Shown here: positions 1-51,782 of the stretch, piece after piece | Position numbering within the stretch: the stretch's first letter is position 1 | How the letters are laid out: each line of letters begins with the position of its first letter | Assembly: GCA_903864435.1 (NCBI GenBank) | Contig: CAIPFY010000155.1 | Location: forward strand, 1-51,782 | DNA: 51,782 bases | Source: an uncultured Chloroflexota bacterium | Lineage (GTDB): Bacteria > Chloroflexota > Anaerolineae > Aggregatilineales > Phototrophicaceae | Direction of reading: 5' to 3' | Position numbers and translations under genes: made by a program | The notes under the pieces: model-generated | What the model saw: the letters and a program-made list of their open reading frames with translations, nothing else | Told to the model about the DNA's origin: nothing | Database searches by the model: none

Positions 1-10
1 AAAGGGGGGG

Positions 11-131
11 GAGTTTCGCAGAATTACAAAACACATTCTTCCCTCAATAATTTCTTTTATTGCACGAATCGCAAACACAAAGTAAACCTAAAAAATAACG
101 TAATAGGCGCACTAATTCGAGTTTCGCAGAA
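11..131. repeat. Short direct repeat in an AT-rich intergenic stretch
   Basis: The 13-base string GAGTTTCGCAGAA occurs at 11-23 and again at 119-131, bracketing an AT-rich segment. Positions 1-186 contain no credible gene; the open frames there are shadows. The stretch lies downstream of the leftward CBS gene. The repeat may be chance or the remnant of a small element; nothing more can be said from the window. Confidence 0.35.
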
Positions 132-186
132 CGCTCATTTTGGGGGTGTTTTTCGGGGGGGCTGCTCGTGGCACACTTTGCGGCGG

Positions 187-597
187 TCAGACCGTCGGTG
201 CCAGTAGCCGGATGAGATCGGCGCGGCTGACCACCCCCACCAGCACGCCCTCCCGCGTGACTGGCAGCACGTCCAGCCCGTAGTCCACCATCCACCACGC
301 CGCCTCGCTCAGTGCGTCCTCCTCGCGGGCACAGGGCACGCTCCGGCGCATGATGGCGCTCACGGGCAGCCGCGCAAGGGTGCTTTCCGGCGGGGCGGCG
401 CAGGGGTGTCCGCTGGCATCCAGCGTGGGGCGTTCGTACAGATCGCGCTGACAGAGCATCCCCATCACGCGGCCTTGCGCGTCCAGCACCGGCACGCTGC
501 GGACGCGCAGTTCGTTCATGGCGTGGATAACCTGCCCTACCGGTTGGTCGGCAGAAGCGGTGAGCAGCGGCGGGGTCATCAACTGGCGCAGGCGCAT
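187..597 (-). CDS. Tandem CBS-domain protein
   Basis: A 136-residue cytoplasmic protein made of two CBS motifs (about residues 4-55 and 75-133), a Bateman module that usually binds adenosyl nucleotides and acts as a regulatory sensor. Visible marks are the N-terminal RLRQLMTPPLLT strand, the repeated SVPVLD and DVLPVT blocks, and the ends of each CBS unit at GMLCQRDL and GVVSRADL. No catalytic or membrane domain is fused, so it is a stand-alone CBS pair. The ATG at 597 has a good GGAGG ribosome site. It is separated from the next leftward gene by a repeat-rich gap, so it is probably monocistronic. Its partner is unknown. Confidence 0.85.
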   Translation of the reverse strand: MRLRQLMTPPLLTASADQPVGQVIHAMNELRVRSVPVLDAQGRVMGMLCQRDLYERPTLDASGHPCAAPPESTLARLPVSAIMRRSVPCAREEDALSEAAWWMVDYGLDVLPVTREGVLVGVVSRADLIRLLAPTV

Positions 598-668
598 GAT
601 TGCCTCCGGTTCATGGGTGTATAGAAAGATGCTCGATAGGCATCAAGTTCAGGCAGAACGAGTCCCCG

Positions 669-697
669 CCCCCTGCCCATTTCAGGGGGTGTTTTTT
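669..697 (+). terminator. Hairpin with plus-strand T-run
   Basis: CCCCCTG (669-675) pairs with CAGGGGG (683-689) around a 7-base loop and is followed by TGTTTTTT. This has the form of an intrinsic terminator on the plus strand, but no plus-strand gene precedes it in the window. It may stop antisense transcription or belong to the neighbouring repeat element. Confidence 0.4.
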
Positions 698-718
698 GCC
701 GGACACCCCTCAACCTAA

Positions 719-835
719 AACCTCACCCCCCCAGCCCCCTCTCCGTAGTAACAGCGAGGGGGAGCAAGCAGCAGACTCTTTCACCCCTCTCCAAAGCGGT
801 ACTCCGCGTGTTGGAGAGGGGACGGGGGTGAGGTT
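719..835. repeat. Palindromic MITE/REP-like element
   Basis: The segment opens with AACCTCACCCCC plus CCCCTCTCC and closes with GGAGAGGGG plus GGGGGTGAGGTT, so its ends are imperfect inverted repeats of about 23-26 bases. It carries no open frame. A related element lies at 13107-13247 and fragments occur elsewhere. This is typical of small non-coding dispersed repeats between genes. Confidence 0.6.
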
Positions 836-873
836 CTTCAAAAACCTACCCTCGTAAGGCCGGGGGGCGCGGG

Positions 874-1131
874 CTAGAAATCGAACAGATCACCCAGCAG
901 CGAACGGCGCTTTTTGTGTTTGGCGTCCTCGTCGTCATAGGGGTAGCTGCCTTCCAAGCGGTAGTCGTCGCCGCGTTTGCTGCTGACGGGCGCTTGGGCG
1001 GCGGATCGCTCGATAATTTTGTCCAGTTCACCGCGATCTAACCAGATGCCCCGGCACTGTGGGCAGTAATCAATCTCAATCCCCTGTCGTTCGGTCATCT
1101 GTAGTTCGCTGCCATCAATCGGGCATTTCAT
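874..1131 (-). CDS. Small TFIIB-type zinc-ribbon protein
   Basis: An 85-residue protein with the signature of the zf-TFIIB (COG3809-like) family: an N-terminal CP knuckle, then YCPQCRGIWLDRGELDKII, the conserved GIWLDxGEL block. The first knuckle reads C3-P-I-D6, so the usual second cysteine is replaced by Asp and only C3, C23 and C26 are seen; zinc binding may be altered. The C-terminal half is acidic then basic and probably disordered. The ATG at 1131 follows a clear AAGGAG site. It is the last gene of a leftward set with htpX and a 67-residue protein, 34 bases downstream of the latter. Function unknown; a role in membrane-protein quality control is only inferred from htpX. Confidence 0.8.
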   Translation of the reverse strand: MKCPIDGSELQMTERQGIEIDYCPQCRGIWLDRGELDKIIERSAAQAPVSSKRGDDYRLEGSYPYDDEDAKHKKRRSLLGDLFDF

Positions 1132-1165
1132 GGTGCATACTCCTTATACTCGGTCAGCGCATCGG

Positions 1166-1369
1166 CTACAGGCGCTTGCTGCGGTCATAGCGCGGTGCTT
1201 GCGGGCGTTCATGGTCATCTTCTTGATGATAGTCTTTAGTCCCTCGTTTCCGAAATCGCATCACCGGATGAGCATCCAGCCACGCTTGTTCTGCCAGCGC
1301 CCGCCCGGATTTGCGCGGGCGCGGGATGTCTTCCTGATCGTTCAACGCTTCAATCCATTGGATAGGCAT
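1166..1369 (-). CDS. Conserved-context small protein, unknown function
   Basis: A 67-residue highly charged protein without Cys, membrane segment or recognisable domain; its second half is rich in Lys, Arg, Asp and His. I do not recognise the family. It is called as a gene because the ATG is preceded by a near-perfect Shine-Dalgarno (GGAGGTGAT, spacing 4-5), which overlaps the end of htpX, and because it sits 15 bases after htpX and 34 bases before the zinc-ribbon gene on the same strand. Translation is probably coupled to htpX. Confidence 0.6.
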   Translation of the reverse strand: MPIQWIEALNDQEDIPRPRKSGRALAEQAWLDAHPVMRFRKRGTKDYHQEDDHERPQAPRYDRSKRL

Positions 1370-1384
1370 AGTATCACCTCCACC

Positions 1385-2305
1385 TCACCCGCTTACCCGC
1401 TGCTGCCGCCCCGACTGCCAGCGCAGCGCCGGGGTCAGCGCCCGCAGCCGCGCCACGCGCTCGGCGGTGGGGGGATGGGTGCGGAACAGGCCGAGCAGCC
1501 CGCCGCCCGTCAGCGGATTCACGATGTACAGATGCGCCGTGCCGGGGTTGACCGCCGTTTGCGGCTGCATCTGGGGCGGGAGCGCCGCCCGCTGCTGCGA
1601 CCAGCTTTCCAGCTTTTCCAGCGCCTGCGCCAGCGGTTCGGGGTCGCCCACGATGAGCGCACCGCCTTCGTCCGCGCCAAATTCGCGGGCGCGGGAGATG
1701 CCCAGCTGGATCAGCAGCGCGATCAGCGGCGCGAGGATGATCGTCAACAGGCCGCCAACGATGCCCGCCCCGCCTTCATCCTCGTCATCCCCGCCGAAGC
1801 CGCCGAACAACATACCCCACATCGCCATATCCGCCAGCATCCCCACCACGCCGGCGAGGGTGGCGGCGACGCTGGAAACCAGCGTGTCGCGGTTCTGGAT
1901 GTGCGCCAGTTCGTGCGCCACCACGCCCGCCAGTTCGTCGCGGGTGAGCAGGGTCAACAGGCCACCCGTGACCGCCACTGCGCCCTTTTCGGGGCTGCGT
2001 CCGGTGGCGAAGGCGTTCGGCATCGGGCTATCAATCAGGTAGACACGCGGTTTGGGGATACCCGCCCGCCGCGCCAGATCAGCCACCAGATGATGCAGGT
2101 CGGGCGCTTCAGTCTCGCTGACTTCCTTTGCGCCGCTGAAGCGCAGCGCGATACTATCGCTGAACCACCATGCGCCCATGTTCATCAGGGCTGCCATGAT
2201 GAACGCGATCAGCATTCCGCCCGTGCCGCCCAACGCGCCGCCGATGGCGACCACCAGCCCGGTGAGCAGGGCGAAAAGCAGTGTGGTTTTGAGTGTGCTT
2301 TGCAT
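1385..2305 (-). CDS. htpX: HtpX-family membrane metalloprotease
   Basis: A zinc-dependent M48 endopeptidase of the cytoplasmic membrane that degrades misfolded membrane proteins. The 306-residue protein shows two N-terminal membrane segments (about 8-25 and 30-48), the catalytic HELAH at 131-135 inside VVAHELAHIQNRD, two further hydrophobic segments after the active site, and the third zinc ligand in SRAREFGADEGG. The C-terminal FRTHPPTAERVARL is typical of M48B enzymes. An ATG 15 bases upstream is in frame, but the ATG at 2305 has GAGGAG at proper spacing and begins the usual MQSTLKT sequence, so it is preferred. First gene of a leftward operon. Confidence 0.93.
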   Translation of the reverse strand: MQSTLKTTLLFALLTGLVVAIGGALGGTGGMLIAFIMAALMNMGAWWFSDSIALRFSGAKEVSETEAPDLHHLVADLARRAGIPKPRVYLIDSPMPNAFATGRSPEKGAVAVTGGLLTLLTRDELAGVVAHELAHIQNRDTLVSSVAATLAGVVGMLADMAMWGMLFGGFGGDDEDEGGAGIVGGLLTIILAPLIALLIQLGISRAREFGADEGGALIVGDPEPLAQALEKLESWSQQRAALPPQMQPQTAVNPGTAHLYIVNPLTGGGLLGLFRTHPPTAERVARLRALTPALRWQSGRQQRVSG

Positions 2306-2431
2306 GACGATACTCCTCATTCAATCCGCATTACGATAAAAGTGTGAACACAGACGAAACCACCTAGCGATCAATCACTTCCTGCTGCGATGAGCCTCCT
2401 TGAACATCTCGATCGTGTTTCAGATGCGGGA

Positions 2432-5428
2432 TTATGACAGCACCCCGCGCCGGATGAGCAGCTTTTCGATCTCCACCCCCGCGAACACCACCATACTCAG
2501 CAACAGGCTGATTCCCAGTTGTTCCAGCGTCAGCGGCGTGGTGTTGAAAATCTGGTTGAAGAACGGCGCATAGACCGCGATCAGTTGCAGCACCAGCGTC
2601 GCCACCACCGCCAGCACGAGGAAGCGGTTGCCGAAGAAGCCCACGCTGAAGGTCGATTCGCGGTGCGAACGCAGCCCTAGCGCGTGTCCCATCTGCGCGA
2701 TGGTCAGATAGATGAAGATCATGGTGTTCCATGTGTACGGGTTGTAGTTCATGCCGGCTTCCAGCGCGTAAGCCTGCGTCAGTTGGTCAGGGGTGATCCC
2801 CAGTTCACCGGCTTTGGCCTGCACTCCGGCGGCATCGTTCGGGTCGAACTCCACCCGCTGCGCTTCGACGATCTGTTCGAAGGTGATCCCCAGTTGCGCC
2901 GCCATCGGTTCGGCTTCGGTGCGATAGTTGCCGAACGACCACAGTGCCAGCAGCAGGCCGGTGCCGCCTAGCAGCAGCCCGACGATCACGATATGCCGCG
3001 CCAGCCCGCGCCCGAAGATGCTCTCGTTGGGGGCATACGGCGCACGGTGCATCCCGCCCTTCTCGGATTGTTCCACGCCCAGCGCCAGCGCCGGAATGCC
3101 ATCGGTAATCAGGTTCATCCACAGGATTTGCAGCGTGGTCAGCGGGATGGTCATGAAGGCCACCATCTGCGTTGCCAGCAGGACGAACAGTTCGCCGGTA
3201 TTGCTGGCGAGCAGGTACTTCACGAAGCGGCGCACGTTGTCGTAGATCGTGCGGCCTTCCTCGACGGCGCTGACGATGGTGGCGAAGTTGTCGTCCACGA
3301 TCACCATGTCGGACGCTTCTTTGGAAACCGCCGTGCCGGTGATGCCCATCGCCACGCCGATGTCGCTGCGCTTGAGGGCGGGGGCGTCGTTCACGCCGTC
3401 GCCGGTCATCGCCACCACATGCCCCTTGCTCTGGAGCGCCTGCACGATGTTCAGCTTATGCTCCGGCGACACACGGGCATAGACCGAGACTTTTTCCACT
3501 ACTTCTTCCAACTGCGCCTGCGAAAGCAAGCTCAGATCGTGCCCGGTCATGACGGTATCGTTCTCGCCAGCAATTTTCAGATCACGGGCGATGTTGAGCG
3601 CGGTCAGCGGGTGGTCGCCGGTAATCATCACCGGACGGATGCCGGCAGCGCGGCACAGCATGACCGCCTCTTTCACTTCGGCGCGGGGCGGGTCAATGAT
3701 GCCCGTCATGCCCACGAATACCATATCCTTCTCGACGGCTTCCGGTGTCCATTTGTCCGGCAGCGCCGCCATCCGCGTGAACGACATGCCCAACACGCGC
3801 AACCCCTGCTGTGCGAGGTTGTTGTTGGTCTGCTCGATGCGGGCGCGCATGGCGGCATCCAGCGGGACGATCTCGCCGTCCATCCATGCCCGATCACAAA
3901 TCTCCAGCAGGCTGTCTACCGCGCCTTTGGTGATCGCCAGATACTGCCGATTCAGGCGGCGCAGCAGGTCTTTCAGGTAGATTTCGATGCCTTCATCCGG
4001 CTTCTGCGCCTCGTTCAGTTGATGCACGGTGGTCATGCGCTTGCGTTCAGACGAGAACGGTACTTCGCCCACACGGGGGAACACCGCATCCAGATGCGGC
4101 TTCAGGATGCCGAAGCGGGCGGCGGCCACCACCAGCGCGCCTTCCGTCGGGTCGCCCACCGCCCGGAAGCCGGAAGCGTGGGTTTCGTCGGTTTCCAGCG
4201 CCGCGTCATTGCACAGGCTGTTGCCAGCCAGCAACAGCGCCCGCGCGGTTTCCAGCGGGTCGGGCTGACGGCTGTTCAGGTTATTCGCGCCGTTCCCGGT
4301 CGCCTGCGACTGTTTGCCCACTTGCAGCACATCGGTCATGCTGGTGGTTTTGCCTGCCACATCCACAACCGTGACGGTCATCTTGTTCTCGGTCAGCGTG
4401 CCGGTCTTGTCCGAGCAAATGGTCGTGACCGAGCCGAGCGTTTCGACAGCCGGTAGCTTGCGGATGAGCGCACGGCGGCGCAACATGCGTTGTGCGCCCA
4501 GCGCCAGCGCAATCGTCACGACAGCGGGCAGCCCTTCAGGGACGACGGCGACGGCAATCGCCACCGCGTTCAGCAGCACTTCTTGCAGGTCATCGCCCGT
4601 CGTCAGGCCGACCACAAAGGCCAGCGCCATCACCACCAGCGCGAGGACGAGCAGCACTTTGCCCAGTTCGTCCATGCGGCGCTGAAGCGGCGTTTTCTCG
4701 CTGCCCACGCTCTGAATCAGTTCGGCGATATGCCCCAGTTCGGTGCGCATCCCCGTTTCCGCCACCACTGCCACGCCGCGCCCGTAAGTGACGGACGTTC
4801 CCATGTACAACATGTTGGAACGATCGCCCAACGGGGCATTGGCTTCGTGCAGCGCCGCCACCGATTTCTCGACGGGCTGCGATTCGCCGGTGAGCGAGGC
4901 TTCCTGCACCTGCAAATTGGCGGCCTCGATGATGCGCGAGTCGGCGGGGACGACGCTGCCGGCTTCCAGCAGCACCACATCGCCGGGGACAAGCTGCGCC
5001 GAGGCGACATCCAGCGTTTTGCCGCCGCGCCGGACGCGCACCAGCGGCGCAGCCATCTTCTTGAGCGCGGCCATCGCCTGTTCAGCGCGGTATTCCTGCA
5101 CCACGCCCAGAATCGCGTTGATGATGACGATCGCCATGATCGCAATCACGCTGTCCACTTTGCCCAGAAAGGCCGAGATGACCGCCGCGCCGATCAGCAG
5201 CAGCACCAGCGGGTTCGTCATCTGCTCCCACAGGATTGCCAGCGGGTTCTTCAGCCCTTTCTCGACCAGTTCGTTCGTGCCGAATTCGTTTAGCCGCGCC
5301 GCTGCCTGCGCCTCGTCCAGCCCGTGTTCCGGCTGGACGCTCAGATCGCGCATGACCTGCGCGGCTTCCAGCATGTGCCAGCGTGGGCGATTGCCTGTGG
5401 CGGTGGCCTGTTGAGTAGGTGGAGTCAT
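2432..5428 (-). CDS. P2-type Ca2+-transporting ATPase
   Basis: A 998-residue membrane pump that couples ATP hydrolysis to export of Ca2+ (possibly Mn2+). Present in order: N-terminal cation-ATPase domain, actuator TGES at 180-183, transmembrane-4 ion site PEGLP at 297-301, phosphorylation site DKTGT with Asp340, the nucleotide domain, the hinge [11 protein letters not shown], and the C-terminal helices including NTGELF and NLITDG. The PEGLPAVVT form marks the SERCA/PacL branch. A loop of about 70 extra residues (from NYRTEAEP to MNYNPYTW) lies between two late helices and is longer than usual. The open frame extends 18 codons upstream, but the MTPPTQQ start is chosen because the extension lies inside the leader hairpin. 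Downstream is htpX, 126 bases away. Confidence 0.93.
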
Positions 5429-5455
5429 ACTTTGTTGTTCCCCGTTTTTACAGTA

Positions 5456-5527
5456 AATAAAAAGCCGACAGCCCCCACCCAACAGAAACCGTACCCTGTT
5501 AAGCGCACTTTGGATGGGGTTGTCGGC
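5456..5527 (-). terminator. Terminator hairpin in the Ca2+-ATPase leader
   Basis: Read on the minus strand, GCCGACA (5527-5521) and the following CCCC pair with GGGG and TGTCGGC (ending 5464), giving a long stem with a nested AACAG/CTGTT hairpin. A U-rich tract (CTTTTTATTT on the minus strand) follows at once. It ends about 30 bases before the ATPase start codon, so it can act as a leader attenuator. No gene ends just upstream, so it is not an ordinary 3' terminator. Confidence 0.65.
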
Positions 5528-5625
5528 CTACATCTCGACTCGCCCGATGGGCGCTTCGGTGGGTCTGCCGTTGTTCTGCGTCAATCTTCGCACCGAATGG
5601 GGCGGATTAAGCAGCACTATAGCAT
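5528..5625 (-). promoter_or_regulatory. Structured 5' leader of the Ca2+-ATPase (candidate riboswitch)
   Basis: Upstream of the leader terminator the minus strand can form a TTCGGTG/CACCGAA stem (about 5597-5591 with 5562-5556) enclosing a 28-base loop region, then a CGCCC/GGGCG hairpin. A -10-like TATAGT lies at 5620-5615. Stem plus stem plus terminator before a cation pump is the layout of a transcription-controlling riboswitch. I compared it by eye with the yybP-ykoY (Mn2+) and M-box (Mg2+) cores as I remember them and see no match, so the class is unassigned. Confidence 0.45.
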
Positions 5626-5714
5626 GTTTTGTGAACGTTTCACCCCCTAGAAAATGGGGGAAGGGTATGAGGGGTGGGTGAGTCCCAAGCCCCTCAGCCG
5701 GAGTGTGCGGGGCG

Positions 5715-6086
5715 TTACACGAACAGGTCGGTCAGGTCGGTGTCCACCGTCAGCACGATCACGCGCTCGCCGGTTTGGGTACTCATGTCGGTGTGCAGGC
5801 TGATGAGCTTGCAACCGATGACTTCCTGCACGATGGACTCGATGATCGGGCGCGAACTCTCGAACAGCTGGCGGCGCGTTTCCTTCACCAGCGTTTTACC
5901 TTCGGGACGTTCCGCCAGCTTATACTCGGCAGGGGTGAGGATGCCGCGCAGCCGCACCAGCACCATATCGTTCAGGAAGAAGGTGCGGGCATCCAGCGGG
6001 CCGCGCCCCAGATATTCCTTCTCGAATTTGATGACGGCGCGGGTAAATTCGGCTTCGGCCTCGCCGCGTGTTTTGCGTCGCTGCAT
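5715..6086 (-). CDS. MpsC / DUF2294-domain protein
   Basis: A 123-residue soluble protein that matches the PF10057 family (formerly DUF2294, now named MpsC after a Na+-linked membrane-potential system in staphylococci). The family pattern is visible: an N-terminal helix with AEFTRAVIKFEKEYLGRGP, LVRLRGILTPAEYKL, KxxRxxLFESSRPIIESIVQEVIGCKLISLHTDMSTQTGERVIVLTV. It covers the full single domain. The ATG has AGGGGG upstream. Its function outside staphylococci is not established; the neighbouring genes give no MpsAB partner in the window. Confidence 0.8.
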   Translation of the reverse strand: MQRRKTRGEAEAEFTRAVIKFEKEYLGRGPLDARTFFLNDMVLVRLRGILTPAEYKLAERPEGKTLVKETRRQLFESSRPIIESIVQEVIGCKLISLHTDMSTQTGERVIVLTVDTDLTDLFV

Positions 6087-6143
6087 GGTGTGTAGTCCCC
6101 CTGAACGTGAACAGCAGCCGCGATTGTAACATGGGCGCAGACG

Positions 6144-7394
6144 TTAATCCCCTGCGGCGGCGGGCGCGTTCATGGCGCGGAGTTTGCGCGGCGAACTGAT
6201 GTTCAGCGACAACCCCACTGCCAGCAGCCCTAGCACCGCCGCCGACAGGAAAATCAGGTGATAGTCGCCTAGCAAGTCGCGGAACAGGCCGCCCGCATAG
6301 CTGGCGATGCCCGCGCCGATCATGTGCGAGCAGAATATCCAGCCGTAGAGCGTGCCGAGGGAGGTGCGCCCGAATCGTTGCGCCGTCAGATTCACGGTCG
6401 GCGGCACGGTGGCTACCCAGTCGAGGCCGTAGATGATCGAGAAGATCAGCATCCCTTGCATCTCCAGCACGAAGGGCAGCGCCGCCAGCGACAGCCCCCG
6501 GAAGCCGTAGTACATCGCCAGCAGCTTGCGGTTGTCGTAGCGGTCACTCAGCCAACCGGAGGCCATCGTGCCGAAGATGTTCATCACGCCCATGATCGCC
6601 AGTGCCCACGAAATATCGGCCTCCACAAAGCCGTGTTCCAGCGTGTGCGGCAGCAGATGCGTACCGATCATGCCGTTGGTGGTGTAGCCGCAGATGAAGA
6701 AGCTACCCGCCAGCAACCAGAAGTCGCGGGTGCGAATCGCGTCGCGCAGGCTGGTCTGGCGCGAGTCGGTCTGTGCGGTGGCGGTGCTGGCTTCCCCTAG
6801 CGGTTCCGCGCCCACATCCGAAGGGCGATTGCGCATGAAGATCAGCACCAGCACCAGCGCCGCCACTGCCGCGCTCGTCAGCACGCCGAACACGCTGCGC
6901 CAACCCGCCGCCGTCACCAGCGCGATCAGCGCCGGCACGAAGATCAACTGTCCGGCGGCGCTGGCTGCCCCGAAGATGCCCACCACCATGCCCCGGTAGC
7001 GGTTGAACCAGCGCAGCGCCACCGTCGCGCCGAGGACGTTTGTGACCGTACCCGTCCCCACGCCCACGATCAGCCCCCAGAACAGGTGCAGTTGCCACAA
7101 TTGCTGCAAGGCCAGCAACGGCACAAGGCCAACGCTCACCAGTGCCAGCCCACCCATCATCACGCGGCGCGGGCCGAAGCGGTCTACCAGCGTGCCACCG
7201 ATGGGGCCGCCGAAGCCGAACGCGAACAGGCTGACCGCAACGGCGAACGAAATGCTGGCACGATCCCAGCCAAATTCGGCTTCCAGCGGCTTGATGACCA
7301 CGCTGGGGGCGGTGCGCACCCCGGCAGACACCAGCAGCGCCACGAACGTGACCGCGACCACGACCCAACCGTAAAAAAAGCGCCGAGATTTCAT
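6144..7394 (-). CDS. MFS transporter
   Basis: A 416-residue secondary carrier with about twelve membrane helices. The loop 2-3 signature is present as GGTLVDRFGPRRVMMGG and its second-half counterpart as SGWLSDRYDNRKLL. The N-terminus FFYGWVVVAVTFVALLVSAGVR and the general pattern resemble the monocarboxylate/oxalate-formate branch, but substrate cannot be told. The ATG at 7394 is preferred over an overlapping TTG one codon upstream because AAAGGA lies at correct spacing. It is followed 57 bases later by the MpsC gene on the same strand. Confidence 0.85.
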   Translation of the reverse strand: MKSRRFFYGWVVVAVTFVALLVSAGVRTAPSVVIKPLEAEFGWDRASISFAVAVSLFAFGFGGPIGGTLVDRFGPRRVMMGGLALVSVGLVPLLALQQLWQLHLFWGLIVGVGTGTVTNVLGATVALRWFNRYRGMVVGIFGAASAAGQLIFVPALIALVTAAGWRSVFGVLTSAAVAALVLVLIFMRNRPSDVGAEPLGEASTATAQTDSRQTSLRDAIRTRDFWLLAGSFFICGYTTNGMIGTHLLPHTLEHGFVEADISWALAIMGVMNIFGTMASGWLSDRYDNRKLLAMYYGFRGLSLAALPFVLEMQGMLIFSIIYGLDWVATVPPTVNLTAQRFGRTSLGTLYGWIFCSHMIGAGIASYAGGLFRDLLGDYHLIFLSAAVLGLLAVGLSLNISSPRKLRAMNAPAAAGD

Positions 7395-7479
7395 CAACTA
7401 TCCTTTTGAAAAACCGTTCGGCTATCTTAAGGGAAGTGGTGCAATCCTGCCAGCGCCACACGAGTCCATGCGGGCGATG

Positions 7480-8415
7480 CTATTCATACACGGTGCAACC
7501 GCGTTCGCGCAGGTCATCCAACCATGCAGGCAAAACGCGCAGCTTGTTCCAGCGCAGATCGAGCTTTTCCAGCGCGGGCAGGTGGCACAGGCTGTCCGGC
7601 AGCGCGGTCAGCTGATTCCCGCGCACATCCAGCAAGCGCAGATCGCGCAGCCCATCCAGCGTATCCGGCAGGGCGCGGAGGTGGTTGTTACGGAGCGATA
7701 AATGCGTCAACCGTGACAGATGCCCGATCGAGTCCGGCAGCGCGGTCAGGCGATTGTTCTGCACATCAAGCTGACGCAGCGCGGACAGATGCCCCACACT
7801 TTCCGGCAGCGTGACCAGCGCATTGTCCATCAGGTGCAGTTCGCGCAGGTGAATCAGCTTGCCGAGGGTATCCGGCAGCGCGGTCAGCCGGTTATGGTAC
7901 AACCGCAACTCGCCCAGCGCGGTCAAATCGCCCAGCGCATCCGGCAGCAGGGGGAGCGCGTTATGCGTGGCGCTCAGGTAGATCAGCGCCGATAGCCGAC
8001 CGAGCGCATCCGGTAGGGTGGTCAGGTCATTGTCGCTCAGATACAGAAATTCCAGCGCGGACAGATCACCGATGAACGCCGGTACGGTTTGCAGCCGATT
8101 GTGCCCCGCATCCAGTACACGCAGTTCACGCAGGTGAGCGAGACTGGTGGGCAAGTCACGCATCCCGCAGGTGTGGAGATACAGGCGGCGCAAGCGGGGC
8201 AGCGCGTCGAAACGGTCAGGGATCGCCTCAAGTGGATTTTCGCCCAGCGACAGGGTTTCCAGTTCGCTCCGCTCCCACACAATCGGCGGCACAGCCGTCA
8301 GATGGTTGCGATGCAGGATCAAACTGCGTGTGCCGGGTGGGACGGCCTCCGGTGCGAGCGTGGTTAGCCCGCGCCCTTCCAGATCAATCGCGGGCGAATC
8401 TGGTATATCGGTCAT
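7480..8415 (-). CDS. Leucine-rich repeat protein
   Basis: A 311-residue protein composed almost wholly of about eleven leucine-rich repeats of 23 residues with consensus LpDslgxLxxLxxLdLxxNxLtxL. The repeats run from about residue 25 to 300, with short caps (MTDIPDSPAIDLEGRG and the ERGCTVYE end). There is no signal peptide, membrane segment or kinase/ROC domain, so it is a free cytoplasmic scaffold. Bacterial LRR proteins of this SDS22/RSU1 type usually bind proteins; the partner is unknown. The ATG follows GGAGG at a long spacing of about 11. Confidence 0.88.
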   Translation of the reverse strand: MTDIPDSPAIDLEGRGLTTLAPEAVPPGTRSLILHRNHLTAVPPIVWERSELETLSLGENPLEAIPDRFDALPRLRRLYLHTCGMRDLPTSLAHLRELRVLDAGHNRLQTVPAFIGDLSALEFLYLSDNDLTTLPDALGRLSALIYLSATHNALPLLPDALGDLTALGELRLYHNRLTALPDTLGKLIHLRELHLMDNALVTLPESVGHLSALRQLDVQNNRLTALPDSIGHLSRLTHLSLRNNHLRALPDTLDGLRDLRLLDVRGNQLTALPDSLCHLPALEKLDLRWNKLRVLPAWLDDLRERGCTVYE

Positions 8416-8476
8416 CGGCGGGATGTCCTCCGGCTATCTATGCGGGGATAGCATAGCGCCTCATGGGGACAAATGA

Positions 8477-8504
8477 AAACGGGGGCGCTGGTGTGCGCCC
8501 CCGT
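8477..8504 (-). terminator. Intrinsic terminator after the toxin gene (copy 1 of a 28-bp repeat)
   Basis: ACGGGGGCGC (8479-8488) pairs with GCGCCCCCGT (8495-8504) around TGGTGT. On the minus strand the stem is followed by a short T-rich run (TTTTCATTT), as expected 33 bases after the toxin stop. The whole 28-base string including the flanking AAAC recurs identically at 9247-9274. Confidence 0.75.
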
Positions 8505-8536
8505 CTAATGCTGTCACTCAGCCATTGTTTCGCTGT

Positions 8537-8929
8537 TTACCATCTTTGCGAGCGCAGGTTATCCACTTCGGCAAAATGTGCATCATCCGTTATCAGCGTC
8601 AGATCGTACTGGATGGCAATTGCGGCAATCCAGATGTCATTTTCAGGGATAGGACGACCTTTTGCCCGTAACCCCTGTTTGACCTGCCCGAATACATCGG
8701 CAGTATTCGCATCCACATCTAGGATGAAGCGATTGACGATGTACGCGGTGACGTTCTGTCTGTTCGCCTCCACCCGTCCCGATTTATACGCGCCATAATA
8801 GAGTTCGCCTATCGCCACCACAGGCAAGAATACATCGGTGGCGACGATCAGCAGTTTCTTTAAAGCTTCATCCCCGCGCTGTAGAGCGATGATGGCGTTC
8901 GTATCCAGTAAGAATTTACTCCCAGCCAT
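8537..8929 (-). CDS. vapC: VapC-like PIN-domain toxin
   Basis: A 130-residue PIN-domain ribonuclease, the likely toxin of a type II toxin-antitoxin pair. The acidic metal-binding residues are all present: Asp9 in FLLDTNAIIAL, Glu in AIGELYYGA, Asp in PENDIWIAAIA and Asp in LITDDAHF. The open frame starts at 8947, but MAGSKFLLD at 8929 is chosen because GAGGAG precedes it and the PIN fold begins directly after. It overlaps the end of the antitoxin gene by 14 bases, so the two are translated as a unit. Confidence 0.88.
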   Translation of the reverse strand: MAGSKFLLDTNAIIALQRGDEALKKLLIVATDVFLPVVAIGELYYGAYKSGRVEANRQNVTAYIVNRFILDVDANTADVFGQVKQGLRAKGRPIPENDIWIAAIAIQYDLTLITDDAHFAEVDNLRSQRW

Positions 8930-9146
8930 GCCAATCAATCTCCTCACAGCCTTCTGCTATCGCGGCTTCCATTTCATCCAGCGACTGCGCGTCAAAGACG
9001 CCTGTCGCCGCCACAATGCTCGCGCCGGGTTCACCTTTGATGACAGGTGTCTTGGTCAGAATCAATGCGAAATTCAATAGGCGTTGTTGCTGGGCTTCAT
9101 CCATTTTATTGAACTGCTCAATGAGTTGTTCGCTCAATGTCACCAT
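8916..9146 (-). CDS. VapB-like antitoxin
   Basis: A 76-residue protein directly upstream of, and overlapping, the PIN toxin. It has an N-terminal helical part with the DEAQQQRLLNFA pattern found in many antitoxins of PIN toxins, a middle GEPGAS loop and an acidic C-terminal tail (DEMEAAIAEGCEEIDWHGWE) suited to wrapping the toxin. No clear AbrB or ribbon-helix-helix domain is visible. Strong ribosome site (GGAGGTGAGCG before ATG); a TATAAT-like -10 lies at 9181-9176 on the minus strand, so this is the first gene of its unit. Confidence 0.78.
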   Translation of the reverse strand: MVTLSEQLIEQFNKMDEAQQQRLLNFALILTKTPVIKGEPGASIVAATGVFDAQSLDEMEAAIAEGCEEIDWHGWE

Positions 9147-9246
9147 CGCTCACCTCCGTTCAACAGCTTACGCATATTATAAGCGATGCGTTCTTCAAAT
9201 TCGTGGGCTTTAACTTCTGCATTAGGTTTCCGGGCAGCGCCGAATC

Positions 9247-9274
9247 AAACGGGGGCGCTGGTGTGCGCCCCCGT
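9247..9274 (-). terminator. Intrinsic terminator (copy 2 of a 28-bp repeat)
   Basis: Same hairpin as at 8477-8504: ACGGGGGCGC/GCGCCCCCGT with loop TGGTGT, followed on the minus strand by GTTTGATT. It lies 24 bases after the stop of the secreted Gly/His-rich protein gene and just upstream of the toxin-antitoxin promoter. Confidence 0.7.
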
Positions 9275-9297
9275 TCGTGGAGAGGAGTGTGAGGGGA

Positions 9298-9900
9298 TTA
9301 CGAGTTGGGGACGACTGTCGCCTCCGGCGTAGCAGCCGGGTCGGTGGCAGGTGCGTTCCACTGGTCGCCCATGCCGCCGTGACCACCACGCCCACCGTGA
9401 CCGCCACGCCCGCCGCGTCCGTCAAAACCGTTCTGACCGTTCGGGCCGAAGGCGTCCGCCGTCCACACCTTACTGAAGCCGACTTCCAGATTGGCCTTCA
9501 GCAGCGCGAGGTGCGCGTCTGCCTGTGCCTGCGTCAGCGTGCCATCGGTAACGGCTGTCGTCAGGGTTTCAGTTTCGGCGGCGATCACCGCATCAATGAG
9601 GGTGCTGACTTCGATGCCCTTTTCGGCAGCCAGATCAGCCACCGTCTTACCGCCTTGCAGCGCCGTGAACAGTTCATCTGTAGTGATGCCCAGTTGTTCG
9701 GCAACGATGGTCAATTCCTGCCCGTGCCCGAACCCGAAGCCGCGCATGGGGCGGGTGTCGAGAGTGGTTGCCGAGGTGGTGGGGGCGGTGCTGCCGGTGG
9801 TGCTGTCGGCGGGAGCCTGCGCTCCGGCGATGCCAGCCGCGCTGGCGAGAACAGCGAGAGATACCACGAATGCGCCCAGTTTTGTTCCGATAGTCTTCAT
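9298..9900 (-). CDS. Secreted helical protein with Gly/His-rich tail
   Basis: A 200-residue protein with a signal peptide (MKTIGTKLGAFVVSLAVLAS, cleavage near AGAQA), a Thr/Ser/Ala linker, a helical middle region (about 65-150) containing two VAEQLGITTDEL / LAAEKGIEVSTL type segments, and a low-complexity tail of repeated GGRGGHGG units with a Pro/Ala/Thr end. The middle resembles small secreted DUF2680-like proteins. The His/Gly tail could bind metals, which is inference. An upstream frame gives ten extra residues, but the ATG at 9900 has GGAGG at good spacing and begins the signal peptide. Confidence 0.72.
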   Translation of the reverse strand: MKTIGTKLGAFVVSLAVLASAAGIAGAQAPADSTTGSTAPTTSATTLDTRPMRGFGFGHGQELTIVAEQLGITTDELFTALQGGKTVADLAAEKGIEVSTLIDAVIAAETETLTTAVTDGTLTQAQADAHLALLKANLEVGFSKVWTADAFGPNGQNGFDGRGGRGGHGGRGGHGGMGDQWNAPATDPAATPEATVVPNS

Positions 9901-10017
9901 TACAATAGCCTCCAGATTACAGTCCAACACGCTCGATGTGTGTTAGTGATATCTGAAGAATAGCAAGCGCGTGTGGAGAATTTATGGAGATGTGAAATCA
10001 GTTTTGGGATGAGAATC

Positions 10018-10042
10018 AAACAGGGGCTTCGCGCCCCTGTTT
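10018..10042 (-). terminator. Terminator after the ABC exporter operon
   Basis: AAACAGGGGC (10018-10027) pairs with GCCCCTGTTT (10033-10042) with a 5-base loop. It lies 20 bases downstream of the permease stop on the minus strand and ends in a short T-rich stretch. Confidence 0.7.
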
Positions 10043-10062
10043 GGTGTGTTCAAGCGGGTGAT

Positions 10063-10902
10063 TTAGCGGCGCTGGGTGCGGGCACGCAGGTTGAACAGCG
10101 CGAAGGCGAATAGGATGACCCCTAGTGCGAGGCACGAACCCAAGCCGCGCAGCAGCACGTCCGTCTGCCATCCGTACAGCAGCAGCGAGCGCATGGATTC
10201 CAGCAGGTACGTGACCGGGTTGTACTCGGCGGCGGTCTTGATCCAGCCAGAGAGCAGGCTGACCGGAACGAAGGTGGCGGTCAGGAAGGTCAGCGGGAAG
10301 AACAGGAACGAGCCGCCCTGTGTGGCAGCGGCGCTACCCGTCCGTAGCGCGATGCCGACGGTGAAACCGCTGAAGCCGGTGCCGAGCAGCAGCGCCAGAC
10401 CCATGACCGCCAGCAGGCCGCCAAAACCGGTTTCCGGCTGCAAACCCATCAGCAGGCCGAGGGTCAGCACGACGGCAGTTTGTAGCGCCAGCACCAGCGC
10501 GCCGGCCAGCATTGCGCCGAGCAGCAGCGCCCCACGACTCATCGGGGTGAGCAGCAGTTTGTCGAAGTAGCCGCTTTCGATGTCGCGCACGATGGCCTGT
10601 CCCGCGATGCCCGCGCCACTGAGCGCCGAGCTAATCACCGAGACGGGCAGGATGAACGCCAGATAGCTCTTGCCGGCCAGACCGGGCAGGAAGTTGGAGG
10701 CGTTGCCGAGTGACGAGTTATACACCAGCAGGAAGAACGCGCTGATGATGATGCCGGGGATGACCGCTGCCGGTTGGCGGAAGGTCGTCCGCAGCACGCG
10801 GGTGGTCATGATGCTGAGTTGCAGCAGGAAAGGTGCGCTTTCGGCGCGTTCGCCAGCGTGGCGAACATTCAAGGCAGTGTTGATATTGGAAAGAACGCTC
10901 AT
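10063..10902 (-). CDS. ABC-2 type exporter permease (DrrB-like)
   Basis: A 279-residue membrane protein with six predicted helices, matching the ABC-2 permease fold of antibiotic/lipid exporters such as DrrB. Visible marks are the N-terminal amphipathic region, the IVRDIESGYFDKLLLTPMSRGALLLG signature between helices 2 and 3, and the late LSGWIKTAAEYNPVTYLLESMRSLL segment typical of the family. It lies 52 bases downstream of its ATPase on the same strand, with AAAGGA before the ATG. The substrate cannot be told; hydrophobic drug or lipid export is the family expectation. Confidence 0.87.
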   Translation of the reverse strand: MSVLSNINTALNVRHAGERAESAPFLLQLSIMTTRVLRTTFRQPAAVIPGIIISAFFLLVYNSSLGNASNFLPGLAGKSYLAFILPVSVISSALSGAGIAGQAIVRDIESGYFDKLLLTPMSRGALLLGAMLAGALVLALQTAVVLTLGLLMGLQPETGFGGLLAVMGLALLLGTGFSGFTVGIALRTGSAAATQGGSFLFFPLTFLTATFVPVSLLSGWIKTAAEYNPVTYLLESMRSLLLYGWQTDVLLRGLGSCLALGVILFAFALFNLRARTQRR

Positions 10903-10954
10903 AATCAGTTTCCTTTGTCGGTGTTCTCGTCAGATCGTCAGGTGATAAATAGGC

Positions 10955-11923
10955 TTAGGCGACTTCGGGTTCCGGTTCGGCCTGCACGTCGAAACGCTGG
11001 CCCGTCACCTGAAGGAATACGTCATCCAGCGTAGGCTGGGTCAGCGTGAGCGACACCGGCTCCAGCGTGTGCTGTTGCAAGCGGGTCATCACAGCGGGAA
11101 CGGCGGCGGCGGCCTGATTCAGATACAAGCGCAGCACCTTGCGGTCAGTCTGCAAACGGGTCGCCATCTCGCCCAACGCGCTCTTGGCGCTGTCCACATC
11201 TTCCTGCGTGCGGAAGGTGAGGTTGATGGACTCGCCGCCCAACGAAGCTTTCAGTTCCGCCGGAGCGCCTTCAGCCACGATCTGCCCGCGATCAATGATG
11301 GCGATACGATCCGCCAGTTCATCGGCTTCTTCGAGGTATTGGGTGGTCAGGAAAATGGTCATGCCCAACTGCTGATTCAGGCGGCGAACCTCGTGCCAGA
11401 TGTCGCGGCGGCTGGCGGGGTCGAGTCCGGTGGTCGGCTCATCGAGGAACAGGATGGCCGGCTCATGCACCAGCGCCATTGCCAGATCGAGGCGGCGGCG
11501 CATACCACCCGAATACTTGCCCACGCGGCGGTCGGTGAAATCCGACAGCTTGACCAGATCGAGCAGTTCGGCGGCGCGTGCCTGCGCCTGCTTGCGGCTG
11601 AAGCCGAACATCTGCCCCTGAATGGTGAGCAGTTCGGTGGACTTCATCAGCGGGTCGAGGCCAATATCTTGCAGCGCCACACCGGCGATGCGGCGAACTT
11701 CTCCGGCCTGTGTGACCACATCCAGCCCGCCGACCAGCGCCTTGCCACTTGTGGGCAGCCCCAGCGTGGTCATGATCGAGACGGTGGTGCTTTTGCCAGC
11801 GCCGTTCGGCCCCAGAAAGCCGAAGATTTCGCCCGAATTGACTTTGAAGGATACGTTATTGACAGCGGCGAAGTCACCATACTGCTTGACTAGGTTTTCC
11901 GCAACGATTTCACGATTGAACAT
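10955..11923 (-). CDS. ABC exporter ATPase (DrrA-like)
   Basis: A 322-residue ATP-binding subunit. Walker A is GPNGAGKST (about 38-46), the signature is YSGGMRRRLDLAMAL, Walker B is ILFLDEPTTGLDP, and the His switch lies in FLTTQYLEEADELADRIAIIDRG. The C-terminal 90 residues hold the DUF4162-type extension of DrrA proteins, ending LTQPTLDDVFLQVTG. It forms a two-gene operon with the DrrB-like permease. Ribosome site GAGGAG before ATG. Confidence 0.92.
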   Translation of the reverse strand: MFNREIVAENLVKQYGDFAAVNNVSFKVNSGEIFGFLGPNGAGKSTTVSIMTTLGLPTSGKALVGGLDVVTQAGEVRRIAGVALQDIGLDPLMKSTELLTIQGQMFGFSRKQAQARAAELLDLVKLSDFTDRRVGKYSGGMRRRLDLAMALVHEPAILFLDEPTTGLDPASRRDIWHEVRRLNQQLGMTIFLTTQYLEEADELADRIAIIDRGQIVAEGAPAELKASLGGESINLTFRTQEDVDSAKSALGEMATRLQTDRKVLRLYLNQAAAAVPAVMTRLQQHTLEPVSLTLTQPTLDDVFLQVTGQRFDVQAEPEPEVA

Positions 11924-11956
11924 GGGAATAGCTCTCCTCGGTTATTACAGACTAAT

Positions 11957-11984
11957 CGTATATGTTTTGTCCAGCTTTGGTCAA
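11957..11984 (-). promoter_or_regulatory. Promoter of the DrrAB-like operon
   Basis: On the minus strand TTGACC (11984-11979) is followed after 16 bases by TATACG (11962-11957), about 35 bases before the ATPase ATG. This is a good sigma-70 fit. The gap 11985-12100 beyond it shows no gene. Confidence 0.6.
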
Positions 11985-12100
11985 TGTATTGCGCATGAAT
12001 CCTTCATGATAGACCCGTAAATAATGCTCATGTCCATGCCTAAAATTAGGTAGGGCGATTTGATAAATTCGTAGTTACGAGTATTTGAGTGGTAGGGAAA

Positions 12101-12137
12101 CCCCTCACCTGACACCAGAACACGGCTAGGTGAGGGG
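12101..12137 (-). terminator. Hairpin after the second PfkB gene
   Basis: CCCCTCACCT (12101-12110) pairs with AGGTGAGGGG (12128-12137) over a 17-base loop; the minus strand continues with TTTCCC. It lies 54 bases beyond the stop of the last gene of the nucleoside salvage set and probably ends that transcript. The arms resemble the ends of the dispersed repeats. Confidence 0.5.
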
Positions 12138-12190
12138 TGAAGCAGGTCATCGGTTGCTTCCGACGAGGCGAGGGAAAAGCGGGAAAGGGG

Positions 12191-13072
12191 TTATCCCATC
12201 GAGGCGTAGCGGCGGTCGCGTTCATCCGGCGCGGGCAGGTTCAGCACGCCCACCGTTTCGAGCGCGAACGAGGCCGCCACCGCGCCGTAGCAACCGGCGG
12301 TGGTCAGGTCGTGGGTGCGCTGCCAGCCCACCAGAAAGCCGCCGCAGTAAGCGTTGCCCGCGCCGGTTACATCCACCACTTCGGGGACAGGCACGATGGG
12401 GATATGCACCCGTTCCTGCGCGGAGGCCACCCACGATCCCAGTTCGCCCATCCGCAGCGCCACGATTTTCACACCGTCCGCCAGCATCGCATCCAGCAGG
12501 CGTTGCGGATCATCGAAGCCATAGATCAGGCTGGCTTCCAGCACGTTCGGGGAGACGATGTGCGCCTGCGGCAGCGCAGCACGGAAGGCGGCGCTGTTCT
12601 GCGGCTCCATAAACATCTGCTCCGGCTCCCAGAAGATGGTGGCCTGCGGGAAGGCCGCCCGCCATAGCTCGAAGTCGCTGGCATCGCGCAGGATGTGGAC
12701 GGCTTGCGCGGGGCGGTAGCTGGCAGGCAGGTCAGACGGTAGCGGGGCGCGCATGAACGGGTCAATGTCCTTCACGCGGAACAGTTCGGTGCGCTTGCCG
12801 TCCCACTCGAATATTTGCCACGCCCGCATCTGTGGGAAGTCCAGCGGCAGTACGCCCTGCGTGTCGAACTCGCGGTAAATGCGGTCGGCGGCGGCTTGCG
12901 GTACGCCCGTCCCGATGGAGGCCACGAGGCCGGGGCGTTCGCTCCATACGCACATGCCCGCAGCGGCATGTACCCCGCCGCCGCCTAGAATTTCCATATC
13001 GGTGCGCCCGTCCGGGTACACGATGTCGTCAATAAAAATGCTACCCACGCACAGGAAGGGCGGGTTCACCAT
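12191..13072 (-). CDS. PfkB-family protein with Asn at the catalytic Asp position
   Basis: A 293-residue ribokinase-fold protein. The N-terminal block FLCVGSIFIDDIVYPDGRT and GGGGVHAAAG match the first PfkB substrate region, and the C-terminal anion-hole motif reads DVTGAGNAYCGGF. In active kinases this is GAGD, with Asp as catalytic base; here residue 240 is Asn. From memory, a Mak32-like branch also has GGGN/GAGN, so this may be a distinct family rather than decay. It lies 176 bases after the SIS gene, across a repeat, on the same strand. ATG with GGAGG. Sugar or nucleoside binding is likely; kinase activity is uncertain. Confidence 0.8.
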   Translation of the reverse strand: MVNPPFLCVGSIFIDDIVYPDGRTDMEILGGGGVHAAAGMCVWSERPGLVASIGTGVPQAAADRIYREFDTQGVLPLDFPQMRAWQIFEWDGKRTELFRVKDIDPFMRAPLPSDLPASYRPAQAVHILRDASDFELWRAAFPQATIFWEPEQMFMEPQNSAAFRAALPQAHIVSPNVLEASLIYGFDDPQRLLDAMLADGVKIVALRMGELGSWVASAQERVHIPIVPVPEVVDVTGAGNAYCGGFLVGWQRTHDLTTAGCYGAVAASFALETVGVLNLPAPDERDRRYASMG

Positions 13073-13106
13073 TGTTCAGTCGCCTCCACGCTTGTTCGTA
13101 ATTTAT

Positions 13107-13247
13107 AACCCTCACCCTAAATCCCTCTCCCTCATGGAGAGGGACTTCCAGAAAGAATCTTCTGGTTTGCTCCCCTTCGCCCTGAGAGAGAAGGGGCTGA
13201 GGGATGAGGGTTCACCTCAACAAACTACCCTTGAAAGGGGTGAGGTT
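13107..13247. repeat. Palindromic MITE/REP-like element, second copy
   Basis: The left end AACCCTCACCCT with CCCTCTCC mirrors the right end GAGAGAAGGGG ... GATGAGGGTT (to 13212); a further GGGGTGAGGTT ends at 13247. It is related to the element at 719-835, contains no open frame, and fills the gap between the SIS and PfkB genes. Confidence 0.6.
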
Positions 13248-13248
13248 C

Positions 13249-14409
13249 TTATCGCAGCACGTCGGTTTGCATGTGGCTGTCGCGGATGCGGCTCGCGCCT
13301 TCCTTCGACCATTCCACCGTGCGCCCGCCGCCGAAATCGCGGAAATAGGGCGTACCGAGTATCGCCGCCCGTTCCGCCGCGATCAACTCGGCGGGGATGC
13401 TGTAGACCAGCGGCGCAAAGCACTCGCGCACCTCGCCCTGCACCGGCAGCACCGTATTGACGAAGGCGCTAATCTCGCCTTCGGCCTGTGGCAGCACGCC
13501 CACGCCATCGCGTCCGATGGCCTGCGCTGCCCGCGCCATTTCCGCCATGCGATCGGCATCGAAGCCGCCCGCGCTCAACACAATCGTCGGTGTAGATGGG
13601 TGGGCGCTGAAGTATTGCAGGTGCGCCCATTCTTCGGCATCCTGCGCCATCGCCGGGTCGCCGGTGGCTTCCAGCAACTTAGCGGCGCTGAACATAGCCG
13701 CGCCGTACAGCGGCCCGCTGCCCACGAACACGAAATCACGGGCATCTGCCCAGCGTCCCACCAGTTCCTTGCACAGCGGTTCGCACACCTGAATCGTCTT
13801 TTCCATCACGTCCGCGAGGCCGAGCAGTTCGGCGCGGAGCGCGTCGGCTTTCTGCGTGGTCAGGTGGCCGCGCACTTCGCCAATGCGGATGGCCGCGCTG
13901 TACAGCGCCACCTGCGAGGCCAGATATGAGCGCACGCCGGGGACGACCATGCCGCGCATTTCGTCCGGCAGCGGCGGGACAGTAGTCAGGAACACGGTGG
14001 TAGCGGCCTGTGCCAGCGGCGAGGTGGCGCTGCCCGTCAGGGCGATGTCCACCGCGCCGGCCTTCTTCGCCAGCATGAGCGCCTCGATGGTGCGCGTCAC
14101 CCCGCCGGAGACGGACACGGCGATCACCAGATTGGTCTTGGGGCCGGTATCCGCCAGATAGCCGGCGGTGTAGCGGCTGAAGCTCATGGCGGTGTGCGCC
14201 TGCGCCGGAACGCCGGCTAACTGGTGAAAGGCCAGTTCTGCGCCGACCGAGGCGTGATGACTGTCGCCGCAGCCCGTCATGTACACCCGCTTAACCGAGG
14301 TGCATAGCTCGAAGTCAAAGGTGTTTCGCGCCGAAACATCGAAGGGGTGGGCGATTTGCCGCACCAGTTCCGGCAGGGTATCAATTTGTTGGTGCATCGG
14401 GGAACGCAT
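13249..14409 (-). CDS. Double-SIS sugar-phosphate-binding protein
   Basis: A 386-residue protein with two SIS domains, like the isomerase half of GlmS and the AgaS/FrlB deglycase-deaminase group. First SIS: VYMTGCGDSHHASVGAEL (about 42-59) and AVSVSGGVTRTIEA; second SIS: FVFVGSGPLYGAAMFSAAKLLEATGDPAMAQDAEEWAHLQYF. There is no glutamine amidotransferase domain, so it does not make amino sugars from glutamine. It probably isomerises or deaminates/deglycates a phosphorylated sugar released by the upstream kinase. ATG at 14409 with GAGGAG at spacing 9, starting 5 bases after the nucleoside hydrolase stop. Confidence 0.82.
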   Translation of the reverse strand: MRSPMHQQIDTLPELVRQIAHPFDVSARNTFDFELCTSVKRVYMTGCGDSHHASVGAELAFHQLAGVPAQAHTAMSFSRYTAGYLADTGPKTNLVIAVSVSGGVTRTIEALMLAKKAGAVDIALTGSATSPLAQAATTVFLTTVPPLPDEMRGMVVPGVRSYLASQVALYSAAIRIGEVRGHLTTQKADALRAELLGLADVMEKTIQVCEPLCKELVGRWADARDFVFVGSGPLYGAAMFSAAKLLEATGDPAMAQDAEEWAHLQYFSAHPSTPTIVLSAGGFDADRMAEMARAAQAIGRDGVGVLPQAEGEISAFVNTVLPVQGEVRECFAPLVYSIPAELIAAERAAILGTPYFRDFGGGRTVEWSKEGASRIRDSHMQTDVLR

Positions 14410-14414
14410 CAGGT

Positions 14415-15369
14415 TTAGCTCCTCATCCGCGCTAGTTCAAGCGCCACAACATCATCACCACGCACGCCTACGCACACATTCACACGCGGACGATCCCGCC
14501 ATGCCGCCATATGATGACGGTCGGTATCGCCAATGGCCGGCCATGTCTTGCCCCGGCTGATGCCCTCGTTGGAGTCCACGCGGATAGGCCACTTCTCGAC
14601 GGTGAACAGGCTGGGGTCAATCACATAGGCCACCGCTGACGAATCGTGGATGTAAATGCCATCCAACTTCATACGCTGGTTGAAAAAATTGCGGTAGAAC
14701 GGCACGATGCGGGCGATATGCTGTGTCAGCGGGTCGTTGATCTTGCCGTATTCCGCCAGATGCGCGTCGCTCATAAAGACGTGGTGGGTCACATCCAGCC
14801 CGACCATCGTCACCTGCCACGCCCCCGCCGAACACCACATCGGCGGCTTCGGGGTCGTTGCGGATGTTGGCTTCGGCGGCGGGGGAGGCGTTGCCCGGCC
14901 CCAGCGCGTTGCCACCCATGACGACCACTTCTTTCACGTTCTGGGCGATGCGCGGCTCTAAGCGCAGCGCCAGCGCAATGTTGGTCAGCGGCCCGACGGG
15001 GATGAGCGTGACTTCCCCCGGCTGGCTCATGATCTGCTCGACGATGAATTGCGCCGCCGACTGGTCAACGGCTTGGGTGGTGGGCGGCGGCAGATGCACG
15101 TTGCCCTGTCCGTCGTCACCATGCACGAACGGAACCGCCCCGCTGTAGGGGACGGCAATCGGGTCATCTGAACCCTTTGCCACCGGAATATCCGTCCGTC
15201 CGGCGATTTCCATCAGGCGCAGGGCGTTGGTGGTCGCCAGTTCGGTGGTGACGTTGCCGAAGATCGTGGTCAGGCCGATCAGTTCCAGTTCGGGCGATTT
15301 CAGGGCGAAATAAATCGCCATCGTGTCGTCTACACCGGGGTCGGTATCAATAATGACTTTGCGGGGCAT
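14415..15369 (-). pseudogene. Inosine-uridine preferring nucleoside hydrolase, frameshifted
   Basis: Cleaves the N-glycosidic bond of ribonucleosides to base plus ribose. The first frame (from 15369) carries the Ca2+ site IIDTDPGVDDTMAI and IPVGPLTNIALAL, and runs in family register to EAADVVFGG. The rest (WQVTMVGLDVTHHVFMSDAHL, IYIHDSSAVAYVIDP, RVDSNEGISRGKTW) is in another frame. The switch is at a run of five C at 14822-14826 (five G in the coding strand); removing one restores a single frame of 317 codons, the normal family length. Either a sequencing homopolymer error or a fresh mutation. Everything else about the gene is intact, so I lean to an assembly error or very recent lesion. Confidence 0.85.
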
Positions 15370-15375
15370 GATGGG

Positions 15376-15780
15376 TTACACCTGTACCTTCACATAGATT
15401 TTACGAGCGCGGGGGCCGTCGAACTCATAGAACAGGACGCTTTGCGAACCGCCGAGGATCAGCTTGCCGCCCTCGATGATGAGCGTGGCGCTGTGACCGA
15501 CCAGCGCGGCCTTAACGTGGCCGGCAGCATCCGCCGGGGTGTCGTACTGGTGGGCGAAGTCCACGCGCTTGGGCACGAGACGCTTCAGATCGTCAATGAT
15601 GTCGGTGGCGGTGGCCGCGTCCAGCGCCGAGTTGATGGTGATGGCAGCGGTGGTGTGCGGCACGAACAACACACACAGCCCGGACTGTGCGCCGGATTCC
15701 GTCACCGCCTGCCGCACCTGCGCGGTCACATCGGTCAGCGATTCGCCATTCGGTGTTTGAAGCTCAATGGTTTTTAGCAT
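15376..15780 (-). CDS. yjbQ: YjbQ / UPF0047 family protein
   Basis: A 134-residue single-domain protein of the YjbQ family, for which a weak thiamine-phosphate-synthase activity has been described. The family blocks are visible: LCVLFVPHTTAAITIN, the HQYDTPADAAGHVKAALVG segment with its conserved His residues, and the end GGKLILGGSQSVLFYEFDGPRARKIYV. The longer upstream frame is a shadow of the PfkB gene; the ATG at 15780 overlaps the PfkB stop by 7 bases (ATGCTAA). Six bases separate it from the nucleoside hydrolase. Why it sits in a nucleoside salvage operon is not known. Confidence 0.88.
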   Translation of the reverse strand: MLKTIELQTPNGESLTDVTAQVRQAVTESGAQSGLCVLFVPHTTAAITINSALDAATATDIIDDLKRLVPKRVDFAHQYDTPADAAGHVKAALVGHSATLIIEGGKLILGGSQSVLFYEFDGPRARKIYVKVQV

Positions 15781-16727
15781 GATAGTGGATTCCATACCCC
15801 ATTTTGATTGAGTACCGCCTGCACTTCGGCGCAGGTCGGCACATTTTGACCGGCTCCTAATTTTTGCACGTTGGCCGCGCCGATGGCATTGGCGAATCGC
15901 CCCGCGCCCGCCCAATCCTGCCCGCACAGCCGCGCATAGATGAAGGCCGCGTCGAAGCAGTCGCCTGCGCCGATGGTATCCACCACCGGAACCGCGAAGC
16001 CCGCCGCCGACCAGCGCCCCTCTTTGCGGATGACGGTGCAGCCCTGTGCGCCCTGTTTGACGACCAGCGTATGCGGCCCGTGCGCCAGCAGCCAGCCGTA
16101 GGCCGCCTCGCCGGACTGCCCGTGCGCCGCCAGCGGCACTTCGTCCTCGGTCATCATCAGCACATCGCTCAAGCCGATGATGCGATCCAGTTCCTCCAGC
16201 GGAACGTGCTTGACGGTGGGGCCGATGTCGAAATACACCGGCACGCCGTTGGTACGCGCTGTCGCAATCGCACGCGGCGTAATGTGGACGTTGGCCTTTT
16301 CCAGCAGCGTGTACCCCTGAAAGAACAGCGCCCCCGTCCCGGCGATGATGGCTTCCATCTCCGCGCTGAAGGGCGCGGGATTGGCGCGGTTGCTGCTGCC
16401 GATGAACACATGCTGTCCGGTGTCGCGGTCAATCAAATCCAGCACCAGCGTGGACTGCATATCCGGCATACGGGCGATTCCGCGAATATCCACGCCTTCG
16501 CGTTCCAGCACCTCACACAGGAAGCGCCCGAACAGGTCGTCGCCCACCGTGCCGACGCTGGCAACGTGCATCCCCAGCCGCGCCCCCAGAATCATGAAGT
16601 TGCCTGAACCGCCCGGTTCCGGCTGCGCCCCGCCCGATTCCTGATGCTGGAAGGGCATGACGGGCAGCTTGACGGGCGCGATCAGGTCAACGACCAGATC
16701 GCCTAACGAGACAACCGAAACGTTCAT
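15774..16727 (-). CDS. PfkB-family sugar/nucleoside kinase
   Basis: A 317-residue ribokinase-fold kinase. The first PfkB motif is PEPGGSGNFMILGARLGMHVASVGTVGDD, the second is VVDTIGAGDCFDAAF with catalytic Asp256 intact. It should phosphorylate ribose or a nucleoside with ATP. Its start overlaps the stop of the ADP-ribosylglycohydrolase gene by ATGA and its end overlaps yjbQ, so these genes are tightly coupled. Given the nucleoside hydrolase next door, ribokinase activity is the simplest inference; a nucleoside kinase is the alternative. Confidence 0.88.
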   Translation of the reverse strand: MNVSVVSLGDLVVDLIAPVKLPVMPFQHQESGGAQPEPGGSGNFMILGARLGMHVASVGTVGDDLFGRFLCEVLEREGVDIRGIARMPDMQSTLVLDLIDRDTGQHVFIGSSNRANPAPFSAEMEAIIAGTGALFFQGYTLLEKANVHITPRAIATARTNGVPVYFDIGPTVKHVPLEELDRIIGLSDVLMMTEDEVPLAAHGQSGEAAYGWLLAHGPHTLVVKQGAQGCTVIRKEGRWSAAGFAVPVVDTIGAGDCFDAAFIYARLCGQDWAGAGRFANAIGAANVQKLGAGQNVPTCAEVQAVLNQNGVWNPLSC

Positions 16728-17725
16728 GGGCGCGTCGCCAGCGCGAACAGCCCGTCAGCGAGAGCCGGGACGTTGTACTGCTGGAAGATCGGGTCGGCGT
16801 TCAACTGCTCGATGATCGAGGGGTCGAATGCGCCGATGCCGCGATACGTTCCCGCGATGGCGCAGGCAATCGCGCCGACGGTATCCGCATCGCCGGAGAG
16901 GTTGGCGGCGTAGATCGCGGTTTGCTTGGGGTCGCCTTCCGCCATGACCAGTACGCCGAAAGCCGCGCCCACCGTCTCTACAATCGAGAGCGACGTGCCG
17001 ACCACATCGAACATCTCACGCAGACGCGCCAGCGGTTCGTTGCCTTTGCGGGCAATCGCCACCGCCATCTCAATGCGGCGGGTGACGGACGGCCCCAGCC
17101 AGTAGTGCGCCTTCTGCCGTCCCAGTTCCGCGCCCAGCATACCCGCCGCGATGATCGCGTCCAGCGTGGCATCCTCACGGGTGGCGACGGCAATCGCAGC
17201 GGCTACCGCGCCCGCACCGGAGATGGCGACGCTGGTGTTATGGGTGGGGACGCAGGAAATGGCGGCGGCATCCACCGCGCCCATCGGGTCGTTGGGGTAC
17301 AGCAGGCCAACGGGGGACACGCGCATGGCTGCGCCGTTGGTGTCGCCCAAGCGTCCGGTCACATACGGGTCGTCGCCGCGTTTGAGCGCCTGCACGCCGC
17401 GCCGGGTGCTGGGGCCGACGTACTTGGACGAGTCGCCGCCGGTGCGGTCATACCATTCCACAATGCCCTTGATGGTGGCCGGCAGCGTCACCCCGCCTGC
17501 GGCGATGTATTCCCGCGCCAGCGAGAACGCCTGCTCCGAGTCGTCGGTGATGCGGGCGGCAGGCAGGCCGGTATGCACTTCATGGTCAGCGGGGGCGGGC
17601 AGAAATTCGGTGATCCAGCCGAAGGCTTTCCACGTTTGATCGGGGTGGAAGTAGGCGGGCATACCCCACGCATCACCCAATGCTTGCCCGTACAGGCCGC
17701 CGAGAATTTTGTCTTTAAGTGTCAC
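16724..17725 (-). CDS. ADP-ribosylglycohydrolase family protein
   Basis: A 333-residue enzyme of the ARH/DraG fold, which removes ADP-ribose or related ribosyl groups using a two-Mg2+ centre. Visible are LGGLYGQALGDAWGMP near the start, the first metal site TDDSEQ (Asp61-Asp62-Ser63), and the second metal site SGDADTVGAIACAIAGTYRG near residue 290. It starts at GTG 17725, chosen because GGAG lies seven bases before it and MTLKDKILGGLYG is the normal family start. It leads a tight set with a PfkB kinase, yjbQ and a nucleoside hydrolase, so a catabolic role on free ribosyl compounds is more likely than protein de-ADP-ribosylation. Confidence 0.87.
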   Translation of the reverse strand: MTLKDKILGGLYGQALGDAWGMPAYFHPDQTWKAFGWITEFLPAPADHEVHTGLPAARITDDSEQAFSLAREYIAAGGVTLPATIKGIVEWYDRTGGDSSKYVGPSTRRGVQALKRGDDPYVTGRLGDTNGAAMRVSPVGLLYPNDPMGAVDAAAISCVPTHNTSVAISGAGAVAAAIAVATREDATLDAIIAAGMLGAELGRQKAHYWLGPSVTRRIEMAVAIARKGNEPLARLREMFDVVGTSLSIVETVGAAFGVLVMAEGDPKQTAIYAANLSGDADTVGAIACAIAGTYRGIGAFDPSIIEQLNADPIFQQYNVPALADGLFALATRP

Positions 17726-17859
17726 GATGAGACTCCAGAGTAGATAACTATGAGTTCGGATTGAGGCGTTTTTGCCTGAAACAATCCCCACCCCTGAAAA
17801 AGGGGAGGGGAGTCGAAACACGTACAACACTTCATCCTACGATTACAGGGGATACAAAA

Positions 17860-17885
17860 CAGGGGCATGTGTGACCATGCCCCTG
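17860..17885 (-). terminator. Terminator between importer and salvage genes
   Basis: CAGGGGCATG (17860-17869) pairs with CATGCCCCTG (17876-17885) with loop TGTGAC; the minus strand continues TTTTGTATCC. It lies 16 bases after the second permease stop and 135 bases before the ADP-ribosylglycohydrolase start, so it separates importer and enzyme transcripts at least in part. Confidence 0.8.
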
Positions 17886-17900
17886 CTGAAACACACCGGC

Positions 17901-19298
17901 TCAGGCGCTTTGCCGCGCCATGCCGAACAACCGCCAGCCGCCAATCGTCGCCCAGATGCCGAAGCCTAGCACCACACCGAGGGGGAAGGCTACCGAGGGC
18001 TGCATGAGCAGCGAGAAGAACAGACCCAGATACACGCCCAGCGAGATGACCGACACCAGACCGCTGAAGCGGATTTGCGCGGAGATGCGCTCCACCCGTG
18101 TGAGGAACGGGATGTTGGCGCTAATCAGGGCGACAGAGACGACTGCGATCACCAGCGCCAGCGGATAGGCCACATCGTAGCCACCGAAGCCGTTGGGGGC
18201 GAGGAACAGGCTGATGGCGATAATCACGCCGATCACAGCCAGCATCGCCATGACCACATGCAGCAGGCTCAACCGCTGGACAGCCGTCCAGTAGGCGCTG
18301 TTGAAATCGCCCGTCGAAGCGGTACGCATGGCTCTCACCCGCTGCGACTGGCGCGTTTGCAGCGCGTAGATCACCAGCGCCATGACGGTTGCCACGTTGG
18401 GAACCATCAGCGGCAGCATGGACGGGATTTGCAGCGACCCGATGCGGTTGGAGAGCGCATCGAAGAAGCCGAACACCATCGAGGCGATCATTGTGCCGAC
18501 GGGCGTATTGCCGCCCAACAACGGGGTCGCCAGCGCGATGAACCCACGCCCGGAAGTCATGTCGCGCTGGAACAGCGACAGGTAGCCCATGCTCATGTGG
18601 ATGCCGCCCAGCCCCGCGAACATGCCGCTGAGGATGAGGGCGATGAAGCGCGTGCGCTGCACCGGAATGCCGACCGACTGCGCCGCCGAGGGATTCTCGC
18701 CGGAAGCACGCAGGTGCATCCCGAAGGGCGTGCGGTACAGCATGAACCACACCACCGCCACCGCGATGAAGGCGATCCATGTCATGATGCTCTGGTTGTC
18801 GAACACCTCGAAGAAGAACCCGCCCACTAGCGGAATGCTCTTGATGAACTCCGGCAGTTGGATGAACGGGATTTGCAGGCTGGCGAGGGTGCTGGTGTTG
18901 CCACGATCACCGGTCAGCTCGAACATGATGGCGACGGTGGCGGCAGAACCGAGGATGTTCAGCGCCACGCCAGACAAAATCAGGTTGGCTTTCAGCCGCA
19001 GATGGAAGAAACCGAGCAGCAGCGCCAGCATGATCGCCACGAACACGCCGGACACCAGCCCTAGCCATGGGCCGATCACCAGCCCCGTTTCCACACCGAA
19101 CCACGTCTGCGAGTAGGCGCTGACGATCACGCCGGTGAAAGCCGAGCCGAGCATCATGCCTTCCAGACCGATGTTGGTCACGCCCGCCCGGTCTGAGATG
19201 AGCGCACCGAGCGACGGCAGTAGGATCGGCGTGGTCACACGCAGGATGGACGCGAGGAACGCCGCGCTAAAAATACCTTGAATGATTGGATCAGCCAT
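17901..19298 (-). CDS. Nucleoside ABC importer permease 2, with C-terminal extension
   Basis: A 465-residue inner-membrane permease of the BPD_transp_2/YufQ type. The core (about residues 1-310) has the family marks TTPILLPSLGALISDRAGVTNIGLEGMML and FSGMFAGLGGIHMSMGYLSLFQRDMTSGRGFIALA. About 150 further residues add some four extra hydrophobic helices (from LLHVVMAMLAVIGV to the end), which the usual 300-320-residue members lack. It overlaps the first permease gene by 8 bases. Confidence 0.88.
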   Translation of the reverse strand: MADPIIQGIFSAAFLASILRVTTPILLPSLGALISDRAGVTNIGLEGMMLGSAFTGVIVSAYSQTWFGVETGLVIGPWLGLVSGVFVAIMLALLLGFFHLRLKANLILSGVALNILGSAATVAIMFELTGDRGNTSTLASLQIPFIQLPEFIKSIPLVGGFFFEVFDNQSIMTWIAFIAVAVVWFMLYRTPFGMHLRASGENPSAAQSVGIPVQRTRFIALILSGMFAGLGGIHMSMGYLSLFQRDMTSGRGFIALATPLLGGNTPVGTMIASMVFGFFDALSNRIGSLQIPSMLPLMVPNVATVMALVIYALQTRQSQRVRAMRTASTGDFNSAYWTAVQRLSLLHVVMAMLAVIGVIIAISLFLAPNGFGGYDVAYPLALVIAVVSVALISANIPFLTRVERISAQIRFSGLVSVISLGVYLGLFFSLLMQPSVAFPLGVVLGFGIWATIGGWRLFGMARQSA

Positions 19299-21000
19299 GA
19301 GCGCCCCCCTCAGCGGCCTGCTTGGAATGTTCGGCTGTGGACTGAAGCCCCTTGCGCTGTACCCGCCGCTGCTGGAAGTACGCGATCAGCGCCTCCGCCG
19401 TGATGAGCAGAATGATGACCGCTTGAATGATGCGTACCACTTCAAAGCTCACGTTGGCGTCGCGTTCCATGAACTGCGCCCCGGCGCGTAGGTAAGCGTA
19501 CAAAAAGCCTGTGAACGGGATGACGAGAGGATCGTTCCGCGCCAGCAGCGCGACCACCACCCCTTCAAACGCTAACCCGATGGAGATGTTGATGAGCAGT
19601 TGGCGGTAGATGCCCATGCTCAGATGTGCGCCCACCAGACCGGCTAGAATGCCGCTGATCGCCATCGAGAGCATGATGGTGCGGCGGGTGTTCACGCCGC
19701 CGTAGGCCGCGAATCTCTGGTTCGCGCCCACCATGCGGATTTCGTAGCCCAACGGGGTGCGGGTAATCAGCAACCAGACGGCAATCACCGCCGCGATTAC
19801 GATGAACACCGCCACCGTCACCTGCGTTTCCGCCACGATGGACGGGAATATCGCGTTGTTGGTGAACTTCTCGCTGGAGATGTACCCCGCTTCCGGCGGC
19901 TTGAGCTGGAAGGTGAGTACCAGATCGTAGAAGCGAATGGCGATGGTGTTGAGCATGAGCGTCGAAACCAGCTCATTCGCGTTCAGATAGGCTTTGAGAA
20001 TGCCGGGGATCAACCCCCACAGGAAGCCTGCCGTGACAGAGGCCAGTATTGCCACCGGAATGACGATCCAGGGCGACATATTGCCCCACGCCAGCGCGAT
20101 CATGCCGGAGGCCAGCGCACCGAGGTACAACTGCCCTTCCGCACCCAGACTGAACTGGTTGGCGCGGAACGCAATCGCAATCGCCAGACCGACGAGGATG
20201 AGCGTGAGCGCATCCTGAATCCAGACGGCCCAGCGGTTCACGCGCCCTAACGCCCCCAACAGGAAGGCATCGTAAGCGGCGTTGGTGGCCTTGACGGTTT
20301 CGCCGATGGTGGTGCTGAACGACACCACTTCCGGGCGCACGTCCAGCGTGTACAGGCCGTCCGCCGGCAGCGTGAAATCCTGCAAGGCGGCATCTTGTTC
20401 GGTACGCAGGTCTTTGAACTGGCCAATCTGTTCGGCAGTGGCGGCGGTGGCGGTGGCGAGAGTTGCGCCGCTGGCATCCGTCAGTGCGAGTTGCAGGTCT
20501 ACCAGCGAACGGTTGTTGGCGGCATAGGCCAGCAGCGTGACCACATCCCCGCTTTTGCCTGCGAAGGTGTACTGCACATCCGTCACCGGACTGCGAACGC
20601 CTTGTTTATTGAACTCGCCTTTTTCGACCCCGCCATAGCTCAAGGTTGTGCCATCGGCGGTGGTAGGCGCGGCTTCCGAAATCAGCGCGACTTCATACTT
20701 GCCGCGAGTGAACTGTGCGGCGGTATCGAGGTTGAAGAAGGCGGTGACGATATAGCCGAGGATGAGCGCGGCGACGACGGTGAGCGCCACGCGCAGCGCC
20801 CCCCATTTCAACTGGAAGATGAACAGCGCCACGCTGATGCCCACCAGCACATTCACCAGAATCACGTTCTGGTAATCGGCCTGCGCGGTCATTTCGTCTA
20901 CCGAACCGTTGAACATCCGGTAGGTGATAAAGCCTGTGACGAGGGCGGCGGCTACGATGGCGATGGCCAGCCAGCCCCACGAGCGCGAAGGGCTTTTCAT
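19291..21000 (-). CDS. Nucleoside ABC importer permease 1, with PPC-like N-terminal domain
   Basis: A 569-residue permease, about 220 residues longer than usual YufP/NupP proteins. Helices lie at about 8-27, 44-64 and 67-88; then an extracytoplasmic region 90-245; then the canonical permease core from about 255 with [22 protein letters not shown] (GAEGQ motif) and later [31 protein letters not shown]. Within the extra region residues 143-223 read as a PPC-type beta domain: [23 protein letters not shown] and [13 protein letters not shown]. Very similar strings recur in the secreted protein at 26359-28497. Start overlaps the ATPase stop by ATGA. Confidence 0.87.
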
Positions 21001-22538
21001 GCTAAGACCCCCATTTCTTCGGGCGTTTGTCGCGCCGCCCCCAGCATATAAAGACCCAATTTTTCTTCGGTCAGGTCTGGCCCGTTATTGAGAATGGCGA
21101 CAATTTCGCCGTTGTACATCACCATCAGTCGGTCGGCGAGTTTCATCACCTCTTGCAGGTCGGCGGAAACCAGCAGAATCGCCAGCCCTTCGGTGCGCTT
21201 ATTCACCAATTGCTGATGAATGAACTCAATCGCACCGATGTCTACGCCGCGTGTGGGCTGTGCCGCGATGAGCAGGCGGGGCGAGGACGAAAATTCGCGG
21301 GCGACGATCACTTTCTGCATGTTGCCGCCCGAAAGACCGCCCACCGGCTGCGCGGGGCCAGTTGCCAGAATGCCGAACTGCTTAATCATGTCGTGACCGT
21401 TTTGCTCGATCTCGCTCAGGTTGAGCAGGCCGGATTTGGCGAACGGCTCACGGTAGTAACGGTCAATAATCAGGTTATCCGCGATGCTGCCATCACGGGC
21501 GACCCCGTTGGTCAACCGATCTTCGGGGATGTGGGTGACGCGCTGCTCACGCACTTTGCGCGGCCCCTGTCCCAGCATGGATTGACCGTCTACATAGGCT
21601 TCGCCTTCGGTGGGGTTACGCAGGCCGGTCAGCACTTCGATGAGTTCGGTCTGACCGTTGCCTTCCACGCCAGCGATGCCCAGAATTTCCGATTCGTAAA
21701 CGCTGAAAGAGGCGCGGTGTACCAGCGTGCGTCCGGCTTCGTTGGCATACGACAGGTTGCTCACTTTCAGCACCGACTTGCCGCGCTGCACGGGTGGCTT
21801 ATCTACCACCATGAACACTTCGCGCCCGACCATCATCCGCGCCAATTCGGGGATGCTGGTTTCGCGGGTGTTGACCGTGCCGACCTTTTGCGCGTCGCGC
21901 ATGACCGTCACCCGATCCGAGATTTCCATCACTTCACGCAGTTTGTGGGTGATGAAGATCAGGGTTTTGCCCTGATTGACGAGGCTGCGGATGGCGGCGA
22001 ACAGATCATTCGTCTCTTTGGGGGTGAGTACGGCGGTGGGTTCATCCAGAATCAGGATTTCCGCACCGCGATACAGCGCCTTCAGGATTTCGACGCGCTG
22101 GCGCATCCCCACCGGGATTGCCTCGATCTTGGCGGTAGGGTCTACGTACAGGCCGTAGGTTTCCGCCAGATTTTTCGTGTCCTGAATGGCTTTCGCACGG
22201 TCTACGACCGCGCCGGTGCGCGGTTCGCGCCCCAGCGCGATGTTCTCGGCTACGGTGAACGAGTCTACCAGCATGAAGTTCTGATGCACCATGCCGATGC
22301 CCAGATCAATCGCTTTATGCGGGGTGTCAATATGCACAGGTTGATCGCGCAGGAAAATCTCGCCGGAAGTCGGCGTTTCCAGCCCATAGAGCATTTTCAT
22401 CAGGGTGGATTTGCCAGCGCCATTCTCGCCTACGATGGCATGAATTTCGCCTTTTTCAACCGAAAACGAGATGTCGTTGTTGGCGCGTGTGCCGTTGGGA
22501 TAAATCTTAACGATGTTGCGGGCTTCTAGTAGGGGCAT
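20997..22538 (-). CDS. Nucleoside ABC importer double ATPase
   Basis: A 513-residue ATPase with two nucleotide-binding domains, as in NupO/YufO and sugar importers. Domain 1 has Walker [14 protein letters not shown] and Walker [16 protein letters not shown]; its signature is the degenerate [10 protein letters not shown]. Domain 2 has a degenerate Walker A ([16 protein letters not shown]), signature [15 protein letters not shown] and Walker [13 protein letters not shown]. This asymmetry is normal for the family. It energises import through the two permeases. The region before its ATG shows no clear ribosome site, and an inverted repeat lies between it and the binding-protein gene. Confidence 0.92.
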
Positions 22539-22581
22539 AATGGTTTTTTTATGGGGGGGAAACAGGTTCCCGGCTAATGTA

Positions 22582-22607
22582 GAACAAGGGGCATGCGCCC
22601 CTTGTTC
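22582..22607 (-). terminator. Hairpin between binding-protein and ATPase genes
   Basis: GAACAAGGGGC (22582-22592) pairs with GCCCCTTGTTC (22597-22607), loop ATGC. It lies 23 bases after the BMP gene stop and before the ATPase gene of the same operon. The T-tail is weak, so it probably stabilises the upstream mRNA or gives partial termination, raising binding-protein levels over the membrane subunits. Confidence 0.65.
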
Positions 22608-22630
22608 CGAAACAGCGATTAGGGTGGAAA

Positions 22631-23779
22631 CTACTGGCTCAGGAACGATGCCGCGTCAAATTCCGCAGCGGGCATCGCGGCGCAACCCTGACCAACCTTG
22701 GCGGCGCTGGCTTCGTCCGCGAAGACGGTGATGACCGAGATATCGCCGGCGATCACAGCTTCGGTGGCGGCAGCAACCAAGTCCTGCACACTCTGCGGGG
22801 TGGCGGCGGTGTAGATGTCGTTGATCGAGAGGCTGACACCATTGGTGTCCAGACCCAGACCTTCAATTTCACCAACGGGCAGCGCATCTTCCAGATACAG
22901 GCCGATGGCACGGAACAGCGAGGCGTCCACGTTCTTCTGCATCGAGGTCAGAATGCGGGCGGCCTGTTCGGGGTCGGTTTCCTGAATGATCGAGGCCTGA
23001 TCCGAGTCGACGCCGATGGCGAACAGGCTCTTTTCCTGCGCGGCTTCAAAGACACCGACACCGGTGCCGCCCGCGACCTGGAAGATCACATCCGCGCCCT
23101 GATCGTACATGGCGAGGGCGATTTCCTTGCCCTTAGCGGGGTCGTTCCAGCTGCCGGCGTACTGCACCAGCACCTTGCTGTCCGCGCTCACGAGGCAAGC
23201 ACCCTGCTCGTAACCCACGATGAAGTCGTTGATGACGGGGATGTCCTGACCGCCGACTGCGCCCAGAACCACTTCGGGCTTGCCATCGCCAGCGACCGCG
23301 CTCATGGCCGCAGCGTACACACCAGCGAGGAACGAGCCTTCGTTCTGATTGTAGGTGATCGAGTAGACGTTCTTACAGCCGTCTACACACACTTCGGCAT
23401 TGTCGTAAGGCATGGGGGCATCAAAGAAGATGAAGGTCTTGTCCGGGTACTTGTCGGCATTCTTCGCCAAGTAGTCAATCATCTGGAACGTGCCGGCGAT
23501 CAGGATGTCATAGTTATCCACATCGCTCATGGCATCTTCCAAACCGGTTTCCCAGTTCTGGGGATCAATACCGAGTTCAATGGTGTTGACTTCGGCATCG
23601 TATTCATCCATCACCATGTCCATGCCGCGCTGCGCCGAGTCGAAGAACGACTTGTCGCCCAGAACGCCATTGACGACCAACGAGATTTTCAGCGTCTCGT
23701 CCTGCGCGGAAACGCTCACCAGAGAGACGACCAACAAGGCTGCGAGAACGACCAGAATCAAACTGCTTCGACGTAACAT
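22631..23779 (-). CDS. BMP-family nucleoside-binding protein
   Basis: A 382-residue secreted binding protein of the BMP/Med/PnrA family that delivers nucleosides to the ABC importer. It has a signal peptide ([20 protein letters not shown], cleavage near SVSAQ) without a lipobox cysteine, then [13 protein letters not shown], the [17 protein letters not shown] block, [18 protein letters not shown], and [19 protein letters not shown] with IGVDSDQ. The lack of a lipid anchor is uncommon for the family; a hydrophobic leader that stays uncleaved could tether it. ATG at 23779 follows AAGGAG. First gene of the importer operon. Confidence 0.92.
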
Positions 23780-23836
23780 ACGGATTCTCCTTAAAAAATC
23801 GACACACCCATTGGAAAAGAGTGTCATGATGGCTTG

Positions 23837-23868
23837 AGATTACTGAAGTTGAAAACAGTTGTCAACTG
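23837..23868 (-). promoter_or_regulatory. Promoter and palindrome of the BMP importer operon
   Basis: On the minus strand TTGACA (23865-23860) and TAATCT (23842-23837) are 17 bases apart, a near-consensus sigma-70 promoter about 58 bases before the BMP start codon. The 13-base palindrome CAGTTGTCAACTG (23856-23868) covers the -35 box, a good place for a repressor operator. Confidence 0.7.
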
Positions 23869-23940
23869 ATTTGGTATAAGTCAAACACTCCGTTTGCCAA
23901 TTGTATGTGTGGACGGAAAAGTTGTTTATGAGTGATTATT

Positions 23941-25065
23941 CTACAGGCGATAATGTGCCGCCACTGTGGGATAAAGACCGAGCAGCGTGGCGGTGAAGAT
24001 CGAAAGCCAGTCCACCGCCCGCCCCACATCCACCAGATGCGCGGCTTCCTCGCCCGTGTGCGGCTCGATCATGGGTGCGCCCATCATGCCGAGGATTTGC
24101 GACCAGCGGCCTAGCGGCATGTCGTCGCTGCGCGAGAGGTAGCCAGTATTCATCTGCACGGTATTCGGGCGCAGAACGTTCACGGCGGCGCTTAAATCTA
24201 CTGCGAGGGCGCTCAGGTTGGGCGGCACGACTGCGCCCCGGCTCCACGCCGAAACCGTGCCATGCGCCGCGCCCTGTCCCATCACCAGCACATCGTTCAC
24301 CGTCTCGGCATCCACCACGATGCAGCCCAGCGTGGGCGGGGGGACGGCGAAGGTCAGCCTTGCCGCGCCATGCCCGAAATAGGCATCCGGCACGCCTTCC
24401 TCCTGATCGGTGAAGACCAGCAGGCAGCGGCGGTTGGCGGTGAGCAGGTCGGGTTCGATCATCTTGAGCGTGACTGCCAGCCCCAAAGCCGTCACCACGC
24501 CGAGGCAGTTATCCAGCCCCGTCCCCTGTACCACGCCGTTCTCGAAGGTGGGTTCCACGTCCATCGTCACCGTGTCGTACCACGCCAGTTCGCCTTCGTT
24601 CACGCGCAGATACACCGCTTTGCCGCCGTCCCGCGTCTCCAGCGTTCCGCGTGCGCTGATCTGCATCTGCCCATCCACGAAGCGCAGCGCCTTCGCGCCC
24701 ACCCGGTATTCCGTCGTGGGGAAGCGGGTGGCGCACATCGGGTACAGCAGGCCGTCCGCCAGCGAACGAACGCGGTAGGTGGGGCGATCCATGTGCGCCA
24801 GCACGATCACATCGGCGGCGGGTTTGACTGCGCCGAAGGCCATGCCCGCGTTGCCCGTTGCGCCTATCTGCCGGATGAAATGGTCTTCCAGCCCCAGTTC
24901 GGCGCAAATGGCCTGAATATCGTCCACAATCGCGCCGGGCAACCACGCCCCGCCGGAAGGCGCATGAGCGCGTAACAGGCGGCGCAGCGTCGGCCACAAC
25001 TGATCGTCGGTGTGAAAAGTGTGGGTGTCCAGCAGGTGCGAAAAAGTCTGGATAAATTCGCGCAT
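23941..25065 (-). CDS. Divergent M42-like metallo-aminopeptidase
   Basis: A 374-residue cytoplasmic peptidase-fold protein. The M42/M20-clan metal residues appear in order: His-Asp in VLAHMDRPTY, Asp in GTGLDNCLGV, the Glu-Glu pair in DQEEGVP, the acidic ligand in CIVVDAE, and a late His in GEEAAHLVDV. The spacing and the inserted domain differ from classical M42 enzymes, so this is a divergent member. Its ATG overlaps the stop of the preceding M42 gene (TGATG), so the two are co-translated and may form mixed complexes or divide substrates. Substrate unknown. Confidence 0.75.
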   Translation of the reverse strand: MREFIQTFSHLLDTHTFHTDDQLWPTLRRLLRAHAPSGGAWLPGAIVDDIQAICAELGLEDHFIRQIGATGNAGMAFGAVKPAADVIVLAHMDRPTYRVRSLADGLLYPMCATRFPTTEYRVGAKALRFVDGQMQISARGTLETRDGGKAVYLRVNEGELAWYDTVTMDVEPTFENGVVQGTGLDNCLGVVTALGLAVTLKMIEPDLLTANRRCLLVFTDQEEGVPDAYFGHGAARLTFAVPPPTLGCIVVDAETVNDVLVMGQGAAHGTVSAWSRGAVVPPNLSALAVDLSAAVNVLRPNTVQMNTGYLSRSDDMPLGRWSQILGMMGAPMIEPHTGEEAAHLVDVGRAVDWLSIFTATLLGLYPTVAAHYRL

Positions 25066-26108
25066 CAGATTGAACCTCGTTTCAATGTGGGCAAGGGATG
25101 ATGAAGGGCATGGGTGAGCAGTTCGACGGTCTGCGTCAGGTCGCGCAGGTCAAGCATTTCCATCTGCGAGTGTTTGCCGCGCATGGGGATGCCGATGATG
25201 GCGCTGGGCAGCCCCAGCCACGTCGCCACTTTCGAGTCGCTCATCAGGCCGTGCGTGGCATCCTGCTGGTAGGGGATGTGCTGCTGCGTGGCGACGGCCT
25301 TCAGATGAGCGCGGAGTTGCGGGTCGGCATGCCAGCCGTTCGCGCCGGAGATGTACAGGAAGGCGGTCAGCACCGGGCCGCCGCCCAGCACCACCGAACC
25401 TTTCCCGCGTGATTCGGGCGTGTCGTAGCTCACTGTGCCATCCACGAACACGGCGCAGGCCGGACGCAAGGCGTTCAGCACCGGATACGCGCCCGCGCTG
25501 TTGGTTTCCTCCTGCACCGTGCCGATCAGGTAGACGGTCTGCGCGGGATTCTGGATGTGTTCGGCGGCGGCCAGCAGCGCCGCACAGCCAGCGCGGTTGT
25601 CCAGATACGGGCTGGCGAACAGGTCGCCCATTGCGACGGGTTCGGCGGCGTAGGTGACAGGGGTGGCGATTTCGACCTGACGCGCATCGGCGGTGTGGAT
25701 ATACAGATCGTCGGCGCTGGCGGCTTCGTCCCCGCCCCGCGCTTGATGCTGCGAGCGCACGCCGATCACGCCGGGGGCATTCCCCACCCGCACCGGAGTC
25801 CCCGGCAGCGATTTGAGGTTGATTCCGCCCACCGCCACCACGCCCAGCGTGCCATCGGGATTATGCCGCCGGACGAGCATCCCCACCGTGTCTATATGGG
25901 CGAGGACGGCGATGGCGTTGGGGGATGGCTCACCGAAGCGGGCGATCACGTTGCCAATCGCGTCTATCCACACGGCATCGGCGAACGGCTGCCAACGCTG
26001 CGCCATGTGGGAGGCGATGGCATCCTCCATCCCCGAAAGGCCGGGGATGGCGACCAATTCGCGCAAAAGAGACGGAAAAGATGTAGATGAGGCATATGAA
26101 GGCGACAT
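25065..26108 (-). CDS. M42-family glutamyl/leucyl aminopeptidase
   Basis: A 347-residue di-metal aminopeptidase. Metal and catalytic marks: AVLAHIDTVG, SPYLDNRAGCAALL, GTVQEETNSAG, the acidic ligand in VFVDGT, and the last His in RGKHSQMEMLDLRDL. Family members form large dodecamers that trim peptides from the N-terminus. The frame is open 56 codons further upstream, but that part is a basic shadow; the ATG at 26108 has AGG at good spacing and starts just before the normal fold. First of a two-gene unit. Confidence 0.88.
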   Translation of the reverse strand: MSPSYASSTSFPSLLRELVAIPGLSGMEDAIASHMAQRWQPFADAVWIDAIGNVIARFGEPSPNAIAVLAHIDTVGMLVRRHNPDGTLGVVAVGGINLKSLPGTPVRVGNAPGVIGVRSQHQARGGDEAASADDLYIHTADARQVEIATPVTYAAEPVAMGDLFASPYLDNRAGCAALLAAAEHIQNPAQTVYLIGTVQEETNSAGAYPVLNALRPACAVFVDGTVSYDTPESRGKGSVVLGGGPVLTAFLYISGANGWHADPQLRAHLKAVATQQHIPYQQDATHGLMSDSKVATWLGLPSAIIGIPMRGKHSQMEMLDLRDLTQTVELLTHALHHPLPTLKRGSI

Positions 26109-26267
26109 CGTAACCTGCGCTGTGTGGGATGATGATGGTAGCACTATAACCACAATTGCCCGCCGCCGCGAGTGCCGCCGACTTCCCCTTCTGGTTTTAA
26201 GGGTAGGTTTTATCAACGAAGGGAATTCTTGCACCCTTCGCCACTTGGGAGTAAGGAATGGGGAACA

Positions 26268-26296
26268 AAAGGACACGACATTGCGCCGTGTCCTTT
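26268..26296 (-). terminator. Hairpin after the PPC-protein gene
   Basis: AAAGGACACG (26268-26277) pairs with CGTGTCCTTT (26287-26296). It stands 62 bases downstream of the secreted PPC-protein stop on the minus strand and ends in TTTTGTT, so it is probably that gene's terminator. The surrounding gap 26109-26358 also holds an AAGGGTAGGTTTT string seen near other repeats, and no gene. Confidence 0.65.
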
Positions 26297-26358
26297 ACGA
26301 AAAACCACATTTTCCCCTCAACCGTTATGGCTGAGGGGATTGAGGGTGCGGTTGCGAA

Positions 26359-28497
26359 CTAGCGCGTGAGCGTCACTTCTAACGTGCTGGTCGCGTAGTT
26401 ATAGTCGCTCAATTGGACGTTCACCCGCCCGTCTTCCGGCACGGTGAAGGCTACGGTGAGCAGCACTACATCGGTGGCGTAGGCCGTCGCAAGGCTGGTA
26501 TCGCCCTGCGTGACCGTCAGGTTGGGGGCGGAACCGCTGCCTTCCAGTACGCGCACCGCGAGCTGCACTTCTTCCCCTGCGCGGCCTTCAAAGCTCACCA
26601 CGCCCTGATACTGTTTGTCGCTCAAAGACACGATCTGCGTGCCGTCATCCAGCGACAGCGTAGGCTGACGGCTGACCGTGATTTGCGTGCTGCCGCTGCC
26701 CCCGTTGGATTGCAGCGCCAGAATGTACGCTCCCGACTGGCTGAGAACGATCTTGAACAGTTCGGGGTCGAAGCCGGGGCCGCCATCATCATCCGAGGAC
26801 AATTCATAGCCGTCCGGGCCGTTCAGCTTCAGCGACGTGTCCACGCTGCCGTTGCTCATCACCACGACGTTAATCACATCGCCCATCTCACCGTTGAAGC
26901 GGTAGAAGAAGGCGCTATTTTCGGCGTCAAAGGTCGTGGTTTGCGGCTCGTCGAAGGCAATATCCAGCAGCGCGGCGCGTTCCAGCGACAGGGTGTAACT
27001 CCCGAAAGCCGTCGAGTCGTAGCTGCGGACGTTGATCTGGTACTGACCGCTGTAGGGCAGCGTGTAGGGGCCGATCATCGAATTGGTGCCGCCGCCTGCG
27101 TCATCGTTTTCCGCAAGGCTGAGGCCAGTGCTGTCGGCCAGCACGATGTAGGTATCGAAGTCCGGCGAACTCATGTGAGCCGTAATCACATCGCCTGCTT
27201 CGCCCGTGAAGGTGTAAGCGGCGCTGGTGTTTATTTCCAGCGAATCTTCTATCGTCTGCGTCATTTCAATCGGGCGCACTTCGATGGCAGATAGGGTGAT
27301 GGTGTACGCGCCAAAGGACGAGTCGAAACTGGTGAGCAAAACGGTGTAGGTGCCGCTGCTTGCCAGCGTGACCGGGCCGATGCGCGAGTCGAGATTGCCG
27401 GCGCTGTCGTCATCGGTCGCCAGTTCGCTGCCATCCGGCGCGAGCAGGCTCAGGTAGGTGTCGAACGCTTCCGAAATGGCGGTGATGGACACCGACTGAC
27501 CGGTTTCCCCGGCGAAGGTGTAGCGCACGCCGCTGGAGTCCGAGATGATGCCATCCACGCTTTGCCCGATGGACAGCGTGCCGTCGCTGGTGGGAACGGG
27601 CGTGGGCTGCACGATGCCGCCTTGCAGCAAGCTGAGCATAAATTCGCCCGCCACGCCGCTGCTAAAGCTGCTCACCACAATGCTGTAATCGCCGTTGACA
27701 GGCAGGCGGAACTCACTGATGCGGGCGTTCAAGTTACCGGCGCTGTCATCGTCGCTCATCAGCACCAGCCCTGCGCCATCGTTGAGCGTCAAGAACACAT
27801 CGAATTGTTCGGACGTGGCCTCGATGGTGACAACCTGCCCGCTTTCGCCGCTGAAGGTGTAGGTTTGCGTTTGCGCGTCCAGCGTCAGTGCGCCGGCCAG
27901 CGTATCGCCCATCGAAATCGCGCCGCCAATCGTCGGTTCGACAGTGGCGGGCGCAGGCGTGGGTTCAAGCGGCGCAGGCGTGGGGGTCGGGGTCGGCCCC
28001 ATCGGGTCAACCGTCGCCACCATCAGCAGCAGGTTATAGTCGCCCTGCGCGTTCCCGGCGAAACTGCCCACCTGAATCTCGTACTGACCGGCCACCGGAA
28101 GCGCAAAGCTCTGGATGCGGGCGTTCAGGCTACCGGCGCTGTCGTCATCGGTTGCCAGTGACGCGCCATCGGGGCCGCGCAGTTCCAGATAGGCATCGAA
28201 ATCGGTGGAAATCAGGGTAATGTCCACGATCTGTCCCAGCGATCCCGGAAAGCTGTAGACCGCGCTGGGCGCAGCGGTTGTCAGCGTGCCGTTGACCGTT
28301 GCGTTGGGCGGCGAACCGGGTTGCAGCAGCGGAATGGGTGTGCTAGGCGCTGCCGGTGTCGCCTGTGTCACAGGGGCTTCGGTGGGCGCGAGGGTGGCAG
28401 TGGTTAGCACCTGCGGCGCGTCATTCGCTGCCGCCGGGATAACCAGCAGCACCAGCAGGCCGAGTAATGCAAATGTACCTAACCATTTCAGGGACAT
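26359..28497 (-). CDS. Secreted protein of six PPC-type beta repeats
   Basis: A 712-residue exported protein. The signal peptide (MSLKWLGTFALLGLLVLLVI, cleavage near AAANDA) is followed by a Thr/Pro/Ala linker and then about six repeats of roughly 95-100 residues. Each of the first five reads YxFxGexGqvvxI, then DxxLxLxxpdGxxLaxdDDsaG, then LpxsGxYxixvxSf, the pre-peptidase C-terminal (PPC) pattern with Ca2+-binding-like acidic loops. A Pro/Thr linker separates repeats 1 and 2. The sixth repeat is divergent. No peptidase or anchor is present, so it is a stand-alone binding/adhesion-type protein. ATG at 28497 follows GGAAGGAA; an upstream in-frame start is rejected. Confidence 0.85.
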   Translation of the reverse strand: MSLKWLGTFALLGLLVLLVIPAAANDAPQVLTTATLAPTEAPVTQATPAAPSTPIPLLQPGSPPNATVNGTLTTAAPSAVYSFPGSLGQIVDITLISTDFDAYLELRGPDGASLATDDDSAGSLNARIQSFALPVAGQYEIQVGSFAGNAQGDYNLLLMVATVDPMGPTPTPTPAPLEPTPAPATVEPTIGGAISMGDTLAGALTLDAQTQTYTFSGESGQVVTIEATSEQFDVFLTLNDGAGLVLMSDDDSAGNLNARISEFRLPVNGDYSIVVSSFSSGVAGEFMLSLLQGGIVQPTPVPTSDGTLSIGQSVDGIISDSSGVRYTFAGETGQSVSITAISEAFDTYLSLLAPDGSELATDDDSAGNLDSRIGPVTLASSGTYTVLLTSFDSSFGAYTITLSAIEVRPIEMTQTIEDSLEINTSAAYTFTGEAGDVITAHMSSPDFDTYIVLADSTGLSLAENDDAGGGTNSMIGPYTLPYSGQYQINVRSYDSTAFGSYTLSLERAALLDIAFDEPQTTTFDAENSAFFYRFNGEMGDVINVVVMSNGSVDTSLKLNGPDGYELSSDDDGGPGFDPELFKIVLSQSGAYILALQSNGGSGSTQITVSRQPTLSLDDGTQIVSLSDKQYQGVVSFEGRAGEEVQLAVRVLEGSGSAPNLTVTQGDTSLATAYATDVVLLTVAFTVPEDGRVNVQLSDYNYATSTLEVTLTR

Positions 28498-28627
28498 AAA
28501 TATTCCTTCCTCATGTGTGCGCCGGAAAGCACTGTCCGGTGAATATTTCATCTCACACTTCTGATTGTAGTCCAAATCCTTGCATGTGCCTGACGGCTGT
28601 CCGCCGCAACCGCGCCGATTCGCCGTT

Positions 28628-29278
28628 TCAATCGGACGCGGTGAACAGGTCGCGCACTCTGGCGGCCACCGCCTGCCCCATGCGAACGTGTTCTTCGGCC
28701 TCCCAGTGAATGCCGTCGCGGTCGCTGCTTTTAATCAGTTTGCCCGCATTCAGAAAGGCGCACCCATAGGTTTCAGCCACTTGCCGGTAGAAATCGGCCA
28801 TCAGGCGCGATTTGGGGGCGGCTCCCGCGAACATCTGCGCGAACAGCGTTAGCTTGGCGATGGGCGGCGGGCAGACCACTAGCACCTGCGGGGCGTTCCC
28901 GCCGGGGCCACACTCGCTGCGCTGGATGATGTCAATCAGCGTTCCGACCGCGTAAGCAATATCAGACGCCGACAGGTTGAACCGGCTTTTCAGATCGTTC
29001 GTGCCTAACAGCAGGATGACCAGATCAAGCGGCTCGTGACTCTCCAGACAGGGCAGCAGATAGGTGCGCCCGTTCTTGTGCGCCCCTTCAAACGGATCGT
29101 CCCAGACGGTCGTGCGTGCCCCTAAGCCTTCTTCGATCACCCGGTAGTCCGCCCCCAGTGCCGTTCGCAGCACGCAAGGCCAGCGCGTGTGTTCATCCAA
29201 ACGCTGAATTTCATCAAAACTCTCGATGGGCGGACAGCCCCATGTGTTCGAGTCGCCATAGCACAAAATGGTCTTCAT
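28628..29278 (-). CDS. SGNH/GDSL-family hydrolase
   Basis: A 216-residue esterase-fold enzyme. Block I is CYGDSNTWG with Ser nucleophile near residue 10, the Asn of block III is in LLGTNDLKSRF, and the catalytic Asp/His pair is in DGIHWEAEEH. There is no signal peptide, so it acts inside the cell. GDSN rather than GDSL is common in the arylesterase/acyl-carbohydrate esterase branch. Ribosome site AGAGGA before the ATG. It lies between the PPC-protein gene and prmC, 130 and 135 bases away, and is probably transcribed alone. Confidence 0.9.
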   Translation of the reverse strand: MKTILCYGDSNTWGCPPIESFDEIQRLDEHTRWPCVLRTALGADYRVIEEGLGARTTVWDDPFEGAHKNGRTYLLPCLESHEPLDLVILLLGTNDLKSRFNLSASDIAYAVGTLIDIIQRSECGPGGNAPQVLVVCPPPIAKLTLFAQMFAGAAPKSRLMADFYRQVAETYGCAFLNAGKLIKSSDRDGIHWEAEEHVRMGQAVAARVRDLFTASD

Positions 29279-29379
29279 CGGGATGTGTCCTCTCTCGGAT
29301 TGAAAATCTCAAGGGTTGCAGAATGGGATTGATGCTACAGTCAACGTATCAAGGATGAAAATCCTGACTCCCCCCCTAC

Positions 29380-29415
29380 GACACCGCCAGCAGCGACACA
29401 CCTGCTGGCGGTGTC
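29380..29415. repeat. Long perfect inverted repeat at the end of prmC
   Basis: GACACCGCCAGCAG (29380-29393) is perfectly complementary to CTGCTGGCGGTGTC (29402-29415), with an 8-base loop. It overlaps the prmC stop codon. On the minus strand no T-run follows, while on the plus strand CTTTTTAC does; so it may end antisense transcripts or protect the prmC mRNA 3' end. Confidence 0.6.
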
Positions 29416-30262
29416 ACTTTTTACAGCGGATGCACACCAGCCGATCCAGCCCCGCCAGATCAGTCCACAAGCGCACATTTGCTTCGGGGAGCGCCGCCTG
29501 CGCCGCTGTCAGCGCCGCCTCACCTTGATCGTAGCCGATTTCGAGGAAGAGCGCCGCGTCGGGCGCACAGGCTTGCGGTACTTGCGCCAGCAACCGCCGC
29601 ACAAGGTCGAGTCCGTCCGCGCCCCCGTCCAGCGCGGCGCGGGGTTCCCACTGGCTGACGGGCAGCGTGTCCACGACGCGGCTAGGGATGTAGGGCAGAT
29701 TCGCCATCACCACATCCACCCGCAGCCCGTTCTGGATGCAAGGCAGCAGCAGGTCGCCTTCCCAGAAAGTGACATTCACGCCTTGCGCCGCCGCGTTACG
29801 TTGGGCCACCGCCAGCGCCGCCGGACTGCGGTCAATGGCGAACACCCGCGCCGCTGGCACATGCGCCGCCAGCGTGACCGCCAGCGCCCCGCTGCCCGTG
29901 CCGACATCCACCACGACGGGCGCGGGAAAGGCGGCGGCGGCAGTCAGCGCGTGTTCCAGCAGCAGTTCGGTTTCCGGGCGCGGGATGAGTACATCCGGCG
30001 TGACCCAAAATTCCCGATCGTAGAAAGCGCGATGACCGATGATATAGGGCAGCGGTTCGCCCGCCGCCGCCCGCGCCAACCACGCCTCCCAGCGGGTAGC
30101 CTGTTCAGGGGTTAGCACCTGTTCGGGATAGGCCAGCAGGTGCGCCCGCCCTACAGCTAAGGCGGCGCACAGCAAAAACTGCGCATCTGATGCAGGTGAA
30201 TCGCTGACCGTTGCGAGGCATTTTTTAGCTGTTTGTAATGCGTGGGCGATGTTGAGAGCCAT
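29414..30262 (-). CDS. prmC: Release-factor glutamine methyltransferase
   Basis: A 282-residue SAM-dependent methyltransferase that modifies the GGQ glutamine of release factors RF1/RF2. It has the N-terminal helical PrmC domain with PLPYIIGHRAFYDREFWVTPDVLIPRPETE, SAM motif VVDVGTGSGALAVTLA, and the catalytic tetrapeptide as NLPY in VMANLPYIPS; most enzymes have NPPY, so the second residue is changed. The ATG at 30262 has no Shine-Dalgarno; a TTG seven codons upstream is possible. A TATAAA box lies just upstream (near 30290), so the message may be nearly leaderless. Confidence 0.9.
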   Translation of the reverse strand: MALNIAHALQTAKKCLATVSDSPASDAQFLLCAALAVGRAHLLAYPEQVLTPEQATRWEAWLARAAAGEPLPYIIGHRAFYDREFWVTPDVLIPRPETELLLEHALTAAAAFPAPVVVDVGTGSGALAVTLAAHVPAARVFAIDRSPAALAVAQRNAAAQGVNVTFWEGDLLLPCIQNGLRVDVVMANLPYIPSRVVDTLPVSQWEPRAALDGGADGLDLVRRLLAQVPQACAPDAALFLEIGYDQGEAALTAAQAALPEANVRLWTDLAGLDRLVCIRCKK

Positions 30263-30317
30263 TTTTATGGAAATTACACACAAAATTTATACGAAACTTA
30301 AATAAAAATCCCATTAT

Positions 30318-30347
30318 TTGTAACAAACATCCCTTATACAGTATAGG
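30318..30347 (+). promoter_or_regulatory. Possible promoter of the 63-residue zinc-ribbon gene
   Basis: TTGTAA (30318-30323) and TATAGG (30342-30347) are 18 bases apart in the AT-rich gap between prmC and the plus-strand small gene. Match is moderate. Confidence 0.4.
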
Positions 30348-30417
30348 AGATTGCAAGTTCGATCCGTTACGATCCTGATAACTAATGAACAGGTCGCAGC
30401 GTAAGGGGACAAATATT

Positions 30418-30609
30418 ATGAGTGATCGTCATCAACCCAAGAACTTCCTTGAAGCCGCGAAGGATAGCTGCCCCTACTGCCATCACACGCCTGCCATCTG
30501 GCAGCACATCGGTGATGAAAAGGTGTGTATCCATTGTGGCACGCGCCATTCTACCTCGAACCCGTTTGTCACGCCGCAAATGAAAGTCACCAAGCAACCT
30601 GCGCGTTAA
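30418..30609 (+). CDS. 63-residue zinc-ribbon protein
   Basis: A small soluble protein with a four-cysteine zinc ribbon: C18-P-Y-C21 and C37-I-H-C40 followed by GTRH. The rest is a polar N-terminus and a basic C-terminus (MKVTKQPAR). I do not recognise a named family. The ATG at 30418 has AAGGGG upstream, and a strong terminator follows 38 bases after the stop, so it is a complete monocistronic gene, isolated in a minus-strand neighbourhood. Nucleic-acid or protein binding is an inference from the fold type. Confidence 0.78.
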   Translation: MSDRHQPKNFLEAAKDSCPYCHHTPAIWQHIGDEKVCIHCGTRHSTSNPFVTPQMKVTKQPAR

Positions 30610-30646
30610 ATCGCGTTTCGTCCGGCTTATCACTATTTGCCACGTA

Positions 30647-30685
30647 CAGCGGGGGGATGCTCAATCAGCATCCCCCCGCTGTTTT
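30647..30685 (+). terminator. Strong intrinsic terminator
   Basis: CAGCGGGGGGATGC (30647-30660) pairs perfectly with GCATCCCCCCGCTG (30668-30681), loop TCAATCA, then TTTT. It ends the zinc-ribbon transcript and may also face the minus-strand M20 gene that ends at 30735. Confidence 0.85.
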
Positions 30686-30734
30686 GGGAGTCACAAGGAA
30701 AAGGGGGAAGGGGGGACAGTTAAGGGTAGGTTGT

Positions 30735-32093
30735 TTACGCGCCCGCGCCGAACTCCGCCATGATCGCCGCCGCGTATTTAATCCCCTTGATGTAGTTATC
30801 GAGGTGGATGTTCTCGTCCGGTGCATGCAGGTTCGCGCCGGGGTTGGCGAATCCGGTCAGCACGCAGGGTATCCACACATGGCGCAGGATCGTCCCTTCG
30901 GCAGACACACCGTTGACGATGGGAATCTGCCCGTAGACGCGGGTCGCTGCGGCGATGACGGCCTGCGACATCGATTCTTTCACCGAGATTTTGTAAGGCA
31001 TCTCGGCAGTGCCGCGAAACACCACCTCAATATGCCCGAAACCGTGTTTCTTGAGATGGTCGCGCAGCTTGTCCGCCGCTTTGATCGGATCAATGTTCGG
31101 GATCAGGCGAAAGTCCATTTTCACCCGCGCTTCATTCGGCACAATGGTTTTTGATCCCACGCCGGTGTAGCCGCCGATGATGCCCTGAATGTTCGCGGTT
31201 GGCTCGAATGCACGCGCCTTGATCGCCTCGATGCCATCACGCCCTAGCGCGAACTGCGAGATGCCCCATTCGCGCTTCATATCGTCCAGATTCACGCGGC
31301 GCAGTTTATCCTCAAGCTGTTCGTAGTCCTCATCCTGAAGTTCATACAGCCCATCGTACCAGCCGTCAATCAGGATGCGGCGGTTCTCGTCCATGATGGT
31401 GTTCAGCGCCCGCACCAGATCCCAGATGGGGGATGGCAGCAACGGGAAGTTCAGCGAATGAATATCCGCATTCGCCCCGCGTGCGATCAGTTCGACCATC
31501 AGCACTGACTTCAGGCCGAGGTCAATATCCGGCAGGCCGGTGCTGGTATCCACCGAACCATCCAGACAGTGCATTCCGTCTGCCTCCAGCAGCGCGGTAT
31601 TTTTCTCGACCCAGGGGCCGAGGTGGATGCTGCCGATTTCTTCCTCGCCTTCGATGATGAATTTGAGGTTGACGGGCAGTTCGCCGCGCACTTTCATAAA
31701 CGCCTGTGCCGCCTTGTTGAAGGCCAGCACGCCGCTTTTGTTGTCGGTGCTACCGCGCCCGTACAACACGCCATCCACAATCGCCGCCGACCATGGGCCG
31801 CCATGCGTCCATGCTTCGATAGGCTCCGGCGGCTGCACGTCGTAGTGGCTGTAGCACAGCATGGTGCGCGACGAGCGCGGGGTGGTCATGTGCCCGGTGA
31901 TAACCGGCGGCCCGCCGTCCAGTTCGTGCAAATGCGCGTCTAAGCCGTCGTTCCGCATCATGTTCAGCACCACGTCGGCACATTCGCGCAGGCCGATGTT
32001 TTGCGCGGAGATGCTCGGTTGGCGCACCAGCGTTTGCAGATCGCGGATATATTCTTCGGCGTGTGCATCAATATAGTCGAAAATGTCCTGCAT
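30735..32093 (-). CDS. M20-family metallopeptidase (dipeptidase type)
   Basis: A 452-residue two-metal peptidase of the M20A/DUG1-like dipeptidase branch. Marks: YSHYDVQPPEPIEAWTHGGPW (metal His and catalytic Asp), GRGSTDNKSG (bridging Asp), EGEEEIGS (catalytic Glu pair), the lid-domain VKMDFRLIPNIDP, and a late His in ANLHAPDENIHLDNY. It should hydrolyse dipeptides or N-acyl amino acids in the cytoplasm. ATG at 32093 has GAGG at about 10 bases. It is the last gene of the leftward set that begins at gntR; 20 bases separate it from the SDR gene. Confidence 0.9.
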   Translation of the reverse strand: MQDIFDYIDAHAEEYIRDLQTLVRQPSISAQNIGLRECADVVLNMMRNDGLDAHLHELDGGPPVITGHMTTPRSSRTMLCYSHYDVQPPEPIEAWTHGGPWSAAIVDGVLYGRGSTDNKSGVLAFNKAAQAFMKVRGELPVNLKFIIEGEEEIGSIHLGPWVEKNTALLEADGMHCLDGSVDTSTGLPDIDLGLKSVLMVELIARGANADIHSLNFPLLPSPIWDLVRALNTIMDENRRILIDGWYDGLYELQDEDYEQLEDKLRRVNLDDMKREWGISQFALGRDGIEAIKARAFEPTANIQGIIGGYTGVGSKTIVPNEARVKMDFRLIPNIDPIKAADKLRDHLKKHGFGHIEVVFRGTAEMPYKISVKESMSQAVIAAATRVYGQIPIVNGVSAEGTILRHVWIPCVLTGFANPGANLHAPDENIHLDNYIKGIKYAAAIMAEFGAGA

Positions 32094-32113
32094 GCTGCAC
32101 ATCCTCTATCGTG

Positions 32114-32860
32114 TTATAGGGTGATTTGTCCCGCTCGAATTTGTTCCGACACGTCCCACGCGCTCAGGCGTTCCCCTGTCAGCCCTGCCGCGCCCTGCTT
32201 CGCCAGATACACGAAAGCCGGGGCGAGGAGTGCGGGGTCAACCCATTTCAGCTTCATTTCAGGGCTGTAGTTCGAGTCCGACATGGGCGTATTGATAGGC
32301 GCTCCCGGCGTGATGGTATTGACGGCGATATGGTGGGGCGCACCTTCCATCGAAAGGACTTTCATCAGTCCTTCTTGCCCGTGTTTGCCGGGGCAATACG
32401 CGCTCTCATTCACAAACCCTTTGATGCCCGATCCTGATGACAGCAAAACGATACTGCCGCCACCCGCCGCCATCATGGGCTGCCAGACCGCTTTGCACAG
32501 GAGAAAGGCCGCTTGCAGGATGATGTCCAACTCGCGCCGCCAGTTCTCGAAGCGAACCTCTGCAAATGGCACTTCGCGCAGCAGCGCCGCATTGTGTACC
32601 AGCACGCACGGCGTACCCAGTACCGCCAGCGCCTCATCTGCGGCGATCTGAGTAGCGGTTGCGTCGCTCAAATCCACCACAATCGGCAGGGCTTCGCCGC
32701 CGAGCGCCCGCACTTCATCCGCCACTTGGTTCAGGCGTTCGCGCTGCACATCCATCAGTGCCACGCGCATCCCTTCGGCGGCATACGCACGGGCAATGGC
32801 ATATCCCAAGCCCTGCGCCGCGCCTGTTAGAATCGCAGTTTTGCCGCGCAGGTCGCTCAT
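32114..32860 (-). CDS. Short-chain dehydrogenase/reductase
   Basis: A 248-residue classical SDR. NAD(P) motif TGAAQGLG (about 12-19), acidic Asp in ALMDVQRE suggesting NAD, VHNAA in place of NNAG, catalytic Ser in LLSSGSG and the Tyr-Lys pair in YCPGKHG. The final segment RAGQITL is ordinary. It would oxidise or reduce a hydroxyl/keto group. Its ATG overlaps the aminotransferase stop by ATGA, so the two act in the same pathway. Confidence 0.88.
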   Translation of the reverse strand: MSDLRGKTAILTGAAQGLGYAIARAYAAEGMRVALMDVQRERLNQVADEVRALGGEALPIVVDLSDATATQIAADEALAVLGTPCVLVHNAALLREVPFAEVRFENWRRELDIILQAAFLLCKAVWQPMMAAGGGSIVLLSSGSGIKGFVNESAYCPGKHGQEGLMKVLSMEGAPHHIAVNTITPGAPINTPMSDSNYSPEMKLKWVDPALLAPAFVYLAKQGAAGLTGERLSAWDVSEQIRAGQITL

Positions 32861-34029
32861 GCCCCCCTCAGCTTTCGGATGAAGTTCTGGAAGCGTTCCA
32901 GCCCTTCTTCAAAATCGGGCGAGCCTTTGGTCAGCGCCCCCCGGATGAAGCCTTCACCCGCGCCGCCGCCAATCGTCCCCGGTTGGAATACCAGACGGGC
33001 TTCTTCGCGGGCGCGGCGCACAAATTCGGCGCTGTTCAGTCCCGTCGGGCGAATGTCTATGAAAATATAGTACGCGCCCTGCGGCTTGCTGTAGGGAATC
33101 TGCACTTCATCCAGCGCCTTCATCCACGCGATGCGGCGGCGGTCATATTCTTGCAGGATCGGCTTGAACCAGTCCCGCGATTCGTTCAGCGCCGCCAGCC
33201 CCGCATACTGGGTGACGGTGTTGGCGCAGATCATCATGGCGTGGTGGAAAGGTAGCATGGCTTCGACGATGGCCGCCGGCGCGGCAATATAGCCCAGTCG
33301 CAGTCCCGTCATGCCGTAGCCTTTGGAGAAGCTGTTCATGGTGACAGTGCGCTCTTTCATGCCGGGGAGTGATCCCATGCTGGTGTGCTTGTTCCCGTCG
33401 AACACGTAGTATTCGTAAATTTCGTCCGAAACCACCATCAAATCATGCTTCTGCGCCAGCGACGCAATCTCTCGCAAACAGCTTTCCGGCAGCACCGTTC
33501 CGGTTGGGTTGTTGGGCGACACGATCACCAGCGCCTTCGTGCGCGGGGTGATGGCCGCTTCCAGCGCCGCCACATCAATCGTAAAGTTGCTCTCCGGCGT
33601 GGTCGCCACCGGAATGAGCTGACCACCGAGGATCAGGGTGTCGCGGGTGTACTCGTCGTAGTGCGGCGACGGCGTAAGCGCCTGATCGCCCGGATCGAGC
33701 AGGGTCATCAACGTCACCATCAGGGCTTCCTGCGCCCCGGAAGTGACGATGATTTCGGTATCGGGGTCGTATTCGATGCCGTTCTCGGCCTTGAGCTTGC
33801 GGGCGATGGCCTTGCGTAGCTCAGGGATTCCTGTCCATGCCGAATACTGCACGCGCTGGTTCCGAACCGCATCCTGCATTGCATCGAATACAGCGGCGGG
33901 CGGCACAAAGTCCGGCGTGCCGCTGCCGAGGTTAATCAGGCCGGGGATGGGGATTGAAGTCTGACCGCCCAACACGCCGCGAAGCTGCTTGGCGCGGTTG
34001 GAGAGATGCTTATCGAGGTTGATCGTCAT
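32857..34029 (-). CDS. Class I/II PLP aminotransferase
   Basis: A 390-residue fold-type I aminotransferase. The PLP-binding residues are intact: NNPTG, SDEIYEYYVFDG, and the Schiff-base Lys in SFSKGYGMTGLRLGY. It carries INLGSGTPDF near the start, as in aspartate/branched-chain enzymes. A close paralogue lies in the divergent operon (47179-48360) sharing ITPRTKAL and the general layout. Substrate unknown. ATG at 34029 with an AGGA-type site; 48 bases after the Gfo/Idh gene. Confidence 0.92.
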   Translation of the reverse strand: MTINLDKHLSNRAKQLRGVLGGQTSIPIPGLINLGSGTPDFVPPAAVFDAMQDAVRNQRVQYSAWTGIPELRKAIARKLKAENGIEYDPDTEIIVTSGAQEALMVTLMTLLDPGDQALTPSPHYDEYTRDTLILGGQLIPVATTPESNFTIDVAALEAAITPRTKALVIVSPNNPTGTVLPESCLREIASLAQKHDLMVVSDEIYEYYVFDGNKHTSMGSLPGMKERTVTMNSFSKGYGMTGLRLGYIAAPAAIVEAMLPFHHAMMICANTVTQYAGLAALNESRDWFKPILQEYDRRRIAWMKALDEVQIPYSKPQGAYYIFIDIRPTGLNSAEFVRRAREEARLVFQPGTIGGGAGEGFIRGALTKGSPDFEEGLERFQNFIRKLRGA

Positions 34030-34077
34030 CGGTATATGTCCTATTTCTATCGGGTACAGCCTGCGGAACCCGTGTGC

Positions 34078-35145
34078 TTATACAGTGATCCAGCGGCGTT
34101 CGGCGGAAGATTGCCGCAGCGCGTCCATCACAATCTGGCATTTCAGCCCATCCGCGAAAGTCGCTCCTTGTTTGGGCTGACGGCTTTCCCGGATGGCGGC
34201 GGTCGCTTCCTGAATGAGCGCCACGAACGACACGTTCCAGATGCCCTTGCCGATGCCGGGTAGGGCGGCGTTGGGGTCGCTCTCGCTCACATCCTGAAAA
34301 TCTTCGCCCACCCGCGCCAGCCACAGCTTTTCTTCGCCGTCGGATAGTTTGATCGTGCCTTCGCTGCCGAAAATTTGCACATGGTTGCCGATGGTGTGCC
34401 GCGCCACACCGCTGAGGAACACCGAGGCCAGCGCCCCGCTTTGCATCTCGGCAGTGAAGCTCAACTGGTCATCGGCGGTGGCTGTCCACGCTGCGCCAGT
34501 GTTTTTGTCACGGCGGTCAGGAACCCGTGTGGCAATTTGTCCGCTGATTGCGCCCAGATCGCCCAACCAGAAGCGCAGCAGGTCAAGCTGGTGCGAACCG
34601 TTCGCGCCCAACCGTCCGCCGCCCATCTCCGCCAGTGACCACCAATCGCCCTCTGGACGAGAAGCCGGATCGCCCCATGTGTTCGAGATATTCACGATGT
34701 TCACATGCTGGATGCTGCCGATAGCACCTTCGGCGATGAGCCGCTGGATTTTGCGGCGGTTGGGATTGAAACGCAGTTCATGACCGATCATGTGAACGCG
34801 CCCCAACGATTCGGCCTTTTCCAGCATTTGCCGCGACTCGTCACTGTTCATCGCCATCGGTTTCTCGCAGATGACGTGTGCGCCCGCTTCCAGTGCCGCC
34901 AGCGCCATCGGCGCATGGTAGACAGTCGGTGTGGCGATTCCCACCAGATCAACCGCGTGCTTGTCCAGCATTTCGCGCCAATCCGCATAGGCGTTAGGGA
35001 TGTTGAATTCGCCGGCCACGCCCCGCGCATTTTCGATGCGGGCGCTGGAGAGCGCCACCAGTTCCACATCCGGTATCGTCCGCAGCGCGGGCAGATAGGC
35101 AGCTTTGGCGAAGCTCGCGCCAATTACGGCAGCTCGAATGGTCAT
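34078..35145 (-). CDS. Gfo/Idh/MocA-family oxidoreductase
   Basis: A 355-residue NAD(P)-dependent oxidoreductase. The Rossmann start is IRAAVIGASFAKAAYLPAL (a GASFAK in place of GxGxxG), and the family hallmark is VICEKPMAMNSDESRQM with the catalytic EKP Lys. The His-rich substrate block appears as LGANGSHQLDLLRFWLGD. Members oxidise sugars, inositols and related polyols or reduce imines. The unusual first motif lacks the middle glycines, so cofactor binding may be adjusted. ATG with AAGGGG; 19 bases after the 459-residue gene. Confidence 0.9.
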   Translation of the reverse strand: MTIRAAVIGASFAKAAYLPALRTIPDVELVALSSARIENARGVAGEFNIPNAYADWREMLDKHAVDLVGIATPTVYHAPMALAALEAGAHVICEKPMAMNSDESRQMLEKAESLGRVHMIGHELRFNPNRRKIQRLIAEGAIGSIQHVNIVNISNTWGDPASRPEGDWWSLAEMGGGRLGANGSHQLDLLRFWLGDLGAISGQIATRVPDRRDKNTGAAWTATADDQLSFTAEMQSGALASVFLSGVARHTIGNHVQIFGSEGTIKLSDGEEKLWLARVGEDFQDVSESDPNAALPGIGKGIWNVSFVALIQEATAAIRESRQPKQGATFADGLKCQIVMDALRQSSAERRWITV

Positions 35146-35164
35146 CGTTGTCCCCTTTTTTCAG

Positions 35165-36544
35165 CTACCATAGCCCACGTTGTTTAAGCACATCACCCAC
35201 AGCCGTCAAACCCGCCAGTTCCGCTTCGGAATAGTTGCGGGAGATCATCACGCCGCTGGCACCACCATCGAAGGCCGCGTTCACGCCGTCGCGCACTTCT
35301 TCGGGGGTGATCGGCTTGCTCTTGCCGCCGTCGCCCACGCCCACACCAATCCCCGAATATACCTTGCGTCCGGTATCCGCGATCAGGTTGGCCGTCCACT
35401 GTTTGACATATTCGGCTTTGAAACCGGCCATCGGCGCTTCTGCGCGTGGCGCGATGAATTCGTTCAGATTGAGGATGGTCGCCAGCGCGTTATATGCCCC
35501 GTCCGGCGTGGCATCCGCCAGCACGCCCTTGTGCCAGCTGTCAGCGAAGTTGGCGAACCGCGCCCCTGCCGGAGTGTGGTACAGCACCGGTTTGAACCAG
35601 TCGGCATACTGCGCATATTCGGATTGGTCATACTGCGCTTTGGCATACGGGTTATAGGTGTTAATCACCTGCCAGACGCCCAGACCGACTTCGTTCTTGG
35701 GATTAAAGAAACGAATCTGACCGGAAATGTCGTGGTACATATCGCGGTGCGCGTCTACCCACATCTTTTCCCACATTAGCACTTCGGGGTTATTCAGCAG
35801 GTGGCGCAGCAGTGTGACGAACACGCCATCACGCGGACGTTCACCTTTGCGCACGCCCTGTAGGAACAGGTCAATCTTCTGGTAGCCTTCAATCGCCCGC
35901 TGCGGGTCAATGCCGCGTGCCCGCGCCTCGGCTTTGAAATACTCATCGAAGCCCGTCGAGCCATCAGCGCGGAAAATATCCATCAGCGGGCTGTGGCGTT
36001 CGATGCCCCACAGCATCCCACTAAGCGCGTGGTTGCTGAACCAATCGCTGATGACCGATTTCCACCATGCGCGGTAGTGCGGGTTCATCAGCGACGGACG
36101 GCTGGCGGTGCGCCCCCAGTGGTCGCGGTCAAGGAAGTGCGTGAACCCCGGCTGCCAGATCGAACGAATGCCGGAACTGGAGGTTTCGCAATAATACGGA
36201 TAGACCTTCATGCCGCGCTTTTGCGCCGCCGGAATCACATCGCGGAAGGTGTCGAAGCCTTTATACAGCGCGTCGGGCGCGGCAAACTGCTTGTGGAACG
36301 TGCCTTCGTAGTGCGCCGGATCGGGCTGGAAGAACGCGCCACCCTGCAAATTGTCCGGTTGCGCCACACCATGATCGGGGAAGCCGTATACGGCGCGTCC
36401 GGCGTTGCCATAGCTCCATGACAGCGCCGAGATCAACAGCGCGTTCACGCCGGCTTTTTCTTGCAGGATGTCTAATACCTGCTCCACGCCTTCATCAATG
36501 AAACTGATCGCGCCAATCTGAACACCTACAAATGTTTTTGCCAT
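35165..36544 (-). CDS. Unassigned 459-residue protein, probable TIM-barrel hydrolase
   Basis: I do not recognise a named family. The sequence suggests a beta/alpha barrel: VGVQIGAISF, ALLISALSWSYG, GMKVYPYYCETSS, then PSLMNPHYRAWWKSVISDWFSNHALSGMLWGIERHSPL and late GVMISRNYSEAELAG. The pattern of moving away from a strand-end Tyr/Cys/Glu and the WGIERHSPL segment resembles hypothetical glycoside-hydrolase-like proteins. There is no signal peptide, so it would act on imported material. It lies between the ABC permeases and a Gfo/Idh enzyme in a sugar- or opine-like context. Candidate acids are Glu in YYCETS and Glu in WGIERH. Confidence 0.7.
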   Translation of the reverse strand: MAKTFVGVQIGAISFIDEGVEQVLDILQEKAGVNALLISALSWSYGNAGRAVYGFPDHGVAQPDNLQGGAFFQPDPAHYEGTFHKQFAAPDALYKGFDTFRDVIPAAQKRGMKVYPYYCETSSSGIRSIWQPGFTHFLDRDHWGRTASRPSLMNPHYRAWWKSVISDWFSNHALSGMLWGIERHSPLMDIFRADGSTGFDEYFKAEARARGIDPQRAIEGYQKIDLFLQGVRKGERPRDGVFVTLLRHLLNNPEVLMWEKMWVDAHRDMYHDISGQIRFFNPKNEVGLGVWQVINTYNPYAKAQYDQSEYAQYADWFKPVLYHTPAGARFANFADSWHKGVLADATPDGAYNALATILNLNEFIAPRAEAPMAGFKAEYVKQWTANLIADTGRKVYSGIGVGVGDGGKSKPITPEEVRDGVNAAFDGGASGVMISRNYSEAELAGLTAVGDVLKQRGLW

Positions 36545-36597
36545 GCTATCTTTCGTCCTAATGGTTGTGAAAACAAAATCTCACGCGCTTACACGCC

Positions 36598-36631
36598 CTT
36601 CCCCCGCACCCTCGCAGCGGTGAGGGGGAAG
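36598..36631. repeat. Hairpin between DppC-like permease and next gene
   Basis: CTTCCCCCGCACC (36598-36610) pairs with GGTGAGGGGGAAG (36619-36631) with a 2-base internal mismatch. It lies 15 bases after the permease stop and has no T-run, so it is more likely an RNA-stabilising or repeat-derived hairpin than a full terminator. It may lower expression of genes beyond 36544. Confidence 0.5.
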
Positions 36632-36645
36632 AAGGCGTAGACCGC

Positions 36646-37566
36646 CTACCGCCCGCGCAAACGCGGATCGAGGAAGTCGCGCAGCCAGTCGCCGAGGATG
36701 TTCAGCGACAGCACCGTGAGCATGATGGCGAGTCCGGGGAAGAAGGCCGGCCACCATTTGCCCGCCAAAATCTGGTCGCGGCTTTCGTTCAGGATGCCGC
36801 CCCATGTGGGAACGGTCGGCGGTACGCCGAGGCCGAGGAACGATAGGGATGCTTCCGCCAGAATCGCGCTCGCCACATTGAAGGAGGCAATGACGATCAG
36901 CGGCGCGAGTACGTTCGGCAGGATGGAACCCCACATGATGCGTCGGTCGCGTGCGCCCATGCTGCGCGCCGCTTCCACATATTCTTTTTCGCGCTGCGAG
37001 ATGGTCTGCCCGCGTGCGATTCGGGCATAAGTCACCCACTGACCGATGCCTAGAACCGGGATCAAATTCCACACGCCCGGCCCCAGCACGACCAGCACCA
37101 TAATCGCCAGTAAGATGAAGGGGAAGGCCAGCTGAATATCGGCAAGGCGCATGATAATGTCGTCCACGCGCCCCCCGCGATAGCCCGCGACGACGCCCAG
37201 AGAGGTTCCTAGCAGGCCGCCCACCATGACGGCCATCACGCCCACCGCCAGCGACACCTGTGCGCCGTAGATGATGCGCGACCACAGATCGCGCCCTAAG
37301 CCGTCCGTCCCCAGAAAATACTTGATCGTGCCGTCCGGGTTGTACGTCATCGGTTCTTTCAGGCGTTCGATTAGATTCTGACGGTTCGGATCAGCCGGGG
37401 TGATGTGCTGCGCGAAAAGTGCCATGAACACCACAATGCCGAGAATGAGAAGCGCCAGAATAGGCCATTTTGCTTTCAACAGGCTGCGAGCCGCCCGCTT
37501 CCATGTTGGCAGCGGGGGCGGCATCAGGCTCACCGGAAGGGCGCGGGATGATGTCGTTGTTGCCAT
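36646..37566 (-). CDS. Peptide/opine-type ABC permease (DppC-like)
   Basis: A 306-residue inner-membrane permease with six helices. N-terminal LLKAKWPILALLILGIVVFMALFA, the periplasmic block FLGTDGLGRDLWSRIIYGAQVSL and the EAA loop EAARSMGARDRRIMWGSILPN are characteristic of the OppC/DppC family. It pairs with the DppB-like permease 4 bases upstream. No OppD/OppF ATPase gene follows in the window. Confidence 0.92.
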   Translation of the reverse strand: MATTTSSRALPVSLMPPPLPTWKRAARSLLKAKWPILALLILGIVVFMALFAQHITPADPNRQNLIERLKEPMTYNPDGTIKYFLGTDGLGRDLWSRIIYGAQVSLAVGVMAVMVGGLLGTSLGVVAGYRGGRVDDIIMRLADIQLAFPFILLAIMVLVVLGPGVWNLIPVLGIGQWVTYARIARGQTISQREKEYVEAARSMGARDRRIMWGSILPNVLAPLIVIASFNVASAILAEASLSFLGLGVPPTVPTWGGILNESRDQILAGKWWPAFFPGLAIMLTVLSLNILGDWLRDFLDPRLRGR

Positions 37567-37570
37567 ACGA

Positions 37571-38548
37571 TTACCTTAACCGGATGCGCGGATCAAGCTG
37601 CGCGTAAATGATGTCCACAATGAGATTCAGGCCAATGAATAAGACCGCGAAAACCACCACCGAAGCCTGAACCACCGGAATATCGCGCTGAGTGATGGCG
37701 TTTGTCACCAACCGTCCCACACCCGGCCATGAAAAGACCGTCTCGGTCACGACCACGCCGCTGAGCAGGAAGCCAAACTCCAGCCCCAGCATCGTCACAA
37801 CCGGAATCAGCGCGTTGCGGAAAGCGTGCTTGATGATGACCACGCGCTCCGACAGACCTTTGGAACGTGCTGTGACCACATAATCTTGCGAGAGGACTTC
37901 CAGCATGGAGGAGCGTACCAGACGGGCATTACGCGATAACGAGAACAGGCCGATGGTAATGGCGGGCATAATCAGGAAGGTGATGGCCTTCGGGATGTTG
38001 CTTAACGCCTGTCCCCAATCGCCTTGCAGCATCAGGTCAATCACCGGCACATGCCCGGAGATGGGCAGCCATTTCAACTGCAAGCCCACTGATAGGATAA
38101 GCATGATGCCTAGCCAGAAACCGGGAATAGACTGTCCGAACATCGCCACCAGCATGATGCCGCCATCAGTCGGCGTGCCGCGTCGTACCGCAGAGATGAT
38201 GCCGATGGGGATGGCGACGAGTGTGGAAATGAGCATGGCGAAGAGGGTCAGTTCCAGCGTGGCAGGCAACCGCTGCATGACCAGATCAACCGCAGGCTGC
38301 CGCGAACGGATGGACATGCCCAGATCACCGCGCATGAGTCCGCTGATAAAGCTGAAATACTGCTCGGTCAGGGGCTTATCAAAGCCCAGTTTGGCGCGGG
38401 TCGCTTCGATTTCTTCCTGACTGGCGCGTTCACTGACGTAGAGATAAGTGGGATCGCCATCCAGATGGATTGTGAGGAAGGAGAGCAGCGTAACGCCGAT
38501 AATGACAAACACAGATTGCAGCAAACGCTGCACAATGTAGGGTCCCAT
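37571..38548 (-). CDS. Peptide/opine-type ABC permease (DppB-like)
   Basis: A 325-residue permease with the DppB/OppB pattern: MGPYIVQRLLQSVFVIIGVTLL at the start, the long periplasmic loop with LGFDKPLTEQYFSFISGLMRGDLG, and the EAA-like loop VVTARSKGLSERVVIIKHAFRNALIPVVTMLG. The frame is open 14 codons upstream; the ATG at 38548 is chosen because the family start follows and AGGA precedes it. Confidence 0.92.
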   Translation of the reverse strand: MGPYIVQRLLQSVFVIIGVTLLSFLTIHLDGDPTYLYVSERASQEEIEATRAKLGFDKPLTEQYFSFISGLMRGDLGMSIRSRQPAVDLVMQRLPATLELTLFAMLISTLVAIPIGIISAVRRGTPTDGGIMLVAMFGQSIPGFWLGIMLILSVGLQLKWLPISGHVPVIDLMLQGDWGQALSNIPKAITFLIMPAITIGLFSLSRNARLVRSSMLEVLSQDYVVTARSKGLSERVVIIKHAFRNALIPVVTMLGLEFGFLLSGVVVTETVFSWPGVGRLVTNAITQRDIPVVQASVVVFAVLFIGLNLIVDIIYAQLDPRIRLR

Positions 38549-38618
38549 AAGTCCTATTCCAGAAATGGGGAGTGGGACGAGATGCCCCACCCCCCGGATT
38601 CATTACTATTGGACTGGG

Positions 38619-40196
38619 TTACTTCAGCTTGGCGTTGTAGATGACGATCTGTTCGTCACGACGCGCCTGCCAGTCGAGGCGGTTGCTCACGCCGTAGAAG
38701 TCCGGTTGGAAGTACAGCAGCAGCCACGGCGGGTCGTTGTAGAACACTTCCAGCATTTTGTTGATGACTTCGCGTTCCTGACCAGCGTCACGGATGTCCG
38801 CGAGGCTGTTCCAGAGTGTGAACCATTCTTCATTCTGCCAGTTGGTGTAGTTGGTGCCCGCATCCGGCGCCGAGAGGTCTGCCATGTCGTACAGCGCATT
38901 CCATGTGCCGCCGCCCGAACCGAGGAAGAACATCGGGCCGACTTCCTTCGGGCCGGTCAGCTGACGGTAGTCCGCCCAATCGCGGATGTCCGCAGTCGTG
39001 ACCACGCCGACATCGGTCAGGTACTGGGCAATCGCCTGCACGACGTTGGCATCGTTCAGGTAACGACCACGCGGCCCCATCAGGGTTGTTTCAAAGCGCA
39101 CGCCGTTGGCATCCTTCGGATAACCGGCGGCATCCAGCAGTTCGCCGGCCTTGACCGGATCATACGGGTACGGCTGGAGGTTCGGGTTGCCGTTCGGGTC
39201 ATTGACGAGGCCGGTGGCGCGGGTGCATTCGGTTCCCAGCAGTGCCGCGCAGATGGTCGGCACGTCAATGGCGTATTGCAGCGCCACACGCACGTCGGTC
39301 TTCTGGAGGGCATCGTAGCCGGGGGCATCCTTGAAGTTCTCACCGAACTGGAAGCCAACGTAGATACGGCGGGTTCCCTGAACGGCCTGAACACTGGCAA
39401 CGCCTGAGCCATTCACGGCTTCGACCTGATCGGGAGGCACGTTGCCGATGACATCCACGTTGCCGGCGATCAGTTCGGCTACGCGGGTCGAGGCTTCGGG
39501 GATCACGCGCCAAATCTGGGTGGCGAAGGTGGTTTCACGGAGGGTGAAGCCATCAATTTTGGCGAGGGTAACATGGTCATCCGGCACCCATTCGACGAAC
39601 TTGTACGGGCCAGAGCCGATCGGGTTCTGAGCGGCTTCTTCCAGAGTCATCGCCGAATACGAGTCCTTGCAGTGGATGTAGACTTCCGACAGCAAGCCGA
39701 GGCCGATGGACTGATAACGGTCAGTGAGGATGGTGACGTTCAGTTCATCATCCACGCGGGTTCCCAGATACCCGACGGCGGGCAGCACGAAACCAGCGGT
39801 GTTGCCGGTGAAGGCATTGGCGGGGTCGGCGGCGCGTTCAAAGCTGTAGGCCGCATCTTCGGCAGTCAGGGCTTCGCCATCATGGCAGGTCAGACCTTCG
39901 TTCAGAGTGAACGTCCATTCCTTGCCATCTTCCGACACCTTGTAGGCGCTGGCGAGGTAGGGGGTGATGGAGCCATCATCGCCGATTTCAAACAGCGTGC
40001 CATACATGTGATAGAAAATGTTGGATTCCGAACGCGAATTGACCGACGCAGGATCGAGCTGACCAATGTCCACGCTCTGCGCGATTACCAGTGTGTTTTC
40101 ATCGGATGTCTGCGCGTTGGCGATGACCGGAACGATCAGCACTAGCAGCAGAGTCAACAAGAACAATTTTCCCAGACGAGAGGGGTTTCGAGACAT
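38619..40196 (-). CDS. Family 5 extracellular solute-binding protein
   Basis: A 525-residue secreted binding protein of the SBP_bac_5 (DppA/OppA) type. Signal peptide with LFLLTLLLVLIVPVIANAQ and cleavage after ANA; no lipobox Cys. Characteristic segments: LVIAQSVDIGQLDPASVNSRSESNIFYHMYGTL, LNEGLTCHDGEALTAEDAAYSFERA, and NPIGSGPYKFVEW. Such proteins bind peptides, opines, nickel or oligosaccharides; specificity cannot be told. AGGAG before the ATG. It is followed by the two permeases and preceded by Gfo/Idh and epimerase genes, so the ligand may carry a sugar-like part. Confidence 0.93.
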   Translation of the reverse strand: MSRNPSRLGKLFLLTLLLVLIVPVIANAQTSDENTLVIAQSVDIGQLDPASVNSRSESNIFYHMYGTLFEIGDDGSITPYLASAYKVSEDGKEWTFTLNEGLTCHDGEALTAEDAAYSFERAADPANAFTGNTAGFVLPAVGYLGTRVDDELNVTILTDRYQSIGLGLLSEVYIHCKDSYSAMTLEEAAQNPIGSGPYKFVEWVPDDHVTLAKIDGFTLRETTFATQIWRVIPEASTRVAELIAGNVDVIGNVPPDQVEAVNGSGVASVQAVQGTRRIYVGFQFGENFKDAPGYDALQKTDVRVALQYAIDVPTICAALLGTECTRATGLVNDPNGNPNLQPYPYDPVKAGELLDAAGYPKDANGVRFETTLMGPRGRYLNDANVVQAIAQYLTDVGVVTTADIRDWADYRQLTGPKEVGPMFFLGSGGGTWNALYDMADLSAPDAGTNYTNWQNEEWFTLWNSLADIRDAGQEREVINKMLEVFYNDPPWLLLYFQPDFYGVSNRLDWQARRDEQIVIYNAKLK

Positions 40197-40285
40197 GACT
40201 ACGGAACTCCTATGTAAATTGGGGCGAACGAAATTAAGATGACTGGTGCGTTCGGAAAATGCGATAACGGTCTCCTTCTCTGTCT

Positions 40286-41338
40286 TTACAGGATATGGTC
40301 ATGAATGCCATCATCGGATGGCAGGACACTAGCAATTTGTACGCTGCGCGATTCGCGGCTGGAAACGGCGCAGGCTTCCACCATTGCCAGAGACATCAGG
40401 TGGTCGCGCCCGCTGCACTGCAAGGGCGCGCCGTCCAATAGGCTGCGGGTGAAAGCATCCAGCAACCCGGCTGTCTCGGTGATCCACTGCTCATGCGGCG
40501 GCAGCGTCACCGGCGTGAGCGCGGGGTCATTGTGGCGGGCATAGTGCAGTTCACCGAACTGGTGCTGCTGGCTGAGAATGCCGTTTGTGCAGTCGGTACG
40601 CCACTCAAAGCGCGGTTCAGCCCAACCGCTTTGCCATGTGCCTTGATAATTGGCGACCATGCCGCCATCAAAGGTGAACAGTGCCGCCACATTGGTATCG
40701 CTCTCGTACATGCTCCACGAGGGATTCCATGTCTGTGCCTGCACCAGCACCGGCTCTTGCCCGTACACATAGCGCATCAGATCAAAATGATGGATAGACT
40801 GCTCCCAGAGCATCGGTTGATCCATCGTCAGGGGATACTTGTTCAGATCGGGACGGTTGCCATCGCGGTAACGTTCATACGTGAACCGCCCGAATTCGGC
40901 TTTGCCCACCACGCCATCCCGCAAGAGGCGCATGGTTTCGAGCGTCACGCCCAGATAGCGGAAGTTCAGGCCGACCATCAGCGGGATACCCGCCGATTCG
41001 GCCATTTTGACCAGCGTTGCGGCTTCGTTCACGCTTAAGGCCAGCGGTTTTTCCACCAGCACCGGAACTTTGCGGGCACATGCGGCGCTCAACTGCTTCT
41101 CGCGCCCGATGGGCGGGTTTGCCAGTATGAGCGCGTCTACGGCAGGCAGCGCATTCAGCGCCTCTTCGGCGCTGGCGAAAGCCGGATGCTGCCCGTATTG
41201 AGCCTGCGCTCTGGCAACGGCTTCTGGATTGGGATCGGCGTAGGCTACGATTTCGCAGCGCGGCGAACGCACCAGCACTTCGGCCCAGTGCCGCCCACGC
41301 ACGCCCAAACCCGCCAGAACCACACGCAACTTGCTCAT
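40286..41338 (-). CDS. Gfo/Idh/MocA-family oxidoreductase
   Basis: A 350-residue enzyme of the same superfamily as that at 34078-35145. Rossmann motif VVLAGLGVRGRHWAEVL (GLGVRG), catalytic VLVEKPLALSVNEAATL, and WEQSIHHFDLMRYVYG with the conserved His residues. It overlaps the epimerase gene by ATGA and is followed by the binding-protein gene, so it should act on the imported compound or its sugar-like product. The two Gfo/Idh enzymes of this regulon are only distantly alike and probably do different steps. Confidence 0.92.
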   Translation of the reverse strand: MSKLRVVLAGLGVRGRHWAEVLVRSPRCEIVAYADPNPEAVARAQAQYGQHPAFASAEEALNALPAVDALILANPPIGREKQLSAACARKVPVLVEKPLALSVNEAATLVKMAESAGIPLMVGLNFRYLGVTLETMRLLRDGVVGKAEFGRFTYERYRDGNRPDLNKYPLTMDQPMLWEQSIHHFDLMRYVYGQEPVLVQAQTWNPSWSMYESDTNVAALFTFDGGMVANYQGTWQSGWAEPRFEWRTDCTNGILSQQHQFGELHYARHNDPALTPVTLPPHEQWITETAGLLDAFTRSLLDGAPLQCSGRDHLMSLAMVEACAVSSRESRSVQIASVLPSDDGIHDHIL

Positions 41339-42294
41339 GAAACTGCCTCCGAAGCCTGAAGCGAACGCACCACCTGCCGCAGGCCGTCGGCAAAAGGTGT
41401 CCAGCCATCAAAGCCCGTTTCTTCGCGCAGTCGCTGGCTGGAAAGCCAGCCAAGACGGGTCACTAAAGGCATCTGCGGGTCATTTTCACTGATTACATCT
41501 AGTTGCGTATTCGGGCAAATAGACTGAATTACCCGCGCAATGATTTGTGTATCCATGACATATCCACTGGCGAGGTTGTAAAGCGCCTGTCGTGGGCGTT
41601 CCAACCGCAGTAGCGCCAGCAGCGCCCGCCCCAGATCGGGCGCAAAAGTCCAATCGCGTTTCGCACTTTGTGCATAGACGGTCACGCGGCCTGTCGCCAG
41701 CGCCTCCGCCACCATGCGCCCGACGAGGCTCACGCGGGGGCGGCTGAGGCGCGGTTGTTCGCCCAGTCCGTAAATGTTGCTCAGGCGCACCACCAGCGCG
41801 TCGCGTTCGTAACTGGTGTGCAGCGTCCGCGCAAACATTTCAAATGTCTGTTTGGCGACGGAATACACACCCAGCGGGTCGCTTAGATCGTCCTCACTCA
41901 CCGCGCCGGGCGGGGTGGCGCGGTAGACGGCGCTGGAACTGACCAGTATGGCGCGTGCGCCCTGCTCCCGTGCCCAATCCAGTGCAGCCAGCCCCGGTAG
42001 CAAGTTGGCACGCAGATTATCTTCCGGCGTTTCGCCCGATTCTTCGGGCGAGGCTGTGACCGCCGCGCCGTGTAACACCGCGTCCGCTTGCAGCCCGGAC
42101 AGATCCCCCGCTTCACGTTCGAGGCAGGTAATCAGGTCGCCCCAACGCGCCACCCAACCGGATTGCAACGCAGGGTCAAAAACGCGATCCAACGCGATCA
42201 CCGCGCAGCCTTCAGCCAGCAGCACCGGAATGATGTTGCTCATGACGAAGCCACTGGCTCCGGTGACAAGAACGCGCTGGATGGGGCGGGTCAT
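41335..42294 (-). CDS. NAD-dependent epimerase/dehydratase
   Basis: A 319-residue extended SDR. The cofactor motif reads TGASGFVMSN: the third glycine of GxxGxxG is Met. The catalytic Ser is in SSSAVYRATPP and the Tyr-Lys pair in YSVAKQTFEM. RLSNIYGLGEQPR is a standard substrate-loop block. Typical substrates are nucleotide sugars or free sugar acids. It overlaps gntR by ATGA and Gfo/Idh by ATGA, so the three are co-translated. ATG at 42294 is preferred over an in-frame start 30 bases upstream inside gntR. Confidence 0.88.
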   Translation of the reverse strand: MTRPIQRVLVTGASGFVMSNIIPVLLAEGCAVIALDRVFDPALQSGWVARWGDLITCLEREAGDLSGLQADAVLHGAAVTASPEESGETPEDNLRANLLPGLAALDWAREQGARAILVSSSAVYRATPPGAVSEDDLSDPLGVYSVAKQTFEMFARTLHTSYERDALVVRLSNIYGLGEQPRLSRPRVSLVGRMVAEALATGRVTVYAQSAKRDWTFAPDLGRALLALLRLERPRQALYNLASGYVMDTQIIARVIQSICPNTQLDVISENDPQMPLVTRLGWLSSQRLREETGFDGWTPFADGLRQVVRSLQASEAVS

Positions 42295-42983
42295 GTGCCG
42301 TTTGCTCCGTCCATCACCTGCCATCGTTCGACGATCAATTCGCCGGATGCAGCGACATGCTTCTCAATCAAACGAACGGCTTCCTGTTCATGGGTGGCTT
42401 CAATGGCCTGAATGATGGGCAGATGGTTGTATGCGATCTGCGTCAAGTTGCTGTTGCGGCGGTTGAGCAGCGCCATCACCTGCCGGACACGCATGGAAAC
42501 CACGTTCCAACTGGTCTGCAAAAGGCTGTGCCCGCTGAGTTCAATCAAGGTGGTGTGAAAATTTCGGTCAATCTGGTTGACGCTTTTTAAGTCGTTGTTT
42601 TCTGCTGCCGCCAGCATTTCATGAAAACAGCCGTATAGCACCTGTACGTGGTCGGGCGGGTTACGGGCGATGATCTGGCGAACGGCAAAGGTTTCCAGCA
42701 CGCTCCGCAGGCTGTACAGTTCTTCAATATCGGTTTTGGTCAGCACGCGCACCGTTGTTCCATGATAGGGTACGGTTTCTACCAGACCTTCGGTACTCAA
42801 AATTTGCAGCGCCTCGCGCAGCGGTGCGCGGCTGACGCCCAGACTTTCGGATAACTCTGTTTCGCGCAGTGCATCCCCCGGCTTCAAATCCCCGTTGATG
42901 ATGGCCTCTCGCAGCACATCCAGCACTCGTTCGCGGAGGGGGGGATTTTCAATATGTTGTAGGGCGGTTTTTCGATTTTTCAT
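42291..42983 (-). CDS. GntR-family regulator, FCD (FadR) subfamily
   Basis: A 230-residue transcription regulator. The N-terminal winged helix contains LRERVLDVLREAIINGDLKPGDALRETELSESLGVSRAPLREALQILSTEGLV (helix-turn-helix at about 35-60), followed by the all-helical FCD effector domain from about 85, with Asp/His metal-site-type residues in RNFHTTLIELSGHS and NHLPIIQAIE. Members bind small carboxylates or sugar acids and mostly repress neighbouring catabolic operons. The gene starts 44 bases from the palindrome at 43027-43053 and lies divergent to the DUF4438 operon, so it very likely controls both. No Shine-Dalgarno is visible before the ATG. Confidence 0.92.
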   Translation of the reverse strand: MKNRKTALQHIENPPLRERVLDVLREAIINGDLKPGDALRETELSESLGVSRAPLREALQILSTEGLVETVPYHGTTVRVLTKTDIEELYSLRSVLETFAVRQIIARNPPDHVQVLYGCFHEMLAAAENNDLKSVNQIDRNFHTTLIELSGHSLLQTSWNVVSMRVRQVMALLNRRNSNLTQIAYNHLPIIQAIEATHEQEAVRLIEKHVAASGELIVERWQVMDGANGT

Positions 42984-42988
42984 ATTGC

Positions 42989-43018
42989 TTGACAACTATA
43001 ACGTGGGATGCTTATAAT
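42989..43018 (+). promoter_or_regulatory. Near-consensus promoter of the DUF4438 operon
   Basis: TTGACA (42989-42994) and TATAAT (43013-43018), both perfect hexamers, are separated by 18 bases. Expected start near 43025, about 80 bases before the first DUF4438 ATG. The -35 box overlaps the upstream leader of gntR. Confidence 0.88.
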
Positions 43019-43026
43019 TTGCCTAC

Positions 43027-43053
43027 GTCGATTGTCGACATTCGACAGACGAC
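43027..43053. promoter_or_regulatory. Candidate GntR operator
   Basis: Left half GTCGATTGTCGA (43027-43038) and right half TCGACAGACGAC (43042-43053) form an inverted repeat matching at 10 of 12 positions, with spacer CAT. The core TGTCGA-CAT-TCGACA is perfect. It begins 8 bases after the -10 box, covering the start point, where a bound repressor would block the rightward operon and could also repress gntR. Confidence 0.78.
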
Positions 43054-43103
43054 GATTGAGATTATAGAAACTTTCGCGGCCTGTTGTCAAGGAATTCGCA
43101 AAA

Positions 43104-43970
43104 ATGCCTTTATCAACGAACCAATCGCAGCTCGTGGAGATTGCGGTCACGGGCGCCATTAGTCAGCCAACACTTCGCTACCCCGGCTATACACTGGATG
43201 ACAAGGGCGTGGGTCGCGTTCTACCCGGCATGTCCGGTGTGGTCTATAACGCTCGTGTGGGCGATCCTGCTTTTGGGTGGGCGGCTGACCATGTAGAACC
43301 CGGCGTTTCGATTTCAAATGCCGATAATGCTGCGGATTTCGCGCTGCACTACCTGACCTGCATCGGCAACCGCGCCATCGTCACCAGCGGCCTTGCCAAA
43401 GGCGCAGAGGGCATTGTCACCGGTGAACATGCGCGTTTGCTGGTGGATTTCGGCTCGGATACCAACGATCTGTTGTGCGTGGGCGACTCGATCCAGATCA
43501 TCGCTTGCGGGCGCGGCTTGGCGTTCGACGATTACCCGCAGGTCGAACTGAAGAAGGTCAGCCCGAACCTGATTAACGCCATCCCCATCGAGGCGTTGGA
43601 TGGTCAGCGCATTCGCGTACCCGTCACTACGGTGCTGCCGCCCCGTATCATGGGGTCTGGCGCGGAGTTGAACTCGGAATTTGTTGACCAAGATTTGATG
43701 TCCGGGGATCGTGCATTGATGGCTGAACTGGGCATTGACCAGATGCGCCTCGGCGATCTGGTCGTGATCCCGGATGCCGATCACCGTTATGGGCGCACTT
43801 ACCGCAAAGGCGCGGTCAGCATCGCGCTGTGCATTCATGGCGACTCGGTCATGATCGGACACGGCCCCGGCATCCTCACTCTGATGACCTGCCCCATCCC
43901 CTGTATTGAATGGGTGATTGATCCGCAGGCCAATATTGCGCGTTACCTCAACATTCGGGAGATGGTATGA
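43104..43970 (+). CDS. DUF4438 protein, copy 1
   Basis: A 288-residue protein of the DUF4438 family, whose function is not established. The family layout is clear: IAVTGAISQPTLRYPGY, GMSGVVYNARVGDPAFGWAADHVEPGVSI, LTCIGNRAIVTSGLAKGAEGIVTGEHARLLVDF, VLPPRIMGSGAELNSEF, LRLGDLVVIPDADHRYGRTYRKGAVSIALCIHGDS and GHGPGILTLMT. Conserved Gly, Asp and His suggest a ligand- or metal-binding enzyme. Cytoplasmic, no membrane segment. First gene of the rightward operon with AAGGAA before ATG; overlaps copy 2 by ATGA. Confidence 0.88.
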   Translation: MPLSTNQSQLVEIAVTGAISQPTLRYPGYTLDDKGVGRVLPGMSGVVYNARVGDPAFGWAADHVEPGVSISNADNAADFALHYLTCIGNRAIVTSGLAKGAEGIVTGEHARLLVDFGSDTNDLLCVGDSIQIIACGRGLAFDDYPQVELKKVSPNLINAIPIEALDGQRIRVPVTTVLPPRIMGSGAELNSEFVDQDLMSGDRALMAELGIDQMRLGDLVVIPDADHRYGRTYRKGAVSIALCIHGDSVMIGHGPGILTLMTCPIPCIEWVIDPQANIARYLNIREMV

Positions 43971-44848
43971 ACGTTCGCACGAATTCTGAACGACTGGTTT
44001 CTGTATCTGTGATGGGGCAAATTGCCTCCCCCGGTTTCCCCGGTTTGCCCGCTGAACCGTATCGTCTGGATGCTGATGGCAAGCCCTTTTTGCTGCCTAC
44101 TTACGGCGGCATTGTCTATAACGTTTCGGTAGGCGACTCGGCCTACGGTTGGCTGGCCGATACCATTCATCCCGGCGTCAGCATTTCGCTCAAGGATGAT
44201 ATGGGGAATCGCGGCCTGAATCTGTTCGCCTGCGTGGGGAATACGGCTGTGGTGATGTCGGGTGATGCGCGGGGCGCTAAAGGCGTGGTCAGCGGCAAAT
44301 CCGGGCGCTTTTCGGAACAGGTCATCATTCACTTCGCCAAAGCGGATCGCTTAAAAATGGCGATTGGCGACAAGATTAATGTGCGCTCGGTGGGGGTGGG
44401 CATGGAACTGGCGAATCACCCCGACATTAAACTGAAAAGCTGTTCGCCTGAATTTCTGGAAAATCTGGAAGTGACGACGGGCGCAGATGGCAAGCTGCAT
44501 GTGCCAGTGGTCGCTGTTGTCCCGCCGCATTTGCTCGGTTCGGGCGCGGGGCTAACCAGCGAGGGCGGTTCGCTGCACATTCAATCTGCCGACAAGTCCG
44601 CGCTCAAAGAAGCCGGACTGGACGGCTTGCGTTTGGGCGATGTGGTGGCGCTTTCGGATTACGACAGCAGTTGGAATCACGGCTATTTGCGCGGCGCAGT
44701 CGGCATCGGCGTGATCGGGCAAGGCGACAGCCCGCGTGCGGGTCATGGCCCCGGCATCACCCTGCTGATGACCTCGGCACTGAATGGAATCAATCCGGTG
44801 GTCACGCCCGGCGTTAACCTCAAAAGCGTGTTCAGCTTGCAGGAGTGA
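43967..44848 (+). CDS. DUF4438 protein, copy 2
   Basis: A 293-residue paralogue of copy 1: VSVMGQIASPGFPGLPAEPY, GGIVYNVSVGDSAYGWLADTIHPGVSISL, FACVGNTAVVMSGDARGAKGVVSGKSGRF, VVPPHLLGSGAGLTSEGGSLHIQ, LRLGDVVALSDYDSSWNHGYLRGAVGIGVIGQGDSPRAGHGPGITLLMT. The same HGPGI end is conserved. The tight ATGA overlap and full length of both copies suggest that they form a heteromer. Sequence identity by eye is moderate, so the duplication is old. Confidence 0.88.
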   Translation: MNVRTNSERLVSVSVMGQIASPGFPGLPAEPYRLDADGKPFLLPTYGGIVYNVSVGDSAYGWLADTIHPGVSISLKDDMGNRGLNLFACVGNTAVVMSGDARGAKGVVSGKSGRFSEQVIIHFAKADRLKMAIGDKINVRSVGVGMELANHPDIKLKSCSPEFLENLEVTTGADGKLHVPVVAVVPPHLLGSGAGLTSEGGSLHIQSADKSALKEAGLDGLRLGDVVALSDYDSSWNHGYLRGAVGIGVIGQGDSPRAGHGPGITLLMTSALNGINPVVTPGVNLKSVFSLQE

Positions 44849-44928
44849 GACTCGCATAGCGGACGGTCTGACGAGCGAACATCGTTTTATTGTGGACGAA
44901 ATGATTGCACGATACAGGGGGATTGCTC

Positions 44929-45393
44929 ATGGAAAAAACCTACATTAAGCACATGGCTTTTGCTGTCCGCGATGCACATGCGGCGCTGAAAACCTATCAG
45001 GATTTGCTAGGCATTGGCTACGATGCCAAAGTGGAAGATTATCCCAAGTCGCGGAATCGTGTGGCGCTATTCTGGGTGGGCGATGTTGAATATCAGCTTT
45101 GCCAATCGCTGGATGCCGGTGGGCGCTTTGATAAATGGATCAATGAACGTGGCTACGAAGGGCTGCATCACATTTGCTACGCTGTCCCCGACATTGAAAA
45201 AGGGCTGGCAGACGCACAGGCTAAAGGCGCTACGCTGAAAGAATGCAGCGCGTGTAAAGTGAAGGGCAGCCATGTTCACCCCGAAGGTTGGGTGGCGTTT
45301 CTCGATCAAGAAGCGGGTGGTATCGAACTGGAACTGATGCAGGTCTATACCCCCGAACAACTGGAACAATACAAAAAGGTCAAGGGGATTTGA
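44929..45393 (+). CDS. VOC-family protein (methylmalonyl-CoA epimerase-like)
   Basis: A 154-residue vicinal-oxygen-chelate protein. It starts IKHMAFAVRDAHAALKTYQDLLG (metal His) and has GLHHICYAVPDIEKGLADAQAKG (second metal His) and the acidic ligand near the C-terminus in GGIELELMQ, as in methylmalonyl-CoA epimerases. Many such proteins are 2-epimerases of acids or lactoyl-type enzymes. ATG at 44929 with AGGGGG at good spacing; an in-frame ATG eight codons upstream lacks a site. Followed after 2 bases by the dehydrogenase gene. Confidence 0.88.
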   Translation: MEKTYIKHMAFAVRDAHAALKTYQDLLGIGYDAKVEDYPKSRNRVALFWVGDVEYQLCQSLDAGGRFDKWINERGYEGLHHICYAVPDIEKGLADAQAKGATLKECSACKVKGSHVHPEGWVAFLDQEAGGIELELMQVYTPEQLEQYKKVKGI

Positions 45394-45395
45394 CG

Positions 45396-46463
45396 ATGCC
45401 TATCACCTTGATTCGCGTTCCGGTTGATTCTCTCGAAACCTTTGTTTTTGAAACATTCTGTGCGCTCGGCGTGGTGCCGGATGAAGCGCGGCGCTGTACA
45501 CGCGGGCTGATGGAAAGTGAACTGCGCTGCTTGCCCGGTCAGGGGCAGGGGGTTCGCCGCCTGCCTGTATACCGCGAACGCATTGGCAACGGCTGGATCA
45601 TCCCCGGCGCGCCCTACGAAATTGTGAAGGAATCGCCCGCGCTGGCGCTGGTGGACGGACATAACGGCCTCGGCTCGGTGGTCGCGCAAAAGTCTATGGA
45701 ACTGGCTGTTCAGAAAGCCAAGATCAGCGGCGTGGGCACGGTGATTGTGCGCAACAGCACGCATTTTGGTTCGGCGGCGGTTCCGGCGCGGCTGGCGCTG
45801 GCACAGGATTGTATCGGTATTGCAATGACCAACGCTGGCCCGGAGATGGCTCCTTGGGGGGCATCCAGCGGCGTGGTCGGCACGAACCCTTGGGGCCTTG
45901 TCGCGCCAACGGGCGGCGATTTCCCGGTGGTACTCGATATTGCGCTGACGACGGCTGGCAAAGGCATGATGCGCTGGTTTGAGCGCGAAGGTCTCAAAAT
46001 GCCGTTGGACTGGGCGCTCACGCCAGAAGGCGAAGAAACTGATGATCCGACTGCGGCTATGCAAGGGGCGCTGCTGGGCATTGGTCAGCACAAGGGTTAT
46101 GGACTTTCGATGATGACCGATGTCATCACCGGCGTGATTGCAGGCGGCGGTTTCGGCCTCGCGCCGTATTCCAACCCGGCTAAACAGGATGTGTCGCACA
46201 CCTTTATCGCCATTGATATTGCGTGGTTCATGCCGGTGGACACGTTCAAAGCCCGCATGGATGAGTTTATCCAGCAGATCAAATCGGCTCGCAAGCGCCC
46301 CGGTGTGACGGAAATTCTCGTCCCCGGTGAACTGGATTACCGCCGTGAACAGCAGTACCGCCGCGACGGTGCGCAGTTAGACTCGGTGGTGTTTGACGAG
46401 TTGGCGGCGCTGGCGCGTGATCTGGGTGTGAATTTCCCCTTTGCGCGTGAGGTTGTGGTCTAA
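45396..46463 (+). CDS. Ldh2/malate/ureidoglycolate dehydrogenase family
   Basis: A 355-residue NAD(P)-dependent 2-hydroxyacid dehydrogenase of the type II malate/L-lactate/sulfolactate/ureidoglycolate family, unrelated to classical LDH. Marks: MESELRCLPGQGQGVRRLPVYRERI, RNSTHFGSAAVPARLA with the catalytic His, GTNPWGLVAPT, VVLDIALTTAGKGMM, and QHKGYGLSMMTDVITGVIAG. The longer upstream frame overlaps the VOC gene and is rejected; ATG at 45396 has AAGGGGAT. It would interconvert a 2-hydroxy and 2-oxo acid in the pathway. Confidence 0.9.
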   Translation: MPITLIRVPVDSLETFVFETFCALGVVPDEARRCTRGLMESELRCLPGQGQGVRRLPVYRERIGNGWIIPGAPYEIVKESPALALVDGHNGLGSVVAQKSMELAVQKAKISGVGTVIVRNSTHFGSAAVPARLALAQDCIGIAMTNAGPEMAPWGASSGVVGTNPWGLVAPTGGDFPVVLDIALTTAGKGMMRWFEREGLKMPLDWALTPEGEETDDPTAAMQGALLGIGQHKGYGLSMMTDVITGVIAGGGFGLAPYSNPAKQDVSHTFIAIDIAWFMPVDTFKARMDEFIQQIKSARKRPGVTEILVPGELDYRREQQYRRDGAQLDSVVFDELAALARDLGVNFPFAREVVV

Positions 46464-47182
46464 TGACCGATCTTCAAGCGCCCGAAACACTTGCACGTCC
46501 GCTGGCAACCCGCGTTGCTGGCCTGCCCGAAGCCGCTGTGATGCCTGCCGGCGCTCCTATTCCCGATGTGGTGATCGCTGCGGCGGTTGCGGCGCTGGAA
46601 CAGGGCAAGACCCACTATACCGATCGCCCCGGCATTCTCGGCCTGCGTCAGTGGGTGAGCGATACCCTGAAGGGTACTGCTCAGATTAATCTCAAACCCG
46701 GTGACATCACGATCACCTGCGGCTCCACCGAAGCCCGTTTTGTCACGTTCAAGCGGCTGCTCAAACCCGGCGAAACCATCCTGTGTCCGGGCGATTCGTC
46801 GCGCATTCTCGGCGCGGCACACCTGATCGGCCTGTCTATCGTCACCACCGCCGCCGACCCAACGGCGGTGCGCCTTGTGTATCTGACGCCTGATGTGCCA
46901 GCCGCAGAGCGCGACTCGCTGCTCACGCAGGCCGCCGCCCATCAGTGGTGGGTGCTGTGGGACATCAGCGCCGCTTCCTCGGATTTCCATCCGGCGCAGA
47001 ACACCGCCCTCGCGCCCCGCGTCATTACGGTTGGCAGCCTCAGCCCCATGATGCCCGGTTGGCGCGTGGGCTGGATGGGCGGGTCGGAAATGGCCGATAA
47101 ACTCCGCGCCTATAAACAAAGCATGACTATCTGCACCACCAGCATTTCTCAATGGGCAGGAATCGGAGCCGTAGTACCATGA
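46463..47182 (+). CDS. Truncated aminotransferase-like protein without PLP lysine
   Basis: A 239-residue protein that aligns by eye with the large domain of class I/II aminotransferases but stops before the C-terminal small domain. Recognisable are GKTHYTDRPGILGLRQW, ITITCGSTEARFVTF, WWVLWDISAASSDF (Asp167 at the DEIY position) and VGSLSPMMPGWRVGWM. In active enzymes the last reads SFSKxxxMxGWR with the Schiff-base Lys; here residue 195 is Pro, so no PLP catalysis is expected. The NPTG motif is also lost. It ends SISQWAGIGAVVP, overlapping the intact aminotransferase by ATGA. The clean frame and position suggest a maintained partner protein or a decaying duplicate. Confidence 0.8.
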   Translation: MTDLQAPETLARPLATRVAGLPEAAVMPAGAPIPDVVIAAAVAALEQGKTHYTDRPGILGLRQWVSDTLKGTAQINLKPGDITITCGSTEARFVTFKRLLKPGETILCPGDSSRILGAAHLIGLSIVTTAADPTAVRLVYLTPDVPAAERDSLLTQAAAHQWWVLWDISAASSDFHPAQNTALAPRVITVGSLSPMMPGWRVGWMGGSEMADKLRAYKQSMTICTTSISQWAGIGAVVP

Positions 47183-48360
47183 CCGCCTCGAATATCCCTG
47201 AATCGGTACGTGCGGTTGCCGCTGATGGCACTCAACTCCGGTACGCACTCATGGAGCTTTCTGCTCAGTACCCGGACGCGATTGCGTTGGGGCGCGGTGA
47301 TCCCGACCTTGCCACGCCGCCGCACATTATCGAAGCGGTCAAGCTGGCGGTACGTGACCAGCGTACCGCGCCTACACCCGTCGCGGGAATGACGGCGCTG
47401 CGCGAGGCGCTGGCGCATAAGTTCCAGACGGATAACGGGCTGCCCGTAGATGCCGACAACATCATGCTGACCACCGGCGGGCAGGAGGGGTTATTCCTGC
47501 TCATGCAAACCCTGCTCGACCCCGGCGATGAAGTCCTCGTCCCTGACCCGCGCTACACCTCGTATGACGAAGCCATCGAGAGTGCGGGCGGGCGCATGGT
47601 GATGATCCCGACTGACCATGAGGATGCGTTCAACCTGCGCCCCGAAGCGGTTGAATCTGCCATCACGCCGCGTACCAAAGCCCTGCTGATCGTCACGCCT
47701 AGCAATCCGACCAGCGGCATTGTCACCGAAGAACGCCTGCGCGGAATCGCAGAAGTGGCTATCAAGCACAACCTGATCGTGATTTCGGACGAAATCTACG
47801 AGAAGTTCTTGTATGACGGCTGGAAGCATTTCAGCATCGGTTCTCTGCCCGGTATGGCGGAACGCACGATTACGCTGAACGGCTTCTCCAAAACCTATGC
47901 GATGACCGGCTTTCGCTGCGGGTTTGCCGCCGCGCCTAAGAACTTCATTCGCGCCATGACCAATGTCAAAGCCGTCACCACTGGCCCGGTGGCGACCATT
48001 TCACAGTGGGCGGGGCTGGCGGCGCTCAATGGCCCGAAAGAACCGATTGAAACCTTCCACCGCATCTACAGTGAGCGCCGCCGCCTGATGATGGACGGCT
48101 TGCTCAGTATGGGGCTGAGTTTCAGTGATCCTCGCGGCGCGTTCTTCCTGTGGACGAATAGTTCATCGGTCGGGATTCACGCCACTGAACTGTCGTATTT
48201 GCTGCTCAAAGAAGGCCGCGTCCTCATCTTCCCCGGCACTGGTTTCGGTGAAAATTGGGGCGGTTATCTGCGAATCAGCATTTTGCAGAACACGGATTTG
48301 CTCCACGAAGCCTTGGAACGCATGCGTCCGATTATTAATCGTTACCGCGCTGCCCATTAA
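47179..48360 (+). CDS. Class I/II PLP aminotransferase
   Basis: A 393-residue aminotransferase with complete PLP sites: SNPTSG in place of NNPTG, SDEIYEKFLYDG, and Lys in NGFSKTYAMTGFRCGF. It is a paralogue of the enzyme at 32857-34029 and of the degenerate protein just upstream, sharing the ISQWAGLAAL block with the latter. The ATG at 47179 (ATGA overlap) is preferred to an in-frame start 27 bases earlier. It should move an amino group onto or from the 2-oxo acid handled by the Ldh2-type enzyme. Confidence 0.92.
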   Translation: MTASNIPESVRAVAADGTQLRYALMELSAQYPDAIALGRGDPDLATPPHIIEAVKLAVRDQRTAPTPVAGMTALREALAHKFQTDNGLPVDADNIMLTTGGQEGLFLLMQTLLDPGDEVLVPDPRYTSYDEAIESAGGRMVMIPTDHEDAFNLRPEAVESAITPRTKALLIVTPSNPTSGIVTEERLRGIAEVAIKHNLIVISDEIYEKFLYDGWKHFSIGSLPGMAERTITLNGFSKTYAMTGFRCGFAAAPKNFIRAMTNVKAVTTGPVATISQWAGLAALNGPKEPIETFHRIYSERRRLMMDGLLSMGLSFSDPRGAFFLWTNSSSVGIHATELSYLLLKEGRVLIFPGTGFGENWGGYLRISILQNTDLLHEALERMRPIINRYRAAH

Positions 48361-48414
48361 AGGGTGCCATTCACGATAGGGATTTCGAGAGCGTTATACA
48401 AAAGGATGGTTCTG

Positions 48415-49395
48415 ATGACCGATCTGAAGATTGGCTCTGTTACCGCTGCACCCGGTACTCGTGTGCGCGGGGTTATTCCAGTGACTCAGCTTCCCGGTGG
48501 GCGTCCGCTTGAAATCCCGATCATTGTGCTGAACGGCGCTCAACCTGGCCCGTGCGTGTGGGTGGATGCGGTCATTCACGGGGATGAACCGGAAGGGACG
48601 CTGTGCTGTCATCTGGTGGATGCGGTACTCGACCCGGCTCAGATGCGCGGCAGCGTCGTCCTCGTCCCTGTACTCAACGTGCCGGCCTATGAAGCCGCCC
48701 AGCGTGGCAACCCGCTGGATACGTTCAGCTACGATCTGAACCGTATCTATCCCGGCAAGGCCGATGGCTACCTGACCGAACGGTTGGCACACACACACAG
48801 CATATGGCTGCGGGATGTGGCGACATACGAAATCTCGATTCATTCCGGCGGGGCGCATTCGTATCTTTCAGAGACGATTTTTGCCACCACCGATGAAAAG
48901 GCGATTGAACTGGCGAAAGCAATGGGCGCGGGCTGGGGATTGATCCTCAAGAGCTTCCTGCCCAAAGGTAGCCCGCCTGCGGTGATGTTTGAAGCTGGCA
49001 AACAGGGGATTACGGTTGAACTGGGCGGACGGCCTGCCACCTCCCCGCGTGATTTTGACCGCTGCGGGCGCGTGCTGGCAGAAGGCGTACTCAATGTTCT
49101 GCGCTACTACGGCGTGATCGAAGGACAGGCTACCCGTGCGGATAAGTGGTTGACGGGGGTGCAGCATGCGTTGTTAGCGCCCACCAGCGGCCTGTTTCTG
49201 GCGGAACCCTCGTTAGAATTTCAGAAGCCGATGAAAAAAGGCGATCGCATCGCCCGCATTATGGACGTGTACGGCGATCTGTTGGCGGAAGTGCTGGCGC
49301 CTGTGGACGGCATGATCTTCGGCCTGCGGGCGCTACCGAATGTTCAAACCGGCGATTGGTGTTGTTTCTACGCCGAAATTCAGGGCGAGCTATAA
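48415..49395 (+). CDS. AstE/AspA-like zinc deacylase
   Basis: A 326-residue M14-fold carboxypeptidase-like enzyme of the succinylglutamate desuccinylase/aspartoacylase group, which removes acyl groups from N-acyl amino acids. Zinc ligands are in VIHGDEPEG (His, Glu) and IHSGGAHSY (His); the C-terminal half GLFLAEPSLEFQKPMKKGDRIARIMD is a biotinyl-like beta domain common to the family. Upstream in-frame ATGs are rejected because AAAGGA fits the one at 48415. Family members act on ectoine-derived N-acetyl-diaminobutyrate in some bacteria, but no ectoine hydrolase is present here. Confidence 0.87.
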   Translation: MTDLKIGSVTAAPGTRVRGVIPVTQLPGGRPLEIPIIVLNGAQPGPCVWVDAVIHGDEPEGTLCCHLVDAVLDPAQMRGSVVLVPVLNVPAYEAAQRGNPLDTFSYDLNRIYPGKADGYLTERLAHTHSIWLRDVATYEISIHSGGAHSYLSETIFATTDEKAIELAKAMGAGWGLILKSFLPKGSPPAVMFEAGKQGITVELGGRPATSPRDFDRCGRVLAEGVLNVLRYYGVIEGQATRADKWLTGVQHALLAPTSGLFLAEPSLEFQKPMKKGDRIARIMDVYGDLLAEVLAPVDGMIFGLRALPNVQTGDWCCFYAEIQGEL

Positions 49396-49399
49396 TCAC

Positions 49400-50563
49400 A
49401 TGGCTCTCCCGCTTGTCCAATCGTTACTGACTGATCTGGTGCGAATCCCTTCGCCCAACCCGCCCGGCGACACCCGCGCCATTGCCGCCCACATTGCCGC
49501 CGTAATGAGCGCGGCAGGCTGTGAAACGCGCATTCTCGCGCCGCCAAACAAGCCCGAAGCGCAAAGCGTGATTGCGGTGTGGGGCGCGGGCGACCCGGTG
49601 ATTATGCTCCACGCGCACATTGATACCGTGCCGATCGCCCAGAACGAGGCGCAGCACTGGAGTGTTGATCCTTACGAGGCTGTTGTTCGCAACGGCAAAC
49701 TGTACGGCAAAGGCAGCGTGGATGATAAAGCGCCGCTGGCCGCGATGATGACCGCCATCCTCGATGCGGCGCAGCGTGGCGAAGCGCCGCAGGGGACGCT
49801 CGTTCTGGTGGCTGCCGCTGAGGAAGAAACGGGCGGGCGTTTAGGCACGCGCTGGTTAGCCGATGCCGGTCATTTGCCCCAGTGTGATTTTATCATCGTG
49901 GGCGAACAGACCCACAACCGCGCCGCTACTGCCCACAAAGGCGTGATGCGTGCCACCGTCCGCGCCACTGGGCGCTCGGTTCATGCCACCAACCCGGATC
50001 GTGGCGTGAATGCCATCACCGCAATGGCGCGGGCGGTGCTGGCGCTGGAAGCCTACCACCGCGACCTTAGCCAGCGCCCGCACCCGATGGTCGGCGTACC
50101 GACCTGCAACGTGGGTGTGATACAGGGCGGCAGTACCGCCAACGCGGTACCCGACTCGTGCGCCGTCTATCTTGACCGGCGCATGGTTCCCCGCGAAGAC
50201 CCTGCTGCTGTTCAAGCCGAGATGAAAGCGGTGATCGAGAAGGTGCAGGCGGGCGAAGCACAGCTTTCGATTGGCGACTTTCAGGTATCGAACTGGTTCG
50301 AGTCAACGGTTGAGTCGCCGCTGGCGAAACGCTTTTTGGACTGCATCCAGAAGGAATTGGGCGCTGATCCCGGCCCAATCGGCTATTTACCCGGCAGCGA
50401 TGCCAAACACCTGACGGGCGCGGTGCGTGGCGAAATGGTCATCTTTGGCCCCGGTAGCTATGAAGTCGCCCATGCGTATGATGAATATGTGGACTTGCGC
50501 GAACTGCAATCAACCACCACTATTTTGATCGCATTCGTCAGTCAAACCCTATTCAATAAGTGA
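49400..50563 (+). CDS. M20-family amidohydrolase (ArgE/DapE-like)
   Basis: A 387-residue two-metal hydrolase. Marks: IMLHAHIDTVPI (metal His, catalytic Asp), YGKGSVDDKAPLAAM (bridging Asp), AAAEEETGGRLGT (Glu pair), the dimer-lid SVHATNPDRGVNAI, and a late His in VAHAYDEYVDL. Similar to acetylornithine deacetylase, succinyl-diaminopimelate desuccinylase and carboxypeptidase G. It hydrolyses N-acyl or N-carbamoyl amino acids. The start at 49400 lies 4 bases after the previous stop with only a weak ribosome site, so it is probably translationally coupled. Confidence 0.9.
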   Translation: MALPLVQSLLTDLVRIPSPNPPGDTRAIAAHIAAVMSAAGCETRILAPPNKPEAQSVIAVWGAGDPVIMLHAHIDTVPIAQNEAQHWSVDPYEAVVRNGKLYGKGSVDDKAPLAAMMTAILDAAQRGEAPQGTLVLVAAAEEETGGRLGTRWLADAGHLPQCDFIIVGEQTHNRAATAHKGVMRATVRATGRSVHATNPDRGVNAITAMARAVLALEAYHRDLSQRPHPMVGVPTCNVGVIQGGSTANAVPDSCAVYLDRRMVPREDPAAVQAEMKAVIEKVQAGEAQLSIGDFQVSNWFESTVESPLAKRFLDCIQKELGADPGPIGYLPGSDAKHLTGAVRGEMVIFGPGSYEVAHAYDEYVDLRELQSTTTILIAFVSQTLFNK

Positions 50564-50579
50564 ATTTGGAAAAACCATT

Positions 50580-51782
50580 TTGAGAGTTCAAACCCTCATC
50601 ACCAACGGTCAGGTTGTCACCGAAACAGGTATCGAGGCGCTGGATGTCGCCATTGACGGCGGGCGCATTGTCGCGCTGGCGGCACGCGGCACAGCGATCG
50701 AAGCCTCCGAAGTGATTGATGCGGCGGGCGCGTTTGTCATCCCCGGCGCGATTGATATTCATTTCCATTGCCGCGCACCGGCCTACCCCGATCGCGGCGA
50801 CTTCGCTACCGAAACGCAGGCGGCGGCAGCGGGCGGCGTCACCACCATTTTCGAGATGCCCATTTCCAAGCCGTGCTGTGCCACCGGCGAAATCTTCCGC
50901 GCCCGCAAAGCACTGGGCGAAGCCAACGCATATGTCAACTTTGGTCTGTACGGTGCGCCCGGTCTGCTGGACAGGCGCGAAATCCGCGAGATGGTGGACG
51001 AAGGCGCGATTGGCTTCAAAATCTTCATGACGGGCGCACCCGCAGGCCGCAACGACGAGTTTGAAGGGCTGTGCCTGCCGCATGTTCCCGAACTGTATCA
51101 GGGCATGAAACTGGTGGCTGAAACCGGGCTGGTTTGCTCGGTTCACGCGGAGAATGACCAGCTGCTGGAATGGCACAGTGCGCAGCTCCGCGCCGCCAAC
51201 CGCAACGATGTGGCCTCGCACGGCGAATCGCGCCCCCCGCATGTGGAGGCGCTGGCAGTTGCCACGCTGTTCTCGCTGAACAAAACCGCCAATGTGCGCC
51301 TGCACATCGCTCATCTTTCCTCCAGCGAAACGCTCGAAATCTTCCGGCAGTTCAAAGCGGCGGGCGCGCCGGGGACTGCCGAAACCTGCCCGCACTATCT
51401 CCTGTTCACTGAAACCGATATGGAGCGCGTCGGGCCGTATGCCAAGATCAACCCGCCGCTGCGCAAACAGGGCGATGTGGATGCGCTGTGGGGCGGAATC
51501 GCGGATAACACGCTGATCGCAGTCACCACCGATCATTCACCTTTCACCGTCGAAGAAAAAGAACGCGCCCGTACCGACATCTGGCGCACGCCTCCCGGTT
51601 CCCCCGGCGTGGAAGAACTGGTACTGGGCATGATGGACTCTGCGCTGAAAGGCCGCTTCAGCATACAGAAGGCGGTGAAGCTCATCAGCACCAACGGCGC
51701 GAAGCGTTTTGGCCTGTATCCGCATAAAGGCGTCATTGCTGTGAATGCGGATGCCGATCTGGTCATCTATGACCCGAACGTG
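50580..51782 (+). CDS. Cyclic amidohydrolase (dihydroorotase/hydantoinase/allantoinase type), runs off the window
   Basis: The first 401 codons of a metal-dependent cyclic amidohydrolase; no stop before the window end. Metal-site residues: His-x-His in IDIHFHCRAP, the carboxylated Lys in GFKIFMTG, His in SVHAEN, His in HIAHLSS and Asp in TTDHSP. It opens cyclic ureides or imides (hydantoin, dihydropyrimidine, allantoin, dihydroorotate). The start is most likely TTG at 50580, because no ATG or GTG precedes VQTLITNGQVV at a sensible place; GGA lies about 9 bases before. It follows the M20 enzyme by 16 bases, and the pair could act in sequence: ring opening, then N-carbamoyl or N-acyl cleavage. 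Confidence 0.87.
   Translation, partial: MRVQTLITNGQVVTETGIEALDVAIDGGRIVALAARGTAIEASEVIDAAGAFVIPGAIDIHFHCRAPAYPDRGDFATETQAAAAGGVTTIFEMPISKPCCATGEIFRARKALGEANAYVNFGLYGAPGLLDRREIREMVDEGAIGFKIFMTGAPAGRNDEFEGLCLPHVPELYQGMKLVAETGLVCSVHAENDQLLEWHSAQLRAANRNDVASHGESRPPHVEALAVATLFSLNKTANVRLHIAHLSSSETLEIFRQFKAAGAPGTAETCPHYLLFTETDMERVGPYAKINPPLRKQGDVDALWGGIADNTLIAVTTDHSPFTVEEKERARTDIWRTPPGSPGVEELVLGMMDSALKGRFSIQKAVKLISTNGAKRFGLYPHKGVIAVNADADLVIYDPNV

What the first reader, a model, noticed from the sequence alone, without database searches (positions are those of the whole stretch)
30735..51782. Undescribed divergent GntR-controlled catabolic regulon of about 20 genes
Seen: two long runs of same-strand genes with ATGA overlaps face away from one promoter/operator region. 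They combine an opine/peptide-type importer, two Gfo/Idh oxidoreductases, an epimerase, an SDR, two intact aminotransferases, an Ldh2-type dehydrogenase, a VOC protein, tandem DUF4438, an AstE-like deacylase, two M20 hydrolases and a cyclic amidohydrolase. Inference: import and breakdown of a compound with a cyclic amide or N-acyl bond, perhaps linked to a sugar-like part. No pathway I know has this set.
Basis: partly seen in the sequence, partly recalled or inferred. Interest (0 to 1): 0.82.

Follow-up and report, generated by a model that had tools for sequence, protein, structure and literature searches.

The report
Undescribed regulon with two-part aminotransferase
Many unrelated bacteria share a large, apparently undescribed set of genes for taking up and breaking down an unknown small molecule, and in some of them one enzyme of that set seems to be split between a working copy and a shrunken "dead" copy, each keeping the half of the active site that the other has lost.

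Summary
Twenty genes (11 on -, 9 on +) face away from a 108-bp gap with two divergent perfect sigma70-type promoter matches and a palindrome. Relatives keep the gene order, and there the + run continues past the window's contig end. The DUF4438 pair marks the unit: 53 of 98 family genomes have it, always two copies. A named scan gave 130 loci; the best 80, from about six phyla by title, carry many of the same enzymes. The substrate stays unknown; the genes suggest a peptide- or opine-like conjugate with a sugar-like part. It is a conserved half-length aminotransferase (AT2), coupled to the intact one behind it (AT3). AT2 keeps the trans-subunit tyrosine (42 of 42 readable) but lacks the PLP lysine (41 of 42); AT3 keeps the lysine (42 of 42) but lacks the tyrosine (41 of 41). 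Of 105 other aminotransferases in the loci, 104 keep both and one is cut. I infer an obligate heterodimer with one composite active site, as proposed for eukaryotic serine palmitoyltransferase. No complex was modelled and no biochemistry was found.

The parts
30735..32102 (-). M20 peptidase (M20a), rare member of the cluster
   Evidence: Pfam PF01546; cluster members in 4 of 49 loci, window included
32114..32860 (-). SDR dehydrogenase, 4-nt overlap with AT1
   Evidence: PF00106
32857..34029 (-). AT1, canonical class I/II aminotransferase (Tyr and Lys both present)
   Evidence: PF00155; residues
34078..35145 (-). Gfo/Idh/MocA oxidoreductase A
   Evidence: PF01408
35165..36544 (-). 459-aa protein of unnamed family, homologues in other phyla
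   Evidence: no Pfam/NCBIfam match at E 0.001; homologues in 58 of 80 named loci at 33 per cent identity or more; no convincing PDB relative
36646..37566 (-). OppC-type permease
   Evidence: PF00528
37571..38590 (-). OppB-type permease
   Evidence: PF00528
38619..40196 (-). Family 5 solute-binding protein
   Evidence: PF00496
40286..41338 (-). Gfo/Idh/MocA oxidoreductase B
   Evidence: PF01408
41335..42294 (-). NAD-dependent epimerase; start taken at 42294, where it overlaps the GntR stop by 4 nt
   Evidence: PF01370
42291..42995 (-). GntR-FCD regulator
   Evidence: PF00392 and PF07729
42989..43018 (+). sigma70-type promoter match, 12 of 12, for the + run
43033..43047 (.). palindrome TGTCGACATTCGACA, predicted GntR operator (inference)
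   Evidence: exact TGTCG-N5-CGACA around the DUF4438a start in 8 of 33 other loci examined, a one-base variant in 4 more, neither in the remaining 21
43061..43090 (-). sigma70-type promoter match, 12 of 12, for the - run
43104..43970 (+). DUF4438a (conserved His/Glu set kept)
   Evidence: PF14505 and PF20999; conservation
43967..44848 (+). DUF4438b (most of that His/Glu set lost)
   Evidence: PF14505 and PF20999; conservation
44929..45393 (+). VOC/glyoxalase-like protein
   Evidence: PF13669
45396..46463 (+). Ldh2-type dehydrogenase
   Evidence: PF02615; nearest solved chains 1v9n and 2x06
46463..47182 (+). AT2: 239-aa Lys-less, C-terminally shortened aminotransferase-fold subunit
47179..48360 (+). 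AT3: full-length aminotransferase, Lys kept, trans Tyr lost
   Evidence: PF00155
48364..49395 (+). AstE/AspA-like deacylase
   Evidence: PF24827
49401..50563 (+). M20 ArgE/DapE-family deacylase (start read at 49401)
   Evidence: TIGR01910 233.3 bits, over its cut-off of 217.6
50580..51782 (+). hydantoinase/allantoinase-like cyclic amidohydrolase, cut by the contig end
   Evidence: PF01979; nearest solved chain 1gkr L-hydantoinase

Best explanation
This is one divergently transcribed catabolic regulon with a GntR gene at the divide (shown: anatomy and conservation; control by GntR is inferred). It imports a small peptide- or opine-like conjugate through an Opp/Dpp-type importer, trims it with several amide hydrolases, and works up the amino-acid part with an aminotransferase and the Ldh2 dehydrogenase and the sugar-like part with the Gfo/Idh pair and the epimerase (inferred). 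In the window's family and some other genomes the central aminotransferase is a heterodimer (inferred from residues, pairing and selection). AT3 binds PLP through its lysine. AT2, a shortened paralogue, has lost its own site but reaches across the dimer interface with the tyrosine, and probably the KQ-x-x-T-I-C segment, that AT3 no longer has. One composite active site per heterodimer results. The DUF4438 pair looks like a second such couple: DUF4438a keeps a set of His/Glu residues that most of the other DUF4438 proteins compared also have, DUF4438b has lost most of it.
For: Conservation: same order in family loci; 53 of 98 family genomes carry DUF4438, each exactly two matches; among the 80 best of 130 named loci, DUF4438a 80, DUF4438b 80, Ldh2 75, aminotransferase 72, VOC 66, M24 60, cyclic amidohydrolase 59 (homologues at 33 per cent identity or more). 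Complementarity: 37 AT2 with Tyr 37 of 37 and Lys 1 of 36 readable; 37 AT3 with Tyr 0 of 35 readable and Lys 36 of 36 readable; 105 other aminotransferases of the loci studied, Tyr and Lys in 104, one cut. One search adds six pairs: AT2 Tyr 5 of 5 readable, Lys 0 of 6; AT3 Tyr 0 of 6, Lys 6 of 6. Selection: AT2 dN/dS 0.15-0.20 in the six closest pairs (all of one genus), AT3 0.09-0.17 in the same pairs. AT2 is predicted to fold (pLDDT 89.6, pTM 0.86), best Foldseek matches Thermus aspartate aminotransferase. The AT2 stop overlaps an in-frame ATG of AT3 in 25 of 31 readable loci. In G005 and G012 the pair is absent from the DUF4438 operon but lies together at another locus. AT2 and AT3 each form one clade (0.988 for the split that sets AT2 apart, 0.937 for AT3). 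Tyr70 binds the PLP phosphate and lies at the subunit interface in aspartate aminotransferase (PMC6715241, passages). A Lys-less subunit with one active site per heterodimer is the working hypothesis for LCB1/LCB2 (PMC3794620, passages).
Against: No complex was modelled and there is no biochemistry. AT2 still keeps the Asp203 and Arg242 equivalents in 29 of 32 each, so it may bind PLP or need them for folding. As I recall, a Tyr70Phe mutant of E. coli aspartate aminotransferase keeps part of its activity, so AT3 alone might work; I saw only titles of such papers in reference lists. One AT2 (G225_15) still has the lysine. The sequences are related, so the counts stand for few events. The regulon as such does not need the pair: of the 60 named loci outside the set of 20 that I took as the window's family, 42 have two canonical aminotransferases and no AT2, 8 have one, 6 none, and only 4 have AT2. 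In more distant AT2 pairs dN/dS reaches 0.52, with dS near 0.9. Two family genomes (G023, G077) have the DUF4438 pair without AT2 for no reason that I found. The substrate is not identified.
Confidence: 0.62

Rival explanations
1. AT2 is a regulatory or chaperone partner of AT3 (for example a stabiliser or an effector-binding subunit) that does not complete the active site.
For: AT2 lacks Lys and the C-terminal domain, is coupled to AT3 and keeps the Asp and Arg equivalents in 29 of 32.
Against: The tyrosine is lost from AT3 in every readable pair and kept in every readable AT2, while 104 of 105 other aminotransferases keep both residues and the last is cut. A mere chaperone does not explain this exchange.
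Confidence: 0.22
2. AT2 is a decaying pseudogene of an aminotransferase, kept by chance in front of AT3.
For: It is truncated and lacks catalytic residues; identity between relatives is lower than for its neighbours (38-60 per cent to the window copy). The profile search reports one to three stop codons inside 16 of its matched stretches.
Against: The stops lie outside the reading frame in all 12 of those stretches that I checked; dN/dS 0.15-0.20 in the closest pairs, confident fold, found together with AT3 also at a second locus.
Confidence: 0.03
3. The regulon is an ectoine/2,4-diaminobutanoate-type pathway (M24 hydrolase plus AstE-like deacetylase plus aminotransferase).
For: M24 and AstE-like genes co-occur in many loci; the only NCBIfam hit of AstE is DoeB.
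Against: DoeB score 109.1 against a cut-off of 402.7; the M24 protein of G017 has no NCBIfam hit at 1e-30; AstE is missing in many family loci.
Confidence: 0.06
4. The regulon degrades hydantoins, allantoin or another cyclic ureide.
For: Hydantoinase-like amidohydrolase, M20 enzyme and Ldh2 with distant ureidoglycolate-dehydrogenase similarity.
Against: Scores below cut-off: allantoinase 302.5 of 631 and 290.3 of 357.85 (gene cut by the contig end), ureidoglycolate dehydrogenase 155.4 of 356. Does not explain the peptidases and the Gfo/Idh pair.
Confidence: 0.1

Closest known systems
Eukaryotic serine palmitoyltransferase LCB1/LCB2 (SPTLC1/SPTLC2)
   Same: PLP heterodimer in which one paralogous subunit lacks the PLP lysine and one active site per heterodimer is proposed (PMC3794620, passages)
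   Different: Here a class I/II aminotransferase in bacteria; the dead subunit is only about 239 aa in the window's family; the partner has lost the trans tyrosine
Class I gamma aspartate/aromatic aminotransferases (1bjw, 1gd9, 1dju; the class name is recalled)
   Same: AT3 aligns over nearly its full length and keeps the cis catalytic residues checked; the AT2 model matches their fold
   Different: In the canonical enzymes of these loci Tyr and Lys are in one chain; here they sit on different chains
DUF4438 protein TM1086 (3dcl, 3n99)
   Same: Same family and fold
   Different: No function is named for it in the PDB copy; here two old paralogues stand in tandem
Ectoine-degradation gene clusters (DoeA/DoeB)
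   Same: M24 plus AstE-like pair
   Different: DoeB score far below cut-off, no NCBIfam hit for the M24 protein; the rest of the gene set differs from such clusters as I recall them

Membership tests
DUF4438 (PF14505/PF20999) | score over Pfam gathering cut-off in both domains | tested here: met
   153.9/150.7 and 164.1/132.9 bits against 24.9/27
GntR-FCD regulators | GntR HTH plus FCD domain over cut-off | tested here: met
   66.3 and 83.1 bits against 27 and 24.3
ArgE/DapE family deacylase (TIGR01910) | score over cut-off | tested here: met
   M20b 233.3 against 217.6
GntC guanitoxin cyclodehydratase (NF041364) | score over cut-off | tested here: not met
   AT1 338.7 and AT3 315.3 against 415
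Ectoine pathway DoeB (TIGR02994) | score over cut-off | tested here: not met
   109.1 against 402.7
L-sulfolactate dehydrogenase (NF040650) | score over cut-off | tested here: not met
   232.0 against 500
Allantoinase AllB (TIGR03178) | score over cut-off | tested here: inconclusive
   290.3 against 357.85 for the window's gene, which the contig end cuts, so the score is too low by an unknown amount
Heteromeric PLP enzymes with a Lys-less subunit (LCB1/LCB2 type) | one subunit without PLP lysine, partner with it | tested here: met
   Lys in 1 of 42 readable AT2 and 42 of 42 readable AT3
Heteromeric PLP enzymes with a Lys-less subunit (LCB1/LCB2 type) | physical heterodimer with one active site | not testable with these tools
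   only single chains could be modelled; AT2 was, AT3 was not
Functional class I/II aminotransferase | Asn, Asp, Tyr, Lys, Arg, Arg of the cis site in AT3 | tested here: met
   Asn 30 of 30, each of the others 29 of 29 readable, one gene being cut by a contig end

The most novel reading that the evidence does not exclude
A bacterial aminotransferase whose active site is divided between two genes by reciprocal loss (AT3 gives lysine and small domain, the half-length AT2 gives the trans tyrosine), inside a cross-phylum regulon for a common but unidentified nutrient in which the DUF4438 couple is a second catalytic/dead-paralogue pair of an unknown enzyme type.
Probability: 0.5. Interest if true: 0.78.

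Novelty: new variant of a known kind. Interest (0 to 1): 0.66.

Why it matters
If right, it shows a homodimeric PLP enzyme turning into an obligate heterodimer, with what look like intermediates still present: full-length with lysine, full-length without, then half-length. That makes one path to pseudoenzyme subunits directly testable. The regulon is spread over about six phyla by record title, from marine Rhodobacterales to soil bacteria, so its substrate is probably a common one; DUF4438, with a structure released in 2008 and no paper found in the library, gets a defined pathway context.

Tried and rejected
AT2-AT3 fusion in G225: the 560-aa frame looked like one, but the aligned part is AT3 alone and a separate 428-aa AT2 frame precedes it. 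Loss of the pair in G005 and G012: rejected, it lies at another locus. Absence of AT2 in six DUF4438-bearing family genomes: for G064, G065, G067 and G083 the contig ends beside the cluster; G077 and G023 are unexplained. One search scored at most 26 candidates per genome. G007 has the pair and no DUF4438 match, but its contig ends inside Ldh2, so nothing follows. The AT2 search of the phylum sample (6 of 400 genomes) scored only 6 candidates per genome; I used it for no absence. Three of its hits (G467, G535, G694) proved to be canonical, with Tyr and Lys. DUF4438b on plasmids: no match. A fold relative of DUF4438 beyond TM1086: none convincing. A solved relative of the 459-aa protein: none convincing. 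Papers: DUF4438, 0. TM1086, 7 by listing only: six have medical, cell-biology or worm titles, the seventh is a crystallisation-method paper that I did not open. All five terms of the pseudoenzyme-aminotransferase search together, 0. Looser searches (5 papers, 10 papers) showed no heterodimeric aminotransferase in the titles and abstract starts. Y70F papers were seen only as reference-list titles. Substrate ideas thought of and dropped for want of evidence: glycation products, mycosporines, muropeptides, rhizopines.
Full report
What is there. The window is contig C155 of a 5.39 Mb, 464-contig assembly and ends where the contig ends. Two runs of genes leave a 108-bp gap at 42996-43103. The minus run has 11 genes, the plus run 9. 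The gap region holds two divergent sigma70-type promoter matches of 12 of 12 and one palindrome, TGTCGACATTCGACA, found once in the window against 0.04 expected. The exact TGTCG-N5-CGACA form occurs around the DUF4438a start in 8 of the 33 other loci examined, and a one-base variant in 4 more; the other 21 had neither by this crude pattern. A GntR-FCD gene starts at the gap. So the divergent layout is shown; control by GntR is inferred.

Conservation. In genomes of the same family the gene order is nearly the same, and the plus run continues after the amidohydrolase with M14, M24, Amidohydro_1, MFS, DHDPS, SDR and M32 genes, not all in every locus. DUF4438 occurs in 53 of 98 family genomes, each with exactly two matches, in 8 of 298 sampled class genomes, one of them below the cut-off, and in 23 of 400 sampled phylum genomes, there partly as single copies. 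A scan of named genomes with a DUF4438b alignment found 130 loci, best 80 kept. By their titles, with phyla assigned by me, they come from Anaerolineae and Sphaerobacter, Trueperaceae, many Alphaproteobacteria, Gemmatimonadota, Acidobacteria and one Actinomycetota; many are metagenome bins, whose names can be wrong. Some are the same contigs as those I had fetched without names. Of the 80, counting homologues at 33 per cent identity or more: DUF4438a and b 80 each, Ldh2 75, aminotransferase 72, VOC 66, M24 60, cyclic amidohydrolase 59, the 459-aa protein 58, GfoB 57, Amidohydro_1 54, M32 51, AstE 42, GntR 40, SBP5 34. Loci were cut at 10 kb or at contig ends, which lowers the counts; generic families such as GntR or OppB may be counted by chance neighbours. 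Of 17 families compared, the Amidohydro_1 gene is the best kept outside the family set, median 69 per cent identity over 50 loci.

The aminotransferase pair. The frame 46463-47182 codes for 239 aa and aligns with the N-terminal two thirds of class I/II aminotransferases. It has no PLP lysine and no C-terminal domain. A profile finds it just before AT3 in 27 of the 31 family loci in hand; G005, G012 and G023 lack it there and G045 ends too early. Elsewhere in the class and phylum the slot holds a full-length protein with the lysine (G225_15), full-length ones with His or Ala instead (G429_47, G700_24), or frames of 298 and 245 aa without it (G380, G343). I then compared the residues. The Tyr64 position (Thermus numbering, recalled; Tyr70 in the classical enzyme) binds the PLP phosphate and lies at the dimer interface (PMC6715241, passages); that it acts on the partner's cofactor is established knowledge that I recall. 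In the non-redundant set, 37 AT2 have the Tyr in 37 and the Lys in 1 of 36 readable; 37 AT3 have the Tyr in 0 of 35 readable and the Lys in 36 of 36 readable; 105 other aminotransferases of the loci studied have both in 104, one being cut. Of the two AT3 not readable for the Tyr, one is a gap in the alignment (L206) and one a gene cut by a contig end (L149). Rows were dropped there only as duplicates. Six further pairs obey the same rule where readable. So, in this set, the tyrosine is missing only from aminotransferases that stand behind an AT2. A second exchange fits: the segment KQ-x-x-T-I-C is kept in AT2 (Q and C 36 of 36), the other enzymes have H-x-x-x-I (102 of 103 at both), and AT3 has mostly G-P (G 33, P 26 of 36); that this segment touches the partner's site is inference. 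Outside Chloroflexota the pair is in two Trueperaceae bins (L150, L151) and one Acidobacteriaceae bin (L161), the latter also with a canonical enzyme.

Is AT2 a real protein? dN/dS is 0.15-0.20 in the six closest pairs, all of one genus, beside 0.09-0.17 for AT3; among the 14 closest pairs printed it goes up to 0.52, with dS near 0.9. The AlphaFold2 model has pLDDT 89.6 and pTM 0.86; the two best Foldseek matches are Thermus aspartate aminotransferase structures, TM-score 0.74 and 0.73 by query length. The AT2 stop overlaps an in-frame ATG of AT3 in 25 of 31 readable loci (one search had 26 before I checked the frame). An AT2 profile at E 1e-30 hits 49 of 98 family genomes; leaving out G042, whose only match is a 370-aa frame at 115.8 bits and which I took for a generic aminotransferase, 48 carry AT2. 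The tool counts stop codons in 16 matched stretches; in the 12 I checked they lie outside the frame. Of the 53 genomes with DUF4438, 47 have AT2; of the six others, four have contigs that end beside the cluster, and G023 and G077 are unexplained. The one genome with AT2 but without DUF4438 (G007) has a contig end there. In G005 and G012 AT2 and AT3 are missing from the DUF4438 operon but lie together elsewhere beside a GntR gene, Ldh2 and an importer. In the tree AT2 is split from the rest with support 0.988 and all 37 AT3 form one clade with 0.937. The pair therefore probably arose once or very few times and has stayed together; the counts are not independent events. Nor does the regulon need the pair: of the 60 named loci outside the family set, 42 have two canonical aminotransferases and no AT2, 8 one, 6 none, 4 have AT2.

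The DUF4438 pair. Copies fall into two old clades (support 0.949 for b but only 0.439 for a, with a root that I chose). Counting distinct sequences, clade a (91) has H63, E65, H109, H245 and H253 without exception; at these places the 15 other DUF4438 proteins have H 10, E 11, H 15, H 13 and H 14. Clade b (90) has mostly C, H, S, Q and Y; 2 keep Glu at the second place, 2 keep His at the fourth and 5 at the last, the window's copy being one that keeps the last (sequence). This suggests a second active/inactive couple, more loosely supported. The DUF4438a model resembles convincingly only TM1086 among solved structures.

What it does. The importer is of the Opp/Dpp kind, without ATPase genes among the 20. 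Around it stand amide hydrolases of many families (M20, AstE-like, cyclic amidohydrolase, and in relatives M14, M24, M32 and an Amidohydro_1 enzyme near Xaa-Pro and arginine dipeptidase/carboxypeptidase types), plus aminotransferase, Ldh2, VOC, two Gfo/Idh enzymes, an epimerase and, in relatives, a DHDPS-type gene. The simplest inference is a peptide- or opine-like conjugate with a sugar-like part. The NCBIfam function models that I weighed fall below their cut-offs, apart from the broad ArgE/DapE model for M20b, so I name no substrate.

Verdict. Kind: a catabolic regulon of ordinary design, holding what looks like a new variant of the Lys-less-subunit PLP heterodimer known from serine palmitoyltransferase (PMC3794620, passages).

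Noticed in passing
window 35165-36544: 459-aa protein with no Pfam or NCBIfam match at E 0.001; homologues at about 33-39 per cent identity in the loci of other phyla; I looked for it only in these loci; no convincing solved relative.
   Followed up: partly
L098-L099 (G225), joined coordinates about 17600-31000: Two AT2-AT3-like pairs in one locus; the first AT2 still has the lysine, the second has Pro there.
   Followed up: partly
L218 and L219: A second cluster without DUF4438 (GntR, Ldh2, AT2-AT3, SBP5-OppBC; VOC seen in L218, SDR in L219) that holds the pair missing from the main operon of G005 and G012.
   Followed up: partly
L105, L107, L117 (f99 genomes): Another DUF4438 tandem with different neighbours (clusters c23, c36, c40, c41), outside the two clades studied.
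   Followed up: no
L139: Record titled Pleurocapsa minor has a contig of the same length (249219) as G029:C17, which is placed in the window's family; the cyanobacterial name is probably a mislabel or contamination.
   Followed up: no
window 16724-23827: ADP-ribosylglycohydrolase gene beside a Bmp-type binding protein, an ABC ATPase and two BPD_transp_2 permeases: a separate importer unit, perhaps for nucleosides.
   Followed up: no
window 23941-25065: 374-aa frame without Pfam match at 1e-5 between the importer unit and an M42 peptidase.
   Followed up: no
window 30735-51782: Opp-type importer without its own ATPase genes in the regulon; presumably it borrows them.
   Followed up: no
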